From positions 1,402,681 to 1,466,680 of the forward strand of contig NZ_CP006965.1 in the NCBI RefSeq assembly GCF_000517445.1: a stretch of 64,000 bases of DNA. The letters are read 5' to 3'. The translations under genes were made by a program, and so were the position numbers. Under the pieces are notes generated by a model. That model was not told where the DNA came from. It worked only from the letters and a program-made list of their open reading frames with translations, and ran no database searches. How positions within the stretch are numbered: the first letter of the stretch is position 1; the number at the start of each line of letters is the position of its first letter. Of this stretch, positions 1 to 64,000 are shown piece by piece. This DNA is from Thermococcus paralvinellae (GTDB lineage Archaea > Methanobacteriota_B > Thermococci > Thermococcales > Thermococcaceae).

Positions 1-1141
1 CTGTTGTAAGTCCAACTTCCCCGCTCAGTTCAACACCCCAGAATTCCTCAAAGAACTTTCTCTTCTCTTCGCTTGTAACTGCCTGGTAGCCTGGGAACAC
101 ATTTGGCAGAGCTGCCATATCACATGCTCCCTGAACGTTGTTCTGTCCTCTCATTGGAGAACAACCAGCACCTTCTTTGCCCTGATATCCACAGATAGCT
201 GCAAGTGTTCCGAGAAGCTTGACGTTTTCAGTTCCATGAGTGTGCTGAGTGAGACCCATTGCCCAGGTTATAACACCCTTTCCTGCTGTTGCAAATGTTC
301 TTGCTGCCTCAACTATAAGCTCAGCTGGAACACCAGTTACCTTCTCGACAAACTCTGGTGTGAATTTCTCAACTGCCTTGACTACCTCATCGAAACCAAC
401 ACACCTCTCCCTTACGAACTTTGGATCATAGAGCTTCTCTTTGATTATGACGTGAATGAGACCGTTTATCAGTGCAACATCACTTCCTGGATAGTGTTGA
501 AGGAATATGTCAGCATGCCATGCTGTTCTTGTAAATCTCGGATCTGCAACAATAACCTTTGCTCCTCTCTCCTTAGCCTTGAGGACATATCTAAATCCAA
601 CTGGATGGGTTTCCGCATAGTTGTGGCCAATGATAAAGATGACATTCGCTTCTTCTATGTCCTTGTATGTGTTGGTCATTGCACCTGCTCCAAACACTTG
701 CTTCAATCCAGTAACTGTTGGAGCATGACAGAGACGAGCACAGTGATCAACGTTGTTTGTGCCAAGCATTCTTGCAAGCTTTTGGATGAGGTAGTTTGGC
801 TCGTTAAATGTTCTTGCAGAACCGAAGAACATCAATTGATTTGGATCATCCTTTGCATATGCCTTCAATCTCTCAGCAACTTCTTTAATCGCTTCACTCC
901 AGCTAATTTCGACGAATTTTCCTTGCTCTTTAGCCTTTAATGGCTTCTTAAGCCTGTCCTTTGCTAAGAGGTATTCAACCGCTGCGTTTCCTTTTGGACA
1001 GAGCTTACCATTTTCATTTGATATTCCAGGTATGTCAGTTGCATACTCGATACCCACTGGATACCCATCTACGGTTTTGATATAGAACCTACATCCAACA
1101 CCACAGTACGGACACACTACAGGCACTAATTTCTCCGCCAA
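1..1141 (-). CDS. fdhA: Formate dehydrogenase alpha subunit, Mo/W, Cys type (5' part; C-terminus beyond window edge)
   Basis: Reading the minus strand from a TTG at 1141 gives 380 codons before the window edge. A GGAGGTG ribosome site lies 6 nt upstream (1154-1148), which decides the start. The N-terminus carries the 4Fe-4S set C10, C13, C17 and C48, followed by the molybdopterin oxidoreductase fold. The active-site segment DHCARLCHAPT has Cys138 (codon TGT) where E. coli FdhF has selenocysteine, followed by the conserved His139. The protein oxidises formate to CO2 using a Mo/W-bis-pterin centre. fdhD and a hydrogenase cluster lie upstream on the same strand, so electrons probably pass to ferredoxin or hydrogenase; the electron-transfer subunits would lie beyond the edge. 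A SurR-like site and a TATA box precede it (1256-1281). Confidence 0.93.
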   Translation of the reverse strand, partial: MAEKLVPVVCPYCGVGCRFYIKTVDGYPVGIEYATDIPGISNENGKLCPKGNAAVEYLLAKDRLKKPLKAKEQGKFVEISWSEAIKEVAERLKAYAKDDPNQLMFFGSARTFNEPNYLIQKLARMLGTNNVDHCARLCHAPTVTGLKQVFGAGAMTNTYKDIEEANVIFIIGHNYAETHPVGFRYVLKAKERGAKVIVADPRFTRTAWHADIFLQHYPGSDVALINGLIHVIIKEKLYDPKFVRERCVGFDEVVKAVEKFTPEFVEKVTGVPAELIVEAARTFATAGKGVITWAMGLTQHTHGTENVKLLGTLAAICGYQGKEGAGCSPMRGQNNVQGACDMAALPNVFPGYQAVTSEEKRKFFEEFWGVELSGEVGLTT

Positions 1142-1264
1142 GCGGAACACCTCCCAATGGTAGTGTACATATATGTTCTTTAATGCACTATTACATTTTG
1201 GTGCTCATGTCTGCTTCAAAAGTCCGTTAAACGATTTCCTTTAAAACCCTTTTCTTATAGCTTA

Positions 1265-1281
1265 GTTCTTAACAAAAGGTT
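1265..1281. promoter_or_regulatory. SurR-type operator upstream of fdhA
   Basis: The sequence GTTCTTAACAAAAGGTT fits the extended SurR consensus GTTn3AACn5GTT exactly. It sits directly upstream of the minus-strand TATA box CTATAAG (about 1261-1255). That is where SurR is known to act as an activator of hydrogenase genes when elemental sulfur is absent. The site is 124-140 nt before the TTG start, so the leader is about 90 nt. The assignment to SurR is from memory of the Pyrococcus consensus. Confidence 0.7.
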
Positions 1282-1426
1282 GTAATCGTTGGGATATAGC
1301 AAAATAAAATGCTGAGAATCCTTTTTTTAAATTGTTTTGTATAATTTCTAAAAGAGAGTTTAAACAAACACACTTATAAATAAAATTGTTTAACATATTT
1401 GCTAACGTTAAAATAATAGTAAAGTG

Positions 1427-2206
1427 TTAAGTTCTGTTTTCAAATGATATTCTATGTTCACCGCTATATATATTAAACCTTTTTCCTCGAGCAAATCCAA
1501 TCAATGTTATGTTGTATTTCCTTGCAAGCTCGACACCTTTGTCAGTTGGTGGGGACTTGGTTATCACAATAGGCATGCCTGCATTGACAACTTTTTTCAC
1601 CATGCCGTAGGGCATTCTACCACTTGAGGCTAAAATTAACTCACTCAAGTTTAGTCCATTGAGAACTGCATAACCAACTACTTTATCAACGGCATTATGT
1701 CTGCCTATATCCTCACTAAACGCAACTATCTTGCCGTCTTTATCAAAAAGGGCTGCCCAGTGAGTTCCCCCAGTTTTTTTCCACGTTTCTGCAAGCTGAG
1801 TCATAGAGGAGGATATTCTCAAGATAAGCTCAGGATGGACTCTCATTTCTCCCGTTTTTCCCTCGATGACTTTACTCTCCCTAGCTTTATACGGATCCCC
1901 ACAGGGGGTGTGCCTTATAGTCAGCTCACTTCCGAAGCGACCGATATCTGTATCTTTAACCTTTACGTAAATTTTCTTTCCCTCAATCCAGCTGTCAACA
2001 ATCCTCTCGGCTTTCTCATATCCCTCACAAATAACGAAACCAACTCCAAGTTCTCTAAGTTGACTTGGTGAAGCTGGAAGCTCAGCAAGAAACTCTTCAA
2101 ATTCATTATAAACGAGATAAACCTCAAATCTCTCTTCAATGCAGACATAATCCTCAATAGTTTTCAAACCGTTATCCCACTTGAAGATATTTATCTTTTT
2201 TATCAT
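1427..2206 (-). CDS. fdhD: FdhD, formate dehydrogenase accessory sulfurtransferase
   Basis: This 259-residue protein has the FdhD hallmarks THWAALFD, EDIGRHNAVDKVVG, ASSGRMPYGMVKKV and ITKSPPT. FdhD transfers sulfur to the Mo/W-pterin cofactor of formate dehydrogenase and is needed for its activity. E. coli FdhD uses a CxxC pair; here only one cysteine is seen at that place (HTPCGDP, near residue 105), so the sulfur relay may use a single Cys. The start ATG has GGTGG 4 nt upstream, and a TATA-like CTTATATATTC (about 2235-2225) suggests its own promoter in addition to read-through from the hydrogenase gene. It lies upstream of fdhA on the same strand, which supports the role. Confidence 0.92.
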   Translation of the reverse strand: MIKKINIFKWDNGLKTIEDYVCIEERFEVYLVYNEFEEFLAELPASPSQLRELGVGFVICEGYEKAERIVDSWIEGKKIYVKVKDTDIGRFGSELTIRHTPCGDPYKARESKVIEGKTGEMRVHPELILRISSSMTQLAETWKKTGGTHWAALFDKDGKIVAFSEDIGRHNAVDKVVGYAVLNGLNLSELILASSGRMPYGMVKKVVNAGMPIVITKSPPTDKGVELARKYNITLIGFARGKRFNIYSGEHRISFENRT

Positions 2207-2242
2207 TTAACCACCAGAGTTAGAATATATAAGTAGTTTTTT

Positions 2243-3448
2243 TCAATTTTTCTGTATATGCTCCACATGAGTGGCACATGGTATGCATGGGTCAAACAGT
2301 CTAACAGCAGCTTCAGCAGCTTCAACCGTCAATCCCTTAACAGCATTTTCAATCACTGGGATATTAAACATTGTAGGAGTGACTATTTTTAGCCCACTAA
2401 TCTTTCCTTCCTCATCAAGTTCTACATAGTGTAATAAAGTCCCTCTCGGAGCTTCATAAGCTCCAATACCTCTACCAGGTCCAAAGATAATGTTTTGCCT
2501 TCTAAAGGGTTCCTTTATGTTAATATTATTGAAAAGTTCTTTCATCCTTTCAAAGGCTAGCTCTATTTCTAGTATTCTCGCAGCATAGAGCCCAAATAGA
2601 GATATTCCCTTAAAGGGGGTGAGAAGTGTGAGCCTTGCCCTAGGGCCGACTTCAACTGGTTTTCCTTTGTAGAATGCAACCATAACTGTGGCTTCATTCA
2701 CAAGCTTCCTTGGTTCTTCTCTATATTCCCAATAAGGAACAGTTTGAATTTCTTTAAAAGAAATTTTATACTTATCTCCAAAAAATAAGTCCGACGCTAG
2801 AAACTCATTTCTAACCATTTTTGCTCTTAGCTCATCTGCAATTTCTGTGAGATTATCTTCATCCAAGAGAGAATACCTAATATCTTCCCACTCTTTTTTA
2901 ATTCTTGGGAGTTTTGCTTTTAAATGATTCCAGACACTCCATTTTGGCACCCTCGAAATGCCACCTATCGTTAAATAAGGTGGATGAGTTGCTCCTCCTC
3001 CCAATTTAAGTAGATAGTCACTGACTTTATCATACAACCTAATTAGGCAGAGAATTAACTCATTTCTCTTTTCCTTAACAATCATATCTGCACTAACCAT
3101 AAGGAGGAGAAGAATATGCGTCTGAATCCTGTTCACCAAACCCAGCAACTCTCTTACCAATAAAGCGTTTCTTGGGGGAGAAATGCCAACTGCACTCTCT
3201 ATAGCCTCAGCAGCAGCATTTGCATGAGCAACGTGACAAACACCACAAATCCTCATAACAGCTTTAATTGTAAAAAGTGAGTCTTTTCCAATGACTAGTT
3301 TTTCAAAACCCCTTAACGGAGCAGTTGATATAAAAAAAGCATCTTGAACTATGCCATCCTCCTGTTGGAAAACCAGCTTAGCTTCACCCATTATTCTTGT
3401 AATACTTTCAAGGGGTATGTAGTTTGGTGTACTCTTAAATTCATTCAT
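2243..3448 (-). CDS. Second Frh-type NiFe-hydrogenase large subunit
   Basis: The 401-residue protein is a close paralogue of the large subunit at 5005-6186. It keeps both nickel-binding pairs: RICGVC (C68, C71) and DPCIPC (C388, C391) followed by ATH and a seven-residue tail that a maturation protease could remove. It therefore looks catalytically competent. It is the last gene of the frhA-frhG-frhB cluster, but no second small subunit is present. It starts without a clear ribosome site; a T-rich TATA-like stretch about 25 nt upstream (near 3473) suggests a leaderless transcript of its own. Family: F420-reducing hydrogenase alpha (FrhA). Whether it swaps with the first large subunit on the same FrhG is unknown. 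Confidence 0.88.
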   Translation of the reverse strand: MNEFKSTPNYIPLESITRIMGEAKLVFQQEDGIVQDAFFISTAPLRGFEKLVIGKDSLFTIKAVMRICGVCHVAHANAAAEAIESAVGISPPRNALLVRELLGLVNRIQTHILLLLMVSADMIVKEKRNELILCLIRLYDKVSDYLLKLGGGATHPPYLTIGGISRVPKWSVWNHLKAKLPRIKKEWEDIRYSLLDEDNLTEIADELRAKMVRNEFLASDLFFGDKYKISFKEIQTVPYWEYREEPRKLVNEATVMVAFYKGKPVEVGPRARLTLLTPFKGISLFGLYAARILEIELAFERMKELFNNINIKEPFRRQNIIFGPGRGIGAYEAPRGTLLHYVELDEEGKISGLKIVTPTMFNIPVIENAVKGLTVEAAEAAVRLFDPCIPCATHVEHIQKN

Positions 3449-3491
3449 GTCTTAAGATTTTGAAGCTAAAAATAAAAAACTTTCTAAAAAA

Positions 3492-4325
3492 CTAAAGCAA
3501 ATACATCATGTTTTGTTGAGCTCTTGCAAGTTTTTCCCTTGCCTTTTTCAAAACTTCTCCAATTAAATGAGAACCTTCTCTTAGTTCTAAATATCCCTCT
3601 TTCTCTGCATTTTTAATGAGTTCCTCAGCCTTAGGATTCCTCGCTATAAGGAGTGTCCATCCAGGTTCACTCTCTACAAAACCCGCTGAGATGTCGCTCC
3701 ATGTTCCAGTGTAATCTGTACACACCAAACAGCCAGCTTGGAGATAGGAATAAACCTCCTCAATTGGTAAATCAAGCTTTGTGTCATTGTATACTATTTC
3801 AAGGAAATCTTTTTTAAGATGAATATCTTTTATTTGCTCTGCTTTTATCCCGTATTTCATTCTGAGGTAGTTTAGAAAAGCCTCAAAAGCAAATGTTCCC
3901 ATACAGAACAGACTTACTATGTACTTTATTCTTTCACCGAAATCAGTCTCTAATAGAGGAAAATCCCTCATTTGGGCAAAAAACTGTGCCTGACATGGCA
4001 AACATACTAAAGCAACTCTTTTCAAATCTTCTTCCTCAATCTTTGCTTTCATTCTCGCTGCAAACGGGACTATGCTCCATTTGTTTCCTGCCGTTTCTAA
4101 TAACTCCTCTTTATTATGAGCAACAATTGCCTGCCCTTCAAATCCTTTTGTTCTCTTTGCTGTAACAACGCCATCAACTATGCCCTTTTCAAGGGCATAA
4201 GTTAGTAAAGCCGTAACTGCTCCACCACTTGCAACTTTTCTCTTCCTTATCTCTTCGTCCTTGGCCCTTGCTAAATAAACTCCAAAGACAGTCCCTAAAA
4301 GGTTTTCTGATGGTAAACCAATCAT
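3492..4325 (-). CDS. frhB: FrhB-type flavin/Fe-S subunit of F420-like hydrogenase
   Basis: The 277-residue FrhB/FdhB-family protein has the N-terminal SGGAVTALL segment and cysteine clusters LVCLPCQAQ, SLFCMGTF and AGCLVCTDYTGTWSDIS that bind a 4Fe-4S centre and FAD. In methanogens this subunit reduces F420. Thermococcales are not known to make F420, and for Thermococcus onnurineus FrhAGB electron delivery to thioredoxin reductase has been reported (recalled, not checked). Its ATG overlaps the frhG stop (ATGA at 4325-4322), so the two are translationally coupled. A shorter NifB-like or coenzyme-F420 dehydrogenase role is possible, but the context favours hydrogenase. Confidence 0.88.
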   Translation of the reverse strand: MIGLPSENLLGTVFGVYLARAKDEEIRKRKVASGGAVTALLTYALEKGIVDGVVTAKRTKGFEGQAIVAHNKEELLETAGNKWSIVPFAARMKAKIEEEDLKRVALVCLPCQAQFFAQMRDFPLLETDFGERIKYIVSLFCMGTFAFEAFLNYLRMKYGIKAEQIKDIHLKKDFLEIVYNDTKLDLPIEEVYSYLQAGCLVCTDYTGTWSDISAGFVESEPGWTLLIARNPKAEELIKNAEKEGYLELREGSHLIGEVLKKAREKLARAQQNMMYLL

Positions 4326-4999
4326 ATCCTACCCCCCATACAAAGCAGTTGAGATGCACGAGGACATCTCACATAGCACGTTCCACAGCGAATACATTTT
4401 TCAGCTATAAGGTTAGGCCTCTTATCTATCATTTTAATTGCTTGTGTTGGACATGATAGCTCACATGCACCACAGCCAATGCAGAGACCTGTTAAAACGA
4501 TGTCATCAATCAAGTCGAAACCGCTGAGCTTCTTGATATCCGCACAAACTTTGAACAATCTGAGTCTCCTTTCATCACCCGCTATAAAGAACTTGAAGAA
4601 TGATTGGACCATTTGAGGGGTTGGGGGACAACCAGGAATTGAATAATCAACCTTGACAACACTATTTATAGGCTGGAAGTTTCTGTGGTCTGGCCTAGGT
4701 TCTTGCCCACCCCTACAGAACCTTAAAATTCCTCCAAATGTTGCGCATGAACCAAAAGCAACGAGAGTGCTTGCCTTCTCTCTAAGACTTTTTACCTTTT
4801 CAATTATATGAGGTTCATTCATGCAAACTCCACCAGTTATTATGACAATGTCATATTTGTCTCCGGCACAGGTTTTCTTTGCTAAGTATTTCATGTCCAA
4901 ATCAACGAACTCTTGAATATTTGGAAGTGCTCTTAAAATGCTAACATTACAGCCTTCACACCCTCCAATATCAACATGAAGGACCTTCAATTTCTCCAT
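4322..4999 (-). CDS. frhG: FrhG-type NiFe-hydrogenase small subunit with ferredoxin domain
   Basis: This 225-residue subunit binds the proximal 4Fe-4S cluster through GGCEGCN (C14, C17), GSCATFGG and PGCPPTP. Its C-terminal third adds two CxxCxxCxxxCP ferredoxin motifs (CIGCGACELSCP and CIRCGTCYVRCP), giving the three-cluster relay typical of FrhG. I chose the ATG at 4999 because GAGGTGAG lies just upstream; that ribosome site overlaps the end of frhA (stop 5007-5005). It is the only small subunit in a cluster with two large subunits. Confidence 0.91.
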   Translation of the reverse strand: MEKLKVLHVDIGGCEGCNVSILRALPNIQEFVDLDMKYLAKKTCAGDKYDIVIITGGVCMNEPHIIEKVKSLREKASTLVAFGSCATFGGILRFCRGGQEPRPDHRNFQPINSVVKVDYSIPGCPPTPQMVQSFFKFFIAGDERRLRLFKVCADIKKLSGFDLIDDIVLTGLCIGCGACELSCPTQAIKMIDKRPNLIAEKCIRCGTCYVRCPRASQLLCMGGRI

Positions 5000-5004
5000 T
5001 TTAC

Positions 5005-6186
5005 TCACCTCAACTCAACAACGTGGGTTGTACATGGTATACAAGGATCATATAAGCGCATAACAGCCTCTGCAGCTTGAATACTAAGTCCCTCCGCTGC
5101 TTTTTCCATAATTGGGATGTTAAACATCGTCGGAACCACTATCTTAAAGTCTTGAATTCTGCCCTCTTCTCCAAGCTCTACATAGTGGAACAACGTACCC
5201 CTTGGGGCTTCATAAACCCCAACTCCTCTCCCAGGTCCAAAGATTATGTTCTGAGTTCTGAAGGGTTCATTCATATTGATTTGGTCAAGAATTTCTTCCA
5301 GCCTTTCAAGTGCTATTGTTATTTCTTCAATCCTAGCCAAGTGAATACCAAAGAGAGAGTTGTCTCTGAAAGATCTATAAATGGCCATTCTTGCTCTGGG
5401 ACCAACTTCAACCGCTTTTCCTTTATAAAATGCGACCTGTGTTGTAGCCTCTTTTGCTACATCTTCTTTCTCACCTTTGTAGTCCCAGTAAGGAACTGTC
5501 TTCACGGCATCTGGAGAAACATTATATTCATCACCATAGAACATGTGCGAAGCTAGATATTCGGGAGCGAACTTCTTTTCTTTAAGCTCCATAGCAATCT
5601 CAGTTAAGTACCCTTCATCCACTAAATAAGCCATTATCTCGGCCCAGAGTGACTTAAGCTCTGGGAGTCTTGCCTTAAGATTATTGAATACACTCCACTT
5701 TGGAACTCTTAAAAGACCACCAACCGTCAAATAGGGTGGATGTGTTGCAGCACCACCCAGCTTGAGCAAATAATCACTTATCTTTCCATGAAAGGTCATC
5801 AGCTTAAAGATGACTTCCATTCTCTTCTCTTCAATTATGAAGTCTCCCGCCATCATTGCCAATTGAAGAATGTGGCTCTGAATTCTGTTTATCAAGCCAA
5901 GTGCTTCTCTAATTAGTAAACCATTTCTAGGGGGCAAAATTCCTAAAGCATTCTCTATTGCCTCTGCAGTTGCGTTTCCATGTGATGCATGGCAAAGTCC
6001 ACATATTCTCATGACTGCTTCAACAGCAAAGAGAGGATTTTTTCCTATGACTAATTTTTCAAATCCTCTCACTGGAGCAGTAGCAATGAAATTAGCTTGT
6101 TTAACTTCCCCATTTTCGTGATAAAGTACTAACTTAGCCTCACCAGCAATTCTGCAAAGCTCATCTATCTGAAGATACTCGCTCAT
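5005..6186 (-). CDS. frhA: FrhA-type NiFe-hydrogenase large subunit
   Basis: From the ATG at 6186 (GGAGGGA upstream) the protein is 393 residues, the usual FrhA size; a longer upstream reading has no ribosome site. It holds the active-site ligands RICGLC (C62, C65) and DPCIPC (C382, C385), with TTH and a five-residue tail for proteolytic maturation. It is the first gene of the cluster frhA-frhG-frhB-frhA2. Upstream lie a TATA-like CCCTTTTATTTT (about 6255-6243) and a perfect SurR motif at 6263-6279. The enzyme should be cytoplasmic and couple H2 to a flavin-linked acceptor. Confidence 0.92.
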   Translation of the reverse strand: MSEYLQIDELCRIAGEAKLVLYHENGEVKQANFIATAPVRGFEKLVIGKNPLFAVEAVMRICGLCHASHGNATAEAIENALGILPPRNGLLIREALGLINRIQSHILQLAMMAGDFIIEEKRMEVIFKLMTFHGKISDYLLKLGGAATHPPYLTVGGLLRVPKWSVFNNLKARLPELKSLWAEIMAYLVDEGYLTEIAMELKEKKFAPEYLASHMFYGDEYNVSPDAVKTVPYWDYKGEKEDVAKEATTQVAFYKGKAVEVGPRARMAIYRSFRDNSLFGIHLARIEEITIALERLEEILDQINMNEPFRTQNIIFGPGRGVGVYEAPRGTLFHYVELGEEGRIQDFKIVVPTMFNIPIMEKAAEGLSIQAAEAVMRLYDPCIPCTTHVVELR

Positions 6187-6262
6187 TAATATCCCTCCCT
6201 CTCCAAACTTTCTTCTTGTTGTCACTAGGTTATTATGAAAACTAAAATAAAAGGGTTTTCTG

Positions 6263-6279
6263 AACCAAAAGTTTAGAAC
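6263..6279. promoter_or_regulatory. SurR-type operator upstream of frhA
   Basis: Read on the minus strand the site is GTTCTAAACTTTTGGTT, a perfect GTTn3AACn5GTT. It ends about 8-12 nt upstream of the frhA TATA box, the same geometry as at fdhA. This placement suits activation by SurR. Confidence 0.72.
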
Positions 6280-6428
6280 GTAAAAGTTTCGGATCAAAAT
6301 GGCATCATCAGAAAGAAAAATGGCAAATAAACTGGTAGAATATTTTTAAGTGTTTCAAAGAATTCCCTACAATTTATTTTAAATTGTGAGTGCAGTTTTG
6401 CAGTATTCAAGAGCACTATGATGCAAAG

Positions 6429-6477
6429 CTTTATAAAGGCACAAGTATAGTAAGGATGACGCTCTTCTAAGGAGCGT
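6429..6477 (+). promoter_or_regulatory. Promoter and 5'-leader hairpin of TRAM gene
   Basis: A TATA box (GCTTTATAAA, about 6429-6436) is followed by a perfect 6-bp hairpin ACGCTC/GAGCGT with a 7-nt loop (6459-6477). The ribosome site AGGAG comes 14 nt later. The hairpin lies in the predicted leader, so it could control translation or message stability of this RNA-binding protein; that is inference. Confidence 0.5.
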
Positions 6478-6504
6478 TGAAATATTTGAAAGGAGATATT
6501 GAAA

Positions 6505-6732
6505 ATGTATGGAGATAGATTTGGCGGAAATAGAGACAGATTTAGTGGAGTAGCCCCAGTTAAAGTTGGAGAAAGATACACTGTTAAAATCGAAAGTATA
6601 GGAAAAGGCGGAGACGGAATAGCTAGGATTAAGGGCTTTGTTGTGTTTGTTCCAAACACAAAAGTAGGTCAAGAAGTTGAGATCGTAATTAACTCTGTCA
6701 AGCGAAAATTCGCTTTTGGAGAGGTTATTTAA
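6505..6732 (+). CDS. Small TRAM-domain RNA-binding protein
   Basis: This 75-residue protein has a basic, glycine/arginine-rich N-terminus ([11 protein letters not shown]) and then a complete TRAM domain ([27 protein letters not shown] and so on). Stand-alone archaeal TRAM proteins bind RNA and behave as RNA chaperones, some of them cold-induced. The ATG at 6505 is preferred over an in-frame TTG at 6499 because AGGAG (6491-6495) is then 9 nt away rather than 3. The end overlaps the convergent KaiC-like gene by 8 nt. Confidence 0.88.
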
Positions 6733-7462
6733 TTAGACTACTCTCGAACATCACTACACCATTACTGTCAATTTCAAAGGGAATATATAAGAGTGAGTGT
6801 TTTGTTCCTCTCATTTTTCTTATTAAAGCTTCTCTACGATATTCCGTGACACCTCCCACGGATTTAACTTCTCTAATCCTCAACTCTATAATACCAGAAA
6901 ATAAAAATTCGGCACCTATATCTGACAGCTTTCTAAAACTTGGAGATGAAATTACAAACGTCGTTATATTGAGTTTCTTAAGAAATACAATTAAGTTAAG
7001 CAGAGCATCTCTCATGTTGCTCTCTGTCAATCTAAACATTAAAAGTGGTAACGAATCTATCACCAATCTCTTAGCATTAACAAAAGATACTGCTCGATAA
7101 AGATACCGAAAGAAGGTTTCTAAGCTAAATTCCTTTTCCTCTATTATCAGCAAAGAGGTACCCAAAGGTAATCCCATGCCTACTGAAACACCATCAACAA
7201 CTAAAAGCCTCCCAGCTTTCTCAAGTTTGTCAAAATCCCATCCAAAAGAGCGCATATACCTTTTAAACATCTGAGCAGGTTCTCTAAAGATAACATAAAC
7301 TCCAGGCTCGCCATATTTAACAACACCATTGTACAAGAATTGTGCCGAAAGCACAGTCTTACCTGTACCACTCTCGCCAAGTATTAAAACTGTAGAGCCT
7401 TCGGGGATACCACCATGAAGTGCATCATCAAGAATTTTTAAGCCCGTCTTTACTCGTTTCAT
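6725..7462 (-). CDS. KaiC/RecA-like ATPase, single domain
   Basis: This is a 245-residue single KaiC domain with Walker A GESGTGKT near residue 30 and a hydrophobic Walker B strand ([12 protein letters not shown]). Related archaeal proteins are signalling or recombination-type ATPases of mostly unknown role. The ATG at 7462 and an in-frame TTG at 7471 are both possible; neither has a ribosome site. A TATA-like TTATATATT (about 7493-7485) lies about 25-28 nt upstream, which suggests a leaderless message. No partner gene is adjacent, so its function is not predicted. Confidence 0.8.
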
Positions 7463-7595
7463 TATTTCCAATATAAATCTGCCAATATATAACCGTTTTC
7501 ATTACTACAAGAGGTTTTTCTATAGTAACATTCGCCAGAAAAGGGCAGTTTCGTCCAATTAACTTTTTAAATTAATATCCTTAAGTTAGTTCGCA

Positions 7596-8870
7596 ATGAA
7601 AATCCACATTGAAACGTATGGATGCACAAGAAATAAAGCAGATGCAGAAATTATGGAAGCCATTTTGGTTAGTGCAGGTTATGAGATAGCCGATTTGGAT
7701 AGTGCAGAGTATATAATCGTGAACACTTGTGCTGTAAAAGATCCCACAGAAAAGCACATGAAAAAGAGAATTAAAGAACTCCTCGATTCTGGCAAAAAGG
7801 TTATTGTCACCGGCTGTTTGCCCCATATTAACATTGAAGCAATAGATGAAAGAGTATCAGCAATCTTAGGAGTTAAGAGCATAAATAGGATTGTTGAAGC
7901 TATTGAGCTAGCAGAAAGAGGGGTAAAGCTCATTGACGTGGAGCAGAGAAAGATAGACAAGCTTGAGCTTCCAAGAATGTGGAAGAGCAAAGTAGTTTTT
8001 GTTGTGCCAATTAGTGAGGGCTGTTTGAATGCGTGCACCTACTGTGCGACTCGCTTTGCAAGAGGAATTCTGAAGAGCTACTCCCCAGAGAAAATTGTCA
8101 GATGGGTTAAAGAGGCATTGGCTAAAGGATATAAGGAGATACAGCTCTCAAGCGAAGATACCGGCTGCTATGGTTTTGATATTGGGACAAACTTAGCTGA
8201 GCTTTTAGACGAACTCACGTCCATAGAAGGAGAGTTTAGAATTAGAGTCGGCATGATGAACCCAAATCATGTCATAAAGTTTCTCGATGAGCTCATTGAT
8301 GCTTACAAAGATGAAAAGATTTACAAATTCTTGCATTTGCCCGTTCAGAGTGGAGATAATGAAATTCTAAGGAAAATGGGCAGGACGTACACAGTTGGAG
8401 ATTTTGAGGAAATTGTAAATGCCTTCAGGAAAGAGTTCCCAGAGCTGAACTTAAATACAGATATAATTGTCGGGTTCCCTGGAGAAAGCGAAGAGGCTTT
8501 CCAGAATACTGTTGAGCTTATAAAGAGAGTCAAGCCAGATAAGATAAACGTTTCAAGATTCTCTCCGAGACCCGGAACTTTAGCGGCAAGAATGCCAAAC
8601 CAGATAGTTGGCTGGCGTGTTAAAGAGCGCTCCCGCTATCTTCACCGCTTGAGGTTAGCCATAAGCTACGAGATAAATCAGAAATATGTTGGAAGAGAAG
8701 CCCTAGTTTTAACACATGGCGAAGGAAAGAAAGGAGGAATCGAAGGTAGAACAATGAACTATAAGGAAATAATTCTGCCAGAGGCCTCAATTGGGAAATT
8801 CGTGAAAGTAAAAGTCACAAAGGCAACTGCAACTTATCTGATGGGAGAGCTTGTTACATCCATTCTTTGA
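7596..8870 (+). CDS. tRNA t6A37 methylthiotransferase (e-MtaB family, radical SAM)
   Basis: The 424-residue protein has the three methylthiotransferase domains in order. The N-terminal UPF0004 domain carries C10, C45 and C74. The radical-SAM domain carries EGCLNACTYC (C143, C147, C150), and a TRAM domain fills the last 60 residues. Archaeal/eukaryotic e-MtaB (CDKAL1 type) converts t6A37 to ms2t6A37 in tRNA, using two 4Fe-4S clusters. The gene has no ribosome site, and a TATA-like TTTTTAAATTAA about 25 nt before the ATG points to a leaderless transcript. Confidence 0.93.
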   Translation: MKIHIETYGCTRNKADAEIMEAILVSAGYEIADLDSAEYIIVNTCAVKDPTEKHMKKRIKELLDSGKKVIVTGCLPHINIEAIDERVSAILGVKSINRIVEAIELAERGVKLIDVEQRKIDKLELPRMWKSKVVFVVPISEGCLNACTYCATRFARGILKSYSPEKIVRWVKEALAKGYKEIQLSSEDTGCYGFDIGTNLAELLDELTSIEGEFRIRVGMMNPNHVIKFLDELIDAYKDEKIYKFLHLPVQSGDNEILRKMGRTYTVGDFEEIVNAFRKEFPELNLNTDIIVGFPGESEEAFQNTVELIKRVKPDKINVSRFSPRPGTLAARMPNQIVGWRVKERSRYLHRLRLAISYEINQKYVGREALVLTHGEGKKGGIEGRTMNYKEIILPEASIGKFVKVKVTKATATYLMGELVTSIL

Positions 8871-8924
8871 AAATACGAAAGCCGTATTAACTTTGGGAGA
8901 TACTAATCCTCGGATGAAGAAAAA

Positions 8925-9154
8925 ATGAAAGTATACTGCTTATTCAAGGTTTTAGAGGATGTGAGGGGCTTATTGATTACTATTTGAAAATACATAGTCT
9001 ATCCCAAGAGATTTTTCTTGTTAAGGGTGAATACAATATCATTGCAGAAATCGAATATGAAGACTACGAGAGCTTCAAAAAGCTGGTTTCTGAACTCTGT
9101 AAACTTCATGAAATCTCCAAAATAACAATCCTAGATGTAAAAGGTATCTTCTAA
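8925..9154 (+). pseudogene. Decayed Lrp/AsnC ligand-binding (RAM) domain gene
   Basis: An ATG at 8925 opens MKVYCLFKVLEDVRG and then hits TGA after 20 codons. The next frame continues with a RAM-like segment (DYYLKIHSLSQEIFLVKG, then EYNIIAEIEYEDYESFKKL) to a TAA at 9152-9154. Together the pieces resemble the 80-residue AsnC ligand-binding protein encoded at 19144-19386 in length and pattern. A single frameshift near 8965-8980 would explain it. It could instead be a short real gene with a non-standard start in the second frame. Confidence 0.5.
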
Positions 9155-9186
9155 ATTTCAGATAGCAGTTTAGGCACAATCACAAA

Positions 9187-9231
9187 ACTTATAAGTAATG
9201 TAAAGTAAACTTTACGTAAAGGAAACTTTAC
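9187..9231 (+). promoter_or_regulatory. Promoter with two tandem 16-bp palindromic operators
   Basis: The TATA box CTTATAAGT (9188-9196) is followed at once by two abutting near-identical dyads. The first, 9200-9215, is GTAAAGTAAACTTTAC (arms of 7, AA centre). The second, 9216-9231, is GTAAAGGAAACTTTAC (one arm mismatch). They cover the expected transcription start, so a bound protein would block RNA polymerase. The XRE-family protein encoded in the operon (10406-10603) is the obvious candidate repressor. Confidence 0.75.
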
Positions 9232-9245
9232 ATGAGGGATTCACG

Positions 9246-9518
9246 ATGGAGGTTGTTGGCATACTTGGAATGATAATAATTCTGAGTTATGTCTATCTAA
9301 CCATAAAGTATGAAAATAGGGACGAGCGTTTCCATATGATAAATGTAAAGAGTCATGTATGGGCAGTGAGCTTCCTTCTCTTCGGAAATTTGCTTGTGCA
9401 GATTCTCAACTATCTTGGTAAAGTTGACAAGATGTTTACACTGGGATTTACAATTGCAATAATAACAGTGAGCCTAGGGTATATTCTAGGGTTTGTGTAC
9501 TATTCAAAGGTGATGTAA
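9246..9518 (+). CDS. Small membrane protein, first gene of XRE/ABC operon
   Basis: The product is 90 residues with three hydrophobic segments (about 3-20, 37-58 and 65-85) and a short polar stretch KYENRDERFHMIN between the first two. The C-terminus YYSKVM resembles YYSRVM of the next protein, suggesting a shortened paralogue. GAGGGAT lies 5 nt before the ATG. The stop codon directly abuts the ATG of the next gene. Function is unknown; position suggests a membrane partner of the downstream ABC exporter or of a signal sensed with the XRE regulator. Confidence 0.8.
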   Translation: MEVVGILGMIIILSYVYLTIKYENRDERFHMINVKSHVWAVSFLLFGNLLVQILNYLGKVDKMFTLGFTIAIITVSLGYILGFVYYSKVM

Positions 9519-9998
9519 ATGAACGAGCTGATAGTTAATTTCCTTATCTGGGCACTAATCGTAGTTAGCCTCACATCCATTTGGCTGTATCTTTCGAAAA
9601 AATTTGGTGATGAGGAAAAGAAGAAAGCCCTAATTCCAGCTGTGATTGTAATCCTAACAATGGGTTACATCATGGGATGGGCAGTCAGTAAGGAGAACTT
9701 AGCTACAGCTTTTGCAACGTTGATAGTTGGTGCTTTGATTATTCAACTCTATTACAGCTCCTTGAGAAGGAAAGGATATGTTCTCGAAGATGAAAGAACT
9801 CTGAGAATCGAAGAGATTTCAGCAAGGAGAACCCTTCAAGTGTTCATAATAACCCTAGCTTTTATCGTGATTTATCTCTCGGTAGCCCAGCAGAGAAATC
9901 CAGCACTTAGGGATGCATTTATTTTGGCTGAAGTTTTGCTTGCAGCTGTGATGCTTCTCCACATGGCATTTAGAGCTTATTATAGCAGGGTGATGTAA
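9519..9998 (+). CDS. DUF2178-like membrane protein
   Basis: This 159-residue protein has four hydrophobic segments arranged in two pairs, separated by a conserved-looking polar loop with DERTLRIEEISARRTLQV near residues 90-107. That loop is characteristic of the DUF2178 family, whose members often sit beside XRE regulators in archaea and bacteria (recalled). It ends in HMAFRAYYSRVM. No enzymatic motif is seen. The gene follows the previous one with no gap and was probably co-transcribed. Confidence 0.8.
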   Translation: MNELIVNFLIWALIVVSLTSIWLYLSKKFGDEEKKKALIPAVIVILTMGYIMGWAVSKENLATAFATLIVGALIIQLYYSSLRRKGYVLEDERTLRIEEISARRTLQVFIITLAFIVIYLSVAQQRNPALRDAFILAEVLLAAVMLLHMAFRAYYSRVM

Positions 9999-10040
9999 TG
10001 TGAATCCGCTGATAGTCTATTACTATGGGAGGGATCAGCT

Positions 10041-10409
10041 ATGAACAGAAAAATATGGCTCATGGCAGTTACCCTCATGTTTCTCTTTGCCATGCTTTCG
10101 ATACACTTCATAAAATCGGCTAATCCATATGGAGCATTAATCTCAGCTGGATTTGCAATCCTAACAATTCATGTTGGAATGAAACTTGCTGGAATTAAAG
10201 AAAGCGAAAAAGAGCTCAAAATTGCAGCAACGACCCTTTATATTTATGTTGTCTTCGCTATACTCTGGTTCGCTTGGAAGTTAGCAAAGCTCTATGGGAG
10301 CCAAGAGTTCAAACCGTTCGTATTGGAAGCTTCAAGGGTAATTACAATCGCAATCTCAATAAATCTTGGAGTTAGAGCTTATTATACACTTAAAGGTGAT
10401 GTAACGTGA
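10041..10409 (+). CDS. Small membrane protein, third of the paralogous set
   Basis: The product is 122 residues with four hydrophobic segments and a charged stretch (GIKESEKELKIAATTLY) in the middle. It looks like a shortened DUF2178-type protein and shares the terminal RAYY motif (LGVRAYYTLKGDVT) with the preceding gene. A strong ribosome site GGGAGGGAT (10027-10035) precedes the ATG. The stop overlaps the GTG start of the XRE gene (GTGA), so the two are coupled. Confidence 0.8.
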   Translation: MNRKIWLMAVTLMFLFAMLSIHFIKSANPYGALISAGFAILTIHVGMKLAGIKESEKELKIAATTLYIYVVFAILWFAWKLAKLYGSQEFKPFVLEASRVITIAISINLGVRAYYTLKGDVT

Positions 10410-10603
10410 AAAACAAGCTGAGAGAGCTTAGAGAGGCAAGAGGATTGACTCAGGAAGAGCTGGCAAAAATATTAGGGGTTACAAGGCAGACGATAATAGC
10501 AATTGAAAAAGGTAAGTATGATCCCTCATTAAGGTTAGCATTCAAAATAGCCCGGTTCTTTGGGGTTAAGATCGAGGATATCTTCATCTATGAAGGTGAT
10601 TAA
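10406..10603 (+). CDS. XRE-family HTH repressor
   Basis: This 65-residue protein is essentially a single Cro/CI helix-turn-helix: LRELREARGLTQEELAKILG, then VTRQTIIAIEKGKYDPSL and RLAFKIARFFGVKIEDIF. It belongs to the compact YozG/XRE type typically encoded next to small membrane proteins. It starts at a GTG that overlaps the stop of the gene before. The tandem palindromes over the operon start (9200-9231) are the likely target, giving autoregulation; this is inference. Confidence 0.92.
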   Translation: MKNKLRELREARGLTQEELAKILGVTRQTIIAIEKGKYDPSLRLAFKIARFFGVKIEDIFIYEGD

Positions 10604-10604
10604 G

Positions 10605-10787
10605 ATGTTTAGGAACAAATACAGAGAAAAGGCTTGGTGGTCAATTTTTGTTGGACTTCTTTTTGCATTTTCTGGCGCTTATGTGAAGTTCAAGCCCATG
10701 ACCATCGTTGGAATACTGTTTGCGACCTTTGGAGTTATACTCCTTGAATATGATCGGAGGGTTGCACATGACAGCGATAAAAGTTGA
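10605..10787 (+). CDS. 60-residue two-helix membrane protein
   Basis: A short protein follows the XRE gene by one base, with AAGGTGAT as ribosome site. It has a basic start (MFRNKYREKAWW) and two hydrophobic segments (about 12-30 and 33-50), and ends in a charged tail. Its last 20 bases overlap the ATG of the ABC ATPase. It is not recognised as any named family. It is probably a small accessory subunit of the membrane set. Confidence 0.72.
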   Translation: MFRNKYREKAWWSIFVGLLFAFSGAYVKFKPMTIVGILFATFGVILLEYDRRVAHDSDKS

Positions 10788-11499
10788 AAACCTTGAAAAA
10801 GACTATGGAAAAGTTAAAGCCCTAAAAGGAATAAGCTTTGAAGTTGAAGAGGGAGAGATTTTTGGCTTGATTGGACCTAACGGTGCTGGAAAGTCAACAA
10901 CCCTCAAGATCTTGGCTACCCTTCTAATACCAACCGGAGGAAGAGCTGAGGTTTATGGGCATGACGTTGTGAGTGAGGCTGATGAAGTCAGAAAGCTCAT
11001 CAGTTACCTCCCAGAAGAAGCTGGAGCATACAAAAATCTCACTGGATACGAATACCTTGAGTTCATGGCAAAGCTATACTCAAAGACTGGAAAAAGCGTT
11101 GAAGAAATGCTGAAGCTTGGCATTGAAATCGCTGGACTAGGGGAGAGAATTCACGACAAAGTTGCAACTTATTCAAAGGGTATGACAAGAAAACTTCTGC
11201 TTGCGAGGGCTTTAATGGTCATACCAAAGCTTGCAATTCTTGACGAGCCTGCAAGCGGTCTTGATATAGTGAATGCTTATGCAATTAGGCAGACAATCAA
11301 GAGATTTGCAAGAGATGAGGGCGTTACATTCCTAATTTCCAGCCACAACATGCTTGAGGTAGAGTTTCTGTGCGATAGGGTGGCTTTGATAAACAAGGGG
11401 ATTATCATTGATATCGGAACACCAAAGGAACTGAAAGAGAAGTACAACGCTGAGAACCTCGAAGAAGTCTTTATGAAGGCTGTGGGGGTGAAATTATGA
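10768..11499 (+). CDS. ABC transporter ATPase, NatA-like
   Basis: From the ATG at 10768 (GGAGGG upstream) the protein is 243 residues: Walker A GPNGAGKST, a signature YSKGMTRK in place of LSGGQ, Walker B LAILDEPASGLD and switch His in SSHNMLE. It fits the DrrA/NatA (ABC-2 exporter) class. Its GTGA-like overlap with the permease gene (11496-11499) shows coupling. The substrate is unknown; NatAB relatives export Na+ or antimicrobial molecules. Confidence 0.92.
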   Translation: MTAIKVENLEKDYGKVKALKGISFEVEEGEIFGLIGPNGAGKSTTLKILATLLIPTGGRAEVYGHDVVSEADEVRKLISYLPEEAGAYKNLTGYEYLEFMAKLYSKTGKSVEEMLKLGIEIAGLGERIHDKVATYSKGMTRKLLLARALMVIPKLAILDEPASGLDIVNAYAIRQTIKRFARDEGVTFLISSHNMLEVEFLCDRVALINKGIIIDIGTPKELKEKYNAENLEEVFMKAVGVKL

Positions 11500-12788
11500 G
11501 TGACTTTTTTATAATAGTCATGAAAGAGCTCAAGGATTTAATGAGGAATAAGCAGATCATAGTTGGGATGATAATCGTCCCGCTCATTCTCTTTCCCGCT
11601 TTGGGGAAGATGATAAGCTTTGGAATAAGTGAAGCAAAGGAAGAAACTAAAGTCATCCTCGTTAACTTTGACGAGGGCAAATACGGTGATATTCTCATAA
11701 GCGCCCTTAAAGCCGCTCCAAACGTTACTGTTACCCTTATAGATGCCCAGACAGTGCAAGAGGCAATTCAAAAGGCTCAGACAGAAGGATATAATGTCGT
11801 CGTAATAATTCCAAAGGATTTCTCCAAAAACATTGAAGCAAACGAAAAGACGTATGTTGAGGTTTACGCTGTGTTTAAAGGAATAAGTGCAGGAATCAAA
11901 GAGAGCGTGAGCGAAGGCAGAATTAACGCTGTTCTACAAGTCCTTAATGAGGAGCTGGCAAAGCTGAAGATAAAAGAGGCAGTGAAAGGCAATCCCGAAG
12001 CAATTTTGCACCCAATAGATGCAAAAAGCTACTCGGTGATTCAAGGGAGAATTGTAAATGTCCCTCCCTCCGTCGTCTCTGGGATAATCTACTCCCAAGC
12101 ATTCTCCATTCCACTGGTGCTCTTCATAATGATAAGCTATGTTTCCCAGATGGCTGCAACAACAATGGCGGCTGAAAAAGAGAACAAGACACTTGAAACA
12201 CTTCTAACACTCCCAGTTAGAAGGGTAACAATAATAACCGGCAAAATGGTAGGAACAGCGATAATAGCCCTCATTGCATCAATTGCTTACATGATTGGTC
12301 TGAAATATTATATAAGCTCATTTTCCCCCGAAAATATGACTCAAATCGGAATTACCCTGAAAGACCTCGGACTTGAGATGACGCCCAAAGGAGCTCTGCT
12401 CTTCGGGATTTCACTGTTCCTAAGCATAGTCTTCGCCTTAAGCTTGGCAATGCTCATTTCAGTGTTTGCAGAGGACATAAGGAGTGCAGGAACAATGGTC
12501 AGCATGATTATGATGCCTCTCCTCTTCCCAATCTGGATTTTGATGTTCAAAGATGTCTCAACCCTTCCACCAGCCGTTAAATACTTCCTTTATGCAATTC
12601 CATTCAGCCACCCAGTAATAGCTTCAAGAGCCGTTCTTTTGAAGCAGTACGGAATAGTTTACGCTGGAATAGCTTATCTTCTATTCATCAGCGGAGCAAT
12701 GCTCTACATAACTGCAAAATTCTTCTCAACGGAAAAAGTGCTTACGGCAAAGCTGAAGTGGGGGAAGAGGCGTGGAGCTGAGAAGTGA
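11496..12788 (+). CDS. ABC-2 permease, NatB-like
   Basis: The 430-residue permease has one N-terminal membrane helix (about 20-42), a large outside domain of about 165 residues and then five or six helices (from about 205). This is the NatB/YhaP-type ABC-2 layout. The motif EKENKTLETLLTLPVRR, typical of the family, precedes the second helix. Its end overlaps the start of the next gene by 17 nt. With the ATPase before it, it should form an exporter. Confidence 0.9.
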   Translation: MSDFFIIVMKELKDLMRNKQIIVGMIIVPLILFPALGKMISFGISEAKEETKVILVNFDEGKYGDILISALKAAPNVTVTLIDAQTVQEAIQKAQTEGYNVVVIIPKDFSKNIEANEKTYVEVYAVFKGISAGIKESVSEGRINAVLQVLNEELAKLKIKEAVKGNPEAILHPIDAKSYSVIQGRIVNVPPSVVSGIIYSQAFSIPLVLFIMISYVSQMAATTMAAEKENKTLETLLTLPVRRVTIITGKMVGTAIIALIASIAYMIGLKYYISSFSPENMTQIGITLKDLGLEMTPKGALLFGISLFLSIVFALSLAMLISVFAEDIRSAGTMVSMIMMPLLFPIWILMFKDVSTLPPAVKYFLYAIPFSHPVIASRAVLLKQYGIVYAGIAYLLFISGAMLYITAKFFSTEKVLTAKLKWGKRRGAEK

Positions 12789-13575
12789 ATTTGTTCTACT
12801 TCTTTTGCTTTTAGCACTCCTTTTATTTTCTGCTCTTTCAACTAATACACCAGAACAAAGAAAGAGAGACGTAAACATCACTATAGCGAATCTTACAATT
12901 ATAAAAGCTCCTCTTCCAAAGTACTGTTCATACACTATTGAAGCAAAGGGCTTGTTCTGGGAAAACAGTCTTAACAACGTGAGCTTTAAAATCTTTGCAA
13001 ACGGCACACTTGTCAAAAGCATCATCATGAACGGCATAAATGGCGAATATCTGTGCAAGGACAATAGAATTTTGCTCTACACATATTATCCCAGCGATGC
13101 ATTGGGAGTCAGTAGATACATGCTTCTGGAAAACATGAGTGTCAAATGGGAAAAGGAGTTTCCAAGCTTTACATTACCAAAATTCTACATCAATGGAACT
13201 CTCATTCTCATCAAGCATGGAGATATGGAAAAGAATGTCGAGCCTTGCTTGATATGGCTTGACTTTGAAAGCGGAAAAGTTGGGAGGAAGTTCTGCCATG
13301 AGTTCCCAAGCGACATTCTTGACGTGAAGCTTACAAACAAAGGAGTTTACCTCACGACTTCTGATGGTTTTCTGATATGGATTCACAAAGAAGGTGTCAA
13401 ACAGACTTTTGTGGATAGGATAGATGGAATTATACTCGGAGCGAGAATGCGGATTATAATTGAGAACAATCTAATCCATGTCTCATACAGCTTTGCAAAC
13501 GAAAGAGGTGAATCTAAGAGAGGAGAGTGTATTTTCACTTCCAAATTGATAAAAATTAGATGCGAGAAAAGCTGA
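12772..13575 (+). CDS. Secreted or membrane-anchored protein, last gene of the ABC operon
   Basis: The protein starts at GTG 12772 inside the permease gene and is 267 residues. A poly-leucine signal/anchor (LLLLLLALLLFSALS, about residues 9-24) is followed by an extracellular-looking, beta-rich domain with several NxT/NxS sequons and four paired-looking cysteines. The rest suggests a WD/propeller-like repeat (LIWLDFESGKVG and LIWIHKEGV), but no family is recognised. Being translated with the exporter, it may be an extracytoplasmic partner or sensor. Confidence 0.75.
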   Translation: MELRSEFVLLLLLLALLLFSALSTNTPEQRKRDVNITIANLTIIKAPLPKYCSYTIEAKGLFWENSLNNVSFKIFANGTLVKSIIMNGINGEYLCKDNRILLYTYYPSDALGVSRYMLLENMSVKWEKEFPSFTLPKFYINGTLILIKHGDMEKNVEPCLIWLDFESGKVGRKFCHEFPSDILDVKLTNKGVYLTTSDGFLIWIHKEGVKQTFVDRIDGIILGARMRIIIENNLIHVSYSFANERGESKRGECIFTSKLIKIRCEKS

Positions 13576-13983
13576 TTACTCTATCGGAACTCCATCTTTT
13601 GTCCTCGGAGCGAGCCATTTCATAAGCCTTTGGGGGTCTTTAGTCCTTATTGTAATTGTTATTGGCCCCAGAGGGGACTCCTCGTTGAAGTTCACCTTTC
13701 CAGCATAAGCTACCTGCTTGTGGACTTTGATTATAATTTCCTCACCAAAGTAGCCGTCCTCAAGAAAAGCTCTCGCTGTGTCAAGAATAGCCTGTCCTCT
13801 AAAAAGCTCATACAACCTTTGTAAAGCTTTTTTGTTCTTTGTTTTCCCAACTAAAATTATGTAGTCCCCCTTATCAAACGCTTCAAACTCCAAACCGGGG
13901 ATTAAATTCAACATAGCCTTCTTTACTTTCTCAATGTCCTCAGTGGGATAAACATAAGCTTCAACTTCAACTTCTTCAAACAT
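13576..13983 (-). CDS. COG1325-type RNA-binding protein (predicted exosome-associated)
   Basis: From the ATG at 13983 (GGTGA upstream) the product is 135 residues and belongs to the archaeal family COG1325/PF01877, annotated as a predicted exosome or RNA-binding subunit. Visible blocks are [39 protein letters not shown] and [11 protein letters not shown], ending in PRTKDGVPI, which is a family hallmark. An in-frame ATG at 13995 lacks a ribosome site. Confidence 0.82.
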
Positions 13984-14036
13984 CTCTCTCACCATTGCTG
14001 CTCTTCTCTATGGCGGTTTTAAAGTTTTGGGCAACG

Positions 14037-14070
14037 TTTATAAGTTTAGGAGAACCTAAAATATTTAGGT
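14037..14070 (+). promoter_or_regulatory. ZIP transporter promoter with DtxR-like operator
   Basis: TTTATAAG (14037-14044) is followed directly by the dyad TTTAGGAGAACCTAAA (14045-14060, arms of 6, 4-nt centre). A third half-site TTTAGGT (14064-14070) overlaps the ribosome site of the ZIP gene. The TTAGG/CCTAA half-sites resemble those of DtxR/MntR/IdeR metal repressors. Metal-dependent repression of the transporter is therefore likely. Confidence 0.68.
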
Positions 14071-14077
14071 GTAGTGT

Positions 14078-14887
14078 ATGCTAGAAAACTTCATTCAAAG
14101 TTTAGCAAGCTATATACTCTCAGCATCAAACGGAAACATCATTCTCATTGCATTCTATGCCGGGTTGTTCGTTGCTTTAATGACTTCTCTCGGTTCTTTA
14201 GTTGCAATATTTGCTAAAAACCTCCCAGAATGGAGCGTTGAGTTCAGCTTAAGCTTTGCCGCTGGAGTTATGATTGTTGCGAGCTTTACAAGCTTAATTT
14301 TGCCAGCGATAGAATCAACCAACAGCTTTACTCCAGCTGGGATTGGAATTCTCTTGGGAGTCATGCTGATTTGTATAGTAGACAAACTCATTCCACATGA
14401 ACATATTGTCAAGGGATACGAAGGTCCAAAGGAGTTTAAAGATAAGTTAAAAGTGGTCTGGCTAATTGTTCTCGCTATGATAATTCACAACCTTCCAGAA
14501 GGTCTGGCTGTTGGAACTTCGATAGTTTACAATCTTGAGACAGGACTTATTACAGCTTTAGCGATAGGGATTCAGGATTTTCCAGAGGGTGTTGTTGTTG
14601 CCCTTCCTCTAGCAGTGCTTCAGAAGAAAAGGTTGCAGCCAATACTTATTGGAGTTCTGAGTGGAGTTGCTGAAATGATTATGACAGTTATTGGAGCACT
14701 GCTGTTTGTCAAACTTAACTGGCTTCTGCCCTATGGTCTGGGTTTAGCTGGAGGGGCAATGCTATATATTACAGTTAAAGAAATGATCCCCGAAATTTAC
14801 AAAAAAGAGGAAAATGAAACCCTCATAACAATTGGCTTTTTCTTGGGCTTTTACGTGATGCTGTTCTTAGACTCAATGCTTGGCTAA
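14078..14887 (+). CDS. ZIP-family divalent metal transporter
   Basis: This 269-residue protein has eight predicted helices and the ZIP metal-binding sequences HNLPEGLAVG (helix 4, near residue 148) and IQDFPEGVVVA (helix 5, near 178). The His-containing loop before helix 4 is short (KLIPHEHIVKG). It probably imports Zn, Fe or Mn. AGGTG lies 6 nt before the ATG. A DtxR-like operator covers the promoter. The 3' end overlaps the convergent kinase gene by 15 nt. Confidence 0.9.
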   Translation: MLENFIQSLASYILSASNGNIILIAFYAGLFVALMTSLGSLVAIFAKNLPEWSVEFSLSFAAGVMIVASFTSLILPAIESTNSFTPAGIGILLGVMLICIVDKLIPHEHIVKGYEGPKEFKDKLKVVWLIVLAMIIHNLPEGLAVGTSIVYNLETGLITALAIGIQDFPEGVVVALPLAVLQKKRLQPILIGVLSGVAEMIMTVIGALLFVKLNWLLPYGLGLAGGAMLYITVKEMIPEIYKKEENETLITIGFFLGFYVMLFLDSMLG

Positions 14888-15433
14888 TCCAAGCCTTTTC
14901 GCTAATTCTTCAATCTCCTTTCTGTAATCATCAATGTGGTTGTCGTTCACTATCATGTAATCTGCAAGAGCTATAACATTCCCGATGCCAAATTTAAGCT
15001 CCTTCCAGTCTCTAGCTTCAAAGTCTGCCCAGGTTTTGGGATCGTCACTCCTGCCTCTCCGCTTTAAACGCTCAAATCTCTTCTTCGGAGATGAATGGAC
15101 AGCTATTATTATAATCTCATGGTCTGGAAAAGCGTCTTTGAATGTCTGAATTTCATCCAAAGAACGGACGCCATCAATGATAACTGCCTTATGCTTCTTT
15201 AAAAGCTCTTTAACCCTTGGAACCGTCAGCTTTGCAACAGCGTTGTCTCCTAATTCCTGCCTTAGCTGAATGCTGATTTTATTCATTCCATCTGGAGTCC
15301 TTGGGATTCCTCTCTTATCTGCCTCTTCCCTCACAATATCTCCCATTGAAACGTGAGGAACGCCATATTTTGAGAAAATCCTCACAACTTCACCTTTACC
15401 AGAACCGGGCATACCTACTACACAGATTATCAT
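14873..15433 (-). CDS. UPF0200 P-loop kinase (dephospho-CoA kinase-like)
   Basis: The product is 186 residues with P-loop GMPGSGKG at the N-terminus, a KxxxVIIDGVRSLDEI segment and FERLKRRGRSDDP. This is the archaeal UPF0200 family, related to dephospho-CoA and adenylate kinases. Its true substrate is unclear: archaeal dephospho-CoA kinase activity has been assigned to another family (DUF359) in Thermococcus, so the common CoA label should be treated with care. Confidence 0.82.
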   Translation of the reverse strand: MIICVVGMPGSGKGEVVRIFSKYGVPHVSMGDIVREEADKRGIPRTPDGMNKISIQLRQELGDNAVAKLTVPRVKELLKKHKAVIIDGVRSLDEIQTFKDAFPDHEIIIIAVHSSPKKRFERLKRRGRSDDPKTWADFEARDWKELKFGIGNVIALADYMIVNDNHIDDYRKEIEELAKRLGLAKH

Positions 15434-15477
15434 TGCCCATCCTCAGCTAAATGTGGAGGGTTTAAAAGGTTAACTAA

Positions 15478-18400
15478 TCACTTTAAAAAGTAGTCTAAAG
15501 TCCCCTTCTTTGGTTTGGATTTTGCTTCGGATTTCTTTTCCTCTGATTTGTCAGAATCTTTAATATTTTTCAACAATGGAAGCTCAACCCCAAAATGCTT
15601 GTAGATTCTCTCCAGAACTTTAACACCAATGCCTTCAACGGCTAAAAGCTCACTCGGCTTAGCCTTTACAATGTCATTAACGGTTTTAAAGCCCGCATTG
15701 TATAAAGCCCTTGCTCTCTTCCTTCCAATCATTGGAAGCTCTACCAGTTCCAACAGCTCTTCTCTAACGCCATGCTTAAGTCTCAGATGAAGCCTCCTGA
15801 GGTATTTAATCGTCTCACTGCTTGCATTGAGAACCTTCGCAAGCTCAATGAGAGAATACATTAACCAGTCTGCAAGCTCAATAATCCTATACAAGTCTCC
15901 AGTATCAATTCCATAAGCTTCAATCAGCTTTGCTTCACTCACTTCATTGATCCAATCCAAGAGCAGCTTGGCCGTCTTGATTTCACTCAAAAACTTTTGA
16001 AATTCGTAGTCCTCCCAGTAAGGAATTGAGCGGTACAAATAATCCTCCATCTCATAAGCATAATCGAGATAATCCTCCTGCTCCTTCCTCTTTATGCTGA
16101 GCGTTCCCATATCTGGAGTTGATGCCAAAAGCTGGAAGATGCCGAGAGGATTTGGATTTCCCTCTATCTGGGGCAGAGCGTCTTTGAATTTTTTAGCTGT
16201 GAGAGGGTCAAGATAGAGCTGGGAAGTTCTTATACCAAAGGGCAAGGCAATGAAGCGATCATTTAAGTCAATATCTATGAACTCGTTCTCAAGGAGGAAG
16301 TAGACTATGCTCTTCGCTTTGCCTTCAAGAATTTCCAAGTCTTTTCTCTGGTGATAATAGAAGGTCTTCTCCAAAAACCCTATCAACTCGCGGAAGCTTT
16401 CAACTCCAAAGTTTGTAATTAATGCTAAAACTTGGCTTCTAAAAGCGGCATCGTTGGAGAGCATCGAGAACAGCTTTTCAGGCTTTCCAAATATATATTT
16501 CTCCATGAGTTCTTCTAGCTTTTCTGTTTTTGCAACGATAATAGCCTCGCCTTCTTTGTCGTATTTAGGCCTTCCAGCCCTTCCCATCATCTGCTGGATT
16601 TCAAGAACAGGAATATCAGACCAGCCAAAAGTTGAGTACCTCTTTGTATCGCGGATTATAACCCTAAATGAGGGAAGATTTACACCTGCTGAATTATGAA
16701 CAATGAAACCAACGCTGTAGCTTTCATTATCTTCAACTTCAAGATTAAAGACTTCTCCCTTATATTCCTGCTCTTCAATTCTCCGAACTTTCAGAAGGAG
16801 ATATCCATTCCAAATCTTATTGACTTGATAAACTCTATTTCCTAGCTTTGGCAAGGGATAACCTAATTCTTCAAGAAGTGAGTAGTAGCTTTTTCCGCTT
16901 ATTCTTACTTCATACAATCCTTTTCTGCTCCATCTTTTATCCTTTCTATTAAAATAACGAACACTAGAGACATACCCCAATGAAGCAAGTAAAAGTTGAA
17001 GTTGATAAGCAAGATGAGGAGAAACTGTAGAGTAGGTTATATAATTTGATCTGTCCCTCGCATTTATCCTTACATATCCATCGCCTTCTATTAATCCCTT
17101 TAATAACCCAAGTTTTACTTCCCTGTTTCCATTAAATAGGATTACTTCAGGTATTCTTTTATTATCTGCATGAGCCCCTATATTTTTCCTCAGCCATTCA
17201 GCAAATCTTTTGTTGCAGAATCTAATTCTACGCCTATTTCTCTCTTTATCTTCTACAACAATCTTAGCTTTTGGGAAATACTTAGATATCGTCTGAATTA
17301 GAAAACTGGTTATATCATCTTCATATGAAGCAATGTCAAAAAATATAGCGCCTGTTTTTGAAGTAGATCCCTCCGCAATCCATAAACCAATTAAACGTGC
17401 TGTTTCAAAATTCAATGGTAAAAATTCCGGAGTTTTCTCAAGTGCTGGATGATCCCTATTAGTAACTCCAAATTGATTAACTACTTTGGATGGTTTTCTG
17501 AGAGGTATTTTATCAACGGTAACAACAAGTTTAGGGATTGGTTGGAGTAGCATATATGAAATTTTTGGGTCATTATTCTGTTCTATGAGTTCCTTCAAAT
17601 CTCTTGCAGTAACCCAAAATGGCCCTTCATACTCCCACCAAATTACTTGACGACCATTAGAATAGTGAGATTTGTGCCGAATCTGCTTTATAACAAAAAC
17701 TTTATGTTCAGGCGTTATTTTTATAGGGACTGTTCCAAAAGCTTTGATCACAAGCAATTTACCTCTATACTGCCTCTTCAATGGCGTAATAACTTGCTTA
17801 AATTCTCCCGTATGGGTTAAAACAAAGTCTCCTCTTTTAAGTTCAGAAACCTTTTTCACACCATCTCTTGTTATAACCAGAGTATCTGGGTGCATACATA
17901 ATGTCGGCGTCGCAGTTAAGACTTTTATCAATCCTTCCCTAAATGCATCCTCAATCAAAGTTCTCTCCGCTCTTCCTAATCCAGCATGATGAAATGCAGC
18001 ACCGTTAACTAAAACCCCCTTAAGCTTATCATTGGTTGGATTGCTCTCCAATGACTCAGCCAGCTCTTTTAATCTTCTCGCCTCAGGTTTTGTTAAAAGT
18101 CGTCTAACTTTCTTGCCAAGCATTGCCGCTTCTTTTTCCGCTGACCTCCTAGTGTTTACAAAAACCAGAGATTGCTTGCCCCTTTTGACAGCATCAATTA
18201 CGAGAGAGTCCCACTGGGCTGGAAACTTATCAATTTTACCATCTTCCCAAATCAGCTGACCGTGAGCAAAGACACCTTTCCTAAGTTTCACAGGGCGCCA
18301 CTCGCTAACCACAAGCTTTGCGTTCAGCCATTCAGCTAACTCCTCAGCATTTCCAACGGTTGCGCTCAATCCCAAAATTTGGGCTTTGCCAAGCATATGT

Positions 18401-18900
18401 GATAATATCATCTCTAAAGTTGCTCCTCTATCATAAGAGCCGAGGAGGTGAATTTCATCCGCAACGATGAGCTTTACATCTTTAATCCATCTCGATTTAT
18501 GCCTCAAAAGAGAATCGAATTTCTCTGATGTTGCTATGATTATGTCATATCTTCCAAGCCATTCTTCACTGCTGTCATAATCTCCAGTCGTTACAGCAAC
18601 CCTAACCCCCAAGTCCTCCCATGTTTTGAACTCTCTGTATTTTTCTTCAGCCAAAGCCTTAAGAGGGACTAAATAAACTGCCTTCCCTCCTTCAGTAAAG
18701 AGCTTGTGGAGCATCACAATTTCAGCGACGAGGGTTTTTCCGCTCGCTGTTGGAATTGCCAAAAGCAAATTCTCTCCATTGAGAACACCGCTTTTCAAAG
18801 CCTCAGCTTGGGGGGGATACAACTCGCTAATGCCACGCTCTTTAATTTTCCTGACTATCCTTTCATCCACACCAAATCTTGAAAGCTCATCAACCTGCAT
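15478..18900 (-). CDS. hel308: Hel308 DNA helicase precursor with intein
   Basis: The 1140-residue precursor is Ski2-like superfamily 2 helicase Hel308 interrupted by a 402-residue intein; the spliced protein is 738 residues, normal for archaeal Hel308. Motifs (precursor numbering): PTASGKT 50-56, DEIH 148-151, SAT 179-181, then HHAGL and TATPTL just before the intein at residue 334. Afterwards come SAGVNLP, QMMGRAGRP, and near the C-terminus a helix-hairpin-helix-like GVGVKVLERI ratchet/HhH region and a lysine-rich tail ending in the PIP-like TLDYFLK. It unwinds lagging strands at stalled forks. The ATG at 18900 lies about 28 nt from a TATA box, so the message is leaderless. Confidence 0.95.
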   Translation of the reverse strand: MQVDELSRFGVDERIVRKIKERGISELYPPQAEALKSGVLNGENLLLAIPTASGKTLVAEIVMLHKLFTEGGKAVYLVPLKALAEEKYREFKTWEDLGVRVAVTTGDYDSSEEWLGRYDIIIATSEKFDSLLRHKSRWIKDVKLIVADEIHLLGSYDRGATLEMILSHMLGKAQILGLSATVGNAEELAEWLNAKLVVSEWRPVKLRKGVFAHGQLIWEDGKIDKFPAQWDSLVIDAVKRGKQSLVFVNTRRSAEKEAAMLGKKVRRLLTKPEARRLKELAESLESNPTNDKLKGVLVNGAAFHHAGLGRAERTLIEDAFREGLIKVLTATPTLCMHPDTLVITRDGVKKVSELKRGDFVLTHTGEFKQVITPLKRQYRGKLLVIKAFGTVPIKITPEHKVFVIKQIRHKSHYSNGRQVIWWEYEGPFWVTARDLKELIEQNNDPKISYMLLQPIPKLVVTVDKIPLRKPSKVVNQFGVTNRDHPALEKTPEFLPLNFETARLIGLWIAEGSTSKTGAIFFDIASYEDDITSFLIQTISKYFPKAKIVVEDKERNRRRIRFCNKRFAEWLRKNIGAHADNKRIPEVILFNGNREVKLGLLKGLIEGDGYVRINARDRSNYITYSTVSPHLAYQLQLLLASLGYVSSVRYFNRKDKRWSRKGLYEVRISGKSYYSLLEELGYPLPKLGNRVYQVNKIWNGYLLLKVRRIEEQEYKGEVFNLEVEDNESYSVGFIVHNSAGVNLPSFRVIIRDTKRYSTFGWSDIPVLEIQQMMGRAGRPKYDKEGEAIIVAKTEKLEELMEKYIFGKPEKLFSMLSNDAAFRSQVLALITNFGVESFRELIGFLEKTFYYHQRKDLEILEGKAKSIVYFLLENEFIDIDLNDRFIALPFGIRTSQLYLDPLTAKKFKDALPQIEGNPNPLGIFQLLASTPDMGTLSIKRKEQEDYLDYAYEMEDYLYRSIPYWEDYEFQKFLSEIKTAKLLLDWINEVSEAKLIEAYGIDTGDLYRIIELADWLMYSLIELAKVLNASSETIKYLRRLHLRLKHGVREELLELVELPMIGRKRARALYNAGFKTVNDIVKAKPSELLAVEGIGVKVLERIYKHFGVELPLLKNIKDSDKSEEKKSEAKSKPKKGTLDYFLK
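16693..17898 (-). mobile_element. Intein with LAGLIDADG homing endonuclease in Hel308
   Basis: The 402-residue intein begins with Cys (CMHPDTLVITRDG) and ends with VHN, followed by Ser of the C-extein (SAGVNLP). Block B TPEHKVF is at residues 62-68. Two LAGLIDADG-type motifs, LIGLWIAEG (169-177) and LKGLIEGDGY (266-275), indicate a complete, possibly active homing endonuclease. It sits in a conserved helicase motif, which is a recurring Hel308 intein site in archaea. No stop or frameshift is present. Confidence 0.95.
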
Positions 18901-18921
18901 TGCATATCCACTAAGGGAAAA

Positions 18922-18932
18922 GCGTTTATAGA
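18922..18932. promoter_or_regulatory. Shared TATA box firing in both directions
   Basis: One element reads GTTTATAGAC on the plus strand and GTCTATAAAC on the minus strand. The ATG of hel308 is 28 nt away on one side and the ATG of a 56-residue ORF is 25 nt away on the other. A-rich BRE-like sequence flanks both sides. Both genes would be leaderless. Confidence 0.55.
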
Positions 18933-18952
18933 CTTTTGGTCTAGCTGATAGC

Positions 18953-19123
18953 ATGAAAGTTGAGGTACCGTATTTAATCTTTGAGGTAAATGGAAAAGAG
19001 TACATGATTGATGCTTACTTTTCAAAGAAGCTTGAGCGGATTGAAAAACCTGTAAATACTGTTTTAGTTTTTAAATTTCCTACGAAAAACTTAAATGAGA
19101 TGAAATGCAAGTACCATCTGTAA
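18953..19123 (+). CDS. 56-residue hypothetical protein
   Basis: A short frame (MKVEVPYLIFEVNGKEYMID to KCKYHL) starts 25 nt after the TATA box shared with hel308 and has no ribosome site, as expected for a leaderless gene. It looks like a small beta-strand-rich protein with basic residues. No family is recognised. The spacing, codon use and position before the next ribosome site make it plausible, but it is unproven. Confidence 0.55.
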   Translation: MKVEVPYLIFEVNGKEYMIDAYFSKKLERIEKPVNTVLVFKFPTKNLNEMKCKYHL

Positions 19124-19143
19124 AAACTGCTCTGGTGGTGTAA

Positions 19144-19386
19144 ATGGTTAGGGCTTATGTTTTATTGACGGTTGAAATTGGAAAAGTTGAGAAAGTTATA
19201 GAAGAGCTCAAAAAGATACCAGGAGTTACAAAAGCAGATGCTGTTACTGGACCATATGATGCAATAATACACATCGAAGCAACAGACCTCGGAGAGCTCA
19301 CAAGAAAAATATTGCATGACATACATAACATTGACGGTGTAATTGACACAACAACAGCAATAGTAGTTGAATTAGAGGGAGAATAA
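19144..19386 (+). CDS. Stand-alone Lrp/AsnC ligand-binding (RAM) domain protein
   Basis: This 80-residue protein is a single RAM domain without a DNA-binding part: AYVLLTVEIGKVEKVIEEL, GVTKADAVTGPYDAIIHIEA and DGVIDTTTAIVV. Such small proteins form decamers and bind amino acids, and they may modulate full-length Lrp proteins. GGTGGTG lies 6 nt before the ATG. It ends at the convergent SRP19 gene with no gap. Confidence 0.9.
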   Translation: MVRAYVLLTVEIGKVEKVIEELKKIPGVTKADAVTGPYDAIIHIEATDLGELTRKILHDIHNIDGVIDTTTAIVVELEGE

Positions 19387-19698
19387 CTACTTTTTCCTCC
19401 TCCTAGACTTCCTAAGTTCCCTAATCTTTTGGGCAATTAATCTTAGGCTTTTTGACTTCCCATATTTGCTTTCAATAATGACCATTCCTCTCGTTTTAAG
19501 TGCTTCATCTAGTCCAGATAATCTCGGATTCAACTTGTTCCACTTAACTTCAACAACTTTCATACCAATAGTCTCAGCTGCTTCAATGATTTCATTAAGT
19601 TTGGGAGACTCAACTGCTAAATTTTTGGAAACCTCTCGTCCATATTTCCTTGATAACCTTGCATCCAGTTCACTTGTCCATACTACAAATTTCCTCAT
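19387..19698 (-). CDS. srp19: Signal recognition particle subunit SRP19
   Basis: The 103-residue protein matches archaeal SRP19: WTSELDARLSRKYGREVSKNLAVE at the start, NPRLSGLDEALKTRGMVIIESKYG in the middle and a basic tail (RELRKSRRRKK). It binds helices 6 and 8 of the 7S RNA, which is itself encoded at 27659-27975. AGGTG sits 6 nt before the ATG at 19698; upstream in-frame GTG and TTG codons are too close to that site. Confidence 0.93.
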   Translation of the reverse strand: MRKFVVWTSELDARLSRKYGREVSKNLAVESPKLNEIIEAAETIGMKVVEVKWNKLNPRLSGLDEALKTRGMVIIESKYGKSKSLRLIAQKIRELRKSRRRKK

Positions 19699-19756
19699 TC
19701 TCAACACCTAAAAGGTTTAAAAGCATAGGAATGTTAAAAATTCTTTGGTGGGTAGT

Positions 19757-20383
19757 ATGAGAATTCACTCTATTGGGAAATTTCTAAAAAGTCAAGTGCG
19801 AGGAGGGGATGTTGTTTTAATAGAATATCCTAGTGCCTATCCTTTTGAAAATCTTGCATGGGGAGAGATTATTCCCGAGATTTCTCATGATACCCAGACA
19901 GTTGTTGATGACTTCTTTGGTATTGGGGATTTAAGCTTCAGGAATTACATTAGAAGAGTTTCTCCAAAAGAGTATAGAAAAATTATTGATATAACAAAGC
20001 ATATAAAAGTAATTAAAATAGGCTCTGGAAGGGCCAGTTATGGCTCAATCGTAGATGAAATACCCTTAACATACGAAATATCTGAATTTATGAAAAACTA
20101 CTACGATGCGATTAGAAAAGCTCTCGTAGACTCTATCAAGCCCCTATACTTTCTAAGCTTTGGATTAGCGGAGTACTTCTACTTTGGAAAGGAAAAAGCA
20201 ATTCAGGCAATTCTCTTCAGCAGAAGCAATCTTCCAGTAGAGGACTGGACATCAATTTATCTGATAAACAAAACCTTAATAGAAGAGCCCCAATTAGCAG
20301 TTTTAGAGGACATTTCAGCGTGGATTCTTGATATAACCCAAGAAGAGGGAGAGTACATAATCAGACTCAAAAAAGGAAGCTGA
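19757..20383 (+). CDS. DUF257 protein (Thermococcales-specific)
   Basis: From the ATG at 19757 (GGTGGGT upstream) the product is 208 residues. It resembles the DUF257 family, which is largely limited to Pyrococcus and Thermococcus: GGDVVLIEYPSAYPFENLAWGEI near the start, YLINKTLIEEPQL and AVLEDISAWILDI near the end. The family has a RecA/KaiC-like layout without a clear P-loop. Function is unknown. It precedes trmI by 12 nt and is probably co-transcribed. Confidence 0.75.
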   Translation: MRIHSIGKFLKSQVRGGDVVLIEYPSAYPFENLAWGEIIPEISHDTQTVVDDFFGIGDLSFRNYIRRVSPKEYRKIIDITKHIKVIKIGSGRASYGSIVDEIPLTYEISEFMKNYYDAIRKALVDSIKPLYFLSFGLAEYFYFGKEKAIQAILFSRSNLPVEDWTSIYLINKTLIEEPQLAVLEDISAWILDITQEEGEYIIRLKKGS

Positions 20384-20395
20384 TGGTGAGAAGAA

Positions 20396-21157
20396 GTGAT
20401 AACAGAAGGAGAAAAGGTTCTATTAGTTGATCCTAGGGGAAAGAGATATTTAATAACTGTGAAAAGAGACGAATTTCACACAGATTTAGGAAAGATAAAC
20501 CTTGAGGATATAATTGGAAAGAATTTCGGAGATATTGTTGAATCTCACAAAGGGTATAAGTTCAAAATTCTAAAACCCAGAATAGTTGATTTCATTGATA
20601 AGATGAAGCGTGGTCCTCAGATAATCCATCCAAAAGATGCTGCTCAAATTGTGGCATTTGCTGGGATTTCTCCAGGAGATTTTATAGTTGAAGCAGGAGT
20701 TGGAAGTGGCGCACTAACTCTTTTCTTGGCAAATATAGTTGGACCTAACGGAAGGATAGTCAGTTATGAAGTTAGAGAAGATTTTGCAAAGCTTGCATGG
20801 AAAAACATTGAATGGGCAGGTTTTGATGATAGAGTTACTATAAAGCTCAAAAGCATTTACGACGGAATAGACGAGAAAGACGTTGATCACATAATTCTCG
20901 ACTTGCCCCAGCCAGAGAGAGTTGTTGAGTATGCTATAGAAGCATTAAAACCCGGAGGATATTTTGTCGCTTATACCCCATGTATAAATCAAGTTGCTCG
21001 TCTTTATGAAAAGCTGAGAGAATTTAAGGAGCATTTTATGAGGCCTAAAACTATTGAATGTTTGGTTAGAGAGCAGGAAGTAAAGAGAGAGTGCATAAGG
21101 CCGAGAACTAGAATGATTGCACACACAGGCTATATCACATTTGCAAGGAAGATTTAA
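20396..21157 (+). CDS. trmI: tRNA (adenine-N1)-methyltransferase TrmI (A57/A58)
   Basis: The 253-residue enzyme starts at GTG 20396 with GGTGAG upstream. It has the small N-terminal beta domain and a class I methyltransferase fold with the SAM loop VEAGVGSGALTLFLA (near residues 100-114) and the catalytic motif LDLPQPERV. Archaeal TrmI methylates A57 and A58 of the tRNA T-loop. Four cysteines near the end (CINQVARL, ECLVREQEVKREC) match those that form disulfides in the Pyrococcus enzyme (recalled). A C/D sRNA runs antisense immediately downstream. Confidence 0.93.
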   Translation: MITEGEKVLLVDPRGKRYLITVKRDEFHTDLGKINLEDIIGKNFGDIVESHKGYKFKILKPRIVDFIDKMKRGPQIIHPKDAAQIVAFAGISPGDFIVEAGVGSGALTLFLANIVGPNGRIVSYEVREDFAKLAWKNIEWAGFDDRVTIKLKSIYDGIDEKDVDHIILDLPQPERVVEYAIEALKPGGYFVAYTPCINQVARLYEKLREFKEHFMRPKTIECLVREQEVKRECIRPRTRMIAHTGYITFARKI

Positions 21158-21214
21158 TCAGCAGAGAGGGAGGTTCATCATCACCTCAGCGTACCGTGAG
21201 GCTCATCCCCAATT
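21155..21214 (-). ncRNA. C/D box sRNA (2'-O-methylation guide)
   Basis: On the minus strand the order is complete: C box GGGATGA (21209-21203, one change from RTGATGA), 13-nt guide GCCTCACGGTACG (21202-21190), D' box CTGA (21189-21186), 4-nt spacer, C' box ATGATGA (21181-21175), 13-nt guide ACCTCCCTCTCTG (21174-21162), D box CTGA (21161-21158). Spacing fits archaeal dual-guide sRNAs. The D' guide is complementary to GUACCGUGAGG, a nearly universal 23S rRNA sequence; by the +5 rule it would direct methylation of the first C of ACCG. The target of the second guide is not recognised. Exact ends are estimates. Confidence 0.82.
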
Positions 21215-21281
21215 CTGAAATTTAGACTCCTCTTTTTAGGATTTTTGGTTAAGTGTTGCTGTTCTCAAATTTTTTTCGATG

Positions 21282-21316
21282 TTGTTAACCTTTGGTTAAC
21301 AATACTTTTATAAATA
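21282..21316 (+). promoter_or_regulatory. nfnAB promoter with SurR-type operator
   Basis: GTTGTTAACCTTTGGTT (21281-21297) is a perfect GTTn3AACn5GTT. It is also the core of a larger perfect dyad with arms TTGTTAACC and GGTTAACAA (21282-21290 and 21294-21302). The TATA box TTTTATAAATA (21306-21316) follows 4 nt later. SurR is known to control NADPH- and sulfur-linked redox genes in Pyrococcus. Confidence 0.78.
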
Positions 21317-21376
21317 CTTAATGTTCAAAACCTTTGTAAATGCTCAAGAATGAGCACATGTACGGAGGTGTTCATT

Positions 21377-23685
<2,309 letters not shown>

Positions 23686-23764
23686 CTTTCTCTTTTAATT
23701 CCTTGTTATCTATCACTCCAGAAGTTGACGGTAGATTTATGAAGACAATATATGTAATAAGGAC

Positions 23765-23822
23765 ACAAGCGATGACGAGCTCTAGGGTATCTGAAATGTG
23801 ATGAAAAAAGAAAGCCGAGCTA
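23765..23822 (+). ncRNA. Possible C/D box sRNA downstream of nfnB
   Basis: Plus strand: C-like box GCGATGA (23769-23775), 15-nt guide CGAGCTCTAGGGTAT, D' box CTGA (23791-23794), 3-nt spacer, C' box GTGATGA (23798-23804), A-rich 10-nt guide, then a degenerate D box CCGA (23815-23818). AGC before the C box can pair with GCT after the D box. A TATA-like GATTTATGAA (23734-23743) is about 26 nt upstream of the expected start. The weak C and D boxes lower confidence; the rRNA or tRNA target was not recognised. Confidence 0.5.
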
Positions 23823-24161
23823 CTCCTTTTCCTCTTCTTCAATCTCCTCAAGGATATGTTCAAATTTCTTGAAGTCCTCGCTTTGTGCAACGAGAGTTAT
23901 GAACTCGTCAATCTCCTCCTTCTCGAGGAATGAACCAACTAAGAGCCTTCCAGTGTAACGGTTGTTCTTAATCTCCCAGAACATGTAGAATTCAGGGAAT
24001 TTGTTCTTGATTTTTCTATAAGCAACTCCATACTTAGAATCCTTAAGAGGATTCTGCTCAAGGAAGAAATGATTTTCAGAGAGCTCAATCTTATGGAGAA
24101 TAGCTCCACGCTTAGTTCTCACAAGCTTAACCTTAACATCCCATTCCTTTAGGGTTTTCAT
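23820..24161 (-). CDS. Hypothetical protein upstream-linked to gcvH
   Basis: The 113-residue protein starts at ATG 24161, 6 nt after GGAGGTG. It is a mixed alpha/beta protein (WDVKVKLVRTKRGAILHKIE and FPEFYMFWEIKNNRYTGRLL) with an acidic tail (EEIEEEEKE). No family is recognised. It follows gcvH on the same strand with a 46-nt gap, so it may belong to the same transcription unit. Confidence 0.75.
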   Translation of the reverse strand: MKTLKEWDVKVKLVRTKRGAILHKIELSENHFFLEQNPLKDSKYGVAYRKIKNKFPEFYMFWEIKNNRYTGRLLVGSFLEKEEIDEFITLVAQSEDFKKFEHILEEIEEEEKE

Positions 24162-24207
24162 AAATAGCACCTCCAACGAAATTATGAAAAAACAAACCCA
24201 AACAAAA

Positions 24208-24612
24208 TCAGAGACTCTTCAAATACTCAGCATACTGCTCGGCAGTCATGAGATTATTTAAGTCCTCCTCAAGGTTTGATGGCTTAATCTTCGCAATCCA
24301 TGCTCCATATGGATCCTCGTTGATTTTTTCTGGAGAATCCTCAAGCTCTCCATTAACTTCAACAATTTCACCGCTGACTGGAGCGTAAACTTCGCTCACA
24401 GCCTTGACGCTCTCAATTTCACAGAGAACATCACCCTGTGAGACCTCTTTTCCAACTTCTGGAAGCTCAACGTATGCAACATCGCCAAGCTCTTTTTGAG
24501 CATAATCGCTTATTCCAACAAGAACAGTTCCATCATCTAAAACTTGAACCCATTCATGCTCCTTTGTGTAGTATAGTCCTTCCTTAACCTTGTATTCGCC
24601 TACCTCAATCAT
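24208..24612 (-). CDS. gcvH: Glycine cleavage system H protein
   Basis: The 134-residue lipoyl-carrier protein carries the lipoylation motif EIESVKAVSEVYAP with Lys70. The start HEWV block (YTKEHEWVQV) and the GDVAYVELPEVGKEV segment are typical. It shuttles the aminomethyl group in glycine cleavage, or serves as a lipoate carrier. The other gcv genes are not in this window. The ATG at 24612 has GGTGG 5-6 nt upstream. Confidence 0.94.
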   Translation of the reverse strand: MIEVGEYKVKEGLYYTKEHEWVQVLDDGTVLVGISDYAQKELGDVAYVELPEVGKEVSQGDVLCEIESVKAVSEVYAPVSGEIVEVNGELEDSPEKINEDPYGAWIAKIKPSNLEEDLNNLMTAEQYAEYLKSL

Positions 24613-24669
24613 GAGAACCACCAGAGTGTTTTACGGCTGAAAAACATTTAAACCTTTCTACATTTTTGG

Positions 24670-25542
24670 TTATCCTCTCCTAGTACCGCCATAAATAATT
24701 CCAGCCACTATTAAAGCAAGGCCGATTATTGTTGAAATCAAAATCTTCTCCCCCACTGCAAAGTGAATTATAATCAGAGAGATGAACGGGGTTAGGTAAA
24801 CAAGGTTTGCTATTTGGGCTGTTGTTTCTGATAATTCCAGCGCTTTAAGCCACAAGAGAAAAGTAATGCCCATTTCAAAGGCACCTATGTAGACTGCACC
24901 AGCTAAGCCTTTGAGGGGAGGGGATGTAAGACCATGAACGAGGAGTACAAAAACTAAAGTGTAAATAAAACCAAAGACAAAGTTAAAGAACATTTTAATC
25001 ACTGCCTCTCTTTCATCTTTCAGATTCAAAATCCAATAAGTTGCCCAAATCAGTGCGCTCATTAAACCCAAGAAAGCTCCGTAAGGATTAGCAAACTTAA
25101 GAGCTGTTATATTTCCCCGCGTAGAAATTATCAAGACCCCACAAAAGCTGATGAGAACACCTAAAAAGTTTCTAAGCCTAACTTTTTGTTTCAGTAGTGG
25201 AATTGAAAGCAAAGTCAGCATTATTGGCCAAGTATAGTTCAAAGCCTGAGCTTCCTGAGCTGGGAGGAGGGAATACGCTTTGAAAAGGACGAGATAGTAG
25301 AGGAAAGGGTTGATTAATCCGAGAACTGCCGAGTATCTGTGAGCAGACAAGTCTTTCAAGGCATGAACTTTTCCCTGAACTACAGTCAAAATAGAAAATA
25401 TGAGAAGAGATGCTAGTGAGGCATAGAGCAGAAGATTTGCATAGTCAAGATATCTAAGGGAGAGCTTAAAAGCTGAGGCAACAGTTGACCACAGCAACAC
25501 CGCAAGGAAGGCATAGAGATAAGCTGATTTTTGAGTGCTCAT
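24670..25542 (-). CDS. EamA/DMT-superfamily transporter
   Basis: This 290-residue protein has ten hydrophobic segments in two EamA repeats (roughly residues 8-130 and 150-285). The first repeat holds LLWSTVASAFKLSLRY and the second GLMSALIWATYWIL. Substrate unknown; DMT proteins export amino acids or other metabolites. I chose the ATG at 25542 because a TATA box (CCTTATAAC, about 25575-25567) lies 26-28 nt before it, indicating a leaderless message; more upstream starts would extend a non-hydrophobic tail past the promoter. Confidence 0.88.
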   Translation of the reverse strand: MSTQKSAYLYAFLAVLLWSTVASAFKLSLRYLDYANLLLYASLASLLIFSILTVVQGKVHALKDLSAHRYSAVLGLINPFLYYLVLFKAYSLLPAQEAQALNYTWPIMLTLLSIPLLKQKVRLRNFLGVLISFCGVLIISTRGNITALKFANPYGAFLGLMSALIWATYWILNLKDEREAVIKMFFNFVFGFIYTLVFVLLVHGLTSPPLKGLAGAVYIGAFEMGITFLLWLKALELSETTAQIANLVYLTPFISLIIIHFAVGEKILISTIIGLALIVAGIIYGGTRRG

Positions 25543-25696
25543 GCATGTTAATGCGTAGCGCAGAGTTATAAGGATTATCCGATGCTTATTCGACATTAAG
25601 AGAGCAAAACACACACTTAATCAAACTTTCCTAAAGTTTGGTAGAGAAAGGTTTAAATATGCATTTCTACACATTTATGAGTAAGAGGTGGCAAAA

Positions 25697-26290
25697 ATGA
25701 TGCTCATATTAGAAGCTTACTTTAAGAATTATCCGGCAAGAAGGAAAGTCGCAGAGTTTTTATTTGAGAACGGGCTGAGTGTTAAAAACGGAAAGATATA
25801 TCTAAGAGACGTAGAGGTTCCAATAAGTGAATTATCAAGGGTCATCGGAGTAAATAGAAAGATAATCTACCATACTATTGAATACATCGAGAAAACCTAC
25901 CCATTAAAGCTTATTTTCGAGCGATTGACTCCACTACCAAGCCTAATTGATGTTGCTCCAATAATGGGCTGGGAAGTTCTTGAGATAGAACTTGAGAAAG
26001 ACCTTTATTCCCAAGCAATTTCAAGCGTTCTCCAGATTCTCTCAGGTAACAACGTTCCAATAATGGAGATTTTCAGCAGAAATTTGAGACAAGAAGACAG
26101 CAAAGCATACATAGTTATAGATGGGACTCTGCCAGTTGACGTATTTGTAAAAATCAAAGATATACCAGGATTCAAAAAGCTCATTCTCCACACGCCAGAG
26201 AAGAGAAAAGAAAACTTTGTATGTGCCTACTGTGAAGTTCGCTACTGTCCAAAAAAAGTGGTTTTAGAAAAGATTGGTTCAAAGGCTTAA
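25697..26290 (+). CDS. COG2150-type regulator of amino acid metabolism with ACT domain
   Basis: The 197-residue protein has an N-terminal winged-helix-like part (residues 1-75: [20 protein letters not shown] and [20 protein letters not shown]), an ACT-like part (about 85-165) and a C-terminal cysteine cluster [10 protein letters not shown]. This layout fits the archaeal family of predicted amino-acid regulators. Target genes are unknown. GAGGTGG lies 6 nt before the ATG at 25697, and a TATA box TTTAAATATG is at about 25652. The stop overlaps the convergent acylphosphatase gene. Confidence 0.82.
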
Positions 26291-26562
26291 CCAACAACTT
26301 TAAATCCTTTTTCTCCTTTTGGATCTTCCCATTTTATCTCAACTCTTGTGACTCTTGCAAATGGAGGCCCTTGATGTGCCCAGCCGATTAATGCCTCAAC
26401 CCTTTCCCTTTCTCCTTCTATTACAGCTTCAACACTCCCATCGGGTAAGTTCCTTACCCACCCATGCACTCCAAGCTTTCTTGCCTCTCTTTGCATGCTC
26501 CATCTAAAGCCAACACCCTGAACTCTGCCATAAATTCTCAGGTGTGCTCTTACAATTTCCAT
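26287..26562 (-). CDS. acyP: Acylphosphatase
   Basis: The 91-residue enzyme has the full acylphosphatase signature: [21 protein letters not shown] with catalytic Arg20, and [17 protein letters not shown] with Asn38. It hydrolyses acyl phosphates such as acetyl phosphate or 1,3-bisphosphoglycerate. The ATG at 26562 follows GGGGG; an upstream in-frame TTG is part of that site. Confidence 0.94.
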
Positions 26563-26634
26563 CTCAACCCCCAATAAAAATAACTCAACGTAAGATTTAA
26601 GTTTATCTTGTAGGAGGTTATAAATGGTGGTAGT

Positions 26635-26949
26635 ATGAGTGAGATGATACTTGTTTATACAACATTTCCAGACTGGGAAAGCGCGGAAAGGATTGTCAAA
26701 GAGCTTTTAGAGAAGAAACTCATAGCGTGTGCTAATCTAAGAGAGCACAAAGCATTCTACTGGTGGAAAGGAAAAATAGAGGAAGATAACGAAATCGGCG
26801 CAATTCTTAAGACAAAAGTTGAGCTTTGGGACGAGCTTAAAAAGGAACTCAAGGAAAAGCACCCCTACACAGTTCCAGCAATAATCAGAATTGATGTTGA
26901 TGCCGTAAATAAGGAATACCTCAAGTGGCTGTTAGAGGTTACAAAATGA
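26635..26949 (+). CDS. cutA: CutA divalent-cation tolerance protein
   Basis: The 104-residue protein is a typical Cut[51 protein letters not shown] and [13 protein letters not shown]. CutA forms very heat-stable trimers and is linked to copper tolerance, though its biochemical role is unclear. GGTGG precedes the ATG. The final TGA overlaps the ATG of the next gene. Confidence 0.94.
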
Positions 26950-27533
26950 TTAGAAAGGTAAAACCGCAAATTAGAGTCATCGGTTTCGATGACGGTACTT
27001 TTTCTTTTAAATCCAAGATTGAAAGAGACAAAACTATTCTGATTGGAGTCATCATGAAGGGATCGCAGGATGTTGTTGGAATTTTGTCAAGATGGATCGA
27101 AGTTGATGGAATGGATGTAACAGAAAAGATGATTGATGCCGTTGTAAACTCCCGCTTTAAAGATCTTAGAGTCATAATGCTGAAGGGCATAACCTATGCT
27201 GGTTTTAATATTGTTGACATAGAAAAGCTCAGCAGAGAGACGGGTTTACCCGTGATTGTTGTTATTAGGAAGAAACCGGATTTAAGAGCCATGGAGGATG
27301 CCTTGAGAAAGCATTTCTCTGATGCTGAAGAGAGAATTAGGCTGCTGAGGAAGGGCGGAGAAATAAGAGAGTTAATACCCGAGAGGCTGTTCTATCAAAC
27401 CTATGGAATTAAACCAAAAATAGCAGAGGAAATAATTAAAATAACCCAAAAAAGCTCTCTAATTCCAGAGCCTCTCAGATTAGCCCACATGATAGCTTCA
27501 GCAGTTATGACTGGGGAGTCGAAGAAGGAGTAG
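26946..27533 (+). CDS. DUF99/UPF0215 family protein
   Basis: The 195-residue protein is of the archaeal DUF99 (UPF0215) family: [10 protein letters not shown] at the start, [15 protein letters not shown], and [29 protein letters not shown]. The fold is related to endonuclease V, but the function has not been shown. The ATG overlaps the cutA stop (ATGA), with AGAGGTT upstream, so the pair is coupled. It is the last protein gene before the 7S RNA. Confidence 0.85.
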
Positions 27534-27628
27534 ATCCTTTTCTCTTCATTGGTTGAATTTTTGTTCTAAATAGTCCTTCAATGGCTTCTTCTTAGTAAGG
27601 TTGTTGAAATCTTCTAGGATACCAAACC

Positions 27629-27637
27629 TTTATATAA
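27629..27637 (+). promoter_or_regulatory. TATA box of the 7S RNA gene
   Basis: TTTATATAA preceded by the BRE-like AAACC lies 25-26 nt upstream of the first base of the 7S RNA. This is the standard archaeal distance. Confidence 0.8.
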
Positions 27638-27658
27638 CCTTCATATCTATTTTTAAAT

Positions 27659-27975
27659 GGCGGCGGACTAGGCCGGGGGGTTCGGCGTCCCCTGTAACCC
27701 GAAACCGTCGATATGCGGGGGCCGAAGCCCGAGGGGCGGTTCCTGAATCCAGCGGCAGAAGCCGGGGTAAACAATGAGCCCTCGTCCCACGGGGCCGGCG
27801 GTGGGCGAGGCGGAGCTGAAGGGCTCCGCTAACGCCCTTTGCCCGCCGAACCCCGCAAGGCCCGGAAGGGAGCAGCGGTAGGCGGGACGTTCGGCGCTCG
27901 TGGGGTAGCGGGGGCGAGGGAGTCCCGGTGGAAGTCGCTGGAGGAGGGTTCCCACCCTCGGGCGTGTCCGCCGCC
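27659..27975 (+). ncRNA. ffs: Signal recognition particle 7S RNA
   Basis: A roughly 317-nt GC-rich block stands out from the AT-rich surroundings. The ends pair perfectly (GGCGGCGGAC at 27659-27668 with GTCCGCCGCC at 27966-27975), forming helix 1. The SRP54-binding helix 8 shows the diagnostic GCAAGGCCCGGAAGGGAGCAG (about 27855-27875). Length and both features match archaeal 7S RNA. It scaffolds SRP54 and SRP19 (encoded at 19387-19698) for membrane targeting. Long open frames across it on the minus strand are artefacts of GC content. Confidence 0.96.
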
Positions 27976-27994
27976 GTAAGAATTCTCTTGCTTT

Positions 27995-28372
27995 ACAATT
28001 AACGAGGCAAAACTTATTAAACAGTGAACCCCTTTTAGCACTTTATTGCAATTGATATCTATGCAAGAAGGCCAATTTCAAGCACAAGATTGGCAGTTAT
28101 TCGAGGCTAGAAATTAAATCAGTTGCTTTAGGAGGTGTCTATGATCTAGCAAAAGTTCTGGACGTTGACCTCATCAGAATTGGAGAAATAACGACATGGT
28201 AAGATGCAGTTGAATTCCTAATAGCTAGTGCAAAGGCTATACAAATTGGGACTGCTGTCTCGTTGAGAGAATTTAAAGTTTTTAAAGAATCAGCGAAGGG
28301 ATAGAGAGATTTTTAAAGGAAGAATAGTCTAATGGCATAGACGAGATAATAGGAATAGCTTTGGAGGGATAA
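27995..28372 (+). pseudogene. Decayed 3' half of dihydroorotate dehydrogenase gene (pyrD)
   Basis: Conceptual translation in shifting frames gives AIDIYARRPISST, then KIGSYSRLEIKSVALGGVYD and LAKVLDVDLIRIGEITTW, a stop, then DAVEFLIASAKAIQIGTAVS, more stops, and finally [12 protein letters not shown] before TAA at 28370-28372. This follows the order of PyrD catalytic-subunit sequence from mid-protein to C-terminus. At least two frameshifts and several stops are present, and the 5' half is missing. The remnant fills the gap between 7S RNA and queC; the queC ribosome site (GGAGGGA) lies in its last codons. Confidence 0.85.
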
Positions 28373-28374
28373 AA

Positions 28375-29094
28375 ATGAAAAGAGCAGTTGTCTTGTTTAG
28401 TGGTGGTTTGGACTCAACAGCTTGCCTATACTGGGCAAAGAAAAATTACGATGAAGTCATTATGCTCACTATAAACTATGGCAGCAATGAGGAAAAAGCA
28501 ACAAACAAAGTAGCAGAATTCTTCTCAAAAGAGCTGAACGTTCCACTTAAAATTATTAAACTCGACTTTTTAGAAGAGTTCTCCAAGCTTAGAGGGACTA
28601 CATTAGTTGGAGGAGAAACGCCAAAAGTCACAGCAAAGGAACTGGAAAACTTAGAGTACGCACAGGAAACAGCTAAAAGTGTCTGGGTTCCAGCAAGAAA
28701 TGTTGTGTTAATTTCCATAGCTGCTTCACTTTTAGATGCCTTAGGAGGGGGAGAGATAATAGTCGGCTTCAATGCAGAGGAAGGAGTAACGTTTCCTGAT
28801 AACACCCCAGAATTCGTTGAAAAAATGAACGAGATGCTGAAATATGGAACACTCAGTGATGTCAAAGTTGTTGCACCACTGATAAACCTTGATAAAAAGG
28901 GTATTGCAAAGCTTTTGAAAGAGCTAAATGCAAAGTATGAATACTCAAATTCATGTTACATGCCCAAAGGGTTTACAGAGGATGGAAAGCCAATTCACTG
29001 CGGAGAATGTGAGAGCTGCGTAAGGAGACACCGTGGACTAATCGAAGGGATTGGGGAAGACAAGACAGTTTATGCCATTGAGCCTAAGATTTGA
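28375..29094 (+). CDS. queC: 7-cyano-7-deazaguanine synthase QueC
   Basis: The 239-residue ATP-pyrophosphatase has the N-terminal PP-loop [12 protein letters not shown], the [15 protein letters not shown] helix and a C-terminal zinc site (Cys in SNSCYMP and HCGECESC). It converts 7-carboxy-7-deazaguanine to preQ0, precursor of archaeosine in tRNA. GGAGGGA precedes the ATG. Its ribosome site is embedded in the end of the pyrD remnant, so it may once have been co-transcribed with pyrD. Confidence 0.94.
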
Positions 29095-29161
29095 ATGCCC
29101 TCTTCTTCTGTTTTTTTAATATTTACGAAACTTGAAAAGGTTAACAAAACTATTTACAAAC

Positions 29162-29177
29162 GCAAGTATTTACTTGC
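29162..29177. promoter_or_regulatory. Perfect 16-bp palindrome upstream of Lrp-like regulator
   Basis: GCAAGTATTTACTTGC has 7-bp arms and a TT centre. It lies 170-190 nt before the next start codon and about 75 nt upstream of the SurR-type site. It is more likely a binding site for a dimeric regulator than a terminator, since no T-run follows. Confidence 0.4.
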
Positions 29178-29251
29178 ACAGTTCAAGGCATACAACTCAA
29201 TTTACAAAAAAGGCATAACAAAGCTTTATTTTGCAATATTTCAAATATTTT

Positions 29252-29294
29252 AACCTTTTGTTAAAAACTAAGCTGTAAGAAAAGAGTTTTATAC
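29252..29294 (+). promoter_or_regulatory. Promoter of Lrp-like regulator with SurR-type operator
   Basis: Read on the minus strand, 29268-29252 is GTTTTTAACAAAAGGTT, a perfect GTTn3AACn5GTT that differs at one position from the fdhA site. The TATA box TTTTATAC (29287-29294) follows 18 nt downstream. Confidence 0.68.
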
Positions 29295-29348
29295 AAAAAA
29301 CACTAGGATAATGTGAAAATAGTAATTTAACAAATCGGAGGTGAGAAA

Positions 29349-29819
29349 ATGGAAGATGGTGTAAAGCTTACCTCAAAGCAAATTGAACTTTTAAGGAAGT
29401 TATACAATGAAGGAAAGCCTATCGAAGTCCATACAGTTGAAAAGAGCCAAGATGAACTTGCAAGAGAACTTAAAGTTACAAGACAAGCATTAAGCTTTCA
29501 CTTAAAGACCCTCAAAGAAATGGGATATGTAAGAACTGGAAGAGGATTCATAGACCTAACCAAAAAGGCAATCGAGTTTCTTGAGAATGGCAAGAACAAC
29601 AAAGCATTTATTTTTGTAAAGATTGATCCTACAAAAAGAAAAGAGGTATACGAAAAGATAAAGGAACTCAGTAGCATAAGGGCATATAGAGTTACAGGGA
29701 ACATCGACATGGTAATTGAAGTCGATAGGACAAAATTTGAGGAGATTCTAGATAAGGTATCCTCAATTGATGGGGTTAAAGAAACAGTAACTCACTTTAT
29801 AATCGAATCAGTTGCCTAA
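29349..29819 (+). CDS. HTH/Lrp-like transcriptional regulator
   Basis: The 156-residue protein has an N-terminal winged helix (KLTSKQIELLRKLYNEGK with DELARELKVTRQALSFHLKTL as the recognition part) and a C-terminal AsnC-type ligand domain (NKAFIFVKIDPTKRKEVYEK to DGVKETVTHFIIE). GGAGGTGA precedes the ATG. The SurR-type site in its promoter suggests a second-tier redox regulator. Its stop overlaps the convergent THUMP gene by 4 nt. The ligand is unknown. Confidence 0.85.
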   Translation: MEDGVKLTSKQIELLRKLYNEGKPIEVHTVEKSQDELARELKVTRQALSFHLKTLKEMGYVRTGRGFIDLTKKAIEFLENGKNNKAFIFVKIDPTKRKEVYEKIKELSSIRAYRVTGNIDMVIEVDRTKFEEILDKVSSIDGVKETVTHFIIESVA

Positions 29820-30310
29820 AGCCTAACTTCTTTTTTAATTATCTCTTCTGGCTTGATAACACTTATTGCTGTTCTGTTCCCCAAAACCTCAATCCACACA
29901 TACCAGTCAGGGTCATCAAGATTAACCTTGGCATTTAAGCTCTCCTTAATCCTTGCGCCAAGCTCTATCTCTATCTCCTTGCTTGAACGTATCCAGTTTC
30001 CCCTTCTCTTACAACGAACAGCAAAACTTTCTCCTTCTTTAATCCTAGCCTTTGCAAGTTTGAGCCCTTCTTCAATAATCCTATCTTTTTTGCTCTTGAC
30101 AAATTTCTCGAGAGGAACAATCTTGAAAATTGCAGTTGTCTCAAAGTCCTTTAAAACCCTCAAAGCTTCTTCTTTTGTCAAGTTAGTTCTAACGATTAAG
30201 ACTCCTCGCCATCTCATCCTCCTAATTTTAACATCTCCTAGTGCCCACTCAAGCTCTAGACTAGCATCACCTTCTCTACCTGAAGGTACAGTGACGAGTA
30301 GTGTTACCAT
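29816..30310 (-). CDS. THUMP-domain RNA-binding protein (COG1818 type)
   Basis: From ATG 30310, 6 nt after GGAGGTG, the product is 164 residues. It is essentially one THUMP domain: TVPSGREGDASLELEWALG, RWRGVLIVRTNLTKEEALRVL, and SFAVRCKRRGNWIRSSKEIEIELG. THUMP domains recognise the tRNA acceptor end; the stand-alone type acts with an acetyltransferase or other modifier (Tan1/THUMPD1-like). It is transcribed divergently from the AAA ATPase. Confidence 0.85.
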   Translation of the reverse strand: MVTLLVTVPSGREGDASLELEWALGDVKIRRMRWRGVLIVRTNLTKEEALRVLKDFETTAIFKIVPLEKFVKSKKDRIIEEGLKLAKARIKEGESFAVRCKRRGNWIRSSKEIEIELGARIKESLNAKVNLDDPDWYVWIEVLGNRTAISVIKPEEIIKKEVRL

Positions 30311-30375
30311 TTTTTCACCTCCCACGGACAAGCTTTTATATCTATACATTTCAAAATTTAAACTTGGTGGATGAA

Positions 30376-31584
30376 ATGGAAAAGTCAAGCACACTTAAAG
30401 TTTATCCCTCTCCTTCCTATGAAGTCTATGGCCTATCGAGAAATCCCTTTGGAGAACTGGCAAGCGAAGGCATTGAAGACATAGAGAGTATTCATGTTTA
30501 TCAAGAAATTGATATGAAATTATCGATGATGATCTCCGAAGTTATTGGAAATAAGAGCTCAATTGCTTTTTCTATTGTAGGACCTTTGGGAATGGGAAAA
30601 ACTCAAAGGTTAAAGAGTATCGCCAAAGCTATAAGTGAGCAAGGAGGAAAGGCCATTTACGTTAAAGTTGACACCAATGACATTTTGAAAATTACACGTG
30701 ACATTTTCAATTCAATAAAACCTCCAAAGAGCAAAACAAATATTTTCTTAGAAAATCTCTCAAGGAAACTCGGTTTCATAGATCGATTAGAAAAAATGTT
30801 ATCTTCAACTCAAGAATATAAATCCAGAGACATAGCTGAAATGCTAACAAAAGAGCTAAATAGATATCCATATTCGGCTCTACTTTTGGATGAGCTTGAG
30901 AACATGCAAACTGCAAAAGAACAAGAAAAGATTCAGTTTTTTGAAATGCTAAGACATTTCATAAGCAACATGCCTCAAGGATGTATATTTGCATTCGCAT
31001 GCATTCCAGAGGCATATGAAGAATATACAAAGATTTTCCCGGCATTTTTCATGCGTCTGCACTATGAATTTAAACTCAGACCTATGAGTCTTGAGGAGAC
31101 ATTTGAGCTCGTTAAGAAGAGATTAAACAAAGTTAGGATTAGAGATACTGACGACCCAATTTATCCTTTTACAGAGGGTGCAATAAAGCTTATTCATGAA
31201 CTTGGAAAAGGAAATCCAAGACAGATTTTAAGATTACTCCATTACGTACTGAGTGAAGCCAGCAAACATAAGTTTGATCCAATCGATGATTACGTTGTTA
31301 CGACAATTCTTGAAGAGCCAAAGAGCCTAGAAGAATATCTTATGAGAATTCCAAAGGACTATAGGGATTTAGTTGAAGCAATAGTTTACAAGTTTAACGG
31401 AGGACCAGTAAGTTATATCCAAATTGCAAAGGAAGTCAAAAAGCCAGGTATTCAGGTTTATGAACAGCTTGAAGAGCTTATAAGACTGGGATTCTTAATT
31501 GGTGATCCAAAAGGCAACTATAAAGTTCCAGATTATGTAAGAAAATTCTTAGAGGAGAGGAAACAAGAGGAGGAAAGTGAATGA
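30376..31584 (+). CDS. AAA+ ATPase, Orc1/Cdc6-like fold, unknown role
   Basis: From ATG 30376 (GGTGG upstream) the protein is 402 residues. It has Walker A GPLGMGKT near residue 70, Walker B ALLLDELEN near 172, a sensor-like FAFACIPEA, and a C-terminal winged-helix part (YIQIAKEVKKPGIQVYEQLEELIRLGFL). The NPFGELASEGIEDIESIHVY start resembles archaeal ORC/STAND-type ATPases. It is distinct from the main Cdc6 replication gene. It is coupled (ATGA) to the next membrane hydrolase gene. Confidence 0.8.
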   Translation: MEKSSTLKVYPSPSYEVYGLSRNPFGELASEGIEDIESIHVYQEIDMKLSMMISEVIGNKSSIAFSIVGPLGMGKTQRLKSIAKAISEQGGKAIYVKVDTNDILKITRDIFNSIKPPKSKTNIFLENLSRKLGFIDRLEKMLSSTQEYKSRDIAEMLTKELNRYPYSALLLDELENMQTAKEQEKIQFFEMLRHFISNMPQGCIFAFACIPEAYEEYTKIFPAFFMRLHYEFKLRPMSLEETFELVKKRLNKVRIRDTDDPIYPFTEGAIKLIHELGKGNPRQILRLLHYVLSEASKHKFDPIDDYVVTTILEEPKSLEEYLMRIPKDYRDLVEAIVYKFNGGPVSYIQIAKEVKKPGIQVYEQLEELIRLGFLIGDPKGNYKVPDYVRKFLEERKQEEESE

Positions 31585-32111
31585 ACTATGATGAACATGT
31601 ACTTGGAGGGATTATTACATATCCCCTCTCCATTTTAATTGCATCTCTTCTCAAATATTACTTGGCCGTTCCTTTTCAGCTTAGTTTTATAGCGATGATA
31701 CTGGGATATGCTTTCTATGTTCTGGGAAGTGACTTACCAGACATGGATCATCCAGATGCTCTCATTCACCGAGGAACAAAGCCACTTGTGGCAGTTGCTA
31801 TGGGCACTTCAGCTTTTCTGAAGTTTAGCGGAATTTCTATAACAGAGTATGAATGGGCAAATCTAACGATAGCATGGGGAATTGCTTCACTCTTTGCATT
31901 TGCTTCTTGGTACGTTTTCTCAGCAGTAATTCCCAAACACAGAGGTATAATCCACTCAGTAAGTTTTGCTATCATATACGGTTTACTAAGCTTTGCAATA
32001 ACTGTTTATGGCCTAGGATTGAAGTTTGGAGAGGGTCTTTTTGTAGGATTTGCAGCATTCATGGGGTATCTGCTTCATTTAATCTTAGACAAACATATTA
32101 AACTAATCTAA
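31581..32111 (+). CDS. YdjM/DUF457-type membrane metal-dependent hydrolase
   Basis: The 176-residue integral membrane protein has four to five helices and the conserved metal ligands of the family: DEHVLGGI at the N-terminus, GSDLPDMDHPDALIHRG, PKHRGIIHS and LLHLILDKH. Members are annotated as membrane-bound metal-dependent hydrolases, with LexA-regulated YdjM as the E. coli example. The substrate is unknown. It overlaps the AAA ATPase gene by 4 nt. Confidence 0.86.
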   Translation: MNYDEHVLGGIITYPLSILIASLLKYYLAVPFQLSFIAMILGYAFYVLGSDLPDMDHPDALIHRGTKPLVAVAMGTSAFLKFSGISITEYEWANLTIAWGIASLFAFASWYVFSAVIPKHRGIIHSVSFAIIYGLLSFAITVYGLGLKFGEGLFVGFAAFMGYLLHLILDKHIKLI

Positions 32112-32184
32112 GATAAAATCACCCAAATTTGTCCAATAATGCTTTTAAATTGTTCAATTAAGAAGCAGGTTGGAGGTGAGAAAG

Positions 32185-33174
32185 ATGTTCAGCTTAACTG
32201 GATTTTCAAAAGGAAAAGAAGAAAAAACAACTTGGGATGTCATAATTATCGGCGCTGGACCAGCTGGATATACAGCGGCAATCTATGCAGCGAGATTTGG
32301 GCTTGAAACAATCATAATAAGCAGAGATTTAGGAGGAAATATGGCATTAACGGACTTAATCGAAAACTACCCAGGATTTCCAGAAGGAATAAGCGGTTCA
32401 GAGCTCAACAGAAGAATGTACGATCAAGTTAGAAAATACAATGTTGACATAGTTTTTGATGAGGTCGAGAGAATTGACAAAGGGGAGTGCCCATACTATG
32501 AGGGTAAGTGCTACTGGCTTGTTTACACCAAAAACGGGAAAGTTTACAAGGCAAAGACTGTTATCATAGCGGTTGGAGCAGAGCCGAGGAAGCTCAACGT
32601 CCCCGGAGAGAAAGAGCTTACAGGGAGAGGAGTAAGCTACTGTGCAACTTGTGACGGGCCCTTATTTGTTGGGAAAGAAGTGATAGTTGTCGGTGGTGGA
32701 AACACAGCACTTCAAGAAGCATTATATCTCCACAGCATTGGCGTTAAAGTTACACTGGTTCACAGGAGAGACAAGTTCAGAGCGGACAAGATTCTCCAAG
32801 ATAGATTCAAAGAAGCCGGTATCCCAACGCTTTTAGACACTGTTGTAATTGAAATAAAAGGCAAAGAGAAGGTTGAGGCCGTTGTGCTTAAGAATGTAAA
32901 GACTGGGAAAGTCTTTGAGAAGAAAGTTGATGGTGTATTCATTTTCATTGGATATGAGCCAAAAACAGACTTTGTTAAGCATCTCGGCATTACAGATGAG
33001 TGGGGCTACATACCTGTGGACATGCACATGAGAACAAAGGCTCCGGGTATATTTGCCGCAGGAGATATAACAAACGTTTTCAAACAGATTGCTGTGGCAG
33101 TAGGTCAGGGGGCAATTGCAGCAAACTCTGCAAAAGAATTCATTGAGAGCTGGATAGAAAAGAACGGTGCCTAA
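32185..33174 (+). CDS. trxB: Thioredoxin reductase
   Basis: The 329-residue flavoprotein has FAD motif IIGAGPAGYTAAIYAARFGL, the redox-active pair CATC (Cys153 and Cys156), NADPH motif VVGGGNTALQEALYL and the C-terminal GIFAAGDIT. It passes electrons from NADPH to protein disulfide oxidoreductase or thioredoxin. GGAGGTGA decides the ATG at 32185. In Thermococcus onnurineus the FrhAGB hydrogenase was reported to feed thioredoxin reductase directly (recalled); both are encoded in this window. Confidence 0.93.
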   Translation: MFSLTGFSKGKEEKTTWDVIIIGAGPAGYTAAIYAARFGLETIIISRDLGGNMALTDLIENYPGFPEGISGSELNRRMYDQVRKYNVDIVFDEVERIDKGECPYYEGKCYWLVYTKNGKVYKAKTVIIAVGAEPRKLNVPGEKELTGRGVSYCATCDGPLFVGKEVIVVGGGNTALQEALYLHSIGVKVTLVHRRDKFRADKILQDRFKEAGIPTLLDTVVIEIKGKEKVEAVVLKNVKTGKVFEKKVDGVFIFIGYEPKTDFVKHLGITDEWGYIPVDMHMRTKAPGIFAAGDITNVFKQIAVAVGQGAIAANSAKEFIESWIEKNGA

Positions 33175-33278
33175 TTTCAACCTTTTTTACTTTTTCTCGA
33201 AACTTTTTCGAACAAAGCTGTTCACTAATGAGCATAGAATTATATAGCATAATTACAACTCTTCTTTGGTGAGCTAAA

Positions 33279-34616
33279 ATGGTGAAGAGACCAGTTGTTA
33301 AAGAGCTTCCTGGACCGAAGGCAAAAGAAGTTATTGAGAGGAACTTTGAACTTTTAGCAGTTACAACCCAAGATCCAGAGGCATTGCCAATTGTTATCGA
33401 GAGAGGAGAAGGGATAATGGTTTACGACGTTGATGGCAACGCTTTCTATGACTTTGGAAGCGGTGTTGGTGTTCTTAATGTCGGTCACACACACCCAAGG
33501 GTTATTGAGGCCATAAAGAAACAAGCCGAGAAATTCACTCATTTCGCATTAAACGACTTCTTCTATGAGAACGCTGTAATCTTGGCCCAAAAGCTTGCTG
33601 AGCTTTCTCCAGGAGAGTTTCCAAAGAAGGTAGTTTACCAAAACAGCGGTGCTGAAGCTAACGAAGCTATGATGAAGCTCGTCAAGTACGGAACAGGAAG
33701 GAAGAGGTTCATAGCTTTCTACCATGCATTCCACGGAAGAACACAAGCTGTTCTTAGCTTAACAGCAAGCAAATGGGTTCAACAGGAGAGATTCTTCCCA
33801 ACAATGCCAGGCGTTGAGCACGTTCCATATCCAAACCCATACAGAAACCCATGGCACATTGACGGTTATGCCGATCCAAAAGAGCTCGTGAACAGAGTCA
33901 TTGAGTTCATTGAAGAGTATGTCTTCAGGCATGTTCCACCAGAGGAGGTTGGAGCAATTGTCTTTGAACCAATACAAGGTGAAGGAGGCTATGTAGTTCC
34001 ACCAAAGGAGTTCTTCAAGGAGCTCAAGAAACTTGCAGACAAATACGGCATACTCTTGGCGGATGACGAAGTTCAGATGGGCGTTGGAAGAACTGGAAAG
34101 TTCTGGGCAATTGAGCACTTTGGCATCGCACCAGACACAATCCAGTTCGGTAAAGCTATTGGTGGAGGAATTCCATTAGCCGGTGTTGTGCACAGGGCTG
34201 ACATAGCTTTTGACAAGCCAGGAAGACATGCATCAACATTCGGTGGAAACCCATTAGCAATCGCCGCTGCACTTGAAGTCGTTGAAATTGTCAAAGAGTT
34301 ACTACCTCATGTCCAAGAAGTTGGTGATTATCTCCACAAGAGACTTAAGGAGTTTGAGGAGAAATATGAAGTTATCGGCGATGCAAGAGGTCTTGGCTTA
34401 GCTCAAGCAGTAGAATTCGTTAAGAACAAGGATACAAAGGAAAAGAACCCAGAGGTTAGGAACAAAGTTGTTAAGGAAGCCGCAAAGAGAGGACTAATCC
34501 TTCTCGGCTGTGGTGATAATTCACTGAGATTCATTCCACCACTGATCATTACCAAGGAAGAGATTGATATCGCCATGGAAATCTTTGAAGAAGCTCTCAA
34601 AGCCGCTCTTAAGTGA
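33279..34616 (+). CDS. Class III PLP aminotransferase (ornithine aminotransferase / amino-acid racemase group)
   Basis: The 445-residue enzyme is of the class III family: [27 protein letters not shown] (PLP phosphate loop), [13 protein letters not shown], and the PLP lysine in [13 protein letters not shown]. Closest types known in Thermococcales are ornithine omega-aminotransferase and broad amino-acid racemases, which share over half their sequence; I cannot separate them here. No biosynthetic partner is adjacent. A GAATTATATAGC TATA box lies about 40 nt before the ATG. Confidence 0.88.
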
Positions 34617-34693
34617 TTTTTCTATTCCCTTTAGGTTTTATTAATTTCTTTCAAATTTTAAACTGCCACTTTTGCAAAAAGCTTTTAAACATC

Positions 34694-34717
34694 AATTTCA
34701 AGTTTTAACTTGAAATT
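34694..34717. promoter_or_regulatory. 24-bp perfect inverted repeat at the ECF S-component promoter
   Basis: Arms AATTTCAAGT and ACTTGAAATT (10 bp each) flank TTTA, just downstream of the TATA-like CTTTTAAAC (34682-34690). It covers the expected transcription start and ends 11 nt before the ribosome site. It could be an operator or a leader hairpin that controls translation. Confidence 0.6.
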
Positions 34718-34740
34718 AATGTAAAGTGGAGGTGCGAAAT

Positions 34741-35343
34741 ATGGAATTTGAGGCAATTGGAGCATATGCAAAACCAATACTAACGCTTGCTGTTTTGGTC
34801 TATCTCGTGTACATTTTCGTTATTAAAAAAGAGGAATTCAAAAAAGCTCAAGTTGTGGCAATCTCAGCAATTATGACAGCTCTGGTAACAGTCGCGACAA
34901 TCGTGATTCAGGTTCCAACCCCCCCAACAAGAGGTTATATCAACCTTGGAGATACAATGGTTATGCTGAGCGGTGTGCTGTTTGGTCCTCTCGTTGGAGC
35001 GTTCGCTGGAGGTTTTGGTTCAGCTTTGGCTGATGCAATCACTGGCTATGCCCACTGGGCACCTTTTACATTGATAATCAAAGGTCTTGAAGGTTTAGTT
35101 GTTGGACATATAGCTTATAAGAGAGAGGACTTTACAGGAATACTCATAGGAACAATAATTGGTGGATTTATCATGGTCTTTGGCTACTTCCTTGTTGAAG
35201 TGTTCTTCTATGGATATCCAAGTGCAGTAGTCGAAATCCCAGGAAATACGCTCCAAGCAGTCAGCGGAATTATAGTTGGAGGAGGAGTAGGGTACATAAT
35301 AAAGAAAAGATACCCAGACATAGTAAGCCTTATACAGACTTAA
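34741..35343 (+). CDS. ECF transporter substrate-binding (S) component
   Basis: The 200-residue protein has one N-terminal helix (residues 8-28), which is extra to the family, then five to six helices of the ECF-type S-component fold (PF07155-like): AQVVAISAIMTALVTVATIV, GYINLGDTMVMLSGVLFGPLVGAFAGG and GFGSALADAITGY. It binds a vitamin and docks on a shared ECF energising module, which is not in this window. The vitamin cannot be told from sequence. GGAGGTG precedes the ATG at 34741. Confidence 0.85.
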   Translation: MEFEAIGAYAKPILTLAVLVYLVYIFVIKKEEFKKAQVVAISAIMTALVTVATIVIQVPTPPTRGYINLGDTMVMLSGVLFGPLVGAFAGGFGSALADAITGYAHWAPFTLIIKGLEGLVVGHIAYKREDFTGILIGTIIGGFIMVFGYFLVEVFFYGYPSAVVEIPGNTLQAVSGIIVGGGVGYIIKKRYPDIVSLIQT

Positions 35344-35431
35344 ACTTTTTATATTTCTTCCCACACTTCCTTTCTTTTCATTTGAATATAGGAAATAGTA
35401 GACTTTGGAGATACTCCACAAACCTGCCTCC

Positions 35432-36094
35432 TCACTTTTTAGCACCTTCCACAATCTTTACCCCACTTGAAGTGCCAATTCTGTTTGCTCCTGCCTTAAT
35501 CATTTCTAAAGCCTGCTCGTAACTCCTTATTCCTCCAGCAGCCTTAACTCCGAGCTTGTCTCCAACAACCCTTCTCATTAGCTTAACGTCCTCCACCGTG
35601 GCCCCTCCTGTTCCAAAGCCCGTTGAAGTCTTTACAAAGTCAGCTCCAGCTTCCATTGCCAATCTGCATGCTATTTCCTTCTCTTCATCTGTTAGGTAGC
35701 ACGTTTCGATAATTACCTTCACTATTGCTCCTTTCTCGTGAGCTACTTTGACGACTTCTTCTATGTCCCTCTTGACATAGTCGTAATCCTTGTCTTTCAG
35801 TGCTCCAATGTTTATAACCATGTCAAGCTCATCAGCACCATCTTCAAGCGCTTTTTTTGCTTCAAAGACCTTAACCTCTGTAGGTGTTGCACCTAGCGGA
35901 AAGCCTATAACCGATGCGACCTTTATGTCTGTGCCTTTCAATTGCTCCTTTGCAAGCTTCACGCGGTAGGGATTAACACAGACAGCATAAAAGCCGTATT
36001 TCTTAGCTTCCTCACACAGCTTGATTATATCTTCCTTCGTTGCATAAGGCTTCAAATTGGTGTGATCAATGTACTTGGCAATATCAATTTTCAT
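35432..36094 (-). CDS. deoC: Deoxyribose-phosphate aldolase
   Basis: The 220-residue class I aldolase has the DeoC landmarks: [31 protein letters not shown], the Schiff-base lysine in [10 protein letters not shown], and [13 protein letters not shown]. It cleaves 2-deoxyribose 5-phosphate to glyceraldehyde 3-phosphate and acetaldehyde. The ATG at 36094 has GGTGATG upstream. Confidence 0.95.
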
Positions 36095-36208
36095 CCACAT
36101 CACCAAAAACTAAGTATTCTCATCCTATATTTAGAGCTTTTCCCTAAGGATGGAGCAGTCTGATTGGGAAATTTAAGATTTCAAAAACAAGAAGAAAATG
36201 ATAACATT

Positions 36209-37165
36209 TTATTCTTCCTTAGTTTCTACAACTTCTTTTAGAGGTTTCCCTCCATACTTTTTGTACAGCTTTCTTCCAACCAGATAAAGCACTGCAAACG
36301 GAGAGACTATTATGAGTAAAGCAATAATACCCCTAATTATCATGAGCAGTATTGTCACAGCTTGATATATTGTCTTTCTGAAGCCTAAATCAATCTCGAA
36401 CACAGGCTTTTCTTTGCTCTCTATTGTGACGTGATAAGTTATATAATCCGTGACTTTCTCATAGTAATCCTTCTGAAAATACAAATAGTTTAAGCGGGAG
36501 TTTATGCTGCTTATTCTAGATTCAATTCTCATTAAATCATCGATATCCTTTGAAAGATTGTAGAATTCGAGGAGCTTATTTTTCTCAGCCTCAAGGCTTT
36601 CAATCTCAGCAAGAATCTGGTTGTATTTGCTTGTAACATCTTGGGTATCTAAGCGGAGGCTTTTGACGTTATATTTCTCCAGAAGTGTCCCAACTTTATT
36701 TTCATTTTCTGCCGTGTTTGGAATCCTAAACTCAATGTAATAAACAACCCTTTCTTCACTCTTGTCAAGATTTTCAGAAATCACGTATCCTCCTAATGAA
36801 TAAATCTCAGCTTTTATTTCATTAGCAACCTTTTCTGGACTCTCATCTTGGATAACGACATAATAGTCCTTCTTTGGTCTCTGGACTACTCCCTTAGGCT
36901 TTTCATTATTTGCAAGTCCTGAGGAAGCTTGAGTAGCAGCAGTAACAGTTGGTCTTGTATAAGTCGGAGCATATGCCATTGTTTGGGTGTATGTAATCCT
37001 TTCAGCCTCAATGCCCCAGCCTTTCTCTTCATAAACCGAAGGCTGGTACTTTAGCTCATTCCCAACTCTAAAAGAAGCTCCGCTCTGAAAAATCTTTGAG
37101 ACAACAAACCCAGCGACTATTATCACCACAACCAAAAGAACTATCCGAATATTTCTTTTATACAT
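36209..37165 (-). CDS. DUF4349 membrane protein
   Basis: The 318-residue protein has an N-terminal signal-anchor (about residues 7-27), an outside region with YYVVIQDESPEKVANEIKAE and LGGYVISENL, a coiled-coil stretch (TSKYNQILAEIESLEAEKNK, RIESRISSINSRLNYL), and a C-terminal helix (about 275-300) with a basic tail. This is the DUF4349 layout; the function is unknown. GGTGAGG precedes the ATG at 37165. A palindrome near 37209-37230 is shared with the next gene's promoter. Confidence 0.82.
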   Translation of the reverse strand: MYKRNIRIVLLVVVIIVAGFVVSKIFQSGASFRVGNELKYQPSVYEEKGWGIEAERITYTQTMAYAPTYTRPTVTAATQASSGLANNEKPKGVVQRPKKDYYVVIQDESPEKVANEIKAEIYSLGGYVISENLDKSEERVVYYIEFRIPNTAENENKVGTLLEKYNVKSLRLDTQDVTSKYNQILAEIESLEAEKNKLLEFYNLSKDIDDLMRIESRISSINSRLNYLYFQKDYYEKVTDYITYHVTIESKEKPVFEIDLGFRKTIYQAVTILLMIIRGIIALLIIVSPFAVLYLVGRKLYKKYGGKPLKEVVETKEE

Positions 37166-37208
37166 AGCCCTCACCAAAAATATTACTCATGATTACATTT
37201 AAGAGTTG

Positions 37209-37230
37209 TTAAAGCTTCAAAATGATTTGA
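37209..37230. promoter_or_regulatory. Palindrome CTTCAAA-N4-TTTGAAG, copy 1
   Basis: The dyad CTTCAAAATGATTTGAAG lies upstream of the DUF4349 gene, next to a TATA-like CTTAAATG (about 37208-37198) on the minus strand. A near-identical copy occurs at 38517-38536. Both continue with GTG. Confidence 0.55.
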
Positions 37231-37248
37231 AGTGAAAGAAAAATTAAG

Positions 37249-38463
37249 TCAATGTACTCTCCTCCAAATGAGAGGCAAAATAGACACTAGGCTTAAGAAT
37301 GCAGGGCCGCAGATTGTTCTGGAAGAAGTGGTTGGTGACAATGGTGAATACTCCGAGGTTGTTGTAGTGGATGATGCTATCTTTACTGTTCCCTTCGGCA
37401 ATCTATAAGCTAACGGCTCAGCAGTGCACTTTAAAAGCTTGGCATCTTTGCTCTCATAATAAGGAATCCACGCATACTTTCCATCTTTAGTCTCATACCA
37501 TCCTATATGAGAGTTGTAACCAGCTTTTCCTCTTTCAGCGACTTTTACGATTTCTTCAATATCTTCATCGCTTATACCCAAAATTCCATTTTCTTTGAGC
37601 CATTCAATTTCAACTCTCAGCGCTTCTTTAAAGTTGAATGTATATGGATCAACAACTCCCTCCGGCATGCTGGTAACCCGCTTCTCAAACTTTATATTCT
37701 CCAAAACACAGCTTATCCCCAAAACTGAAAACAGCTCTTTTATCTCAGCTCTTTTTTCCTCACTTAATTCTTTTTGTCCATAAATTGCAATGTAAACATC
37801 TGCTTGTGGCATCTTTATAACTTTACTTGGATCAATTCCATGCTCCTTAAGGCATCGTTCAAAAGCATCATTCGGCTTCCAAGTGCACACACCATTCACA
37901 CAGCCACAAGTTGTAAGCTTCAAACACTCATACCAGTCCTTATAAACACAAATTGAGATTACTTTTGTTGCGTTTTCTCTAGTTGTGCATATCTCTCCAG
38001 AACATCCTCCCGTAGCGCAGTCGGAATCTTTTGAACACTCTCTTCCCTTTTGAGGTGTTATCTGAACCAAAATGTTCTCTTTTCTGAAAGTATATTTTCC
38101 TTCAACTTTCCATCCAAGCTCTTTAGCTTTCTCGATGCTGTTTTCTAGGAGTATAATTGATGTTGTAAACTTTGCAGAGAGAACAGTTGAGTTCCAGCTT
38201 TTTACTGGGATTTCAATTCTTAAGTGAAGCCCTTTATTTTCCCAAAGCATGACGGCTACTCTCTCATCATAATGAGAGCGGTAAATTAGTCTTCCATTTT
38301 CAATTAAGACATTTTCCGCATTCTTAAGCGGTTCAAGATTGTACGCAATCCCAGGCTTGTTGAAGTAGACTTCAACAGCCAAGTTATCAGTTGGGCTAAA
38401 GCATGCCTGAGCGAAAGGGAGTAATGCTAAGATTAAAATGAAAATCATAGCATACCTTCTCAT
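37249..38463 (-). CDS. CGP-CTERM-anchored Cys-rich surface protein
   Basis: The 404-residue protein starts with a signal peptide (IFILILALLPFAQA, cut near C24). In the middle it has a compact eight-cysteine cluster (GRECSKDSDCATGGCSGEIC and LKLTTCGCVNGVC). It ends with a Thr/Ser/Pro linker and ICGPAFLSLVSILPLIWRRVH, a CGP-CTERM sorting signal. This tag, restricted to Thermococcaceae, places it on the cell surface. Specific function unknown. AGGTGAG precedes the ATG at 38463; the shared palindrome is 50-70 nt upstream. Confidence 0.86.
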   Translation of the reverse strand: MRRYAMIFILILALLPFAQACFSPTDNLAVEVYFNKPGIAYNLEPLKNAENVLIENGRLIYRSHYDERVAVMLWENKGLHLRIEIPVKSWNSTVLSAKFTTSIILLENSIEKAKELGWKVEGKYTFRKENILVQITPQKGRECSKDSDCATGGCSGEICTTRENATKVISICVYKDWYECLKLTTCGCVNGVCTWKPNDAFERCLKEHGIDPSKVIKMPQADVYIAIYGQKELSEEKRAEIKELFSVLGISCVLENIKFEKRVTSMPEGVVDPYTFNFKEALRVEIEWLKENGILGISDEDIEEIVKVAERGKAGYNSHIGWYETKDGKYAWIPYYESKDAKLLKCTAEPLAYRLPKGTVKIASSTTTTSEYSPLSPTTSSRTICGPAFLSLVSILPLIWRRVH

Positions 38464-38516
38464 AATTCTCACCTAGTTCTAGTTAATGTTCCCAAAGTAT
38501 TTATCTTTGCTCATAG

Positions 38517-38536
38517 CTTCAAACCAATTTGAAGTG
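38517..38536. promoter_or_regulatory. Palindrome CTTCAAA-N4-TTTGAAG, copy 2
   Basis: CTTCAAACCAATTTGAAG followed by GTG lies between the divergent CGP-CTERM gene and enolase. On the minus strand it is followed by the TATA-like GATAAATAC (about 38506-38498). It matches copy 1 at 37209-37230 in both arms. Confidence 0.55.
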
Positions 38537-38582
38537 CAAAAGCTTTAAGTTCTAAAAGTCAACATCACTCGAGGTGATTAAG

Positions 38583-39875
38583 ATGGAGAACCCATTTGAA
38601 ATTACTGCAATTGTAGCAAGAGAAATCTTAGACTCAAGAGGAAATCCAACTGTAGAGGTAGATGTCTACACCCCAGTTGCCATGGGAAGAGCCGCTGTGC
38701 CAAGTGGAGCATCAACAGGAACTCATGAAGCTTTAGAGCTTAGAGACGGCGGAAAGAGATTCCACGGAAAAGGAGTTAGGAGAGCTGTTGAGAACATCAA
38801 CAAGATTATTGCTCCAGAACTCATTGGAATGGATGTAACATTACAGAGAGATATTGATATGCTCATGATTGAGCTTGACGGAACTGAGAATAAGTCAAAC
38901 CTTGGAGCAAACGCTATTTTGGGGGTTTCACTTGCAGTTGCTAAGGCAGCTGCAAACAGCCTAGGTTTGCCACTTTACCAGTACATCGGTGGAACTAATG
39001 CTTATGTGTTGCCAGTTCCAATGAGCAACGTCATCAACGGTGGAGTTCACGCCGGAAATGATTTGGACTTCCAGGAGTTCATGATCATGCCTGTTGGTGC
39101 TAAGAGCTTTAAAGAAGGTATCCAGATGGTCAGTGAAACATACCACACACTCAAAAAGATTCTCATGGAGAAATACGGCAAGTTAGCAGTTAACGTAGGT
39201 GATGAAGGCGGATTTGCACCCCCAATGAAAGAGGTTACAGAGCCGCTGGAAGCTCTCGTCAAGGCAATTGAAGAGACAGGATACAAAGTTGGAGATGAAA
39301 TCGCATTTGCATTAGATGCCGCATCTAGTGAGTTCTACAACGCTGAAAAGGACAGATATATTGTTGGAGGAAAAGAATACACAAGGGAAGAGCTCATTGA
39401 CCTTTACAAAGAATTAGTCAGCACTTATCCAATAGTATCAATTGAGGACCCAATGCACGAGGAAGACTTTGAGGGCTTTGCAATGATAACAAAAGAGCTT
39501 GGAAAGAAGATACAGATTGTTGGCGACGACATCTTTGTTACAAACGTGAAAAGGCTAAAGAAGGGCATTGAAATGGGTGCAGCAAATGCTCTGCTCTTAA
39601 AAGTCAACCAGATCGGAACCTTAAGTGAAGCAATCGATGCAGCTTACTTAGCTTTCAGAGCTGGCTACGGAGTTGTCGTTTCACACCGCTCTGGAGAAAC
39701 CGAAGATGCAACAATTGCAGACCTAGCGGTAGCAATAAACGCTGGGCAGATTAAGACAGGTGCTCCAGCAAGGAGTGACAGAAACGCAAAGTACAACCAG
39801 CTCATCAGAATTGAGGAAGAGCTTGAGGGCATAGCATATTATCCTGGAAGGAAGTTCAGAAACCCATTCTTCTGA
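38583..39875 (+). CDS. eno: Enolase
   Basis: The 430-residue glycolytic enzyme has [41 protein letters not shown], metal ligands in [15 protein letters not shown] and GDDIFVT, the catalytic Lys in [10 protein letters not shown], and [10 protein letters not shown]. It interconverts 2-phosphoglycerate and phosphoenolpyruvate. GAGGTGATT precedes the ATG at 38583. Confidence 0.97.
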
Positions 39876-39977
39876 ACTTTCTTTTCTTTTCATTGATTCT
39901 AAGGTAAAAGTTGTGGGAAAATTTTAAAGACTTCTTCTTCGAAATCCAATAAAATAAAACCTACCGGAGGGATGGCA

Positions 39978-40856
39978 ATGTTTGACGTGGTTGCAATAGG
40001 GAACCTCAACTACGACATAATAATGCTCGTTGACCGCTTTCCCGAATTCCATGAAAAGATACCAGCGAAAGATGCCTACTTTGGACTCGGAGGGGCAGCG
40101 GGAAATACAGCGACATGGTTAGCTAATATGGGCCTTAAAGTGGGATTTATAGGGGCTGTAGGGAAAGACGAAATTGGAGATGCCCACATAAACTTCTTCA
40201 AAAAAATTGGCGTGGACGTGGAAGGGATAAGAATCGTTGATGTTCCTTCAGGTGTTGCCGTGGCAATAATAAAGGGCGAAGACAAGAGAATCGTGAAGTA
40301 TTTGGGAGCCAATGCATATAGAGAACTTGATTTTGAATATTTAGCTAAGACAAGACACATCCATCTTTCATCAAATCCGGAAAAGCTCATCATCGATGCA
40401 GTAAACTTTGCTTATGAGCGTGGAATTACAGTTTCACTCGATATCGGAGAGGCAAAAATCCCAGAGGAAATTGAAGAGAAAATAACATATCTGCTCATGA
40501 ACGAGGATGAGTTTAAGAGAAAGTTCGGAAGCTTGGAGAAGATTACAGAAGTTAAAGCAAAAAACGTAATTGTGACATTAAATGGAGGAGGTGCTTTAGT
40601 TAGAGATGAAAGTAAGAATGTCTTTGAAGTAAGAGGCTTGAGTGCCGAAGTTATAGATTCTACAGGTGCTGGAGATTCCTTTGATGCTGGACTTATTTAT
40701 GGAGTCCTCAACGGCTGGAGCTTAAAGGATGCTGCAAAGCTTGGAATGTTATTAGCTTATCTGACTGTTCAGAAAGTCGGTGCAAGGAGTGCCGTGGTTC
40801 CTCTTGAAGAGATAAAGAAGAAAGCAAAAGAATTAAACCTCAACCTGCCTTTCTAG
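39978..40856 (+). CDS. PfkB-family sugar or nucleoside kinase
   Basis: The 292-residue kinase has the two PfkB signatures: [18 protein letters not shown] near the start and [16 protein letters not shown] near residue 232, with the anion hole and catalytic Asp. Known Thermococcus relatives include ADP-dependent ribose-1-phosphate kinase and nucleoside kinases of the pentose bisphosphate pathway; which one this is cannot be told. Start ATG 39978 is 6 nt after GGAGGG; an ATG at 39972 touches that site. The 3' end overlaps the convergent permease by 4 nt. Confidence 0.85.
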
Positions 40857-41674
40857 TAGCTCTTTAACCCAACTATTTTTGCCTGCTTTTCACTCCATTT
40901 ATACGCGAGATAGCCGAGAAGAGCATACAGTGTTGAGATAAAAACGAGGTAAGTAATCTCATTAGTCGCATTTGAGTATCCAAAAGCAACAACTTTTCTC
41001 ACTGCTTCACTCGTTGGAGCATATGGCATTGCCTTGGCCAAAACTTGGAGGGGTTTTGGAAGGATTTTTATCGGATACATCGCTCCGCTCAAGGCAAAAA
41101 CAAGCATTTCTAAGATGTTTATGAACGGCCCAGGGTCTTTTAAGTAGAGCACAATCCCAGCAGCTGTCATTCCAAGGCCGATCATTCCCACGGTTCCAAG
41201 GAGAAGAACTGGTATGCCTTTGAAAAAACCAACCGGGTCTATGTGAACGCCAAACACAAGGACAAAGAGCGGAATATAAACTGCCATATAAACGAACGAT
41301 AGAAAAATTCTGACTAAAACGTTGCCCAAAAAGAATGTTATTCTCCTCATTGGAGCTGCAAAGGAATATTCAAGAGTTCCAGCATAGAGCTCATCAACAA
41401 CGCTCCACACAAAGCCACTCATAAAAGTTAAGCCAAAGCCAAGAACCATGAACCCCAAAACGGCAAAAGTCAGATAGTCAGAATAGCCAGTCATCTGCTG
41501 CAAAGCTGGTGAGTTCCTCTGTCCCGTTAGTCCAATTCCTATTAGCAAAGCCTGTCCCACGAAGAAGAATCCAAGCATTATGTCGCTAATCATCCACAAC
41601 TTGTAACTAAGGAAAATTCGCCAGCTCTTCACTGCAACTCCATAGAGCGCTCTCAGTTCCTCAGTAACCACCAT
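40853..41674 (-). CDS. ABC-2 permease, second subunit
   Basis: The 273-residue protein has six helices and the ABC-2 pattern: [22 protein letters not shown] (cytoplasmic loop before helix 3) and [15 protein letters not shown]. It is homologous to the gene upstream (41661-42464), so the exporter is probably a heterodimer. ATG 41674 overlaps the end of that gene, and GGTGATGG is inside it. Substrate unknown. Confidence 0.88.
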
Positions 41675-42464
41675 AACCCATCACCTTTGTTATTCTCTCA
41701 GCCCATCTAAAGAGGATATAACCCACTAGCCAGTAAACGAGAACTAGAAGAAGAAGCCAAGTTATTGATGAAGCGATTTCAGCGTAGGTCTTTCCAACAA
41801 AAATGCCTCTAATGGCAGTTATTGAATGAGTCAAAGGAAGAATTTTAGAGAATTCTATTATTGCTCTAGGCATTACATTGAGCGGGAAGAAAACCCCAGA
41901 GAAGAAAAGCATTGCAAATTCAAAGATTTGGGCAAAGGGTCCTATGTGCTTGAGCATCATGACTAACCCAGCGAAAATAAAGCCGAAGCCCAAGAAAGCT
42001 AAGAAAGAAAGTAATAGAATGGGCAAAGACTTTAGCAGAATGGAGAATGTTAAAGAAATGTCAAAAATTAAAACTCCAAATGCAAAGACTATAACCATTA
42101 AAACAGAATCCATGATGAGCCAGCTCACAGCTAAGCCAAGTAAAAGCTCAGTAATTCTTATCGGAGCAGCTATGTTGGTTTCAAAAGTTCCTCTTTGGAG
42201 TTCTCTTCTAATTCCCCAGACATAAGCCTCCATCGGAGAAACAGACAGCCACCACAAAACATATCCTATTAGTGCATAAGTTGGATAGTCTCCAATTCCA
42301 GTTGAAGATGCTAAAAGCTGAGAATATCTTCCCCCAAGAACTGCCTGCCCAAAGAAAACAAACTGGATGAGAAAGATAATACCAACTAAAACTGCACTGA
42401 AAACCCTTAATGGATAGCGGAAGAACATTCTAAGCTCCTTCTCAATTATAGCAATAAGAGGCAT
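41661..42464 (-). CDS. ABC-2 permease, first subunit
   Basis: The 267-residue permease has six helices, the loop IRRELQRGTFETNIAAPIRITELLLG, and a final SGVFFPLNVMPRAI stretch typical of ABC-2 proteins. GAGGGAT lies 5 nt before the ATG at 42464; the site overlaps the end of the ATPase gene. It pairs with the following permease and the upstream ATPase. Confidence 0.88.
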   Translation of the reverse strand: MPLIAIIEKELRMFFRYPLRVFSAVLVGIIFLIQFVFFGQAVLGGRYSQLLASSTGIGDYPTYALIGYVLWWLSVSPMEAYVWGIRRELQRGTFETNIAAPIRITELLLGLAVSWLIMDSVLMVIVFAFGVLIFDISLTFSILLKSLPILLLSFLAFLGFGFIFAGLVMMLKHIGPFAQIFEFAMLFFSGVFFPLNVMPRAIIEFSKILPLTHSITAIRGIFVGKTYAEIASSITWLLLLVLVYWLVGYILFRWAERITKVMGYGGY

Positions 42465-42466
42465 CT

Positions 42467-43441
42467 TCAATCCCTCAACGCCCTACCTGTAAGTTTTATG
42501 AAAACATCCTCAAGAGTTGGCTCTTTTTGTTCAACGCTTAAGATCCTAGCGCCGTTCTTTACTAAAAGCTCAACAACTTTTGGCAAATCTTCTTCGGTAA
42601 TCTGGCCTCTAAGTGTTGTTATTCCTCTCTCGGCATCTTCCTTTATGACGGCAAGCTTCCAAGGAAAGTTTTCCAGCTTTTGAACTGAAAAGTCTCTAAC
42701 CTTTATTTCAACAACATCCTCTCCTTTTACAAGCCTTTTCAAGCCTTCTGGAGTGTCAAGGGCAATTATTTTCCCATGATCAATTATCGCAATTCTATCA
42801 CAGAGCTCTTCAGCCTCAACCATATAATGGGTTGTCAAAAGAACAGTCTTTTTCTGCTCATCAACAAGCTTTCTTATGAATTCCCGCACAAAGATTGCAC
42901 TTTGGACATCAAGTCCCAAAGTAGGTTCATCAAGAAAGAGAACTTCGGGGTCATTTATTAGAGCTTTTGCTATAGCTAGCCTTTGTTTCATTCCTCGAGA
43001 GTAGTTCATTACCAAATCATCTTTCCTCTCCCACAGTCCAACGAGCTTCAAAAGACTTTCAATTCTCTCTTTTTCCTCACTCTTGGGAACATAATAAATC
43101 CTCGCAAAATACTTCAAGTTTTCATATGCTGATAAGCGCCAGTAGAGAGTTCTCTCCCCTTCAGCAACCAAGTTAATTCTTTTCCTGATCTCTCTTGCAT
43201 CTTTTCTAATATCATATCCGAGAATTTTTGCTGTTCCTCCGCTTGGCTCAAGGAGGGTTGTGAGCATTTTAATCGTGGTGGTTTTTCCAGCGCCGTTAGG
43301 TCCTAAAAGTCCGAAAAGCTCTCCCTTCTTGACCTTGAAGCTTATTCCTTTAACAGCCTCAATCCACTCAACTTTCCTGAAAGGCAAGGGGATTTTCTTG
43401 GGATAACTTTTTCTGAGTTCACTGACGTCAATTGCATACAT
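42467..43441 (-). CDS. ABC-2 exporter ATPase
   Basis: The 324-residue ATPase has Walker A GPNGAGKTT, a signature YSRGMKQR, Walker B VLFLDEPTLGLD, switch His TTHYMVEAEELCD and a C-terminal DrrA-type domain (EPTLEDVFIKLTGRALRD). This is the class of multidrug or lipid/antibiotic exporters. GGTGAG precedes the ATG at 43441. First gene of a three-gene operon. Confidence 0.92.
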   Translation of the reverse strand: MYAIDVSELRKSYPKKIPLPFRKVEWIEAVKGISFKVKKGELFGLLGPNGAGKTTTIKMLTTLLEPSGGTAKILGYDIRKDAREIRKRINLVAEGERTLYWRLSAYENLKYFARIYYVPKSEEKERIESLLKLVGLWERKDDLVMNYSRGMKQRLAIAKALINDPEVLFLDEPTLGLDVQSAIFVREFIRKLVDEQKKTVLLTTHYMVEAEELCDRIAIIDHGKIIALDTPEGLKRLVKGEDVVEIKVRDFSVQKLENFPWKLAVIKEDAERGITTLRGQITEEDLPKVVELLVKNGARILSVEQKEPTLEDVFIKLTGRALRD

Positions 43442-43601
43442 TTTACTCACCTTAATTTTATAGCTCTGCTCAATTGATATAAACTTAGTGCTCACAACTT
43501 TTAAAAAGAGATTCACAAAGAAATACTTAAAAATCAAAAAACTAAAAAGATTTAGAATGACCAAAAATTTTTAAACTCTCAGCATTTCGGAGGTGGCTTC
43601 A

Positions 43602-43883
43602 TTGGAAATCATAGTTGAGAAGTTTAAACCGAAAATAACGAGACCGTTCAAGAGAAAGAATGAGTACTGGGTCAAGCTCATTGATGAAAGTGGCGAGTAT
43701 ATTATGAAGTTTAAAAGCCCATTGGAAGCTGAGGATGCGATTTATGGTCTGCTAGATTTACAAGTTTATGGTGGCAAAGTGAAGCTCAGGCTTAGAGAAG
43801 GCAACGTTATTGAAGACATTGAGATTCTAGAGCTTTATAAGCCTTCAGCAAAAGAACTTGTTGATGAATATTTTACTGACTAA
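43602..43883 (+). CDS. Hypothetical protein, 93 residues
   Basis: The start is TTG 43602, 6 nt after GGAGGTG; an in-frame GTG at 43593 is part of the ribosome site. The product is alpha/beta, rich in Lys and Glu (IIVEKFKPKITRPFKRK, YIMKFKSPLEAEDAIYGLLDLQ). It is not recognised as a named family. It stands alone between the ABC operon and TFE. Confidence 0.7.
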   Translation: MEIIVEKFKPKITRPFKRKNEYWVKLIDESGEYIMKFKSPLEAEDAIYGLLDLQVYGGKVKLRLREGNVIEDIEILELYKPSAKELVDEYFTD

Positions 43884-44040
43884 TCTTCTCAATTTTCAAT
43901 GTCCACTAATGTGCACTACTAAGCCAATTTTAACAAAAACATATATATATCACGGCAAACATAATACATTATTGAGAGACTTCCTCCCTGGATCACAGGA
44001 ACTAAATTTTGCTAAAATAAGCTGCTAAGGAGGTTTTTTC

Positions 44041-44556
44041 ATGCCAAGACGGAAAAACAAGGAGCTCATAGAACTTGCAATGGACATTGGAGGGGAAGAA
44101 GCCGTTGAGATAATTAAGGCTCTTGAGAAAAAAGGTGAAGCCACAGATGAAGAACTCGCTGAAATGACAGGCATAAGGGTAAATACAGTTCGCAAAATCC
44201 TCTATGCCCTTTATGATCATCAGCTTGCAGAGTTTAGGAGGACAAGGGACAAAGAGACCGGTTGGTACTACTATTATTGGCATCTAGAAACTAAGAGACT
44301 ACCTGAAATAATAAGGACAAGAAAAATGCAAGAGCTCAAAAAACTCAAGCAGATGCTTGAAGAGGAAACAAGCGAGATTTATTATCACTGCGGTACCCCT
44401 GGGCATCCAAAGCTGACTTTTGATGAGGCTCTAGAATATGAATTTCAATGTCCAATATGTGGCAAAATGCTCCAACAGTACGACAATACCAAAATTGTAG
44501 AAGAACTTAAAAAGCGAATTGCACAGCTTGAGAAGGAGTTAGGAATTAAGAAATAG
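44041..44556 (+). CDS. tfe: Transcription factor E (TFE alpha)
   Basis: The 171-residue factor has an N-terminal winged helix ([20 protein letters not shown] and [22 protein letters not shown]), a coiled-coil linker and a zinc ribbon (YYHC near residue 118 and CPICGKM near 140; the ribbon keeps three clear cysteines). It stabilises the open complex of archaeal RNA polymerase. AAGGAGG precedes the ATG. Confidence 0.95.
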
Positions 44557-44596
44557 TTTTTGTGTTTATTGACTTATGAACTTCGGGGATGGTAAA

Positions 44597-45328
44597 ATGC
44601 AAGAATTAGTGATTTTGGAGAAGATTTATGGAGATAGAAGTGGCTTTGAAAAGCTTAATCGAAAATTAAAATCATTAATTGGAGATTTAGAAGTTGAATG
44701 GAAAATAGGAATCACCCAGAAGCAATGGGTCAAGATTAGGCTTGAAGGAGAAGACGAGGAAATCTCTGCCAACCTAATAAGGGAGGAATTTGGAGAAGTT
44801 CCTTACAAGCTTAGCAGCGTAAAAGAAGGACAAATTTACAAGGGACGGTTTATTGACTTAGGAAAAGTTGGATATGGAGTTTATGTGGACATAGGAATCT
44901 TTTCTCCAACCCCTAAAGATGTCCTAGTCCCGCTCTACTACTTAAAGAAAGAATTTGGAGAAAAACCCGTGAGGCAGATGATTAGGGAGTTTGGATGGGT
45001 TGACTATCTACCTGTTGAAGTTAAAATTGAGAGAGTGGAATTTGGTGCAAGGGAAGTTGAAGCACACTTTACAGAAAAACAACTGAAGAGAATTAAATCA
45101 TGGATAAGCGACGGATATGACAAGCTTTTCATTGTGGGAACAATAAGTGAAAAAGTTGAAGAAGCGCTGATAAAAACCGGACATTCAAGAGACATCAAAA
45201 GGCTAGAAGAACTTGGTCTTATGGAAACACTTCTAGTTCTGAAAAAAGGAACACAAGCACCAGGAATAATAAAGGAAATTGGACCATACATAAGGTCAGC
45301 AGTAATTGGGGCAATTAAGTTTGAGTAA
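44597..45328 (+). CDS. DUF2110 protein linked to TFE
   Basis: The 243-residue protein matches the archaeal DUF2110 (COG4031) family. It shows an S1-like beta segment (EGQIYKGRFIDLGKVGYGVYVDIGIF) in its middle third. It follows tfe by 40 nt, an arrangement common in Euryarchaeota. ATG 44597 has GGGGATGG upstream. The S1-like part suggests RNA binding; function unproven. Confidence 0.82.
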   Translation: MQELVILEKIYGDRSGFEKLNRKLKSLIGDLEVEWKIGITQKQWVKIRLEGEDEEISANLIREEFGEVPYKLSSVKEGQIYKGRFIDLGKVGYGVYVDIGIFSPTPKDVLVPLYYLKKEFGEKPVRQMIREFGWVDYLPVEVKIERVEFGAREVEAHFTEKQLKRIKSWISDGYDKLFIVGTISEKVEEALIKTGHSRDIKRLEELGLMETLLVLKKGTQAPGIIKEIGPYIRSAVIGAIKFE

Positions 45329-46256
45329 CTAGATAAAGCTTATGAGTCAACCTAATGGAGAGAGTGGACACAATAACAATAAGCGGGGCAAAAAGCGGGG
45401 AATAAATAGTTAAAAGTGGGAGATACACAACTGTTAAAATCAACAAAAATAGAATTTGCCCCCTCATTCTAATTGCTATTTTAAAATTAGTAACAAACAG
45501 ATAGCAAAGAAGAACAAGCTGAACTAAACTTTCCTTTATAAATCTTGTCAACATAAATGGACTGTTTTTAGTGACTAATTTCGTTAAGGTAGACGCTCCA
45601 AATATATTTAACAGGACTATTGTCCCAATTACCATTAATCCAATGTAAATATAATCCTTCCTGTACCCTTTTGGAAGGGTAATTATAAATGCCAATAGAA
45701 TTATTGAAGCATAAATATTCAGTGCAACAGTAACTGCGGCAAAAATATACAACAAAAATGTTTCTGAGGTTATTCTAGAAGTATTCAAAGTAAAAGAGAA
45801 GTTCATAATGACAGCTAAAGTTAATATAAAGAAAAAGAGAGCAAAGAAGTTTCTGTCAAAGGTTTTTATTGTTTCCCTGAAAGTTGGAGATGCAAAAGTT
45901 AATCCGTAAATTAAGAAACCAAACTCTCGGGATGGCTTCGGTGCAAGGTAGAAGACAAAACATGACAAAAGAAGCAAAAAGGAAAGATGAATTAGAGAAG
46001 AAGAATAAGAATCCAAAAAAACTAAACGTATAACAAATTCCTCCGAGTCAAAAAACCATAGGACACTCATGAAGAGCACTAAAAGATATAGGACAAAAGC
46101 ATCGCGACTCTCTTTAAACAGATTGTAGATTAAGCCAGAGAGGATAAGGAATAGGATAAATAAAACAATAATACGTGCAGTAGCAGGATGAAGTTGAAGC
46201 CAACTAGATACAAATGGAAAAAGTTGACCTAGTGAAGTACTTACTTGAATACCCAT
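45315..46256 (-). CDS. Polytopic membrane protein of unknown function
   Basis: The protein is about 313 residues with nine or ten hydrophobic segments and short loops. No family motif is visible. The start is uncertain: ATG 46256 is proposed, though AGGTG touches it; further upstream in-frame starts run into the GC-rich RNA candidate at 46297-46357. Its Phe- and Ile-rich composition and AT-rich codons look unlike most neighbours. It overlaps the convergent DUF2110 gene by 14 nt. Confidence 0.65.
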   Translation of the reverse strand: MGIQVSTSLGQLFPFVSSWLQLHPATARIIVLFILFLILSGLIYNLFKESRDAFVLYLLVLFMSVLWFFDSEEFVIRLVFLDSYSSSLIHLSFLLLLSCFVFYLAPKPSREFGFLIYGLTFASPTFRETIKTFDRNFFALFFFILTLAVIMNFSFTLNTSRITSETFLLYIFAAVTVALNIYASIILLAFIITLPKGYRKDYIYIGLMVIGTIVLLNIFGASTLTKLVTKNSPFMLTRFIKESLVQLVLLCYLFVTNFKIAIRMRGQILFLLILTVVYLPLLTIYSPLFAPLIVIVSTLSIRLTHKLYLVTQT

Positions 46257-46296
46257 CACCTTTCTGATTTTAATTTCAGCACCATTAAAAAAGTTA

Positions 46297-46357
46297 TGTA
46301 GCCCGGTCCAGCGCGGCATCACAGTTACGGGTTCCCCCGACCTCAGCCGCGCATGCC
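46297..46357 (-). ncRNA. Candidate structured RNA with K-turn
   Basis: A 60-nt GC-rich island stands in AT-rich DNA. On the minus strand GCGCGGC (46352-46346) pairs with GCCGCGC (46317-46311). Directly inside, CTGA on one side and TGATG on the other form a textbook kink-turn, capped by CGGG-GGAA-CCCG with a GNRA tetraloop. This is the L7Ae-binding element found in archaeal C/D and H/ACA sRNAs. An ACA lies 11 nt after the stem (46299-46297), but no basal stem could be drawn. A TATA-like TTTATATT is at 46370-46363. Confidence 0.55.
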
Positions 46358-46388
46358 ATTAGAATATAAAGGAGAGAAAATTTAAGCT

Positions 46389-47267
46389 TTACCCCTCTTT
46401 TTTCATCTCTTCAAGCTTTTTCACAAACCTCTGGGTGATTTCCATAAATGCCTTAGCTGCTAGAGTGTCTTCATAAAGGACAATTGGAATTCCCAAATCA
46501 CTTGCTTCCCTAGCTTTTAAGTCAATTGGAACTTTCCCAAGGAAGTCAACTCCTTCTTTCTGAGCTAACTTTTCTCCTCCACCTTCACCAAAGAGATCAA
46601 TCTTGTTTCCGCAGTGTGGACAAATGAGGTAACTCATGTTCTCAACAACAGCAATGTAGGGCACTTCCATCTGTTTCATCATGTTTACAGCCTTCCCTGT
46701 ATCTAGCAGAGCAACCTCTTGGGGAGTTGTAACAACAATAGCAGCATCAAGCTGAATAGTCTGGACTACCGTTAGGATCTGGTCTCCAGTTCCTGGAGGG
46801 AAGTCTATTATCATGAAGTCAAGCTCGCCCCATTTGACATCTCCCAAAAGCTGCTTGAGTGCTTTTGTAACCAATGCTCCTCTCCAAATGATTGGCTGAT
46901 CTTCCGGAACCATCATACCCATGCTCATGACCTTAATCGGCGTCACCTGACCCATGAAATCTGCAGTTGGGGGTATCATTTCAAAGTGATCATCCACTTT
47001 TTCAGCTAGGATTTCAGCCTTCTCAACGCCAAGCATTTTGGCTATGTTTGGACCATGAACATCAGCATCCAGGACTCCAACAAAGTAGCCGAGCTTAGCT
47101 AAAGCTGCTGCCAGATTAACAGCGACTGTACTTTTTCCAACACCACCCTTACCACTGAGAACAGCTATCTTGTACTTCCATTTCTTTTCCTTCTCCTTAA
47201 TTCTCTGGGTTAACGGATCAACACCCAACCCAGGCACATTAAATGAGGGAGGAGTTTTTATTGTCAT
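46389..47267 (-). CDS. Mrp/NBP35-type Fe-S cluster carrier ATPase
   Basis: The 292-residue P-loop protein has the deviant Walker A SGKGGVGKST, DADVHGPNIAKMLG and IIDFPPGTGD, plus the CPHC pair that bridges a 4Fe-4S cluster between dimer halves. It delivers clusters to apoproteins, fitting the many ferredoxin-dependent enzymes encoded around it. Several ATGs follow GAGGTG; ATG 47267 has the best spacing. Confidence 0.93.
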   Translation of the reverse strand: MTIKTPPSFNVPGLGVDPLTQRIKEKEKKWKYKIAVLSGKGGVGKSTVAVNLAAALAKLGYFVGVLDADVHGPNIAKMLGVEKAEILAEKVDDHFEMIPPTADFMGQVTPIKVMSMGMMVPEDQPIIWRGALVTKALKQLLGDVKWGELDFMIIDFPPGTGDQILTVVQTIQLDAAIVVTTPQEVALLDTGKAVNMMKQMEVPYIAVVENMSYLICPHCGNKIDLFGEGGGEKLAQKEGVDFLGKVPIDLKAREASDLGIPIVLYEDTLAAKAFMEITQRFVKKLEEMKKEG

Positions 47268-47428
47268 CATCATCACCTCTTCAATTGTTAAAATTAGATT
47301 ATCCTAACAACTTATAAGCTTTGTCATAAATAAATGCACTATTGGACAAAAATGTATAACAAGAAAAGCTTAGAATTCAGAGTACTAGAAATAATAACGA
47401 CTTCATAGAAATAAAAACTTAAAAAGAA

Positions 47429-48376
47429 TCAAGGAAGCTCAACTTCCTTTCCAAGAACTCTCCACATCTCCTTGATCTGCTCTTTTAACTCCTGTATTGC
47501 CTCTGGGTTCTTGAGTAAGTGCTTGAATCTTCCTTGCAACTTAAGGTATTCTTCAATTGGCTTCTTGAACTTTCCATCCTTGGGGAATCTCTGGAACTTG
47601 ATGTTCCTGATGTCACCGTTTTCAATTTCAAACAGTGGCCAGACACCTGTCTCAATTGCCAATTTTGCAACTTCAACTGTCTTCTCTGGCGGAATACGCC
47701 ATCCTGGGACACAAGGGCCATGTATCTGGAGGAATGCTGGACCATCGATCTTTGCTGCCTTCTTAACTTTCCTATAGAGGTCATATGGATCTGCAATGCT
47801 TGCCGTTGCGACGTATGGAATTTGGTGAGCGGCTGCAATTAGAGCAACCCACTTCTTCGGCTTGTCCTCACCGATTGAGTACTTTCCTGGTGGTGAAGTG
47901 GTTGTCCATGCTCCGTATGGTGTTGAACTTGATCTCTGAATACCAGTATTCATATAAGCCTCATTGTCATACATAATGTAAACGACGTTGTGCCTTCTTT
48001 CAAGCATTCCAGAGAGTGCTTGTAATCCTATATCAGCTGTACCACCATCTCCACCGAATGCAAGTATCTTTCCTTTGTAACCGAGCTTCTTCCATGCTGC
48101 CTCAACACCACTTGCAACAGCTGCGGCGTTTTCAAATGCCACATGGATCCATGGAGCCTTCCAAGCTGTGTATGGGAAGACTGCAGACACAACTTCCATA
48201 CATCCAGTTGCATGAGCTATTGCGAAGGCATCTGGGTCGCCATATTTCTCTTCCATAGCTTCGCTAAATGCTTTGGTAGCCAAACGCATGATTATTGCAC
48301 ATCCACATCCAGCACATGCAGCGTGACCAGGTGCCCAGTACTCGCGAGTTGTGATAGGGGGTTTTCTTACGGCCAT
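47429..48376 (-). CDS. porB: Pyruvate:ferredoxin oxidoreductase beta subunit
   Basis: The 315-residue TPP-binding subunit has CAGCGCAI near residue 20 (4Fe-4S ligands), [15 protein letters not shown] and [22 protein letters not shown] (TPP site), and CVPGW near 215. It is the last gene of the operon porG-vorD-vorA-vorB-porD-porA-porB. GAGGTGATT precedes ATG 48376. Confidence 0.95.
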
Positions 48377-48386
48377 TTTAATCACC

Positions 48387-49571
48387 TCACAAAATCTCCT
48401 TCCTTAAGCCGATCCAATAAACATCCTCCTCGACACCCTCTTTTATGGCCTTCTCTGCAATGCCTAATGCCTCTTCAAGCTGCTCGAATGTGACGTCTCT
48501 TCCACCAAGACCGATTATGAAGTCGAGAATTATTGGCTTCTCCTTCTCGTTGATGAGTGATCTTGCAACATCAGCAAAGACTGCTCCACCTGAGCCAAAG
48601 CTGACATCCTTCTCAAGGATTGCCAAGACCTTTGCCTTCTTAGCCAGAGCCCTAATCTCCTCAATTGGGAATGGTCTGTAGACTGTAATCTTTGCAGCAC
48701 CGATCTTAACTCCTTCTTCTCTCTTCTTATCAACGAATTCCTTGAGAGTTCCAGCGAGTGAACCCATTGTTATCATGATAATCTCAGCGTCATCAGTCTT
48801 GTACTCCTCAACCATCTGGTACTTTCTTCCGAACTTCTTCTCGAACTCCTCAAAGGCTTCCTTAATGACTTCTCTCGCATTTTCCATTGCTTCCCATACC
48901 TTATATCTTGCCTCCATGTAGTGAGCTGGGAATCCAAGTGTTCCCTGAGTGATGGGTCTCTTTGGATCGAGGTAGGCGTGCTTTGGCTTGTATTCGCCTA
49001 AGAATTCATCGACAAGTTCTTGGTCTGGGATTTCGACAGGCTCAACTGTGTGGGTCAGGATGAATGCATCGAATCCAGTCATTGCTGGAAGTAAAACCCT
49101 CTCATCCTCAGCAACCTTGAATGCAATTAAGATTAAGTCCAAAGCCTCTTGGTTGTTCTCAGCATAGAATTGAATCCATCCAGTGTCTCTCTCACTAATT
49201 GTGTCCTGCCAGTCATTCCAGATGTTAATTGGAGCTGAAAGTGCTCTGTTACCAATAGCCATAACGATTGGCAACCTCATACCAGCTGCAATGAAGAGGA
49301 TCTCGTGCATTAAAGCTAAACCTTGTGAAGCTGTTGCTGTGAATGTTCTTACTCCAGCGGCTGAAGCACCAACACACGCTGAAATTGCAGAGTGCTCGCT
49401 CTCAACTTTGATGAATTCGGCATCTAATTCACCGTTGGCAACGAATTCACTAATCTTCTCTGGAACAAGAGTTGATGGTGTAATTGGGAATGCTGCAATG
49501 ACTTTTGGCTTAGCCAACTTTGCAGCCCAAGCAGCTGCCTCATTACCTTTCATAACCTTTTTCATGGGCAT
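48387..49571 (-). CDS. porA: Pyruvate:ferredoxin oxidoreductase alpha subunit
   Basis: The 394-residue subunit holds [15 protein letters not shown], the [20 protein letters not shown] segment and [12 protein letters not shown], typical of PorA. With PorB, D and G it oxidises pyruvate to acetyl-CoA, CO2 and reduced ferredoxin. GAGGTGATT lies 6 nt before the ATG. It follows porD closely. Confidence 0.95.
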
Positions 49572-49581
49572 CTAAATCACC

Positions 49582-49899
49582 TCACTTAACCTCTCTAACC
49601 ATTGTGATTGCCTTAGTCGGACACTCATTCGCACAAATACCACAGCCCTTACAATAGTCGTAGTCAAAAACTGGGTAGTTTTCCTCATCCAAGTAGATTG
49701 CCGGCTCTGGACAGTATGTGTAGCACAAAAAGCATCTTACACACTTGTCCTTGTTGAACTCAGGCTTGAAGACTCTCCAAGAACCGGTCTTGTTTATTAC
49801 GCTGCTTCCTGGGATGTATGCAATTGCTCCCGGTGTCATTTTTTCAGTCAGCTCCTTCTGGGCTCTTTCAATATCGGCCTTAAACGGACTCTCAGCCAT
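49582..49899 (-). CDS. porD: POR delta subunit (2 x 4Fe-4S ferredoxin)
   Basis: The 105-residue subunit carries two ferredoxin motifs, CVRCFLCYTYCPEP and CKGCGICANECPTKA. It passes electrons from the TPP site to external ferredoxin. GAGGTGATA precedes ATG 49899. It shares the last 25 residues almost exactly with VorD, showing duplication within the operon. Confidence 0.95.
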   Translation of the reverse strand: MAESPFKADIERAQKELTEKMTPGAIAYIPGSSVINKTGSWRVFKPEFNKDKCVRCFLCYTYCPEPAIYLDEENYPVFDYDYCKGCGICANECPTKAITMVREVK

Positions 49900-49975
49900 A
49901 TATATCACCTCAAGTGAGTTTTTATTCTGGGACTTTAAATTTTTTCAACACTCATCAAACAAAGGAAAGGGGAAA

Positions 49976-50911
49976 TCAGCCAAAGATTTCGGCTTTTTTC
50001 TTAAGCTCCTCCCATTCTTTGAGTACCCACTCTTGAAGTATCTGGATATCTTCCTTAGTCATGTACTTGAATCTTCCCTGGAGCTTGAGGAACTCTTCAA
50101 TTGGCTTTGGCTCTTTCTTTGGATTTGGCATGTTTATTTTGTACTTGCCGTTTTCATATTCGAAAAGCGGGAAGTATGCTGTCTGAACAGCCAACCTTGC
50201 AAGTTCAATGGACTTGTCAGTTGGACTTCTCCATCCAGTTGGACATGGAGCAAAGAGCTGGATAAAGCTTGGCCCTGGTATCTTTTGGGCTTTCTTGAGC
50301 TTCCTTATGAAGTCTTCTGGGAATGCAATGCTTGCCGTTGCTGCATAAGGTATTTTGTGAGCGATAACGATGTCAATAACCTTCTTCTTGTGTCTTTTCT
50401 CAACAAAGTGCTTCTTTCCACCAGGTGTATTGGTTGTCCATGCTCCATATGGTGTTGATGAAGACCTCTGAATACCAGTATTCATATAAGCCTCGTTGTC
50501 ATACATAATGTATAATGCATCATGTCCTCTCTCAAGGAATCCGCTCAATGCCTGAAGTCCAATGTCAGCAGTCCCACCATCTCCAGCCCAACCTACGACC
50601 ATTACTCCATCTTCGCCCTTGACCTTGTATCCCTTAGCCTTTAAAGCAGCCTCAATCCCGCTTATAACTGCACCTGTAGTCTCAAAAGCTGTATGGAATA
50701 GGTTAGCGTTAATAGCGGAGTATGGCCATGGACCAGCTATGATTGTTGAACAGCAAGCTGGAATTGCAAGGATTGTTTTCTTTCCATAGGCCTTAAGGAC
50801 ATATCTCAATCCAAGAGCAGCCCCACAACCTTGGCATGCAGTGTGTCCGGCAAAGAAGTTCTCCTCAAACGGTATGCTCAATCTTTTCTTAACATTCTCT
50901 GGAATCTCCAT
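49976..50911 (-). CDS. vorB: 2-ketoisovalerate:ferredoxin oxidoreductase beta subunit
   Basis: The 311-residue TPP subunit is a paralogue of porB: CQGCGAALGLRYVLKA near the start, [18 protein letters not shown] and [25 protein letters not shown] oxidises branched-chain 2-keto acids from amino acid degradation to acyl-CoA. GAGGTGA precedes ATG 50911. The operon order identifies it as VorB rather than PorB. Confidence 0.93.
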   Translation of the reverse strand: MEIPENVKKRLSIPFEENFFAGHTACQGCGAALGLRYVLKAYGKKTILAIPACCSTIIAGPWPYSAINANLFHTAFETTGAVISGIEAALKAKGYKVKGEDGVMVVGWAGDGGTADIGLQALSGFLERGHDALYIMYDNEAYMNTGIQRSSSTPYGAWTTNTPGGKKHFVEKRHKKKVIDIVIAHKIPYAATASIAFPEDFIRKLKKAQKIPGPSFIQLFAPCPTGWRSPTDKSIELARLAVQTAYFPLFEYENGKYKINMPNPKKEPKPIEEFLKLQGRFKYMTKEDIQILQEWVLKEWEELKKKAEIFG

Positions 50912-50916
50912 TCCTC

Positions 50917-52089
50917 TCACCTCTTGAGATGATACCATTCAATCTCTCTATCAAGCTTGCCTTTCTCGATTATTTCCTTCATGTTCTTAGCTATTATCTT
51001 GATATCGCTGACAGTAAAGTCCCTTCCACCAAGTCCAACGATGTAATTCTTCATTATTGGGTGAGCGTCAGTGTTGTATAAGACACCCTTGGCCTCGTTG
51101 AAGAGTATCCCCTCCTGTCCAAAGGAGAAGTTTCTGTCAAGGACTGCAATTCCTTCAACGTTCTTAGCCAATTCATAAAGCTCCTTCTTCGGGAAGGGTC
51201 TGAACCATCTCACTTTAGCTGCACCAACTTTGTATCCCTCTTTTCTGAGTAAATCAACAGCCTCTTTGACTGTTCCCATGAGTGAGCCCATTCCCATGAA
51301 GATGAACTCTGCGTCGTCTGTTTTGTAGAGTTCAATCATCTGAGAATAGTCCCTTCCAAATCTTTCACCAAACTCTTTACCTACTTCCTTGATAACCTTC
51401 CTTGCCTCTTCCATTGCCTTCTCAATCTTGTATCTGAATTCATAGTAATCAGCTGGAGTTCCCAAAGCTCCAACTGCTATTGGATTGTCAAAGTCTGTAA
51501 GTGTGTAAAGTGGCTTCCTTGGTGGTAAAAACTCGTCAATCTCTTCTTGTGGAGGCATATCCACAATGTCATAAGTGTGACTCAATATGAATGCACTTTC
51601 AACTATCATCGCTGGAAGATTAACTGTCTCAGCAATCTTAAACGCCATCAGAACTCCGTCGTAAACCTCTTGGTTGTTTTCAGCATAGAACTGCATCCAG
51701 CCAGTGTCTCTTTGAGATAAGCTGTCGGTCTGATCATCCCAAACGCTCCATGGTGGGGCCATTGCTCTGTTGACATCAACCATGACTACCGGCAATCTAG
51801 CTCCACTTGCCCAGTGAAGCATCTCATGCATTAAAGCTAAACCTTGAGCTGATGTGGCAGTGAAAGCTCTCGCACCGGTAGCGGCGGCACCTATACAAGC
51901 AGCCATAGCTGAGTGCTCGCTCTCAACAGGTACGTACTGTATTTCAGCTTCACCATTTGCAATGAACTCAGCAATCTTCTCAATTATTGATGTTTGTGGA
52001 GTAATTGGGTAAGCGGCAACAACTTCAACTCTCGCGTGTTTGGCTGCATAAGCAGCTGCATAGTTTCCACTCACAACTTTCTTCGGCAT
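50917..52089 (-). CDS. vorA: 2-ketoisovalerate:ferredoxin oxidoreductase alpha subunit
   Basis: The 390-residue alpha subunit has AYPITPQTSIIEKIAEF, EHSAMAACIGAAATGARAFTA and WFRPFPKKELYEL. It pairs with VorB, VorD and the shared gamma subunit. ATG 52089 follows GAGGTGATA. It is paralogous to porA throughout. Confidence 0.93.
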   Translation of the reverse strand: MPKKVVSGNYAAAYAAKHARVEVVAAYPITPQTSIIEKIAEFIANGEAEIQYVPVESEHSAMAACIGAAATGARAFTATSAQGLALMHEMLHWASGARLPVVMVDVNRAMAPPWSVWDDQTDSLSQRDTGWMQFYAENNQEVYDGVLMAFKIAETVNLPAMIVESAFILSHTYDIVDMPPQEEIDEFLPPRKPLYTLTDFDNPIAVGALGTPADYYEFRYKIEKAMEEARKVIKEVGKEFGERFGRDYSQMIELYKTDDAEFIFMGMGSLMGTVKEAVDLLRKEGYKVGAAKVRWFRPFPKKELYELAKNVEGIAVLDRNFSFGQEGILFNEAKGVLYNTDAHPIMKNYIVGLGGRDFTVSDIKIIAKNMKEIIEKGKLDREIEWYHLKR

Positions 52090-52099
52090 AATTATCACC

Positions 52100-52417
52100 T
52101 CACTTCTCTTCCCTTACCATTGTGATTGCCTTAGTCGGACACTCATTTGCACAAATACCACAGCCCTTACAATAGTCATAGTCTATTGCCACATAGCCAT
52201 CCTCCTTGATGTAAATTGAAGGCTCTGGACAGAACTTCCAGCAGATATAACACTTGATACACTTGCTCTCATCCACTACTGGAATAAAGGTTCTCCAATC
52301 ACCCGTGAAGTTTATTAAAGTGGTTCCAAGGCTTATTGGAGCCTCGGGATATTCATCAACAGATTTAAATACTAACTTCTCCGCTTTTGTCTTCTTCTCC
52401 CCAAATAAAGTGTTCAA
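52100..52417 (-). CDS. vorD: VOR delta subunit (2 x 4Fe-4S ferredoxin)
   Basis: The product is 105 residues from a TTG at 52417, set 6 nt after AGGGGTG; the GTG at 52426 lies inside that site. Ferredoxin motifs are CIKCYICWKFCPEP and CKGCGICANECPTKA. It is the VOR counterpart of PorD. Confidence 0.92.
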   Translation of the reverse strand: MNTLFGEKKTKAEKLVFKSVDEYPEAPISLGTTLINFTGDWRTFIPVVDESKCIKCYICWKFCPEPSIYIKEDGYVAIDYDYCKGCGICANECPTKAITMVREEK

Positions 52418-52452
52418 AGTGTTCACCCCTAAAGGATTTTAAAGGAAAGAAA

Positions 52453-53013
52453 TCAGAGCTCATAAACAACAGTTTTCTCAAAAGCTTCCCTTGCAGCTTT
52501 TGCGTTCTTCTCTCCGAGTTCCCCAGAGAACGTTTCCTTAATTGCTGTTTCAACGCTTTCAATTTTAACTATTCCTGTTGCCTTTGCGAAAGCCCCGAGA
52601 ATAGAAGTGTTCGTAATTGGCAATCCAAGAATCTCAAGTGCTATTCCAGTTGCATCAACTAAAGCAAGTTTTGCTGGCTTCTTCTTGAGCTTTTCTAAAA
52701 CCTCCTCTTTGCTCTTTTCTGTATTGACTATAACAATTCCACCCTCCTTGAGACCAGCTGTAACGTCAACGGTCTCCAGTAGTGATGGGTCCAAAACAAC
52801 GACTATATCCGGCTCATAAATCTGGGTCTTTATCCTGATTGGCTTTTCATCAATTCTTGTGAATGCTGTAACTGGTGCTCCCCTTCTCTCAACACCGAAG
52901 AATGGGAATGCCTGCACATACTTGCCCTCTAAGAAAGCTGCCTCAGCCAAAATGTTTGCAGCAGTAACTGCACCTTGTCCACCTCTACCATGAAAACGAA
53001 CTTCTATCATCAT
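52453..53013 (-). CDS. porG: Shared gamma subunit of POR and VOR
   Basis: The 186-residue subunit has the gamma-family start [21 protein letters not shown] and the [16 protein letters not shown] segment. In Pyrococcus one gamma protein serves both POR and VOR, which fits a single copy leading a seven-gene operon. The ATG follows GGGGGC; the promoter lies in the 300-bp gap upstream (a TATA-like CTAAATAAATG about 50 nt before the start). Confidence 0.94.
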
Positions 53014-53329
53014 CTTTGCCCCCTAAAGTTTTTCGGTATTAGTTTTGAAAGAATGCATTTATTTAGTTTTCGGTATAGAAAGAAGAAGCTTTCACTAGGT
53101 GTCTTTGGGTAAGAATGAACACGCTTTGTGGTTGGTGTCTATAAAGGAACATCAAGCACCACTAAAATGATAGTTTACATTTGTAAAGATGTTGGAAGTT
53201 GAGGTTCCAATCTCTGTAGCTACGTAAACTTCACAGACTTTGATGAGGTCAGAAAGCAAAATCTTTTAAATAATCTGGAGTCTATATAGACTATATACTC
53301 TATAGATTCAGAGAGGTGGAGGTGACGAC
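53014..53329. other. Intergenic region between porG and the phosphate permease
   Basis: This 316-bp divergent gap holds the porG promoter on the left and the PiT promoter on the right. On the right a TATA-like CTTTTAAATAA (about 53262-53272) is followed by the perfect 14-bp palindrome AGTCTATATAGACT (53279-53292). The middle contains a second TATA-like GTCTATAAAGG near 53137 with no gene attached. No RNA fold or open frame was convincing. Confidence 0.6.
53279..53292. promoter_or_regulatory. 14-bp palindrome at the PiT promoter
   Basis: AGTCTATATAGACT is a perfect dyad just downstream of the TATA box and over the expected transcription start of the phosphate permease gene. It is a good candidate operator for a phosphate-responsive repressor. 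Confidence 0.5.
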
Positions 53330-54291
53330 ATGAATGGACTGGTGATAGCAGCATTGGCAGTTGGATTCTACATTGCATGGAATATTGGAGCAAATGATTC
53401 AGCCAACGCAATGGGAACAGCAGTTGGAGCTGGAGTTTTAAGCTTCAGACAGGCCACTTTTACAATTGCAGTGTTTGTTCTTCTGGGTGCTTACCTCAAA
53501 GGCTACAAAGTCATGAAAACAGTAGGAAAAGGAATTGTCCCTGAAGGATATCTAACGATTGAGATGGCCGTAATAGCCCTCTTAGCTGCTGGTGTTTGGG
53601 TAACTATTGCAACTATTAAGGGCTTGCCAGTTTCCACTACCCAAGCAATTGTTGGTGGAGTTGTGGGAGTTGGTTTGGCTATTCATGCTCCCATAAAGTG
53701 GTTCACCCTCTCTAAAATCGCCGCAGCATGGTAGTTTCACCCATCGTTGCTGGTATTCTTGCAATGATTTTGTACAAGTTTTATGGGTATCTCATAAATC
53801 AGATGAAGACTATCGGTCGTATTGAGCTTCTGTATAAGTGGTTGGCTGTTCTTGGTGGTTCTTACATGGCTTTCAACTTTGGAGCAAATGAGGTTGCAAA
53901 TGCTACTGGACCACTAGTTGGAGCAGGGTTTTTGGAGCCAAAGGTTGCTGGTATTTTTGGTGCGATAAGCTTAGCTTTGGGATCATTAACGTTCAGTTAT
54001 GCTGTGATGTACACCGTTGGAAAAAAGATAACCGCTTTAGGACCGGCTTCAGCTTTCGCTGCCCAGTTTGGCTCAGCTATTGCTGTAAGTTTAGCTAACA
54101 TCCTAGGATTGCCTGTTAGTTCAAGTCAGGCAATTGTTGGTGGGGTCGTGGGGGTAGGTATAATAACAGGAGAAGGCATTGATAAATCGACTATAAAAGA
54201 TATTATCTTCGGATGGGTTGCAACGCCAACGACGGCTATAATAATTGCACTTGGAATTTTCAAGCTGTTCTCTGTATTTGGATTGATTTAG
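53330..54291 (+). pseudogene. PiT-family phosphate permease, split by a frameshift
   Basis: The first frame (53330-53734) encodes 134 residues with GANDSANAMGTAVGAG and GLPVSTTQAIVGGVVGVG, and stops right after KIAAAW. A second frame (from ATG 53728 to 54291, 187 residues) resumes with VVSPIVAGI and repeats the signatures GANEVANATGPLVGAG and GLPVSSSQAIVGGVVGVG. Adding one G near 53731 (TGG-TAG to TGG-GTA) restores a normal PiT of about 320 residues. It could be a sequencing error, a real mutation, or two coupled half-proteins, since ATGGTAG overlaps stop and start exactly between the two halves of the family repeat. Confidence 0.85.
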
Positions 54292-55586
54292 CTTTCTACT
54301 TTACTCTCTTCTACTGGCGAATACCTCACCTCCACCCCTAACTTTGTTAGGCTCTTAATCATTCCCACCTGAATGTAAGCTAAAATCTTTGTAAATTCCC
54401 CATATTCAATATTGAGAACTTCTCCAATTGAGTTTATCAGAGCAACCACCTGGGGAACTTTATCCCTCTCCTTAACAACAATCTCAAAGGGCTTATACTT
54501 TGGCAGAGTTAGTATTGCCCTTTCAAGGGCATTGTAAAGCTCTTCCAACTGATTCAGCTTTGCTGATATGCTGATAACATCAAAAATAACCACTCCTCTC
54601 TTATCCGCAAGCTCTTTAATTGCCTTCTTTTTATCTTCAACGTCAACTTTTGTCGTTAAGTCCTGCTTATTCAAGACAACAATTATAGGCTTATCTAAAG
54701 CCCTAAGCTCTCTCAGAATTTTGAGAGAAGCCAAAAACTTTCGCTTAATTTCTCCCCAAGGTTCACTAACGTCCAAAACGAGAAGGATTATATCAGCTTT
54801 TGTTATCTCCTCAAGGGTTGAGTGAAAAGCTTCAACAATGAAAGGGGGTAAGTCATCTATAAACCCGACTGTATCAGTCACCAGAACCCTCTTTTGTCCA
54901 ACTTTAAATCTCCTCGTTGTGGTGTCGAGGGTTGTGAACATCTGATCTTTGGCTGGGATTTCCTCTCTCGCTAAGGCATTCAAAAGCGTTGATTTTCCAG
55001 CATTGGTGTATCCAGCAAGGGCTATAAGGATAAATCCCACTTCCTCTCTCCTTTTTCTCTTAACCTCCCTATCCTCTCTAACTCTCTCAAGCTCTTTCCT
55101 TATTTTACCCATCCTATAGCGAATGTGCTTCAGATACTGGTGGATTTGATACTCACCCATACCCTTAAAACCTGGCTGCTCACCCATTTTAGTCCTTCTA
55201 ATTGCTTCTCTAACGAGGGGTAGTTCATATCTCAAATTAGCAAGCTCGACTTGAAGCTTTGCCTCTTTAGAATGAGCTCTCTTTTCAAAAATCTCAAGGA
55301 CGAGTTGCCACTTATCCATAATTTCAATTCGAAGCTCCTTCGCAATGTTAAAAGCTTGAGAGGGTGTAAGCTGGTTTGCAAAAATTATTTTATCTGGTTT
55401 AAGCTCCTTAATAAGCTCTTTGATCTGTTGAAGCTTTCCCGGACCGATGTTGTACTTTGGATGCTCCTCTCTAACCTGCTCAACTATTGCAAGAACTTCA
55501 TAGCCTGCACTACGCAGAAGATCTTCAAACTCCGCTTTATTTACCCTTTTTCTGGGTGAATGTCTAATAACACCAATTACTTTCAT
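54288..55586 (-). CDS. hflX: GTPase HflX
   Basis: The 432-residue protein has the HflX N-terminal domain with the glycine-rich NIGPGKLQQIKEL, a coiled-coil linker, then a G domain: GYTNAGKST (G1), DTVGFI (G3) and NKQD (G4). HflX binds the large ribosomal subunit and rescues stalled ribosomes. The ATG is without a strong ribosome site. It overlaps the convergent PiT stop by 4 nt. Confidence 0.93.
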   Translation of the reverse strand: MKVIGVIRHSPRKRVNKAEFEDLLRSAGYEVLAIVEQVREEHPKYNIGPGKLQQIKELIKELKPDKIIFANQLTPSQAFNIAKELRIEIMDKWQLVLEIFEKRAHSKEAKLQVELANLRYELPLVREAIRRTKMGEQPGFKGMGEYQIHQYLKHIRYRMGKIRKELERVREDREVKRKRREEVGFILIALAGYTNAGKSTLLNALAREEIPAKDQMFTTLDTTTRRFKVGQKRVLVTDTVGFIDDLPPFIVEAFHSTLEEITKADIILLVLDVSEPWGEIKRKFLASLKILRELRALDKPIIVVLNKQDLTTKVDVEDKKKAIKELADKRGVVIFDVISISAKLNQLEELYNALERAILTLPKYKPFEIVVKERDKVPQVVALINSIGEVLNIEYGEFTKILAYIQVGMIKSLTKLGVEVRYSPVEESKVES

Positions 55587-55653
55587 CGGATTGAGCTAAT
55601 GTATAGGGGTTTATATTCTTTTGGAAGAAAGAGAACATAAAGCAAAAGAGTGA

Positions 55654-55995
55654 TTAAGCTTCCTGAAGTTTGAGGATAGCCTCTGCCAAATCTCCCTTTG
55701 CTTCTTCCAACGCTTTTTTAGCAGTTTCATAATCTACACCGGTCTGCTCCATGACGAGCTTAATGTCCTCCTCTGGAATGTTCAATATTTCCCTAACCTC
55801 CTCTTTGCCAACTATCTGATAGCTTTTCTCTCCCATTGCCTCAATTACTGTAACTATCGGCTCGCTGATTATAATCTCCTTGTTTTCAAAGCGTATTATG
55901 ACTTCCTTAACCCCCTCAAGCTCCTCCATCTTAATTCCAAGTTGTTTCATCATTTTTTTCATCTGCTTTGGATTCATGCCCTTCATTGGAAACAT
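55654..55995 (-). CDS. nac: Nascent polypeptide-associated complex protein
   Basis: The 113-residue archaeal NAC has the Met-rich start [21 protein letters not shown], a NAC beta-barrel ([16 protein letters not shown]) and a C-terminal UBA domain ([20 protein letters not shown]). It forms homodimers at the ribosome exit site. Confidence 0.95.
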
Positions 55996-56065
55996 TTACA
56001 CCACCTACAAAAGCTCAGAGGTTTGGGGTATTTATAGTTAGCGTGAAAATTAGGATAAAAAGTGT

Positions 56066-57214
56066 CTAGGTTTCTTCCGAGTTCTCTCTGCTGAAGGACA
56101 TCTTAAGGAGAGGCGGAGTGACAAGAGTGCTGAGGAATATCATGAGTACTATAACAACATAAGCATCTTCCCCGACTATGCCAGCATTCATGGCTATGGC
56201 AAGCATTGCAAGCTCAACTCCCATTCTTGGTATCATACCGATGCCTATTCTGAGTGACTGCCTTAAATTAAGTCCAGCAATAAACGCTCCAAGACCACAG
56301 CCAATTATTTTACTAACTATTGCTCCAACTGTAAAGATAAGGGCAAAGATTCCAACATGAGATATGTTTTTGAGCGGAATGTTCATTCCAACATCAACGA
56401 AAAATAGCGGGATAAATATTGAGTGCGCCACAATTCTTGTATGCTCGAATATTGGCTTCCTAAATTCAGTCTCACTTAAGGCCAAGCCAAAAAGGTATGC
56501 CCCAAGGATTGATGCAAGGTTCATGTGCTCAGCTAGATAAGCAAATGCAAAGAGAACTGCCATCGAAAGGGTTATAGTTGAATCAGCAAAGCCAAGACGA
56601 ACGACCTTCCTGAGTAGCCAGTCAATTGCCGGCGGAGTTATATAGATGGATGCCACCAGAAAAGCCATAACTTTGAGCAATATAATCCCTATGCCAATGG
56701 AATTTGCCCCTCCTTGAACTAAGATTGAAATAACAACGCTGAGAATTATGATTCCAAGGATGTCATCAACTATTGCGGCAGTTATTATTGCATTACCCTC
56801 CACTGTCTTCAAAGCATCAAGCTCCATGAGGACCCTAACCGTTAAACTGACACTAGTTGGAGTTGTCAATGCACCGTAGAGAAGGGCCTGCTTAAAGCCC
56901 TTAAACGGGTATACAACAGCAAATCCGATTAAGAAAGCAACTACAACACCTACAACAGCCGTTAAAAATCCAACCTTACCAGCTTCTTTAAGTTCATCAA
57001 CACTACTCTCAAGACCAGCCATGAAGAGAAGGAAAAGCACCCCCAGCATTGAAATGTCTATCACTTCAGTAGTTGGTGGGAAGAGCATCCCGAGAAGTAT
57101 TCCACCGATTATCTGGCCTAAAACGATAGGCTGTCCTATTCTTGCAAATATCCACCCAAAGGTCTCAGCAGTCATCAACATAAGTGCTAAATAAAGTATA
57201 AGCTCCAGTTCCAT
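56066..57214 (-). CDS. CPA2-type Na+/H+ antiporter
   Basis: The 382-residue protein has about twelve helices and the CPA2 features PIVLGQIIGGILLGML near the start, the ion-site aspartates in AAIVDDILGI near residue 150, and FFVDVGMNI later. It exchanges Na+ or K+ for H+. GGTGATC precedes ATG 57214. Its start lies in the end of the CBS-domain gene, so the two are coupled. Confidence 0.9.
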   Translation of the reverse strand: MELELILYLALMLMTAETFGWIFARIGQPIVLGQIIGGILLGMLFPPTTEVIDISMLGVLFLLFMAGLESSVDELKEAGKVGFLTAVVGVVVAFLIGFAVVYPFKGFKQALLYGALTTPTSVSLTVRVLMELDALKTVEGNAIITAAIVDDILGIIILSVVISILVQGGANSIGIGIILLKVMAFLVASIYITPPAIDWLLRKVVRLGFADSTITLSMAVLFAFAYLAEHMNLASILGAYLFGLALSETEFRKPIFEHTRIVAHSIFIPLFFVDVGMNIPLKNISHVGIFALIFTVGAIVSKIIGCGLGAFIAGLNLRQSLRIGIGMIPRMGVELAMLAIAMNAGIVGEDAYVVIVLMIFLSTLVTPPLLKMSFSRENSEET

Positions 57215-57219
57215 CAAGA

Positions 57220-57690
57220 TCACCGAGCGAAAATCCTGAGGAGCCTTATGACGTTTTGGGCAGAAAACGTTCCAACCACGATTTTATTCTTATCCACAAT
57301 AGGAAACTGTCTGACACCAGTTTCAAGCATCATCTCAAGGGCATAGCCAAGACTGTCGTTGGGACTTAGGATTATTGGACGAGTGTTCATGATCTCTTTT
57401 ACCGGCCTGTCCCAATCAAAGTGTGCCTCTTTAATTGCATCCAGACCAACGAGAATATAGTCGGAAGGCGGAAGCATAAAATTAATTATTTCATCAATCG
57501 AAATAAACCCAAGGAGCTTTCCTTTATCATCTGTAACAACAGCACAGGTTTCATGCTCAAGCTCCTTAATAAGCTTCTCAATCTTGTCTTCTGGAGAGAG
57601 TCTTAGAAAGTTCCTTTCCATTGCAAGTTTTATTGGCATCTTCGAGAGCTTAAACACGTTTAGCTTAGGTTTTTCCTTATCTTCCGGCAA
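57220..57690 (-). CDS. CBS-domain protein paired with antiporter
   Basis: The 156-residue protein has two CBS motifs (residues about 20-85 and 90-155). Start TTG 57690 is 6 nt after GGAGGGTG; GTG 57699 overlaps that site. It precedes the antiporter gene directly, so it probably gates the antiporter in response to adenine nucleotides; this is inference from context. Confidence 0.85.
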   Translation of the reverse strand: MPEDKEKPKLNVFKLSKMPIKLAMERNFLRLSPEDKIEKLIKELEHETCAVVTDDKGKLLGFISIDEIINFMLPPSDYILVGLDAIKEAHFDWDRPVKEIMNTRPIILSPNDSLGYALEMMLETGVRQFPIVDKNKIVVGTFSAQNVIRLLRIFAR

Positions 57691-58013
57691 CGCCGACACC
57701 CTCCGCTCCTTAGTCTACGGTGGAGCTTCTTATAAAGGTTAAATCAAGCTGCTTTCATTGCTAGTGAAGACCTTTATACCTTTCAAGGATTTTAAATTTT
57801 ATGATACGACACTCACAAAGCATTTTCGCCGGTTATAGATTTCATGTTATTCTTGGTTCTGCCTTCTGTTGCTACTCCGAACTTCTTACGAGCATCTCAA
57901 AAAAAGACCATTAAATCCGTTGTGATAGAGTCCAATTTCCTTCCATCCTAAAAGATGAGGCTTCCAGCCCACAAGAGAGATGTGAAAAGTGCTTTAAGAA
58001 GAAAAGAAAAAGT
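57691..58013. other. Gene-poor region with possible decayed coding sequence
   Basis: A 320-bp stretch has no convincing gene. It contains two TATA-like boxes on the plus strand (CTTATAAAGG near 57731 and TTTTAAATTTTATG near 57789). A minus-strand frame interrupted by one stop (DARKKFGVATEGRTKNNMKS between about 57920 and 57830) looks like an old coding fragment of unknown origin. No RNA structure was evident. Confidence 0.45.
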
Positions 58014-59045
58014 TCACTCGCTCTTCTCTTCTTTCGGCTCTGTCCAGGTCTCTTCGTTGGTCTGCATTATCTTTTTCCTATACTCCTCGTACTTTTTCCT
58101 AGCTTCTTCGGCCTTCTCCTTCTCACCCAAGTACTCGTAAGCCTCAGCCACATGTTTCCACCACATTGGATCCTCTTCTGCCTCTTTCAAGCAGTACTCA
58201 AGGAACTTCTGATATGCCTCTCTGGCAAGCTCTTCGTTGCCAAGTTTTCTCGCTATGTTTCCAACATCCTCCCAAAATACACCCTCCTCTTGAGCCTCTT
58301 TCATATAGTATTCCAAAGCCTTCTGCCATGCTTCTCTCGCTTTCTCTTCGTTGCCCAACTCCTCATAAAGCTTTGCAACATCCTCCCAGAACCAAGGTTC
58401 TTCTTCAGCGTAACGCTCCAAAGCCTTTGCAGCCCGCTCCATGTTCCCAGCTTTCTTCCAGTATTCATGAGCTTCTTTGAGATAGTATGTGTCCTTCTCC
58501 TTCTCATAGAGTTGCTCATAAATTTCAGCGGCTTTTTCATATTTCTCAGCTTTCTCATATGCCCATGCCGCACTTTCCATCCAGCCAAGCTTTTCATACA
58601 TCTCAGCAGCCTTCAGATAGTTTCCTTTCTTTTCATACTTCCTTGCAGCTGCCTTATAGTTGCCTTCCCTTTCCAGCTTTTCAGCACTTTTAAAGCGGTC
58701 AATTAAGCCTAAGTCTGGCTCACTAATATACCATATTCCAAAAGCCAATCCTAAAATGAACAGAACTATTATTCCTCCAACAATCTTGAGCTTCTGCCAA
58801 GTTATGCTTAGGTAAGTCGCATAGGCACTGAGAGCTGTTGGGACTAATAGGTAAGCTGCATACTTCCAGCTCTCTGCATAGAGAGTCAGCACAAGGAAGA
58901 AGCCTAGCATCAAGGTTAGTCCCAAAAATCCTAGGCTTAGGACAATTCTAACAAGCATCCAAAAGCCCCATTTGTAGATTATCCCTCCAGCTATCGCAAT
59001 TATTAGGGCCAAAAATCCTATGATATAAAGTTTCAACTTGTCCAT
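58014..59045 (-). CDS. TPR-repeat membrane protein
   Basis: The 343-residue protein has four N-terminal helices (residues about 7-25, 28-55, 60-80, 88-110) and a cytoplasmic or external tail with about six TPR-like repeats (EREGNYKAAARKYEKKGNYLK, EKAEKYEKAAEIYEQLYEK and so on). The tail is unusually rich in Glu, Tyr and Trp. TPRs bind partner proteins; the partner is unknown. GGGGGTGAAAG precedes the ATG, which overlaps the ogt gene by 13 nt. Confidence 0.85.
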   Translation of the reverse strand: MDKLKLYIIGFLALIIAIAGGIIYKWGFWMLVRIVLSLGFLGLTLMLGFFLVLTLYAESWKYAAYLLVPTALSAYATYLSITWQKLKIVGGIIVLFILGLAFGIWYISEPDLGLIDRFKSAEKLEREGNYKAAARKYEKKGNYLKAAEMYEKLGWMESAAWAYEKAEKYEKAAEIYEQLYEKEKDTYYLKEAHEYWKKAGNMERAAKALERYAEEEPWFWEDVAKLYEELGNEEKAREAWQKALEYYMKEAQEEGVFWEDVGNIARKLGNEELAREAYQKFLEYCLKEAEEDPMWWKHVAEAYEYLGEKEKAEEARKKYEEYRKKIMQTNEETWTEPKEEKSE

Positions 59046-59560
59046 ACTTTCACCCCCTCTAGCTCAAGTAAAACCTTCTTGTACTCCTTTTTTGGTGTGT
59101 AGTTTCCTAGACCTGATTTTAAAACAACTCTATGACATGGAACAATTATTGGGTATGGATTTCTCCGCATTGCATTGCCTATAGCCCTCGGAGATGTCGA
59201 TAACATCTTGGCAAGCTCTCCATAGGTTATAACGCTTCCTCTTTTAACCTTTTTTGTTAAAATTTCATAAACTTTCCTCTCAAAAGGAGTGATACCTCTG
59301 AAGCTTAGAAATTCCAAAGCATCTTCGTTTTCAATTCTACCAACCAGCGCATTATAAACAATCTCCGGGTAATCCGTTTTTTCTTCAACTAAATTTACCA
59401 AAACCTTTCTGTGCTCGAGAAGTGCTTTTAATGAGTTTATTCGCTCCTTGAGATATTCATATCCATCAAGAGAAAAAGTCAATCCATCAATTTTCTGCTC
59501 AAAAATTACAGCAATCCAGATTTCTCTTCCAAGAATTTCAAACTTTTCAATGCTTATCAT
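59033..59560 (-). CDS. ogt: Methylated-DNA-protein-cysteine methyltransferase
   Basis: The 175-residue suicide repair enzyme has the active site IIVPCHRVV with Cys142 and the recognition helix TSPRAIGNAMRRNP. It removes O6-alkyl groups from guanine. GAGGTG precedes ATG 59560, and that site lies in the end of the methyltransferase gene upstream. Confidence 0.95.
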   Translation of the reverse strand: MISIEKFEILGREIWIAVIFEQKIDGLTFSLDGYEYLKERINSLKALLEHRKVLVNLVEEKTDYPEIVYNALVGRIENEDALEFLSFRGITPFERKVYEILTKKVKRGSVITYGELAKMLSTSPRAIGNAMRRNPYPIIVPCHRVVLKSGLGNYTPKKEYKKVLLELEGVKVWTS

Positions 59561-60284
59561 TTTCACACCTCTTGATCTTTTCCATTGCCAGCCTTAAAGG
59601 TCCGTATAGGGAATAAATTTCCCTTGCATATATGAACGATCTACCAATGACACGGCGGAACATTATAGTATAGTATTTCCGCCTTATTGGGTCTTTTGGG
59701 TAGTTTAGAGTTTCCAAAAGCTCGCTCCAGTATCTAACTAAAATGTCTTTTTCTTCCCTAGTAGCTTTTCTTAAATGTCTGTTTTCTTCTGTGGAAGTTT
59801 CTGCTTTAATCTTCTGCTTGTAAACCTCATAGAGAACAACAGCAACAGCATGGCTTAGGTTCATTATTGGATACTCCTCACTTGTTGGAATTGTAACTGT
59901 AAAGTCCATTTTTTCCAGTTCATCATTGCTTAAGCCTTTACTCTCTCTGCCGAAGAAAATCCCAATTTTACCGCTGTAAAGAAAAGATCTCTTTGCAAAT
60001 TCTTCAGGACTTATTGGTGTCCTCTCCGGAAGATAAACTTTCCCACTTACCCCAGTTGTTCCCACAGCCACATCAACCATTTTCAGCGCTTCATCCAGAG
60101 TTGTGACTATTTTCGCATTCTCTAGAACATCTTTGGCATGCATTGCAAATTTGTATGCCTCACCAGTAAGTTCTGGTGGATTAACTAATATTAATTCTCT
60201 AACACCAAAGTTTTTCATAACCCTTGCAACAAAACCAATGTTCATCTGATACTCCGGCTCCACTAAAACTACCGCAACTTTCAT
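59547..60284 (-). CDS. TrmJ-like SPOUT RNA methyltransferase
   Basis: From ATG 60284 the product is 245 residues. The SpoU motifs are NIGFVARVMKNFGV, GIFFGRESKGLSNDEL and YPIMNLSHAVAVVLYE. The family methylates the 2'-O of tRNA position 32 (TrmJ). A TATA-like CTTAAATCC 25 nt upstream and the absence of a ribosome site indicate a leaderless message; upstream starts would lie before this promoter. Confidence 0.9.
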   Translation of the reverse strand: MKVAVVLVEPEYQMNIGFVARVMKNFGVRELILVNPPELTGEAYKFAMHAKDVLENAKIVTTLDEALKMVDVAVGTTGVSGKVYLPERTPISPEEFAKRSFLYSGKIGIFFGRESKGLSNDELEKMDFTVTIPTSEEYPIMNLSHAVAVVLYEVYKQKIKAETSTEENRHLRKATREEKDILVRYWSELLETLNYPKDPIRRKYYTIMFRRVIGRSFIYAREIYSLYGPLRLAMEKIKRCENDKH

Positions 60285-60336
60285 TTTTATCGGAAAGGAT
60301 TTAAGGTAAGGGATTAAAAATGCTTGCGGTGGGAGA

Positions 60337-61011
60337 ATGAAAAGAGAGAAGCTTGCATTATTCATTTACCTTTCAGCTTTTGTAATCCCGCTCTACATGA
60401 TGCTTGGTATTGTGATGGTAATTCTAACAAATGAGGCAATAGTTTTGGGGAGAAGTGTAGAAGGAAATACCTTGCTCATGATGGAAGCACCAATTATCGC
60501 TTTAGTTCTCCTGTCTTTGGCATTCTTCAAGAGAAAAGCGAGGTTTTTTGCTAGTATCTCTCTCTTTTCAGCATTTGTCTTAATGATAGTTCAAAGAGCA
60601 GATATTACCATCTATGTGATTCCACTTGCTGGACTCGTGCTTTCTCTATTTGCACTCGTAGTTGGTTTTCCAAAAGATAAGCAGCAGGTCAGCCTAAATG
60701 AGAGGATAATAAATGCTGTCATAGGAGTAGCATCCATATTTGCACTAGCAGAGGCATGGAATTTTGTCTGGCCCAATAAGGTGAAGCTATTGATATTTCT
60801 ACTCGGAGCAATTGGTGCTTTATTGATGTTCTCCAAGAACAGGGTAATAGCGAGCGGCGGAATTCCTCTCCTAGCAACGTTTTACTGCTCAGCCGCATAC
60901 GCTCTATATGCTCTCAACTATAATCCACAAATAAGCTGGCAGACTTTTTGGGCAGCTTCAGTTGTTCTGATTACATATTCCCTAATTCCCTTAAGAAAGC
61001 TTTTGAGGTGA
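60337..61011 (+). CDS. Polytopic membrane protein, unknown
   Basis: The 224-residue protein has seven hydrophobic segments, few charges and no catalytic motif. GGTGGGAGA precedes the ATG. It ends 4 nt before panE and is probably co-transcribed with it. No family is recognised. Confidence 0.75.
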
Positions 61012-61015
61012 GAAA

Positions 61016-61921
61016 ATGGAGATTTGCATACTTGGAGCTGGTTCAATTGGCTCCCTTTTCGGCGCTTTATTAGCGAAAGCTGGAAATGAAGTAACACTCA
61101 TAGGAAGAGAAGAACACGTGAAGGCAATAAATGAGAAAGGACTCAGAATTGTTGGTGTTGAAGAGTTTACAGTTTATCCAAAAGCCGTAACTTATGCTCC
61201 CGAGAATGAGCCTGATTTGATAATACTGGCAACAAAATCATATTCAACAGCCCATGCTTTGAGCTGTGCCAAACACTGCATTGGAAAGAAAACTTGGATT
61301 TTGAGCATACAAAATGGACTTGGCAATGAAGACTTGGCATTAAAGTATACAAAAAATGTTCTTGGAGGAATAACTACAAACGGAGCAATGCTTGAGGAAT
61401 GGGGAGTTGTTAGGTGGACGGGTAAGGGAATAACAAAAATTGGCGTCTATCCTAAGGGGAAGAATGAAATGGCTGAAAAAGTAGCCAGAGTATTTAATAA
61501 TGCTGGCATTGAGACTCAGGTGAGTGAAAACATAATAAGCTGGAAGTGGGTTAAAGCACTGGTAAATTCAGCCATTAACCCTGTTGGGGCTTTGCTTGAA
61601 GTTAAAAACGGATTCCTGCTTGAAAATGAATATCTGCAGGCAATTTTGATGGAAATTGTAAAAGAAGGCTGTAGAGTCGCAATGCAGTGGGGGATTGAGT
61701 TCGAAGAGCATCCTCTTGAAGTTCTCATAGACACACTTGAGAGAACCAAAGACAATTACAATTCCATGCTTCAAGATTTGAAGAGGGGCAAAAAAACAGA
61801 GGTTGATTACATAAACGGCAAGATAGTTGAATATGCCGAGAATATTGGACTTTCAGCACCCATGAATAATTTGCTGTGGAGTTTAATAAAAGCGAAGGAA
61901 CATCTGACGCAAAGTAAATAA
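61016..61921 (+). CDS. panE: 2-dehydropantoate 2-reductase
   Basis: The 301-residue dehydrogenase has the Rossmann start [38 protein letters not shown] and the catalytic Lys region [14 protein letters not shown]. It makes pantoate for CoA; the Thermococcus enzyme is NADH-preferring and controlled by CoA (recalled). GAGGTGAG precedes the ATG. Confidence 0.93.
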
Positions 61922-61955
61922 AGCAACTAATGAATATTAATATGGGGGAATGAAG

Positions 61956-62603
61956 ATGGCAATATTTGGAGGAAAAGAAAGCAATGTGTTTGAGACAATA
62001 AACAAACACTTAGAGATGGTAAAGCTTACATTGGAAAAATTCAAAGAAATGATGGAAGTTTACCTTGAAGGAGATTTTGAAAAAGCAGAAGGATTAATGA
62101 GAGAAGTTGAACAGTATGAAAGGGAAGCAGATCACCTCAGAAGAGAGATTGAAACAATGCTTTATCAAGGGGCATTTCTACCTGCAAACAGGGGAGATTA
62201 CGTTAGACTTTCAGAACTTATAGATAATACAGCTGATGCAGCTGAAAGTGCAGCTCATGTGCTTATTTTGGCAAAACCAAGAGTTCCAAAGGAGCTCAAA
62301 GAGGAAATAATGCAGCTTGTTAATGAATCTCTTAAAACCTATGAACTAGTAAAGAAGGCAACAGAACTGTTGAATGAGGATGTAAATGAAGCTCTCGAGT
62401 ATGCAAAGAGAACAGAGGAACAGGAAGAAGAAGCAGACAAGCTTGAGTATGATATACTCAAAAAGATATTTGAAAGCGAAAAAGTAACAACCTATGCAAA
62501 GCTAATTTGGAATCAAGTCATAACTAAAATCGGAGACATCGCAGATAGGGCTGAAGATGCCTCAGACCAAGTTATGTTGATGGCAATAAAGAGGAGGGGT
62601 TGA
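61956..62603 (+). CDS. DUF47/PhoU-like protein
   Basis: The 215-residue all-helical protein is of the TIGR00153/DUF47 family: VYLEGDFEKAEGLMREVEQYEREADHLRR and GDIADRAEDASDQVML are PhoU-like metal-binding repeats. In most genomes it sits beside a PiT permease and regulates it; here PiT is 8 kb away and broken. ATG 61956 is 6 nt after GGGGGA. It is followed at once by serA. Confidence 0.88.
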   Translation: MAIFGGKESNVFETINKHLEMVKLTLEKFKEMMEVYLEGDFEKAEGLMREVEQYEREADHLRREIETMLYQGAFLPANRGDYVRLSELIDNTADAAESAAHVLILAKPRVPKELKEEIMQLVNESLKTYELVKKATELLNEDVNEALEYAKRTEEQEEEADKLEYDILKKIFESEKVTTYAKLIWNQVITKIGDIADRAEDASDQVMLMAIKRRG

Positions 62604-62604
62604 T

Positions 62605-63528
62605 GTGAAAATCTTAGTTGCCGCACCATTGCACCCAAAGGCCATCGAACTTCTAAAGAGCGAAGGTTTTGAGGTTATCTATGAAGAATATCCGGATGAA
62701 GAGAGACTCATTGAACTTGCAAAGAACGTTGATGCTATAATCGTCAGAAGCAAGCCAAAAGTTACAAGAAAAGTAATTGAAGCCGCAGAGAAACTCAAGG
62801 TAATTGGAAGAGCTGGAGTTGGCTTGGATAACATTGACCTTGAAGCTGCAAAGGAAAAGGGAATTGAAGTCGTAAATTCACCAGCAGCATCAAGCAGGAG
62901 CGTTGCTGAGCTAACTTGGGCTTTAATTTTAGCAGTTGCAAGAAAAGTTGCCTTTGCCGACAGAAAGATGAGGGAAGGAGTTTGGGCAAAGAAGCAGTGC
63001 ATGGGAATTGAGCTTGAAGGTAAGACGATTGGAATCATAGGATTTGGAAGAATTGGCTACAACGTTGCGAAAATAGCAAAGGGCTTCGGAATGAGAATTC
63101 TTCTCTACGATGTCATCAAGAACTATGAGAAAGCTGAAGAAGTTGGTGGAAAGTTCGTCGAGCTTGAGGAGCTTTTGAGAGAGAGTGATGTTATAACAAT
63201 TCACGTTCCGCTCTTAGACAGCACGTACCATCTCATTAACGAGGAAAAGCTCAAGCTCATGAAGAAGAATGCAATTCTGATCAACCCAGCGAGAGGCCCA
63301 ATAGTTGACACAGAAGCTCTGGTTAAGGCACTCAAAGAAGGCTGGATTTATGGTGCTGGATTGGATGTATTCGAGGAAGAACCACTTCCAAAAGACCATC
63401 CGCTAACAAAGCTTGACAATGTTGTCCTAACACCTCACATTGGAGCAAGCACCTGGGAGGCTCAAGAGAGAGCTGGCGTCCAAGTTGTAGAAAAGGTCAT
63501 AGAGATCCTCAAGCAGAAAAAGGGATGA
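62605..63528 (+). CDS. serA: D-3-phosphoglycerate dehydrogenase
   Basis: The 307-residue 2-hydroxyacid dehydrogenase has VIGRAGVGLDNIDLEAA, the NAD site GIIGFGRIGYNVAKIA, and the catalytic RGPIVD and PHIGASTWEAQ. It lacks the C-terminal ACT/ASB domain, as in the short archaeal form, so serine feedback is unlikely. The start is GTG with GAGGAGGGG upstream. It begins one base after the DUF47 stop. Confidence 0.9.
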   Translation: MKILVAAPLHPKAIELLKSEGFEVIYEEYPDEERLIELAKNVDAIIVRSKPKVTRKVIEAAEKLKVIGRAGVGLDNIDLEAAKEKGIEVVNSPAASSRSVAELTWALILAVARKVAFADRKMREGVWAKKQCMGIELEGKTIGIIGFGRIGYNVAKIAKGFGMRILLYDVIKNYEKAEEVGGKFVELEELLRESDVITIHVPLLDSTYHLINEEKLKLMKKNAILINPARGPIVDTEALVKALKEGWIYGAGLDVFEEEPLPKDHPLTKLDNVVLTPHIGASTWEAQERAGVQVVEKVIEILKQKKG

Positions 63529-63567
63529 TATTTTCTTAATTTTCTTTTTATACCCTTCCTCGGCGAA

Positions 63568-63577
63568 ATATTTAAAT
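63568..63577 (+). promoter_or_regulatory. tRNA promoter TATA box
   Basis: TATTTAAATA with a preceding GCGAAA BRE lies about 35 nt upstream of the mature tRNA-Ala end, leaving a leader of roughly 8 nt. Confidence 0.65.
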
Positions 63578-63606
63578 AGCCAGTTTTGGTTTTCATCAAT
63601 GGGTGT

Positions 63607-63683
63607 GGGCCGGTAGCTCAGCCTGGGAGAGCGCTGCCCTCGCAAGGCAGAGGCCGCGGGTTCAAATCCCGCCCGGTCCACCA
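63607..63683 (+). tRNA. tRNA-Ala(CGC)
   Basis: The acceptor arm pairs GGGCCGG with CCGGTCC and includes the G3-U70 alanine identity pair. The anticodon loop CTCGCAA between CTGCC and GGCAG reads CGC. The T-arm is GCGGG-TTCAAAT-CCCGC, and the terminal CCA is encoded (63681-63683). No intron is present. Confidence 0.97.
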
Positions 63684-63863
63684 ATACTTTGTCTTTTCTG
63701 AAAATTCAAAAAGAAGAATTAGCCATAGATCATATCAACTTACTTTCCCAGCTGTATTGAATTTTAAAGTCTATTTCTTTGATCTCTGAGTCTAGTAGAG
63801 ATGAAATAAAACATAGGACAAACGTTAATAAACTTAATAACGTAATAACACATGGTGATATTT

Positions 63864-64000
63864 GTGGAAGTTGAATTGTTGAAAAAACTTGTTTCTATAC
63901 CATCCCACTTTGGTAAAGAAGAAAGGATTTCTGAATTCATAGCTTCGTTTCTTGAGCCTTATGCCAAAGTCGAAGTTCAAAAAGTCAATGGATTTGGGAA
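63864..64000 (+). CDS. M20-family peptidase/deacylase (5' part)
   Basis: The frame opens with a GTG at 63864 (or ATG 63852), GGTGAT being 4-5 nt before the GTG, and runs off the window. LLKKLVSIPSHFGKEERISE and FIASFLEPYAKVEVQKV match the start of M20 metallopeptidases (ArgE/DapE/LysK type), where the catalytic site lies further on. A TTAATAAAC TATA-like box is about 30 nt upstream. Confidence 0.7.
   Translation, partial: MEVELLKKLVSIPSHFGKEERISEFIASFLEPYAKVEVQKVNGFG

Follow-up and report, generated by a model that had tools for sequence, protein, structure and literature searches.

Gene content of the window

The window, that is, the whole stretch of 64,000 nucleotides of Thermococcus paralvinellae DNA that was analysed, carries on the minus strand the N-terminal part of fdhA (2..1144; TIGR01591 of NCBIfam, E=1.2e-142, partial), encoding the formate dehydrogenase alpha subunit of formate hydrogenlyase (fhl). 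The gene leaves the window, and to its left Fe-S and antiporter/hydrogenase-type genes continue the cluster. It is followed by fdhD (1427..2206, minus strand; PF02634, E=1.3e-59) and by the frh cluster, also on the minus strand, in which two frhA-like large subunits (2243-3448 and 5005-6186) flank frhG (4322..5008; PF01058 plus Fer4) and frhB (3492..4325; PF04432/PF04422). The first gene of the frh operon, frhA1 (5005..6186), matches the NCBIfam frhA model with E=3.1e-88, and the second large subunit (2243..3448), which is ~61% identical to frhA1, matches it with E=1.1e-74, both below the curated cutoff. Two frhA-like matches per genome were observed only in this genome (G000) and in G088, G089 and G090.

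On the plus strand we find nfnA (21350..22243; NF004862, E=7.4e-99), whose true start is likely the GTG at 21377, then nfnB (22240..23685; TIGR01316, E=1.6e-211), and a gene for an Lrp/AsnC-type regulator (29349..29819), here called lrp, with matches to PF01037 (3.3e-8) and PF01022 (4.2e-7) that are both above the gathering scores. The Lrp-like protein, of 156 aa, combines an ArsR-type HTH with an AsnC ligand domain, its best-scoring HTH being of the ArsR type and not the classical AsnC HTH. The window also holds a C/D-box sRNA, sR42 (RF01127), at 21156-21213 on the minus strand, which overlaps the end of the gene preceding nfn, an archaeal SRP RNA at 27661-27973 (Rfam RF01857), and a large intein-bearing helicase at 15478-19005 with Hint/intein and LAGLIDADG domains (Pfam).

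Conservation and architecture of the SurR sites

We found exactly four perfect occurrences of the long SurR motif GTTn3AACn5GTT in the 64-kb window, in the promoters of fdhA (1265..1281, plus strand), frhA (6263..6279, minus strand), nfnA (21281..21297, plus strand) and lrp (29252..29268, minus strand), which reproduces the coordinates and strands of the initial annotation. Its observation of adjacent TATA boxes is likewise borne out by reading of the sequence, with a TATA-like box 8-18 bp downstream of every one of the four motifs: TTTTAAAG at fdhA (1239..1246, minus strand; 18 bp from the SurR site), TTTTATTT at frhA (6245..6252, minus strand; 10 bp), TTTTATAAA at nfn (21306..21314, plus strand; 8 bp) and TTTTATAC at lrp (29287..29294, plus strand; 18 bp). 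The nfn TATA box is conserved, and GTTTTAA is conserved in the fhl promoters.

Across ortholog sets that comprise the best-scoring loci and not every genome, the long site is kept upstream of frhA in 24/29 cases, at -72 to -93, and upstream of nfnA in 28/30, and the fdhA upstream regions contain the long site in 19/29 and the short form in 24/29; the distance is near-constant for each of the three genes. The reversed control gave a single match across the orthologous upstream regions of all three genes. The site is missing upstream of some fdhA homologs and of five frhA homologs that are divergent (60-62% identity); for the distant fdhA homologs this agrees with published groups lacking SurR sites. 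For lrp, the promoter was read in three genomes (G000, G089 and G090), each of which has a perfect site.

SurR itself is encoded in the genome (NCBIfam SurR, E=2.5e-120, 400 bits against a cutoff of 250). Its gene is divergent from that of Pdo, with an exact site in between, and further exact sites are found before a CoA-disulfide reductase (Nsr-type), antiporter operons and hypF and at the ShyB/NfnI spacer. In Pyrococcus/Thermococcus, the SurR regulon (Lipscomb 2009, 2017; Yang 2010, all through papers citing them) has the same motif and likewise a SurR gene adjoining that of Pdo. Its sites are placed in the same way: at promoters of hydrogenase type they precede BRE/TATA, and at repressed promoters they lie close to the start or overlap it. 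The interpretation of the motifs as SurR sites is upheld by the SurR gene, the site architecture and the cross-genus conservation at frhA, nfnA and fdhA.

The sites of fdhA, frhA and lrp lie upstream of the TATA box only, and nfnA has sites on both sides of it. The second nfnA site, GTTCAAAAC (21323..21331, plus strand), is of the short form and follows the TATA box; most orthologs have it between -25 and -27. The conservation of this short downstream site suggests that nfn is probably repressed by SurR, not co-activated with the other genes. Moalic 2021 tabulates SurR motifs of T. piezophilus (PMC8595942, Table 2): frh has a long site, at 71 bp, Nfn I also has a long site, and Nfn II/Xfn has a pair of short sites, at 44 and 72 bp. 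The Nfn II/Xfn spacing matches several of the nfn orthologs analysed here, and the spacing from the probable GTG start likewise matches Xfn, from which we infer that the nfn of the window is of the Xfn type. It differs from the T. piezophilus Xfn (PMC8595942) in that the upstream site, in the window and in close relatives, is a perfect long motif.

An inverted repeat in the fhl promoters

Alignment of fhl promoters revealed an inverted repeat upstream of the SurR site, which in the window reads TGTTTA...TATACAAA (1336..1366, minus strand) and is a candidate EnfR-type operator. Its conserved form, TTTGTTTAC-N14-GTATACAAA, is almost confined to formate/hydrogenase promoters, occurs in 15/17 aligned fhl promoters and starts 72-90 bp upstream of the SurR box. 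When the spacing was allowed to vary, the repeat had 16 exact matches in 94 genomes against 5 for the reversed control, and coordinate comparison placed 10 of the 16 at fdhA promoters. With the spacing fixed at N14, the 94 genomes contained 7 perfect matches, six in fhl promoters and one in a HydB/formate-dehydrogenase-type spacer of G090. This last repeat (G090:C5:58321-58352; L197/L216) has a HydB-type hydrogenase gene on one side and, on the other, a formate-dehydrogenase-type operon in divergent orientation, and it adjoins an imperfect SurR box. In G057, a membrane-protein gene stands between the promoter and fdhA, and the repeat and the SurR box are found together upstream of that gene.

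EnfR (TON_1525) is a Tfx family protein of T. onnurineus with the minimal site AATCTTTTTGTTTACATT; it shifts the promoters of TON_1563 (fdhA) and TON_0537 (SulfI beta), and mfh2 is 21.5-fold down in the EnfR mutant (PMC10570040). The minimal site contains the left arm of the repeat, TTTGTTTAC, a core that is present in several fhl promoters, the fdhA promoter of the window having TTTGTTTAA. Since the minimal-site core lies inside the fhl repeat and EnfR binds both promoter classes, shifting those of fdhA and SulfI beta (PMC10570040), we propose the repeat as a candidate EnfR site on fhl. The full published EnfR palindrome was not seen in the fhl promoters that were looked at, and the half-sites and spacing of the repeat differ from those of the published codh operator of EnfR (PMC10570040).

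The fhl promoter might on this basis be chiefly under EnfR control through TTTGTTTAC-N14-GTATACAAA, with SurR secondary. Such control would fit the prevalence of the repeat among aligned fhl promoters, the placement of all fixed-spacing matches at fhl or at the HydB/formate-dehydrogenase-type spacer, the core shared with the minimal site, and the published promoter shifts and mfh2 decrease (PMC10570040). However, the published codh palindrome has other half-sites (PMC10570040) and the spacing of the repeat in the window is not 14, and we consider a chief role of EnfR possible rather than probable.

Homologous upstream regions of fdhA and the Lrp-like regulator gene

The upstream region of fdhA (1235..1423, minus strand) is homologous to that of lrp (29112..29298, plus strand). 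Their local alignment, of ~190 bp, has a score of 60, compared with at most 22 in 500 shuffles and 12-16 for other promoter pairs. This alignment rules out counting the four sites of the window as independent matches, the fdhA and lrp sites being homologous copies. In the T. paralvinellae genome, a 40-bp block that includes the SurR site (with at most 3 mismatches) is found only in the fdhA and lrp promoters, and likewise the upstream box TATACAANNCAATTTAAAAAAAG. Across the order, the 40-bp block is restricted to four genomes, all of one genus; in G088 it was found at fdhA only, and a contig end truncates the lrp gene of that genome. Of the inverted repeat, the lrp copy retains only a degenerate form, recognised by sequence reading as AGTATTTAC-N14-GCATACAAC (29165..29196, plus strand). 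Other genera have the fdhA version of the promoter but lack the lrp version, so that the likelier direction of copying would be from fdhA to lrp.

The Lrp-like gene is a second copy of an order-wide regulator. Close copies (84-89% identity) were found only in G088, G089 and G090. In these genomes frhA and fdhA likewise have close matches, whereas three further genomes examined from the genus lack close frhA/fdhA matches as well as a close Lrp-like copy. A more distant copy (about 60-68%) is present in nearly every genome of the order, and in the tree a long branch of their own unites the close copies. The block made up of the fhl-type promoter and the lrp-like gene (29095..29815, plus strand) is absent from G087 and G092, relatives without frh, in which ~12 bp separate queC from the THUMP gene, as against 0.72 kb in the window.

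Regarding the other Lrp-like copies, the order-wide copy of T. paralvinellae (G000:C1:1871495-1871958, L058) is frameshifted near its end by an apparent 5-base tandem duplication (ATTGA), either real or a sequence error, and is intact in relatives. We do not claim autoregulation through TTTACAAA, which occurs in promoters of the order-wide copies in genera g1, g5 and g6, but in only 1 of the 8 listed g4 promoters, and in g3 on the other strand only. The other second Lrp-like copies, in G083/G084, were searched for SurR promoters and no site was found.

As the entire ~190-bp region was copied, the lrp SurR site would have required no selection to arrive and could be a passive passenger of the fhl promoter, of no regulatory importance. 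Yet the two copies of the T. paralvinellae genome have 16/17 positions of the SurR box in common and 21/24 of the next 24 bp, whereas the aligned remainder is ~43% identical upstream and ~38% downstream, and the three genomes in which the site was read all have it in perfect form, despite a difference of 11% between the proteins. A passive passenger is in our judgement quite improbable, and we prefer to read the lrp site as a SurR operator acquired with the copied promoter.

Frequency of the motif in the window and in the genomes

In the window, the chance expectation for GTTn3AACn5GTT is 0.40 (SD 0.68) and at least four matches were reached in 0/100 dinucleotide shuffles, while the short GTTn3AAC alone displays no clear excess (22 vs 15.6). 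At the whole-genome level (1.96 Mb) the bare long motif is found 25 times and the reversed pattern 27 times, and thus the genome-wide enrichment that the initial annotation led us to look for did not appear. The non-coding share of the bare motif, 16/25, does not differ significantly from the 12/27 of the reversed control (Fisher p = 0.18), one of whose matches overlaps the SurR/Pdo site. Since the bare motif is not enriched, the case for the sites is based on their conservation in orthologous promoters and on a strict form, GTTn3AACNWWWGGTT, derived from the sites of the T. paralvinellae genome, which in the 93 other genomes of the order has 817 matches against 49 for the control, a 17-fold enrichment. 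That AT-rich sequence matched the motif four times by mere coincidence, as the equal genome counts of the bare motif and its control would allow, has a negligible probability in view of the site positions kept in orthologous promoters across genera, the enrichment of the strict form and the failure of any window shuffle to attain four.

A model of SurR regulation at the four promoters

Taken as a whole, we consider it probable that the four motifs are SurR operators, through which frh, fhl and lrp would be activated and nfn repressed, lrp having been recruited by promoter copying. Without sulfur, reduced SurR would be positioned just upstream of BRE/TATA at frh, fhl (fdhA) and the Lrp/AsnC-like gene and would recruit the transcription machinery there; in the presence of sulfur, SurR would be oxidised and leave the DNA, and frh, fhl and lrp expression would drop. 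At the Xfn-type nfn, SurR would also occupy the second site downstream of TATA and probably block transcription. Copying of the whole fhl upstream region in front of the Lrp-like gene may have brought that gene into the regulon, with the promoter and lrp block gained between queC and the THUMP-domain gene.

Several elements of this model are in agreement with the literature. For the 'Group 1' Thermococci, with which the window shares an identical frh-fhl gene order and promoters, Holden & Sistu 2023 (PMC10025317) describe SurR sites at frh, fhl, nfd and mbh and propose SurR activation and a Frh-TrxR-Pdo-SurR loop. The fhl of T. paralvinellae is treated as SurR-regulated in PMC11959275, and Frh and Fdh2 proteins decrease on sulfur in T. 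onnurineus (PMC4463584). The addition of formate dehydrogenase and the Frh cluster to the regulon, presented in the initial annotation as new, was therefore already available (PMC10025317, section 8.2; PMC8595942, Table 2; PMC11959275), and a single co-directional regulon of four promoters is not sustained, as the nfn/Xfn promoter has the architecture of a repressed one and PMC8595942 places Nfn under negative control by SurR. The initial annotation also added a second regulator, which stands as a new member as far as the open-licence literature shows, with the qualification that its site is copied from the fdhA promoter and not independent. Compared with the SurR regulon known from the open-licence literature on Pyrococcus/Thermococcus, what is added here is an Lrp/AsnC-like regulator whose gene has a copied fhl promoter in front of it; the accessible part of PMC10025317 mentions neither the Lrp-like gene, nor the promoter copy, nor the inverted repeat. 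Within the open-licence literature, the Lrp-like gene is apparently a new member of the SurR regulon, which on the evidence of promoter homology would have entered through the copied promoter.

With the fhl upstream region, including the SurR box and the inverted repeat, copied in front of its gene, the Lrp-like protein would be co-produced with fhl. It might then be a SurR-driven partner regulator that acts back on fhl or related formate genes, a role that we regard as rather unlikely; if true, an Lrp-like feed-forward loop could supply the formate response, the mechanism of which Holden & Sistu (PMC10025317) call undetermined.

As SurR control of fhl and frh is already accepted, little is gained from the original claim. 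For the question of how fhl is controlled beyond sulfur, and of where EnfR acts on it, the inverted repeat provides a concrete site that can be mutated. The recruitment suggested for the Lrp-like gene, a regulator that would have joined a redox regulon of archaea through a copied promoter, would be a clear example of network growth.

Follow-up and report, generated by a model that had tools for sequence, protein, structure and literature searches.

A Thermococcus frh operon with two intact large-subunit genes and a single small-subunit gene: FrhA2 as a possible alternative catalytic subunit

The Frh-type hydrogenase operon of Thermococcus paralvinellae encodes two intact [NiFe] large subunits, FrhA1 and FrhA2; genome-wide, these two FrhA genes stand beside just one gene for a small subunit of the Frh type, FrhG. 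No frh operon of this composition was found in the papers searched. We consider it an evenly balanced proposition that FrhA2 is an alternative catalytic subunit sharing FrhG and FrhB, which would give two Frh isoforms. If FrhG is shared, the operon would be a natural isoform experiment in which the same electron-transfer partner meets a different NiFe pocket. It could then be used to probe the pocket residues that set H2 affinity and resistance to oxygen or CO, as well as whether the Thermococcus Frh is a hydrogen sensor for SurR. The window, the whole stretch of 64,000 nucleotides that was analyzed, covers positions 1402681-1466680 of the T. paralvinellae genome (1,957,742 bp, single contig).

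Gene content of the frh locus

Gene identities of the frh cluster and fdhD were assigned from Pfam and NCBIfam profiles (Table 1). A sequence-only reading of this DNA had proposed the order frhA-frhG-frhB-frhA2 at 2243-6186, with a single small subunit for two large ones; these coordinates proved exact, and FrhG is single genome-wide. Neighboring genes from frhA1 to frhB share a few overlapping bases, and frhB and frhA2 are spaced by about 46 nt (43 nt counted from the frhB stop codon). The Rfam search returned no known RNA at the frh locus. Upstream of the frhA1 promoter, a divergent reading frame (window 6499-6732) encodes a small protein of about 75 aa that by eye looks like a TRAM-domain protein.

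Table 1. Features of the frh locus, in window positions
Feature	Position	Strand	Remarks
frhA1	5005..6186	-	[NiFe] large subunit, 393 aa; ATG begins at 6186
frhA1 nickel Cys codons	6003-6001, 5994-5992, 5043-5041, 5034-5032	-	
frhA1 cleavage His codon	5025-5023	-	tail VVELR (5 aa) after His
frhA1 motif RIAGE	6139-6153		
frhG	4322..5008	-	N-terminal Oxidored_q6 and C-terminal 2x[4Fe-4S] ferredoxin domain (two Fer4)
frhB	3492..4325	-	flavin and iron-sulfur subunit, FrhB/FdhB-type; FrhB_FdhB_N/C domains
frhA2	2243..3448	-	second [NiFe] large subunit, 401 aa; 2243 is the last stop base
frhA2 nickel Cys codons	3247-3245, 3238-3236, 2287-2285, 2278-2276	-	
frhA2 cleavage His codon	2269-2267	-	tail VEHIQKN (7 aa) after His
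frhA2 motif RIMGE	3383-3397		
fdhD	1427..2206	-	sulfurtransferase for formate dehydrogenase; 3' of frhA2, then fdhA
SurR site GTTCTAAACTTTTGGTT (GTTn3AACn5GTT)	6263..6279	-	perfect site, upstream of frhA1 BRE/TATA; identical in three species
frhA1 BRE AGAAAA and TATA TTTTAT	6247..6261	-	conserved in three species
frhA2 block TTTTTAGAAAGTTTTTTATTT, 21 nt	3470..3490	-	-42..-22 from frhA2 ATG; invariant in four species
frhA2 BRE-like AGAAAG	3485-3480	-	-37..-32 from ATG
frhA2 TATA TTTTAT	3477-3472	-	-29..-24 from ATG

In a whole-genome search, two genes were of FrhA type (100% and 61% identity), and the hydrogenase large subunit ranking after them reached 32%; FrhA1 and FrhA2 share 61% identity across 386 residues. 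FrhB is also a single-copy gene, and each of the four frhA2-bearing species likewise has one FrhG and one FrhB. FrhA2 may pair with the only FrhG, which is the most economical reading. Several further small subunits are encoded in the genome, and FrhA2 might partner one belonging to another hydrogenase or act alone. We regard this as very improbable, as the other small subunits are at most about 33% identical to FrhG (next best match, 29%; E about 1e-10), none of their genes is linked to frhA2, and FrhA2 retains Frh-type positions.

Intactness of FrhA2

The nickel ligands are C62/C65/C382/C385 in FrhA1 and C68/C71/C388/C391 in FrhA2, and both CxxC motifs are present in all four FrhA2 proteins. 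Both paralogues retain the C-terminal His, the Arg of EAPRG, and the Asp of DPC, located in FrhA2 at His394, Pro334-Arg335, and Asp386, respectively; FrhA2 also has the His of CxxCxxxH. Glu49 and Glu266 of FrhA2 are equivalent to E44 and E229, the ion ligands of Methanothermobacter marburgensis FrhA (PMC3591093), and FrhA1 also has Glu equivalents. The FrhA compared have 50 invariant columns in common, and all four FrhA2 retain 45 of them, so that the alignment check for missing conserved residues that had been suggested earlier came out in favor of an intact protein. The AlphaFold model of FrhA2 (mean pLDDT, 87; pTM, 0.88) has as its best fold match the F420-hydrogenase alpha subunit 9r51_A (TM, 0.83/0.85).

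FrhA2 also has the DPCxxCxxH cleavage motif, with a 7-aa tail past His394 in all four species. Sensory large subunits of the HupUV/HoxBC type have no cleavable tail at the C terminus, and their signaling runs through a kinase. Their H2 input to gene regulation is shared with the role proposed for the Thermococcus Frh, and regulatory hydrogenases have been named as an analogy for it (PMC6367845). However, FrhA2 extends past its last His by a conserved tail and has no linked kinase. A classic regulatory role of this type, or a pure cofactor-storage role, both of which the sequence-only reading had entertained, is thus not supported, given the tail kept in all four species. No dedicated second maturation protease for FrhA2 was found in the T. 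paralvinellae genome, which has one HycI-family gene; FrhA2 would be loaded with NiFe and clipped by this general HycI-type protease of the cell. One such protease stands against about seven hydrogenases in this genome, and several relatives have a second HycI gene beside a soluble hydrogenase.

The metal ligands are conserved; residues around the pocket differ between the paralogues. Residue 70 is Val in FrhA2 (CGVC) and Leu in nearly all FrhA1 (CGLC), and we take Val70 to correspond, by motif position, to the gas-channel Val74 of Desulfovibrio fructosovorans. After the first CxxC, Ala74/Ala76 of FrhA2 replace Ser/Gly of FrhA1. These differences suggest that gas access or turnover is probably different in FrhA2.

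Distribution and origin of frhA2

At the E-value used, an FrhA-like gene was found in 31 of 94 Thermococcales genomes. Adjacent A, G, and B genes whose closest homologues lie in Thermococcales frhAGB place the locus among the Frh-like clusters, and identities to other genera range from 60-71% for FrhA1 and 66-81% for FrhG to 65-82% for FrhB. Two separate FrhA copies occur in only 4 of the 31, all in the window's genus. The A-G-B-A order thus holds, continued by fdhD, wherever frh occurs in the genus (four species), and it is absent from the remaining 27 genomes, so that the conservation across Thermococcales that was to be surveyed is confined to one genus; three further species of the genus lack frh. 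frhA2 is accordingly known from four species, which disposes of the earlier concern that it might be absent in all relatives. One further genome (G023) shows two FrhA matches because its single frhA is broken by a frame shift or stop (L053:7373-8535), with frhG and frhB intact. In some genomes of other genera (L045, L048), frhB is followed directly by fdhD, so that frhA2 occupies the frhB/fdhD gap. Outside Thermococcales, crenarchaeal metagenome-assembled genomes (MAGs) of Ignisphaera and Desulfurococcales (L039:4268-6998, L040:2-2610) encode Thermococcales-type FrhA-G-B at 42-57% identity, and Mrp-antiporter-like genes, as judged by eye, lie about 2 kb beyond the cluster in L039.

In the tree of FrhA paralogues called for previously, built by maximum likelihood with two outgroup choices, the FrhA2 proteins grouped together with full support, and their clade branched next to the genus's own FrhA1 as its sister, with support of 81/67 (distant outgroups) and 95/86 (crenarchaeal outgroups only). 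These data suggest that frhA2 most likely arose by duplication within the window's Thermococcus lineage. An older duplication, before the split of the Thermococcales genera, is less likely; forcing FrhA2 outside all Thermococcales FrhA1 lowered lnL by 4.9, a difference short of rejection (p-AU, 0.134). Horizontal gain was rejected on the basis of the closest non-Thermococcales sequences, which are crenarchaeal FrhA at 43-44% identity, of a GC content close to that of frhA1, and of the position in the tree beside the FrhA1 of the genus.

The FrhA2 stem branch is long (0.54 compared with 0.19), and dN/dS among the four species ranges over 0.05-0.10 in A2 and 0.02-0.04 in A1. This pattern indicates that FrhA2 diverged fast and then came under purifying selection, less strict for A2 than for A1. 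Retention of the FrhG interface was judged by the columns invariant in Thermococcales A1. FrhA2 retains 86% of these residues, with 45% identity at the other, variable positions, compared with 93-97% for true A1 orthologues in leave-one-clade-out controls; crenarchaeal FrhA, which sit beside their own FrhG, retain 75-80%. Seventeen conserved positions are replaced in all A2 proteins, and 10 of the 17 carry states seen in other FrhA.

The view that the second copy is not decayed, put forward with its four nickel cysteines and short tail, is borne out by the dN/dS values and the intact motifs. Alternatively, frhA2 might be a redundant tandem copy on its way to being lost, as might be expected from its restriction to one genus and from the copy of one species (G088; L044:2523-3716), which reads RIMDG in place of RIMGE and lacks two residues of a conserved helix. 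These changes hint at relaxed constraint in that species; the genome is a MAG and incomplete, with its FrhA1 truncated by a contig end. Intact reading frames and ligands, low dN/dS, and a conserved promoter block in four species argue against such drift, to which we give hardly any credence. The motif erosion in G088 and the constraint on A2, weaker than on true A1 orthologues, nevertheless count against FrhA2 as an alternative subunit.

A proton-relay glutamate missing from both large subunits

The Glu of the RxEGH motif (E25 of D. fructosovorans), at residue 20 of the FrhA2 pocket on the proton path, is Met in FrhA2, Ala/Ser in all Thermococcales FrhA1, and Cys in Ignisphaera FrhA, whereas methanogen-type FrhA retain it. 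Glu or Asp two residues on stands in place of the His of RxEGH in nearly all Thermococcales and crenarchaeal FrhA-like subunits, the comparison covering all Thermococcales FrhA and one complete crenarchaeal FrhA-like subunit. As this Glu is absent from FrhA1 too, its loss characterizes the subfamily rather than the duplicate. The subfamily of FrhA1 and FrhA2 thus manages without a proton-relay Glu held important in most [NiFe] hydrogenases. The residue is perhaps better described as usual in [NiFe] large subunits than as defining them; the T. onnurineus member of the subfamily is reported to be active.

The Met shared by all four A2 proteins, together with the longer stem and the weaker constraint, would also fit a weakly active or inactive modulator that occupies FrhG (and FrhB) and lowers or buffers H2-driven reduction of thioredoxin reductase and SurR. 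However, the metal ligands of FrhA2 are complete, its catalytic Arg and processing tail are in place, and FrhA1 lacks the same Glu while the T. onnurineus Frh is reported to oxidize H2; we judge a modulator to be improbable.

Promoters of frhA1 and frhA2

The frhA2 promoter was called from the published T. onnurineus consensus and from cross-species conservation. T. onnurineus has 117 leaderless genes, and its TATA consensus TTWTAW is located between -30 and -20, 5 bp downstream of an A-rich BRE (PMC5316973). The BRE/TATA spacing upstream of frhA2 fits this pattern, so that transcription is predicted to start at the frhA2 ATG. All 21 bases of the block and the 7 bases preceding the ATG are identical in four species, compared with four-way identity at 31% (72/231) of the four-fold degenerate sites of frhA1/frhA2. 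Neither a Shine-Dalgarno sequence nor a SurR site was seen upstream of frhA2. By contrast, the spacing upstream of frhA1 predicts an mRNA leader with a GGAGGG Shine-Dalgarno sequence. A leaderless promoter of its own, as the sequence-only reading had supposed, is therefore well supported for frhA2 at the sequence level.

General conservation of all intergenic DNA was rejected as the cause of the block, because the 33-36 nt gap between frhA2 and fdhD is much less conserved. Archaeal transcription termination uses T runs, and the block, which has T runs of five and six just after frhB, could instead or additionally be the terminator of frhAGB. We consider this unlikely. Where a genome has no frhA2, the block is missing after frhB; in one genome (L070), frhB ends elsewhere, yet the block stays at -22 of the frhA2 ATG, which indicates that its position is set by the start of frhA2 and not by the stop of frhB. 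Moreover, AGAAAG and TTTTAT are spaced as published, and the frhA1 promoter shows the same AGAAA...TTTTAT layout.

Electron acceptor and proposed role of FrhA2

Assignment to the Frh group, as first proposed, holds in that the nearest profile to both large-subunit reading frames is TIGR03295 (FrhA) and the FrhA2 model matches the fold of Frh alpha; it does not extend to F420 specificity. FrhA1 (296.5 bits) and FrhA2 (251.9 bits) both fall below the equivalog cut-off of 392.5 bits. F420 availability was judged by CofD, which had no match in seven genomes of the genus and was detected in control methanogens. The absence of CofD and the scores of both subunits make F420 an unlikely acceptor, and the acceptor of both is probably another compound. 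In T. onnurineus, electrons from the oxidation of H2 by Frh go to thioredoxin reductase, and this enzyme can reduce SurR via Pdo; a review describes Frh as possibly a regulatory hydrogenase (PMC10025317). When frh is deleted or overexpressed, gene expression and oxygen tolerance change (PMC6367845). In T. paralvinellae, all seven hydrogenases are reported to be expressed, at the level of hydrogenases (PMC11959275).

The frhAGB clusters of T. onnurineus NA1 and T. piezophilus ("F420-reducing-like") have the same A, G, and B genes, the same SurR-linked promoter type, and fdh/mfh formate neighbors, but lack a second large-subunit gene, T. piezophilus being reported with three coding sequences. 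Methanogen FrhADGB (group 3a [NiFe]) resembles the present system in fold (TM, 0.83-0.87 to 9r51 and 3zfs), nickel ligands, ion-binding Glu/His, and FrhG and FrhB architecture, although identity is about 30%, the operon here has no frhD, the proton-path Glu is replaced in a genus without CofD, and each methanogen operon has one FrhA instead of two. As methanogen FrhABG forms a dodecamer (PMC3591093), a large assembly with FrhA-FrhA contacts, FrhA1 and FrhA2 might sit in one mixed oligomer with FrhA2 in a structural position; every FrhA in that assembly has its own FrhG, however, and FrhG would limit the stoichiometry, which makes such an arrangement quite improbable.

With FrhA2 as an alternative catalytic subunit, the following scenario can be drawn. 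Within one Thermococcus lineage, a copy of the operon's own large-subunit gene took a fixed place between frhB and fdhD, and its mature product would replace FrhA1 in assembly with the only FrhG (and FrhB). Two isoforms would result: A1GB under SurR control, and A2GB, in which the supply of A2 is set by its own leaderless promoter, so that frhA2 expression would be uncoupled from SurR. Both would feed the route from H2 to thioredoxin reductase known from T. onnurineus Frh. As the A2 promoter does not drive frhG or frhB, A2 would be without a partner if frhAGB were off, which counts against this scenario. We propose more tentatively, as a possibility short of an even chance, a subunit swap in which one FrhG and one FrhB serve two pockets, one of them SurR-controlled, and the swap tunes the H2 response of the loop from H2 through thioredoxin reductase to SurR. 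Paralogous hydrogenases are known from Methanococcus, where Fru and Frc are complete operons encoding two isoenzymes with different catalytic subunits and control, each with its own small subunit; in the Thermococcus cluster only the large subunit is doubled.
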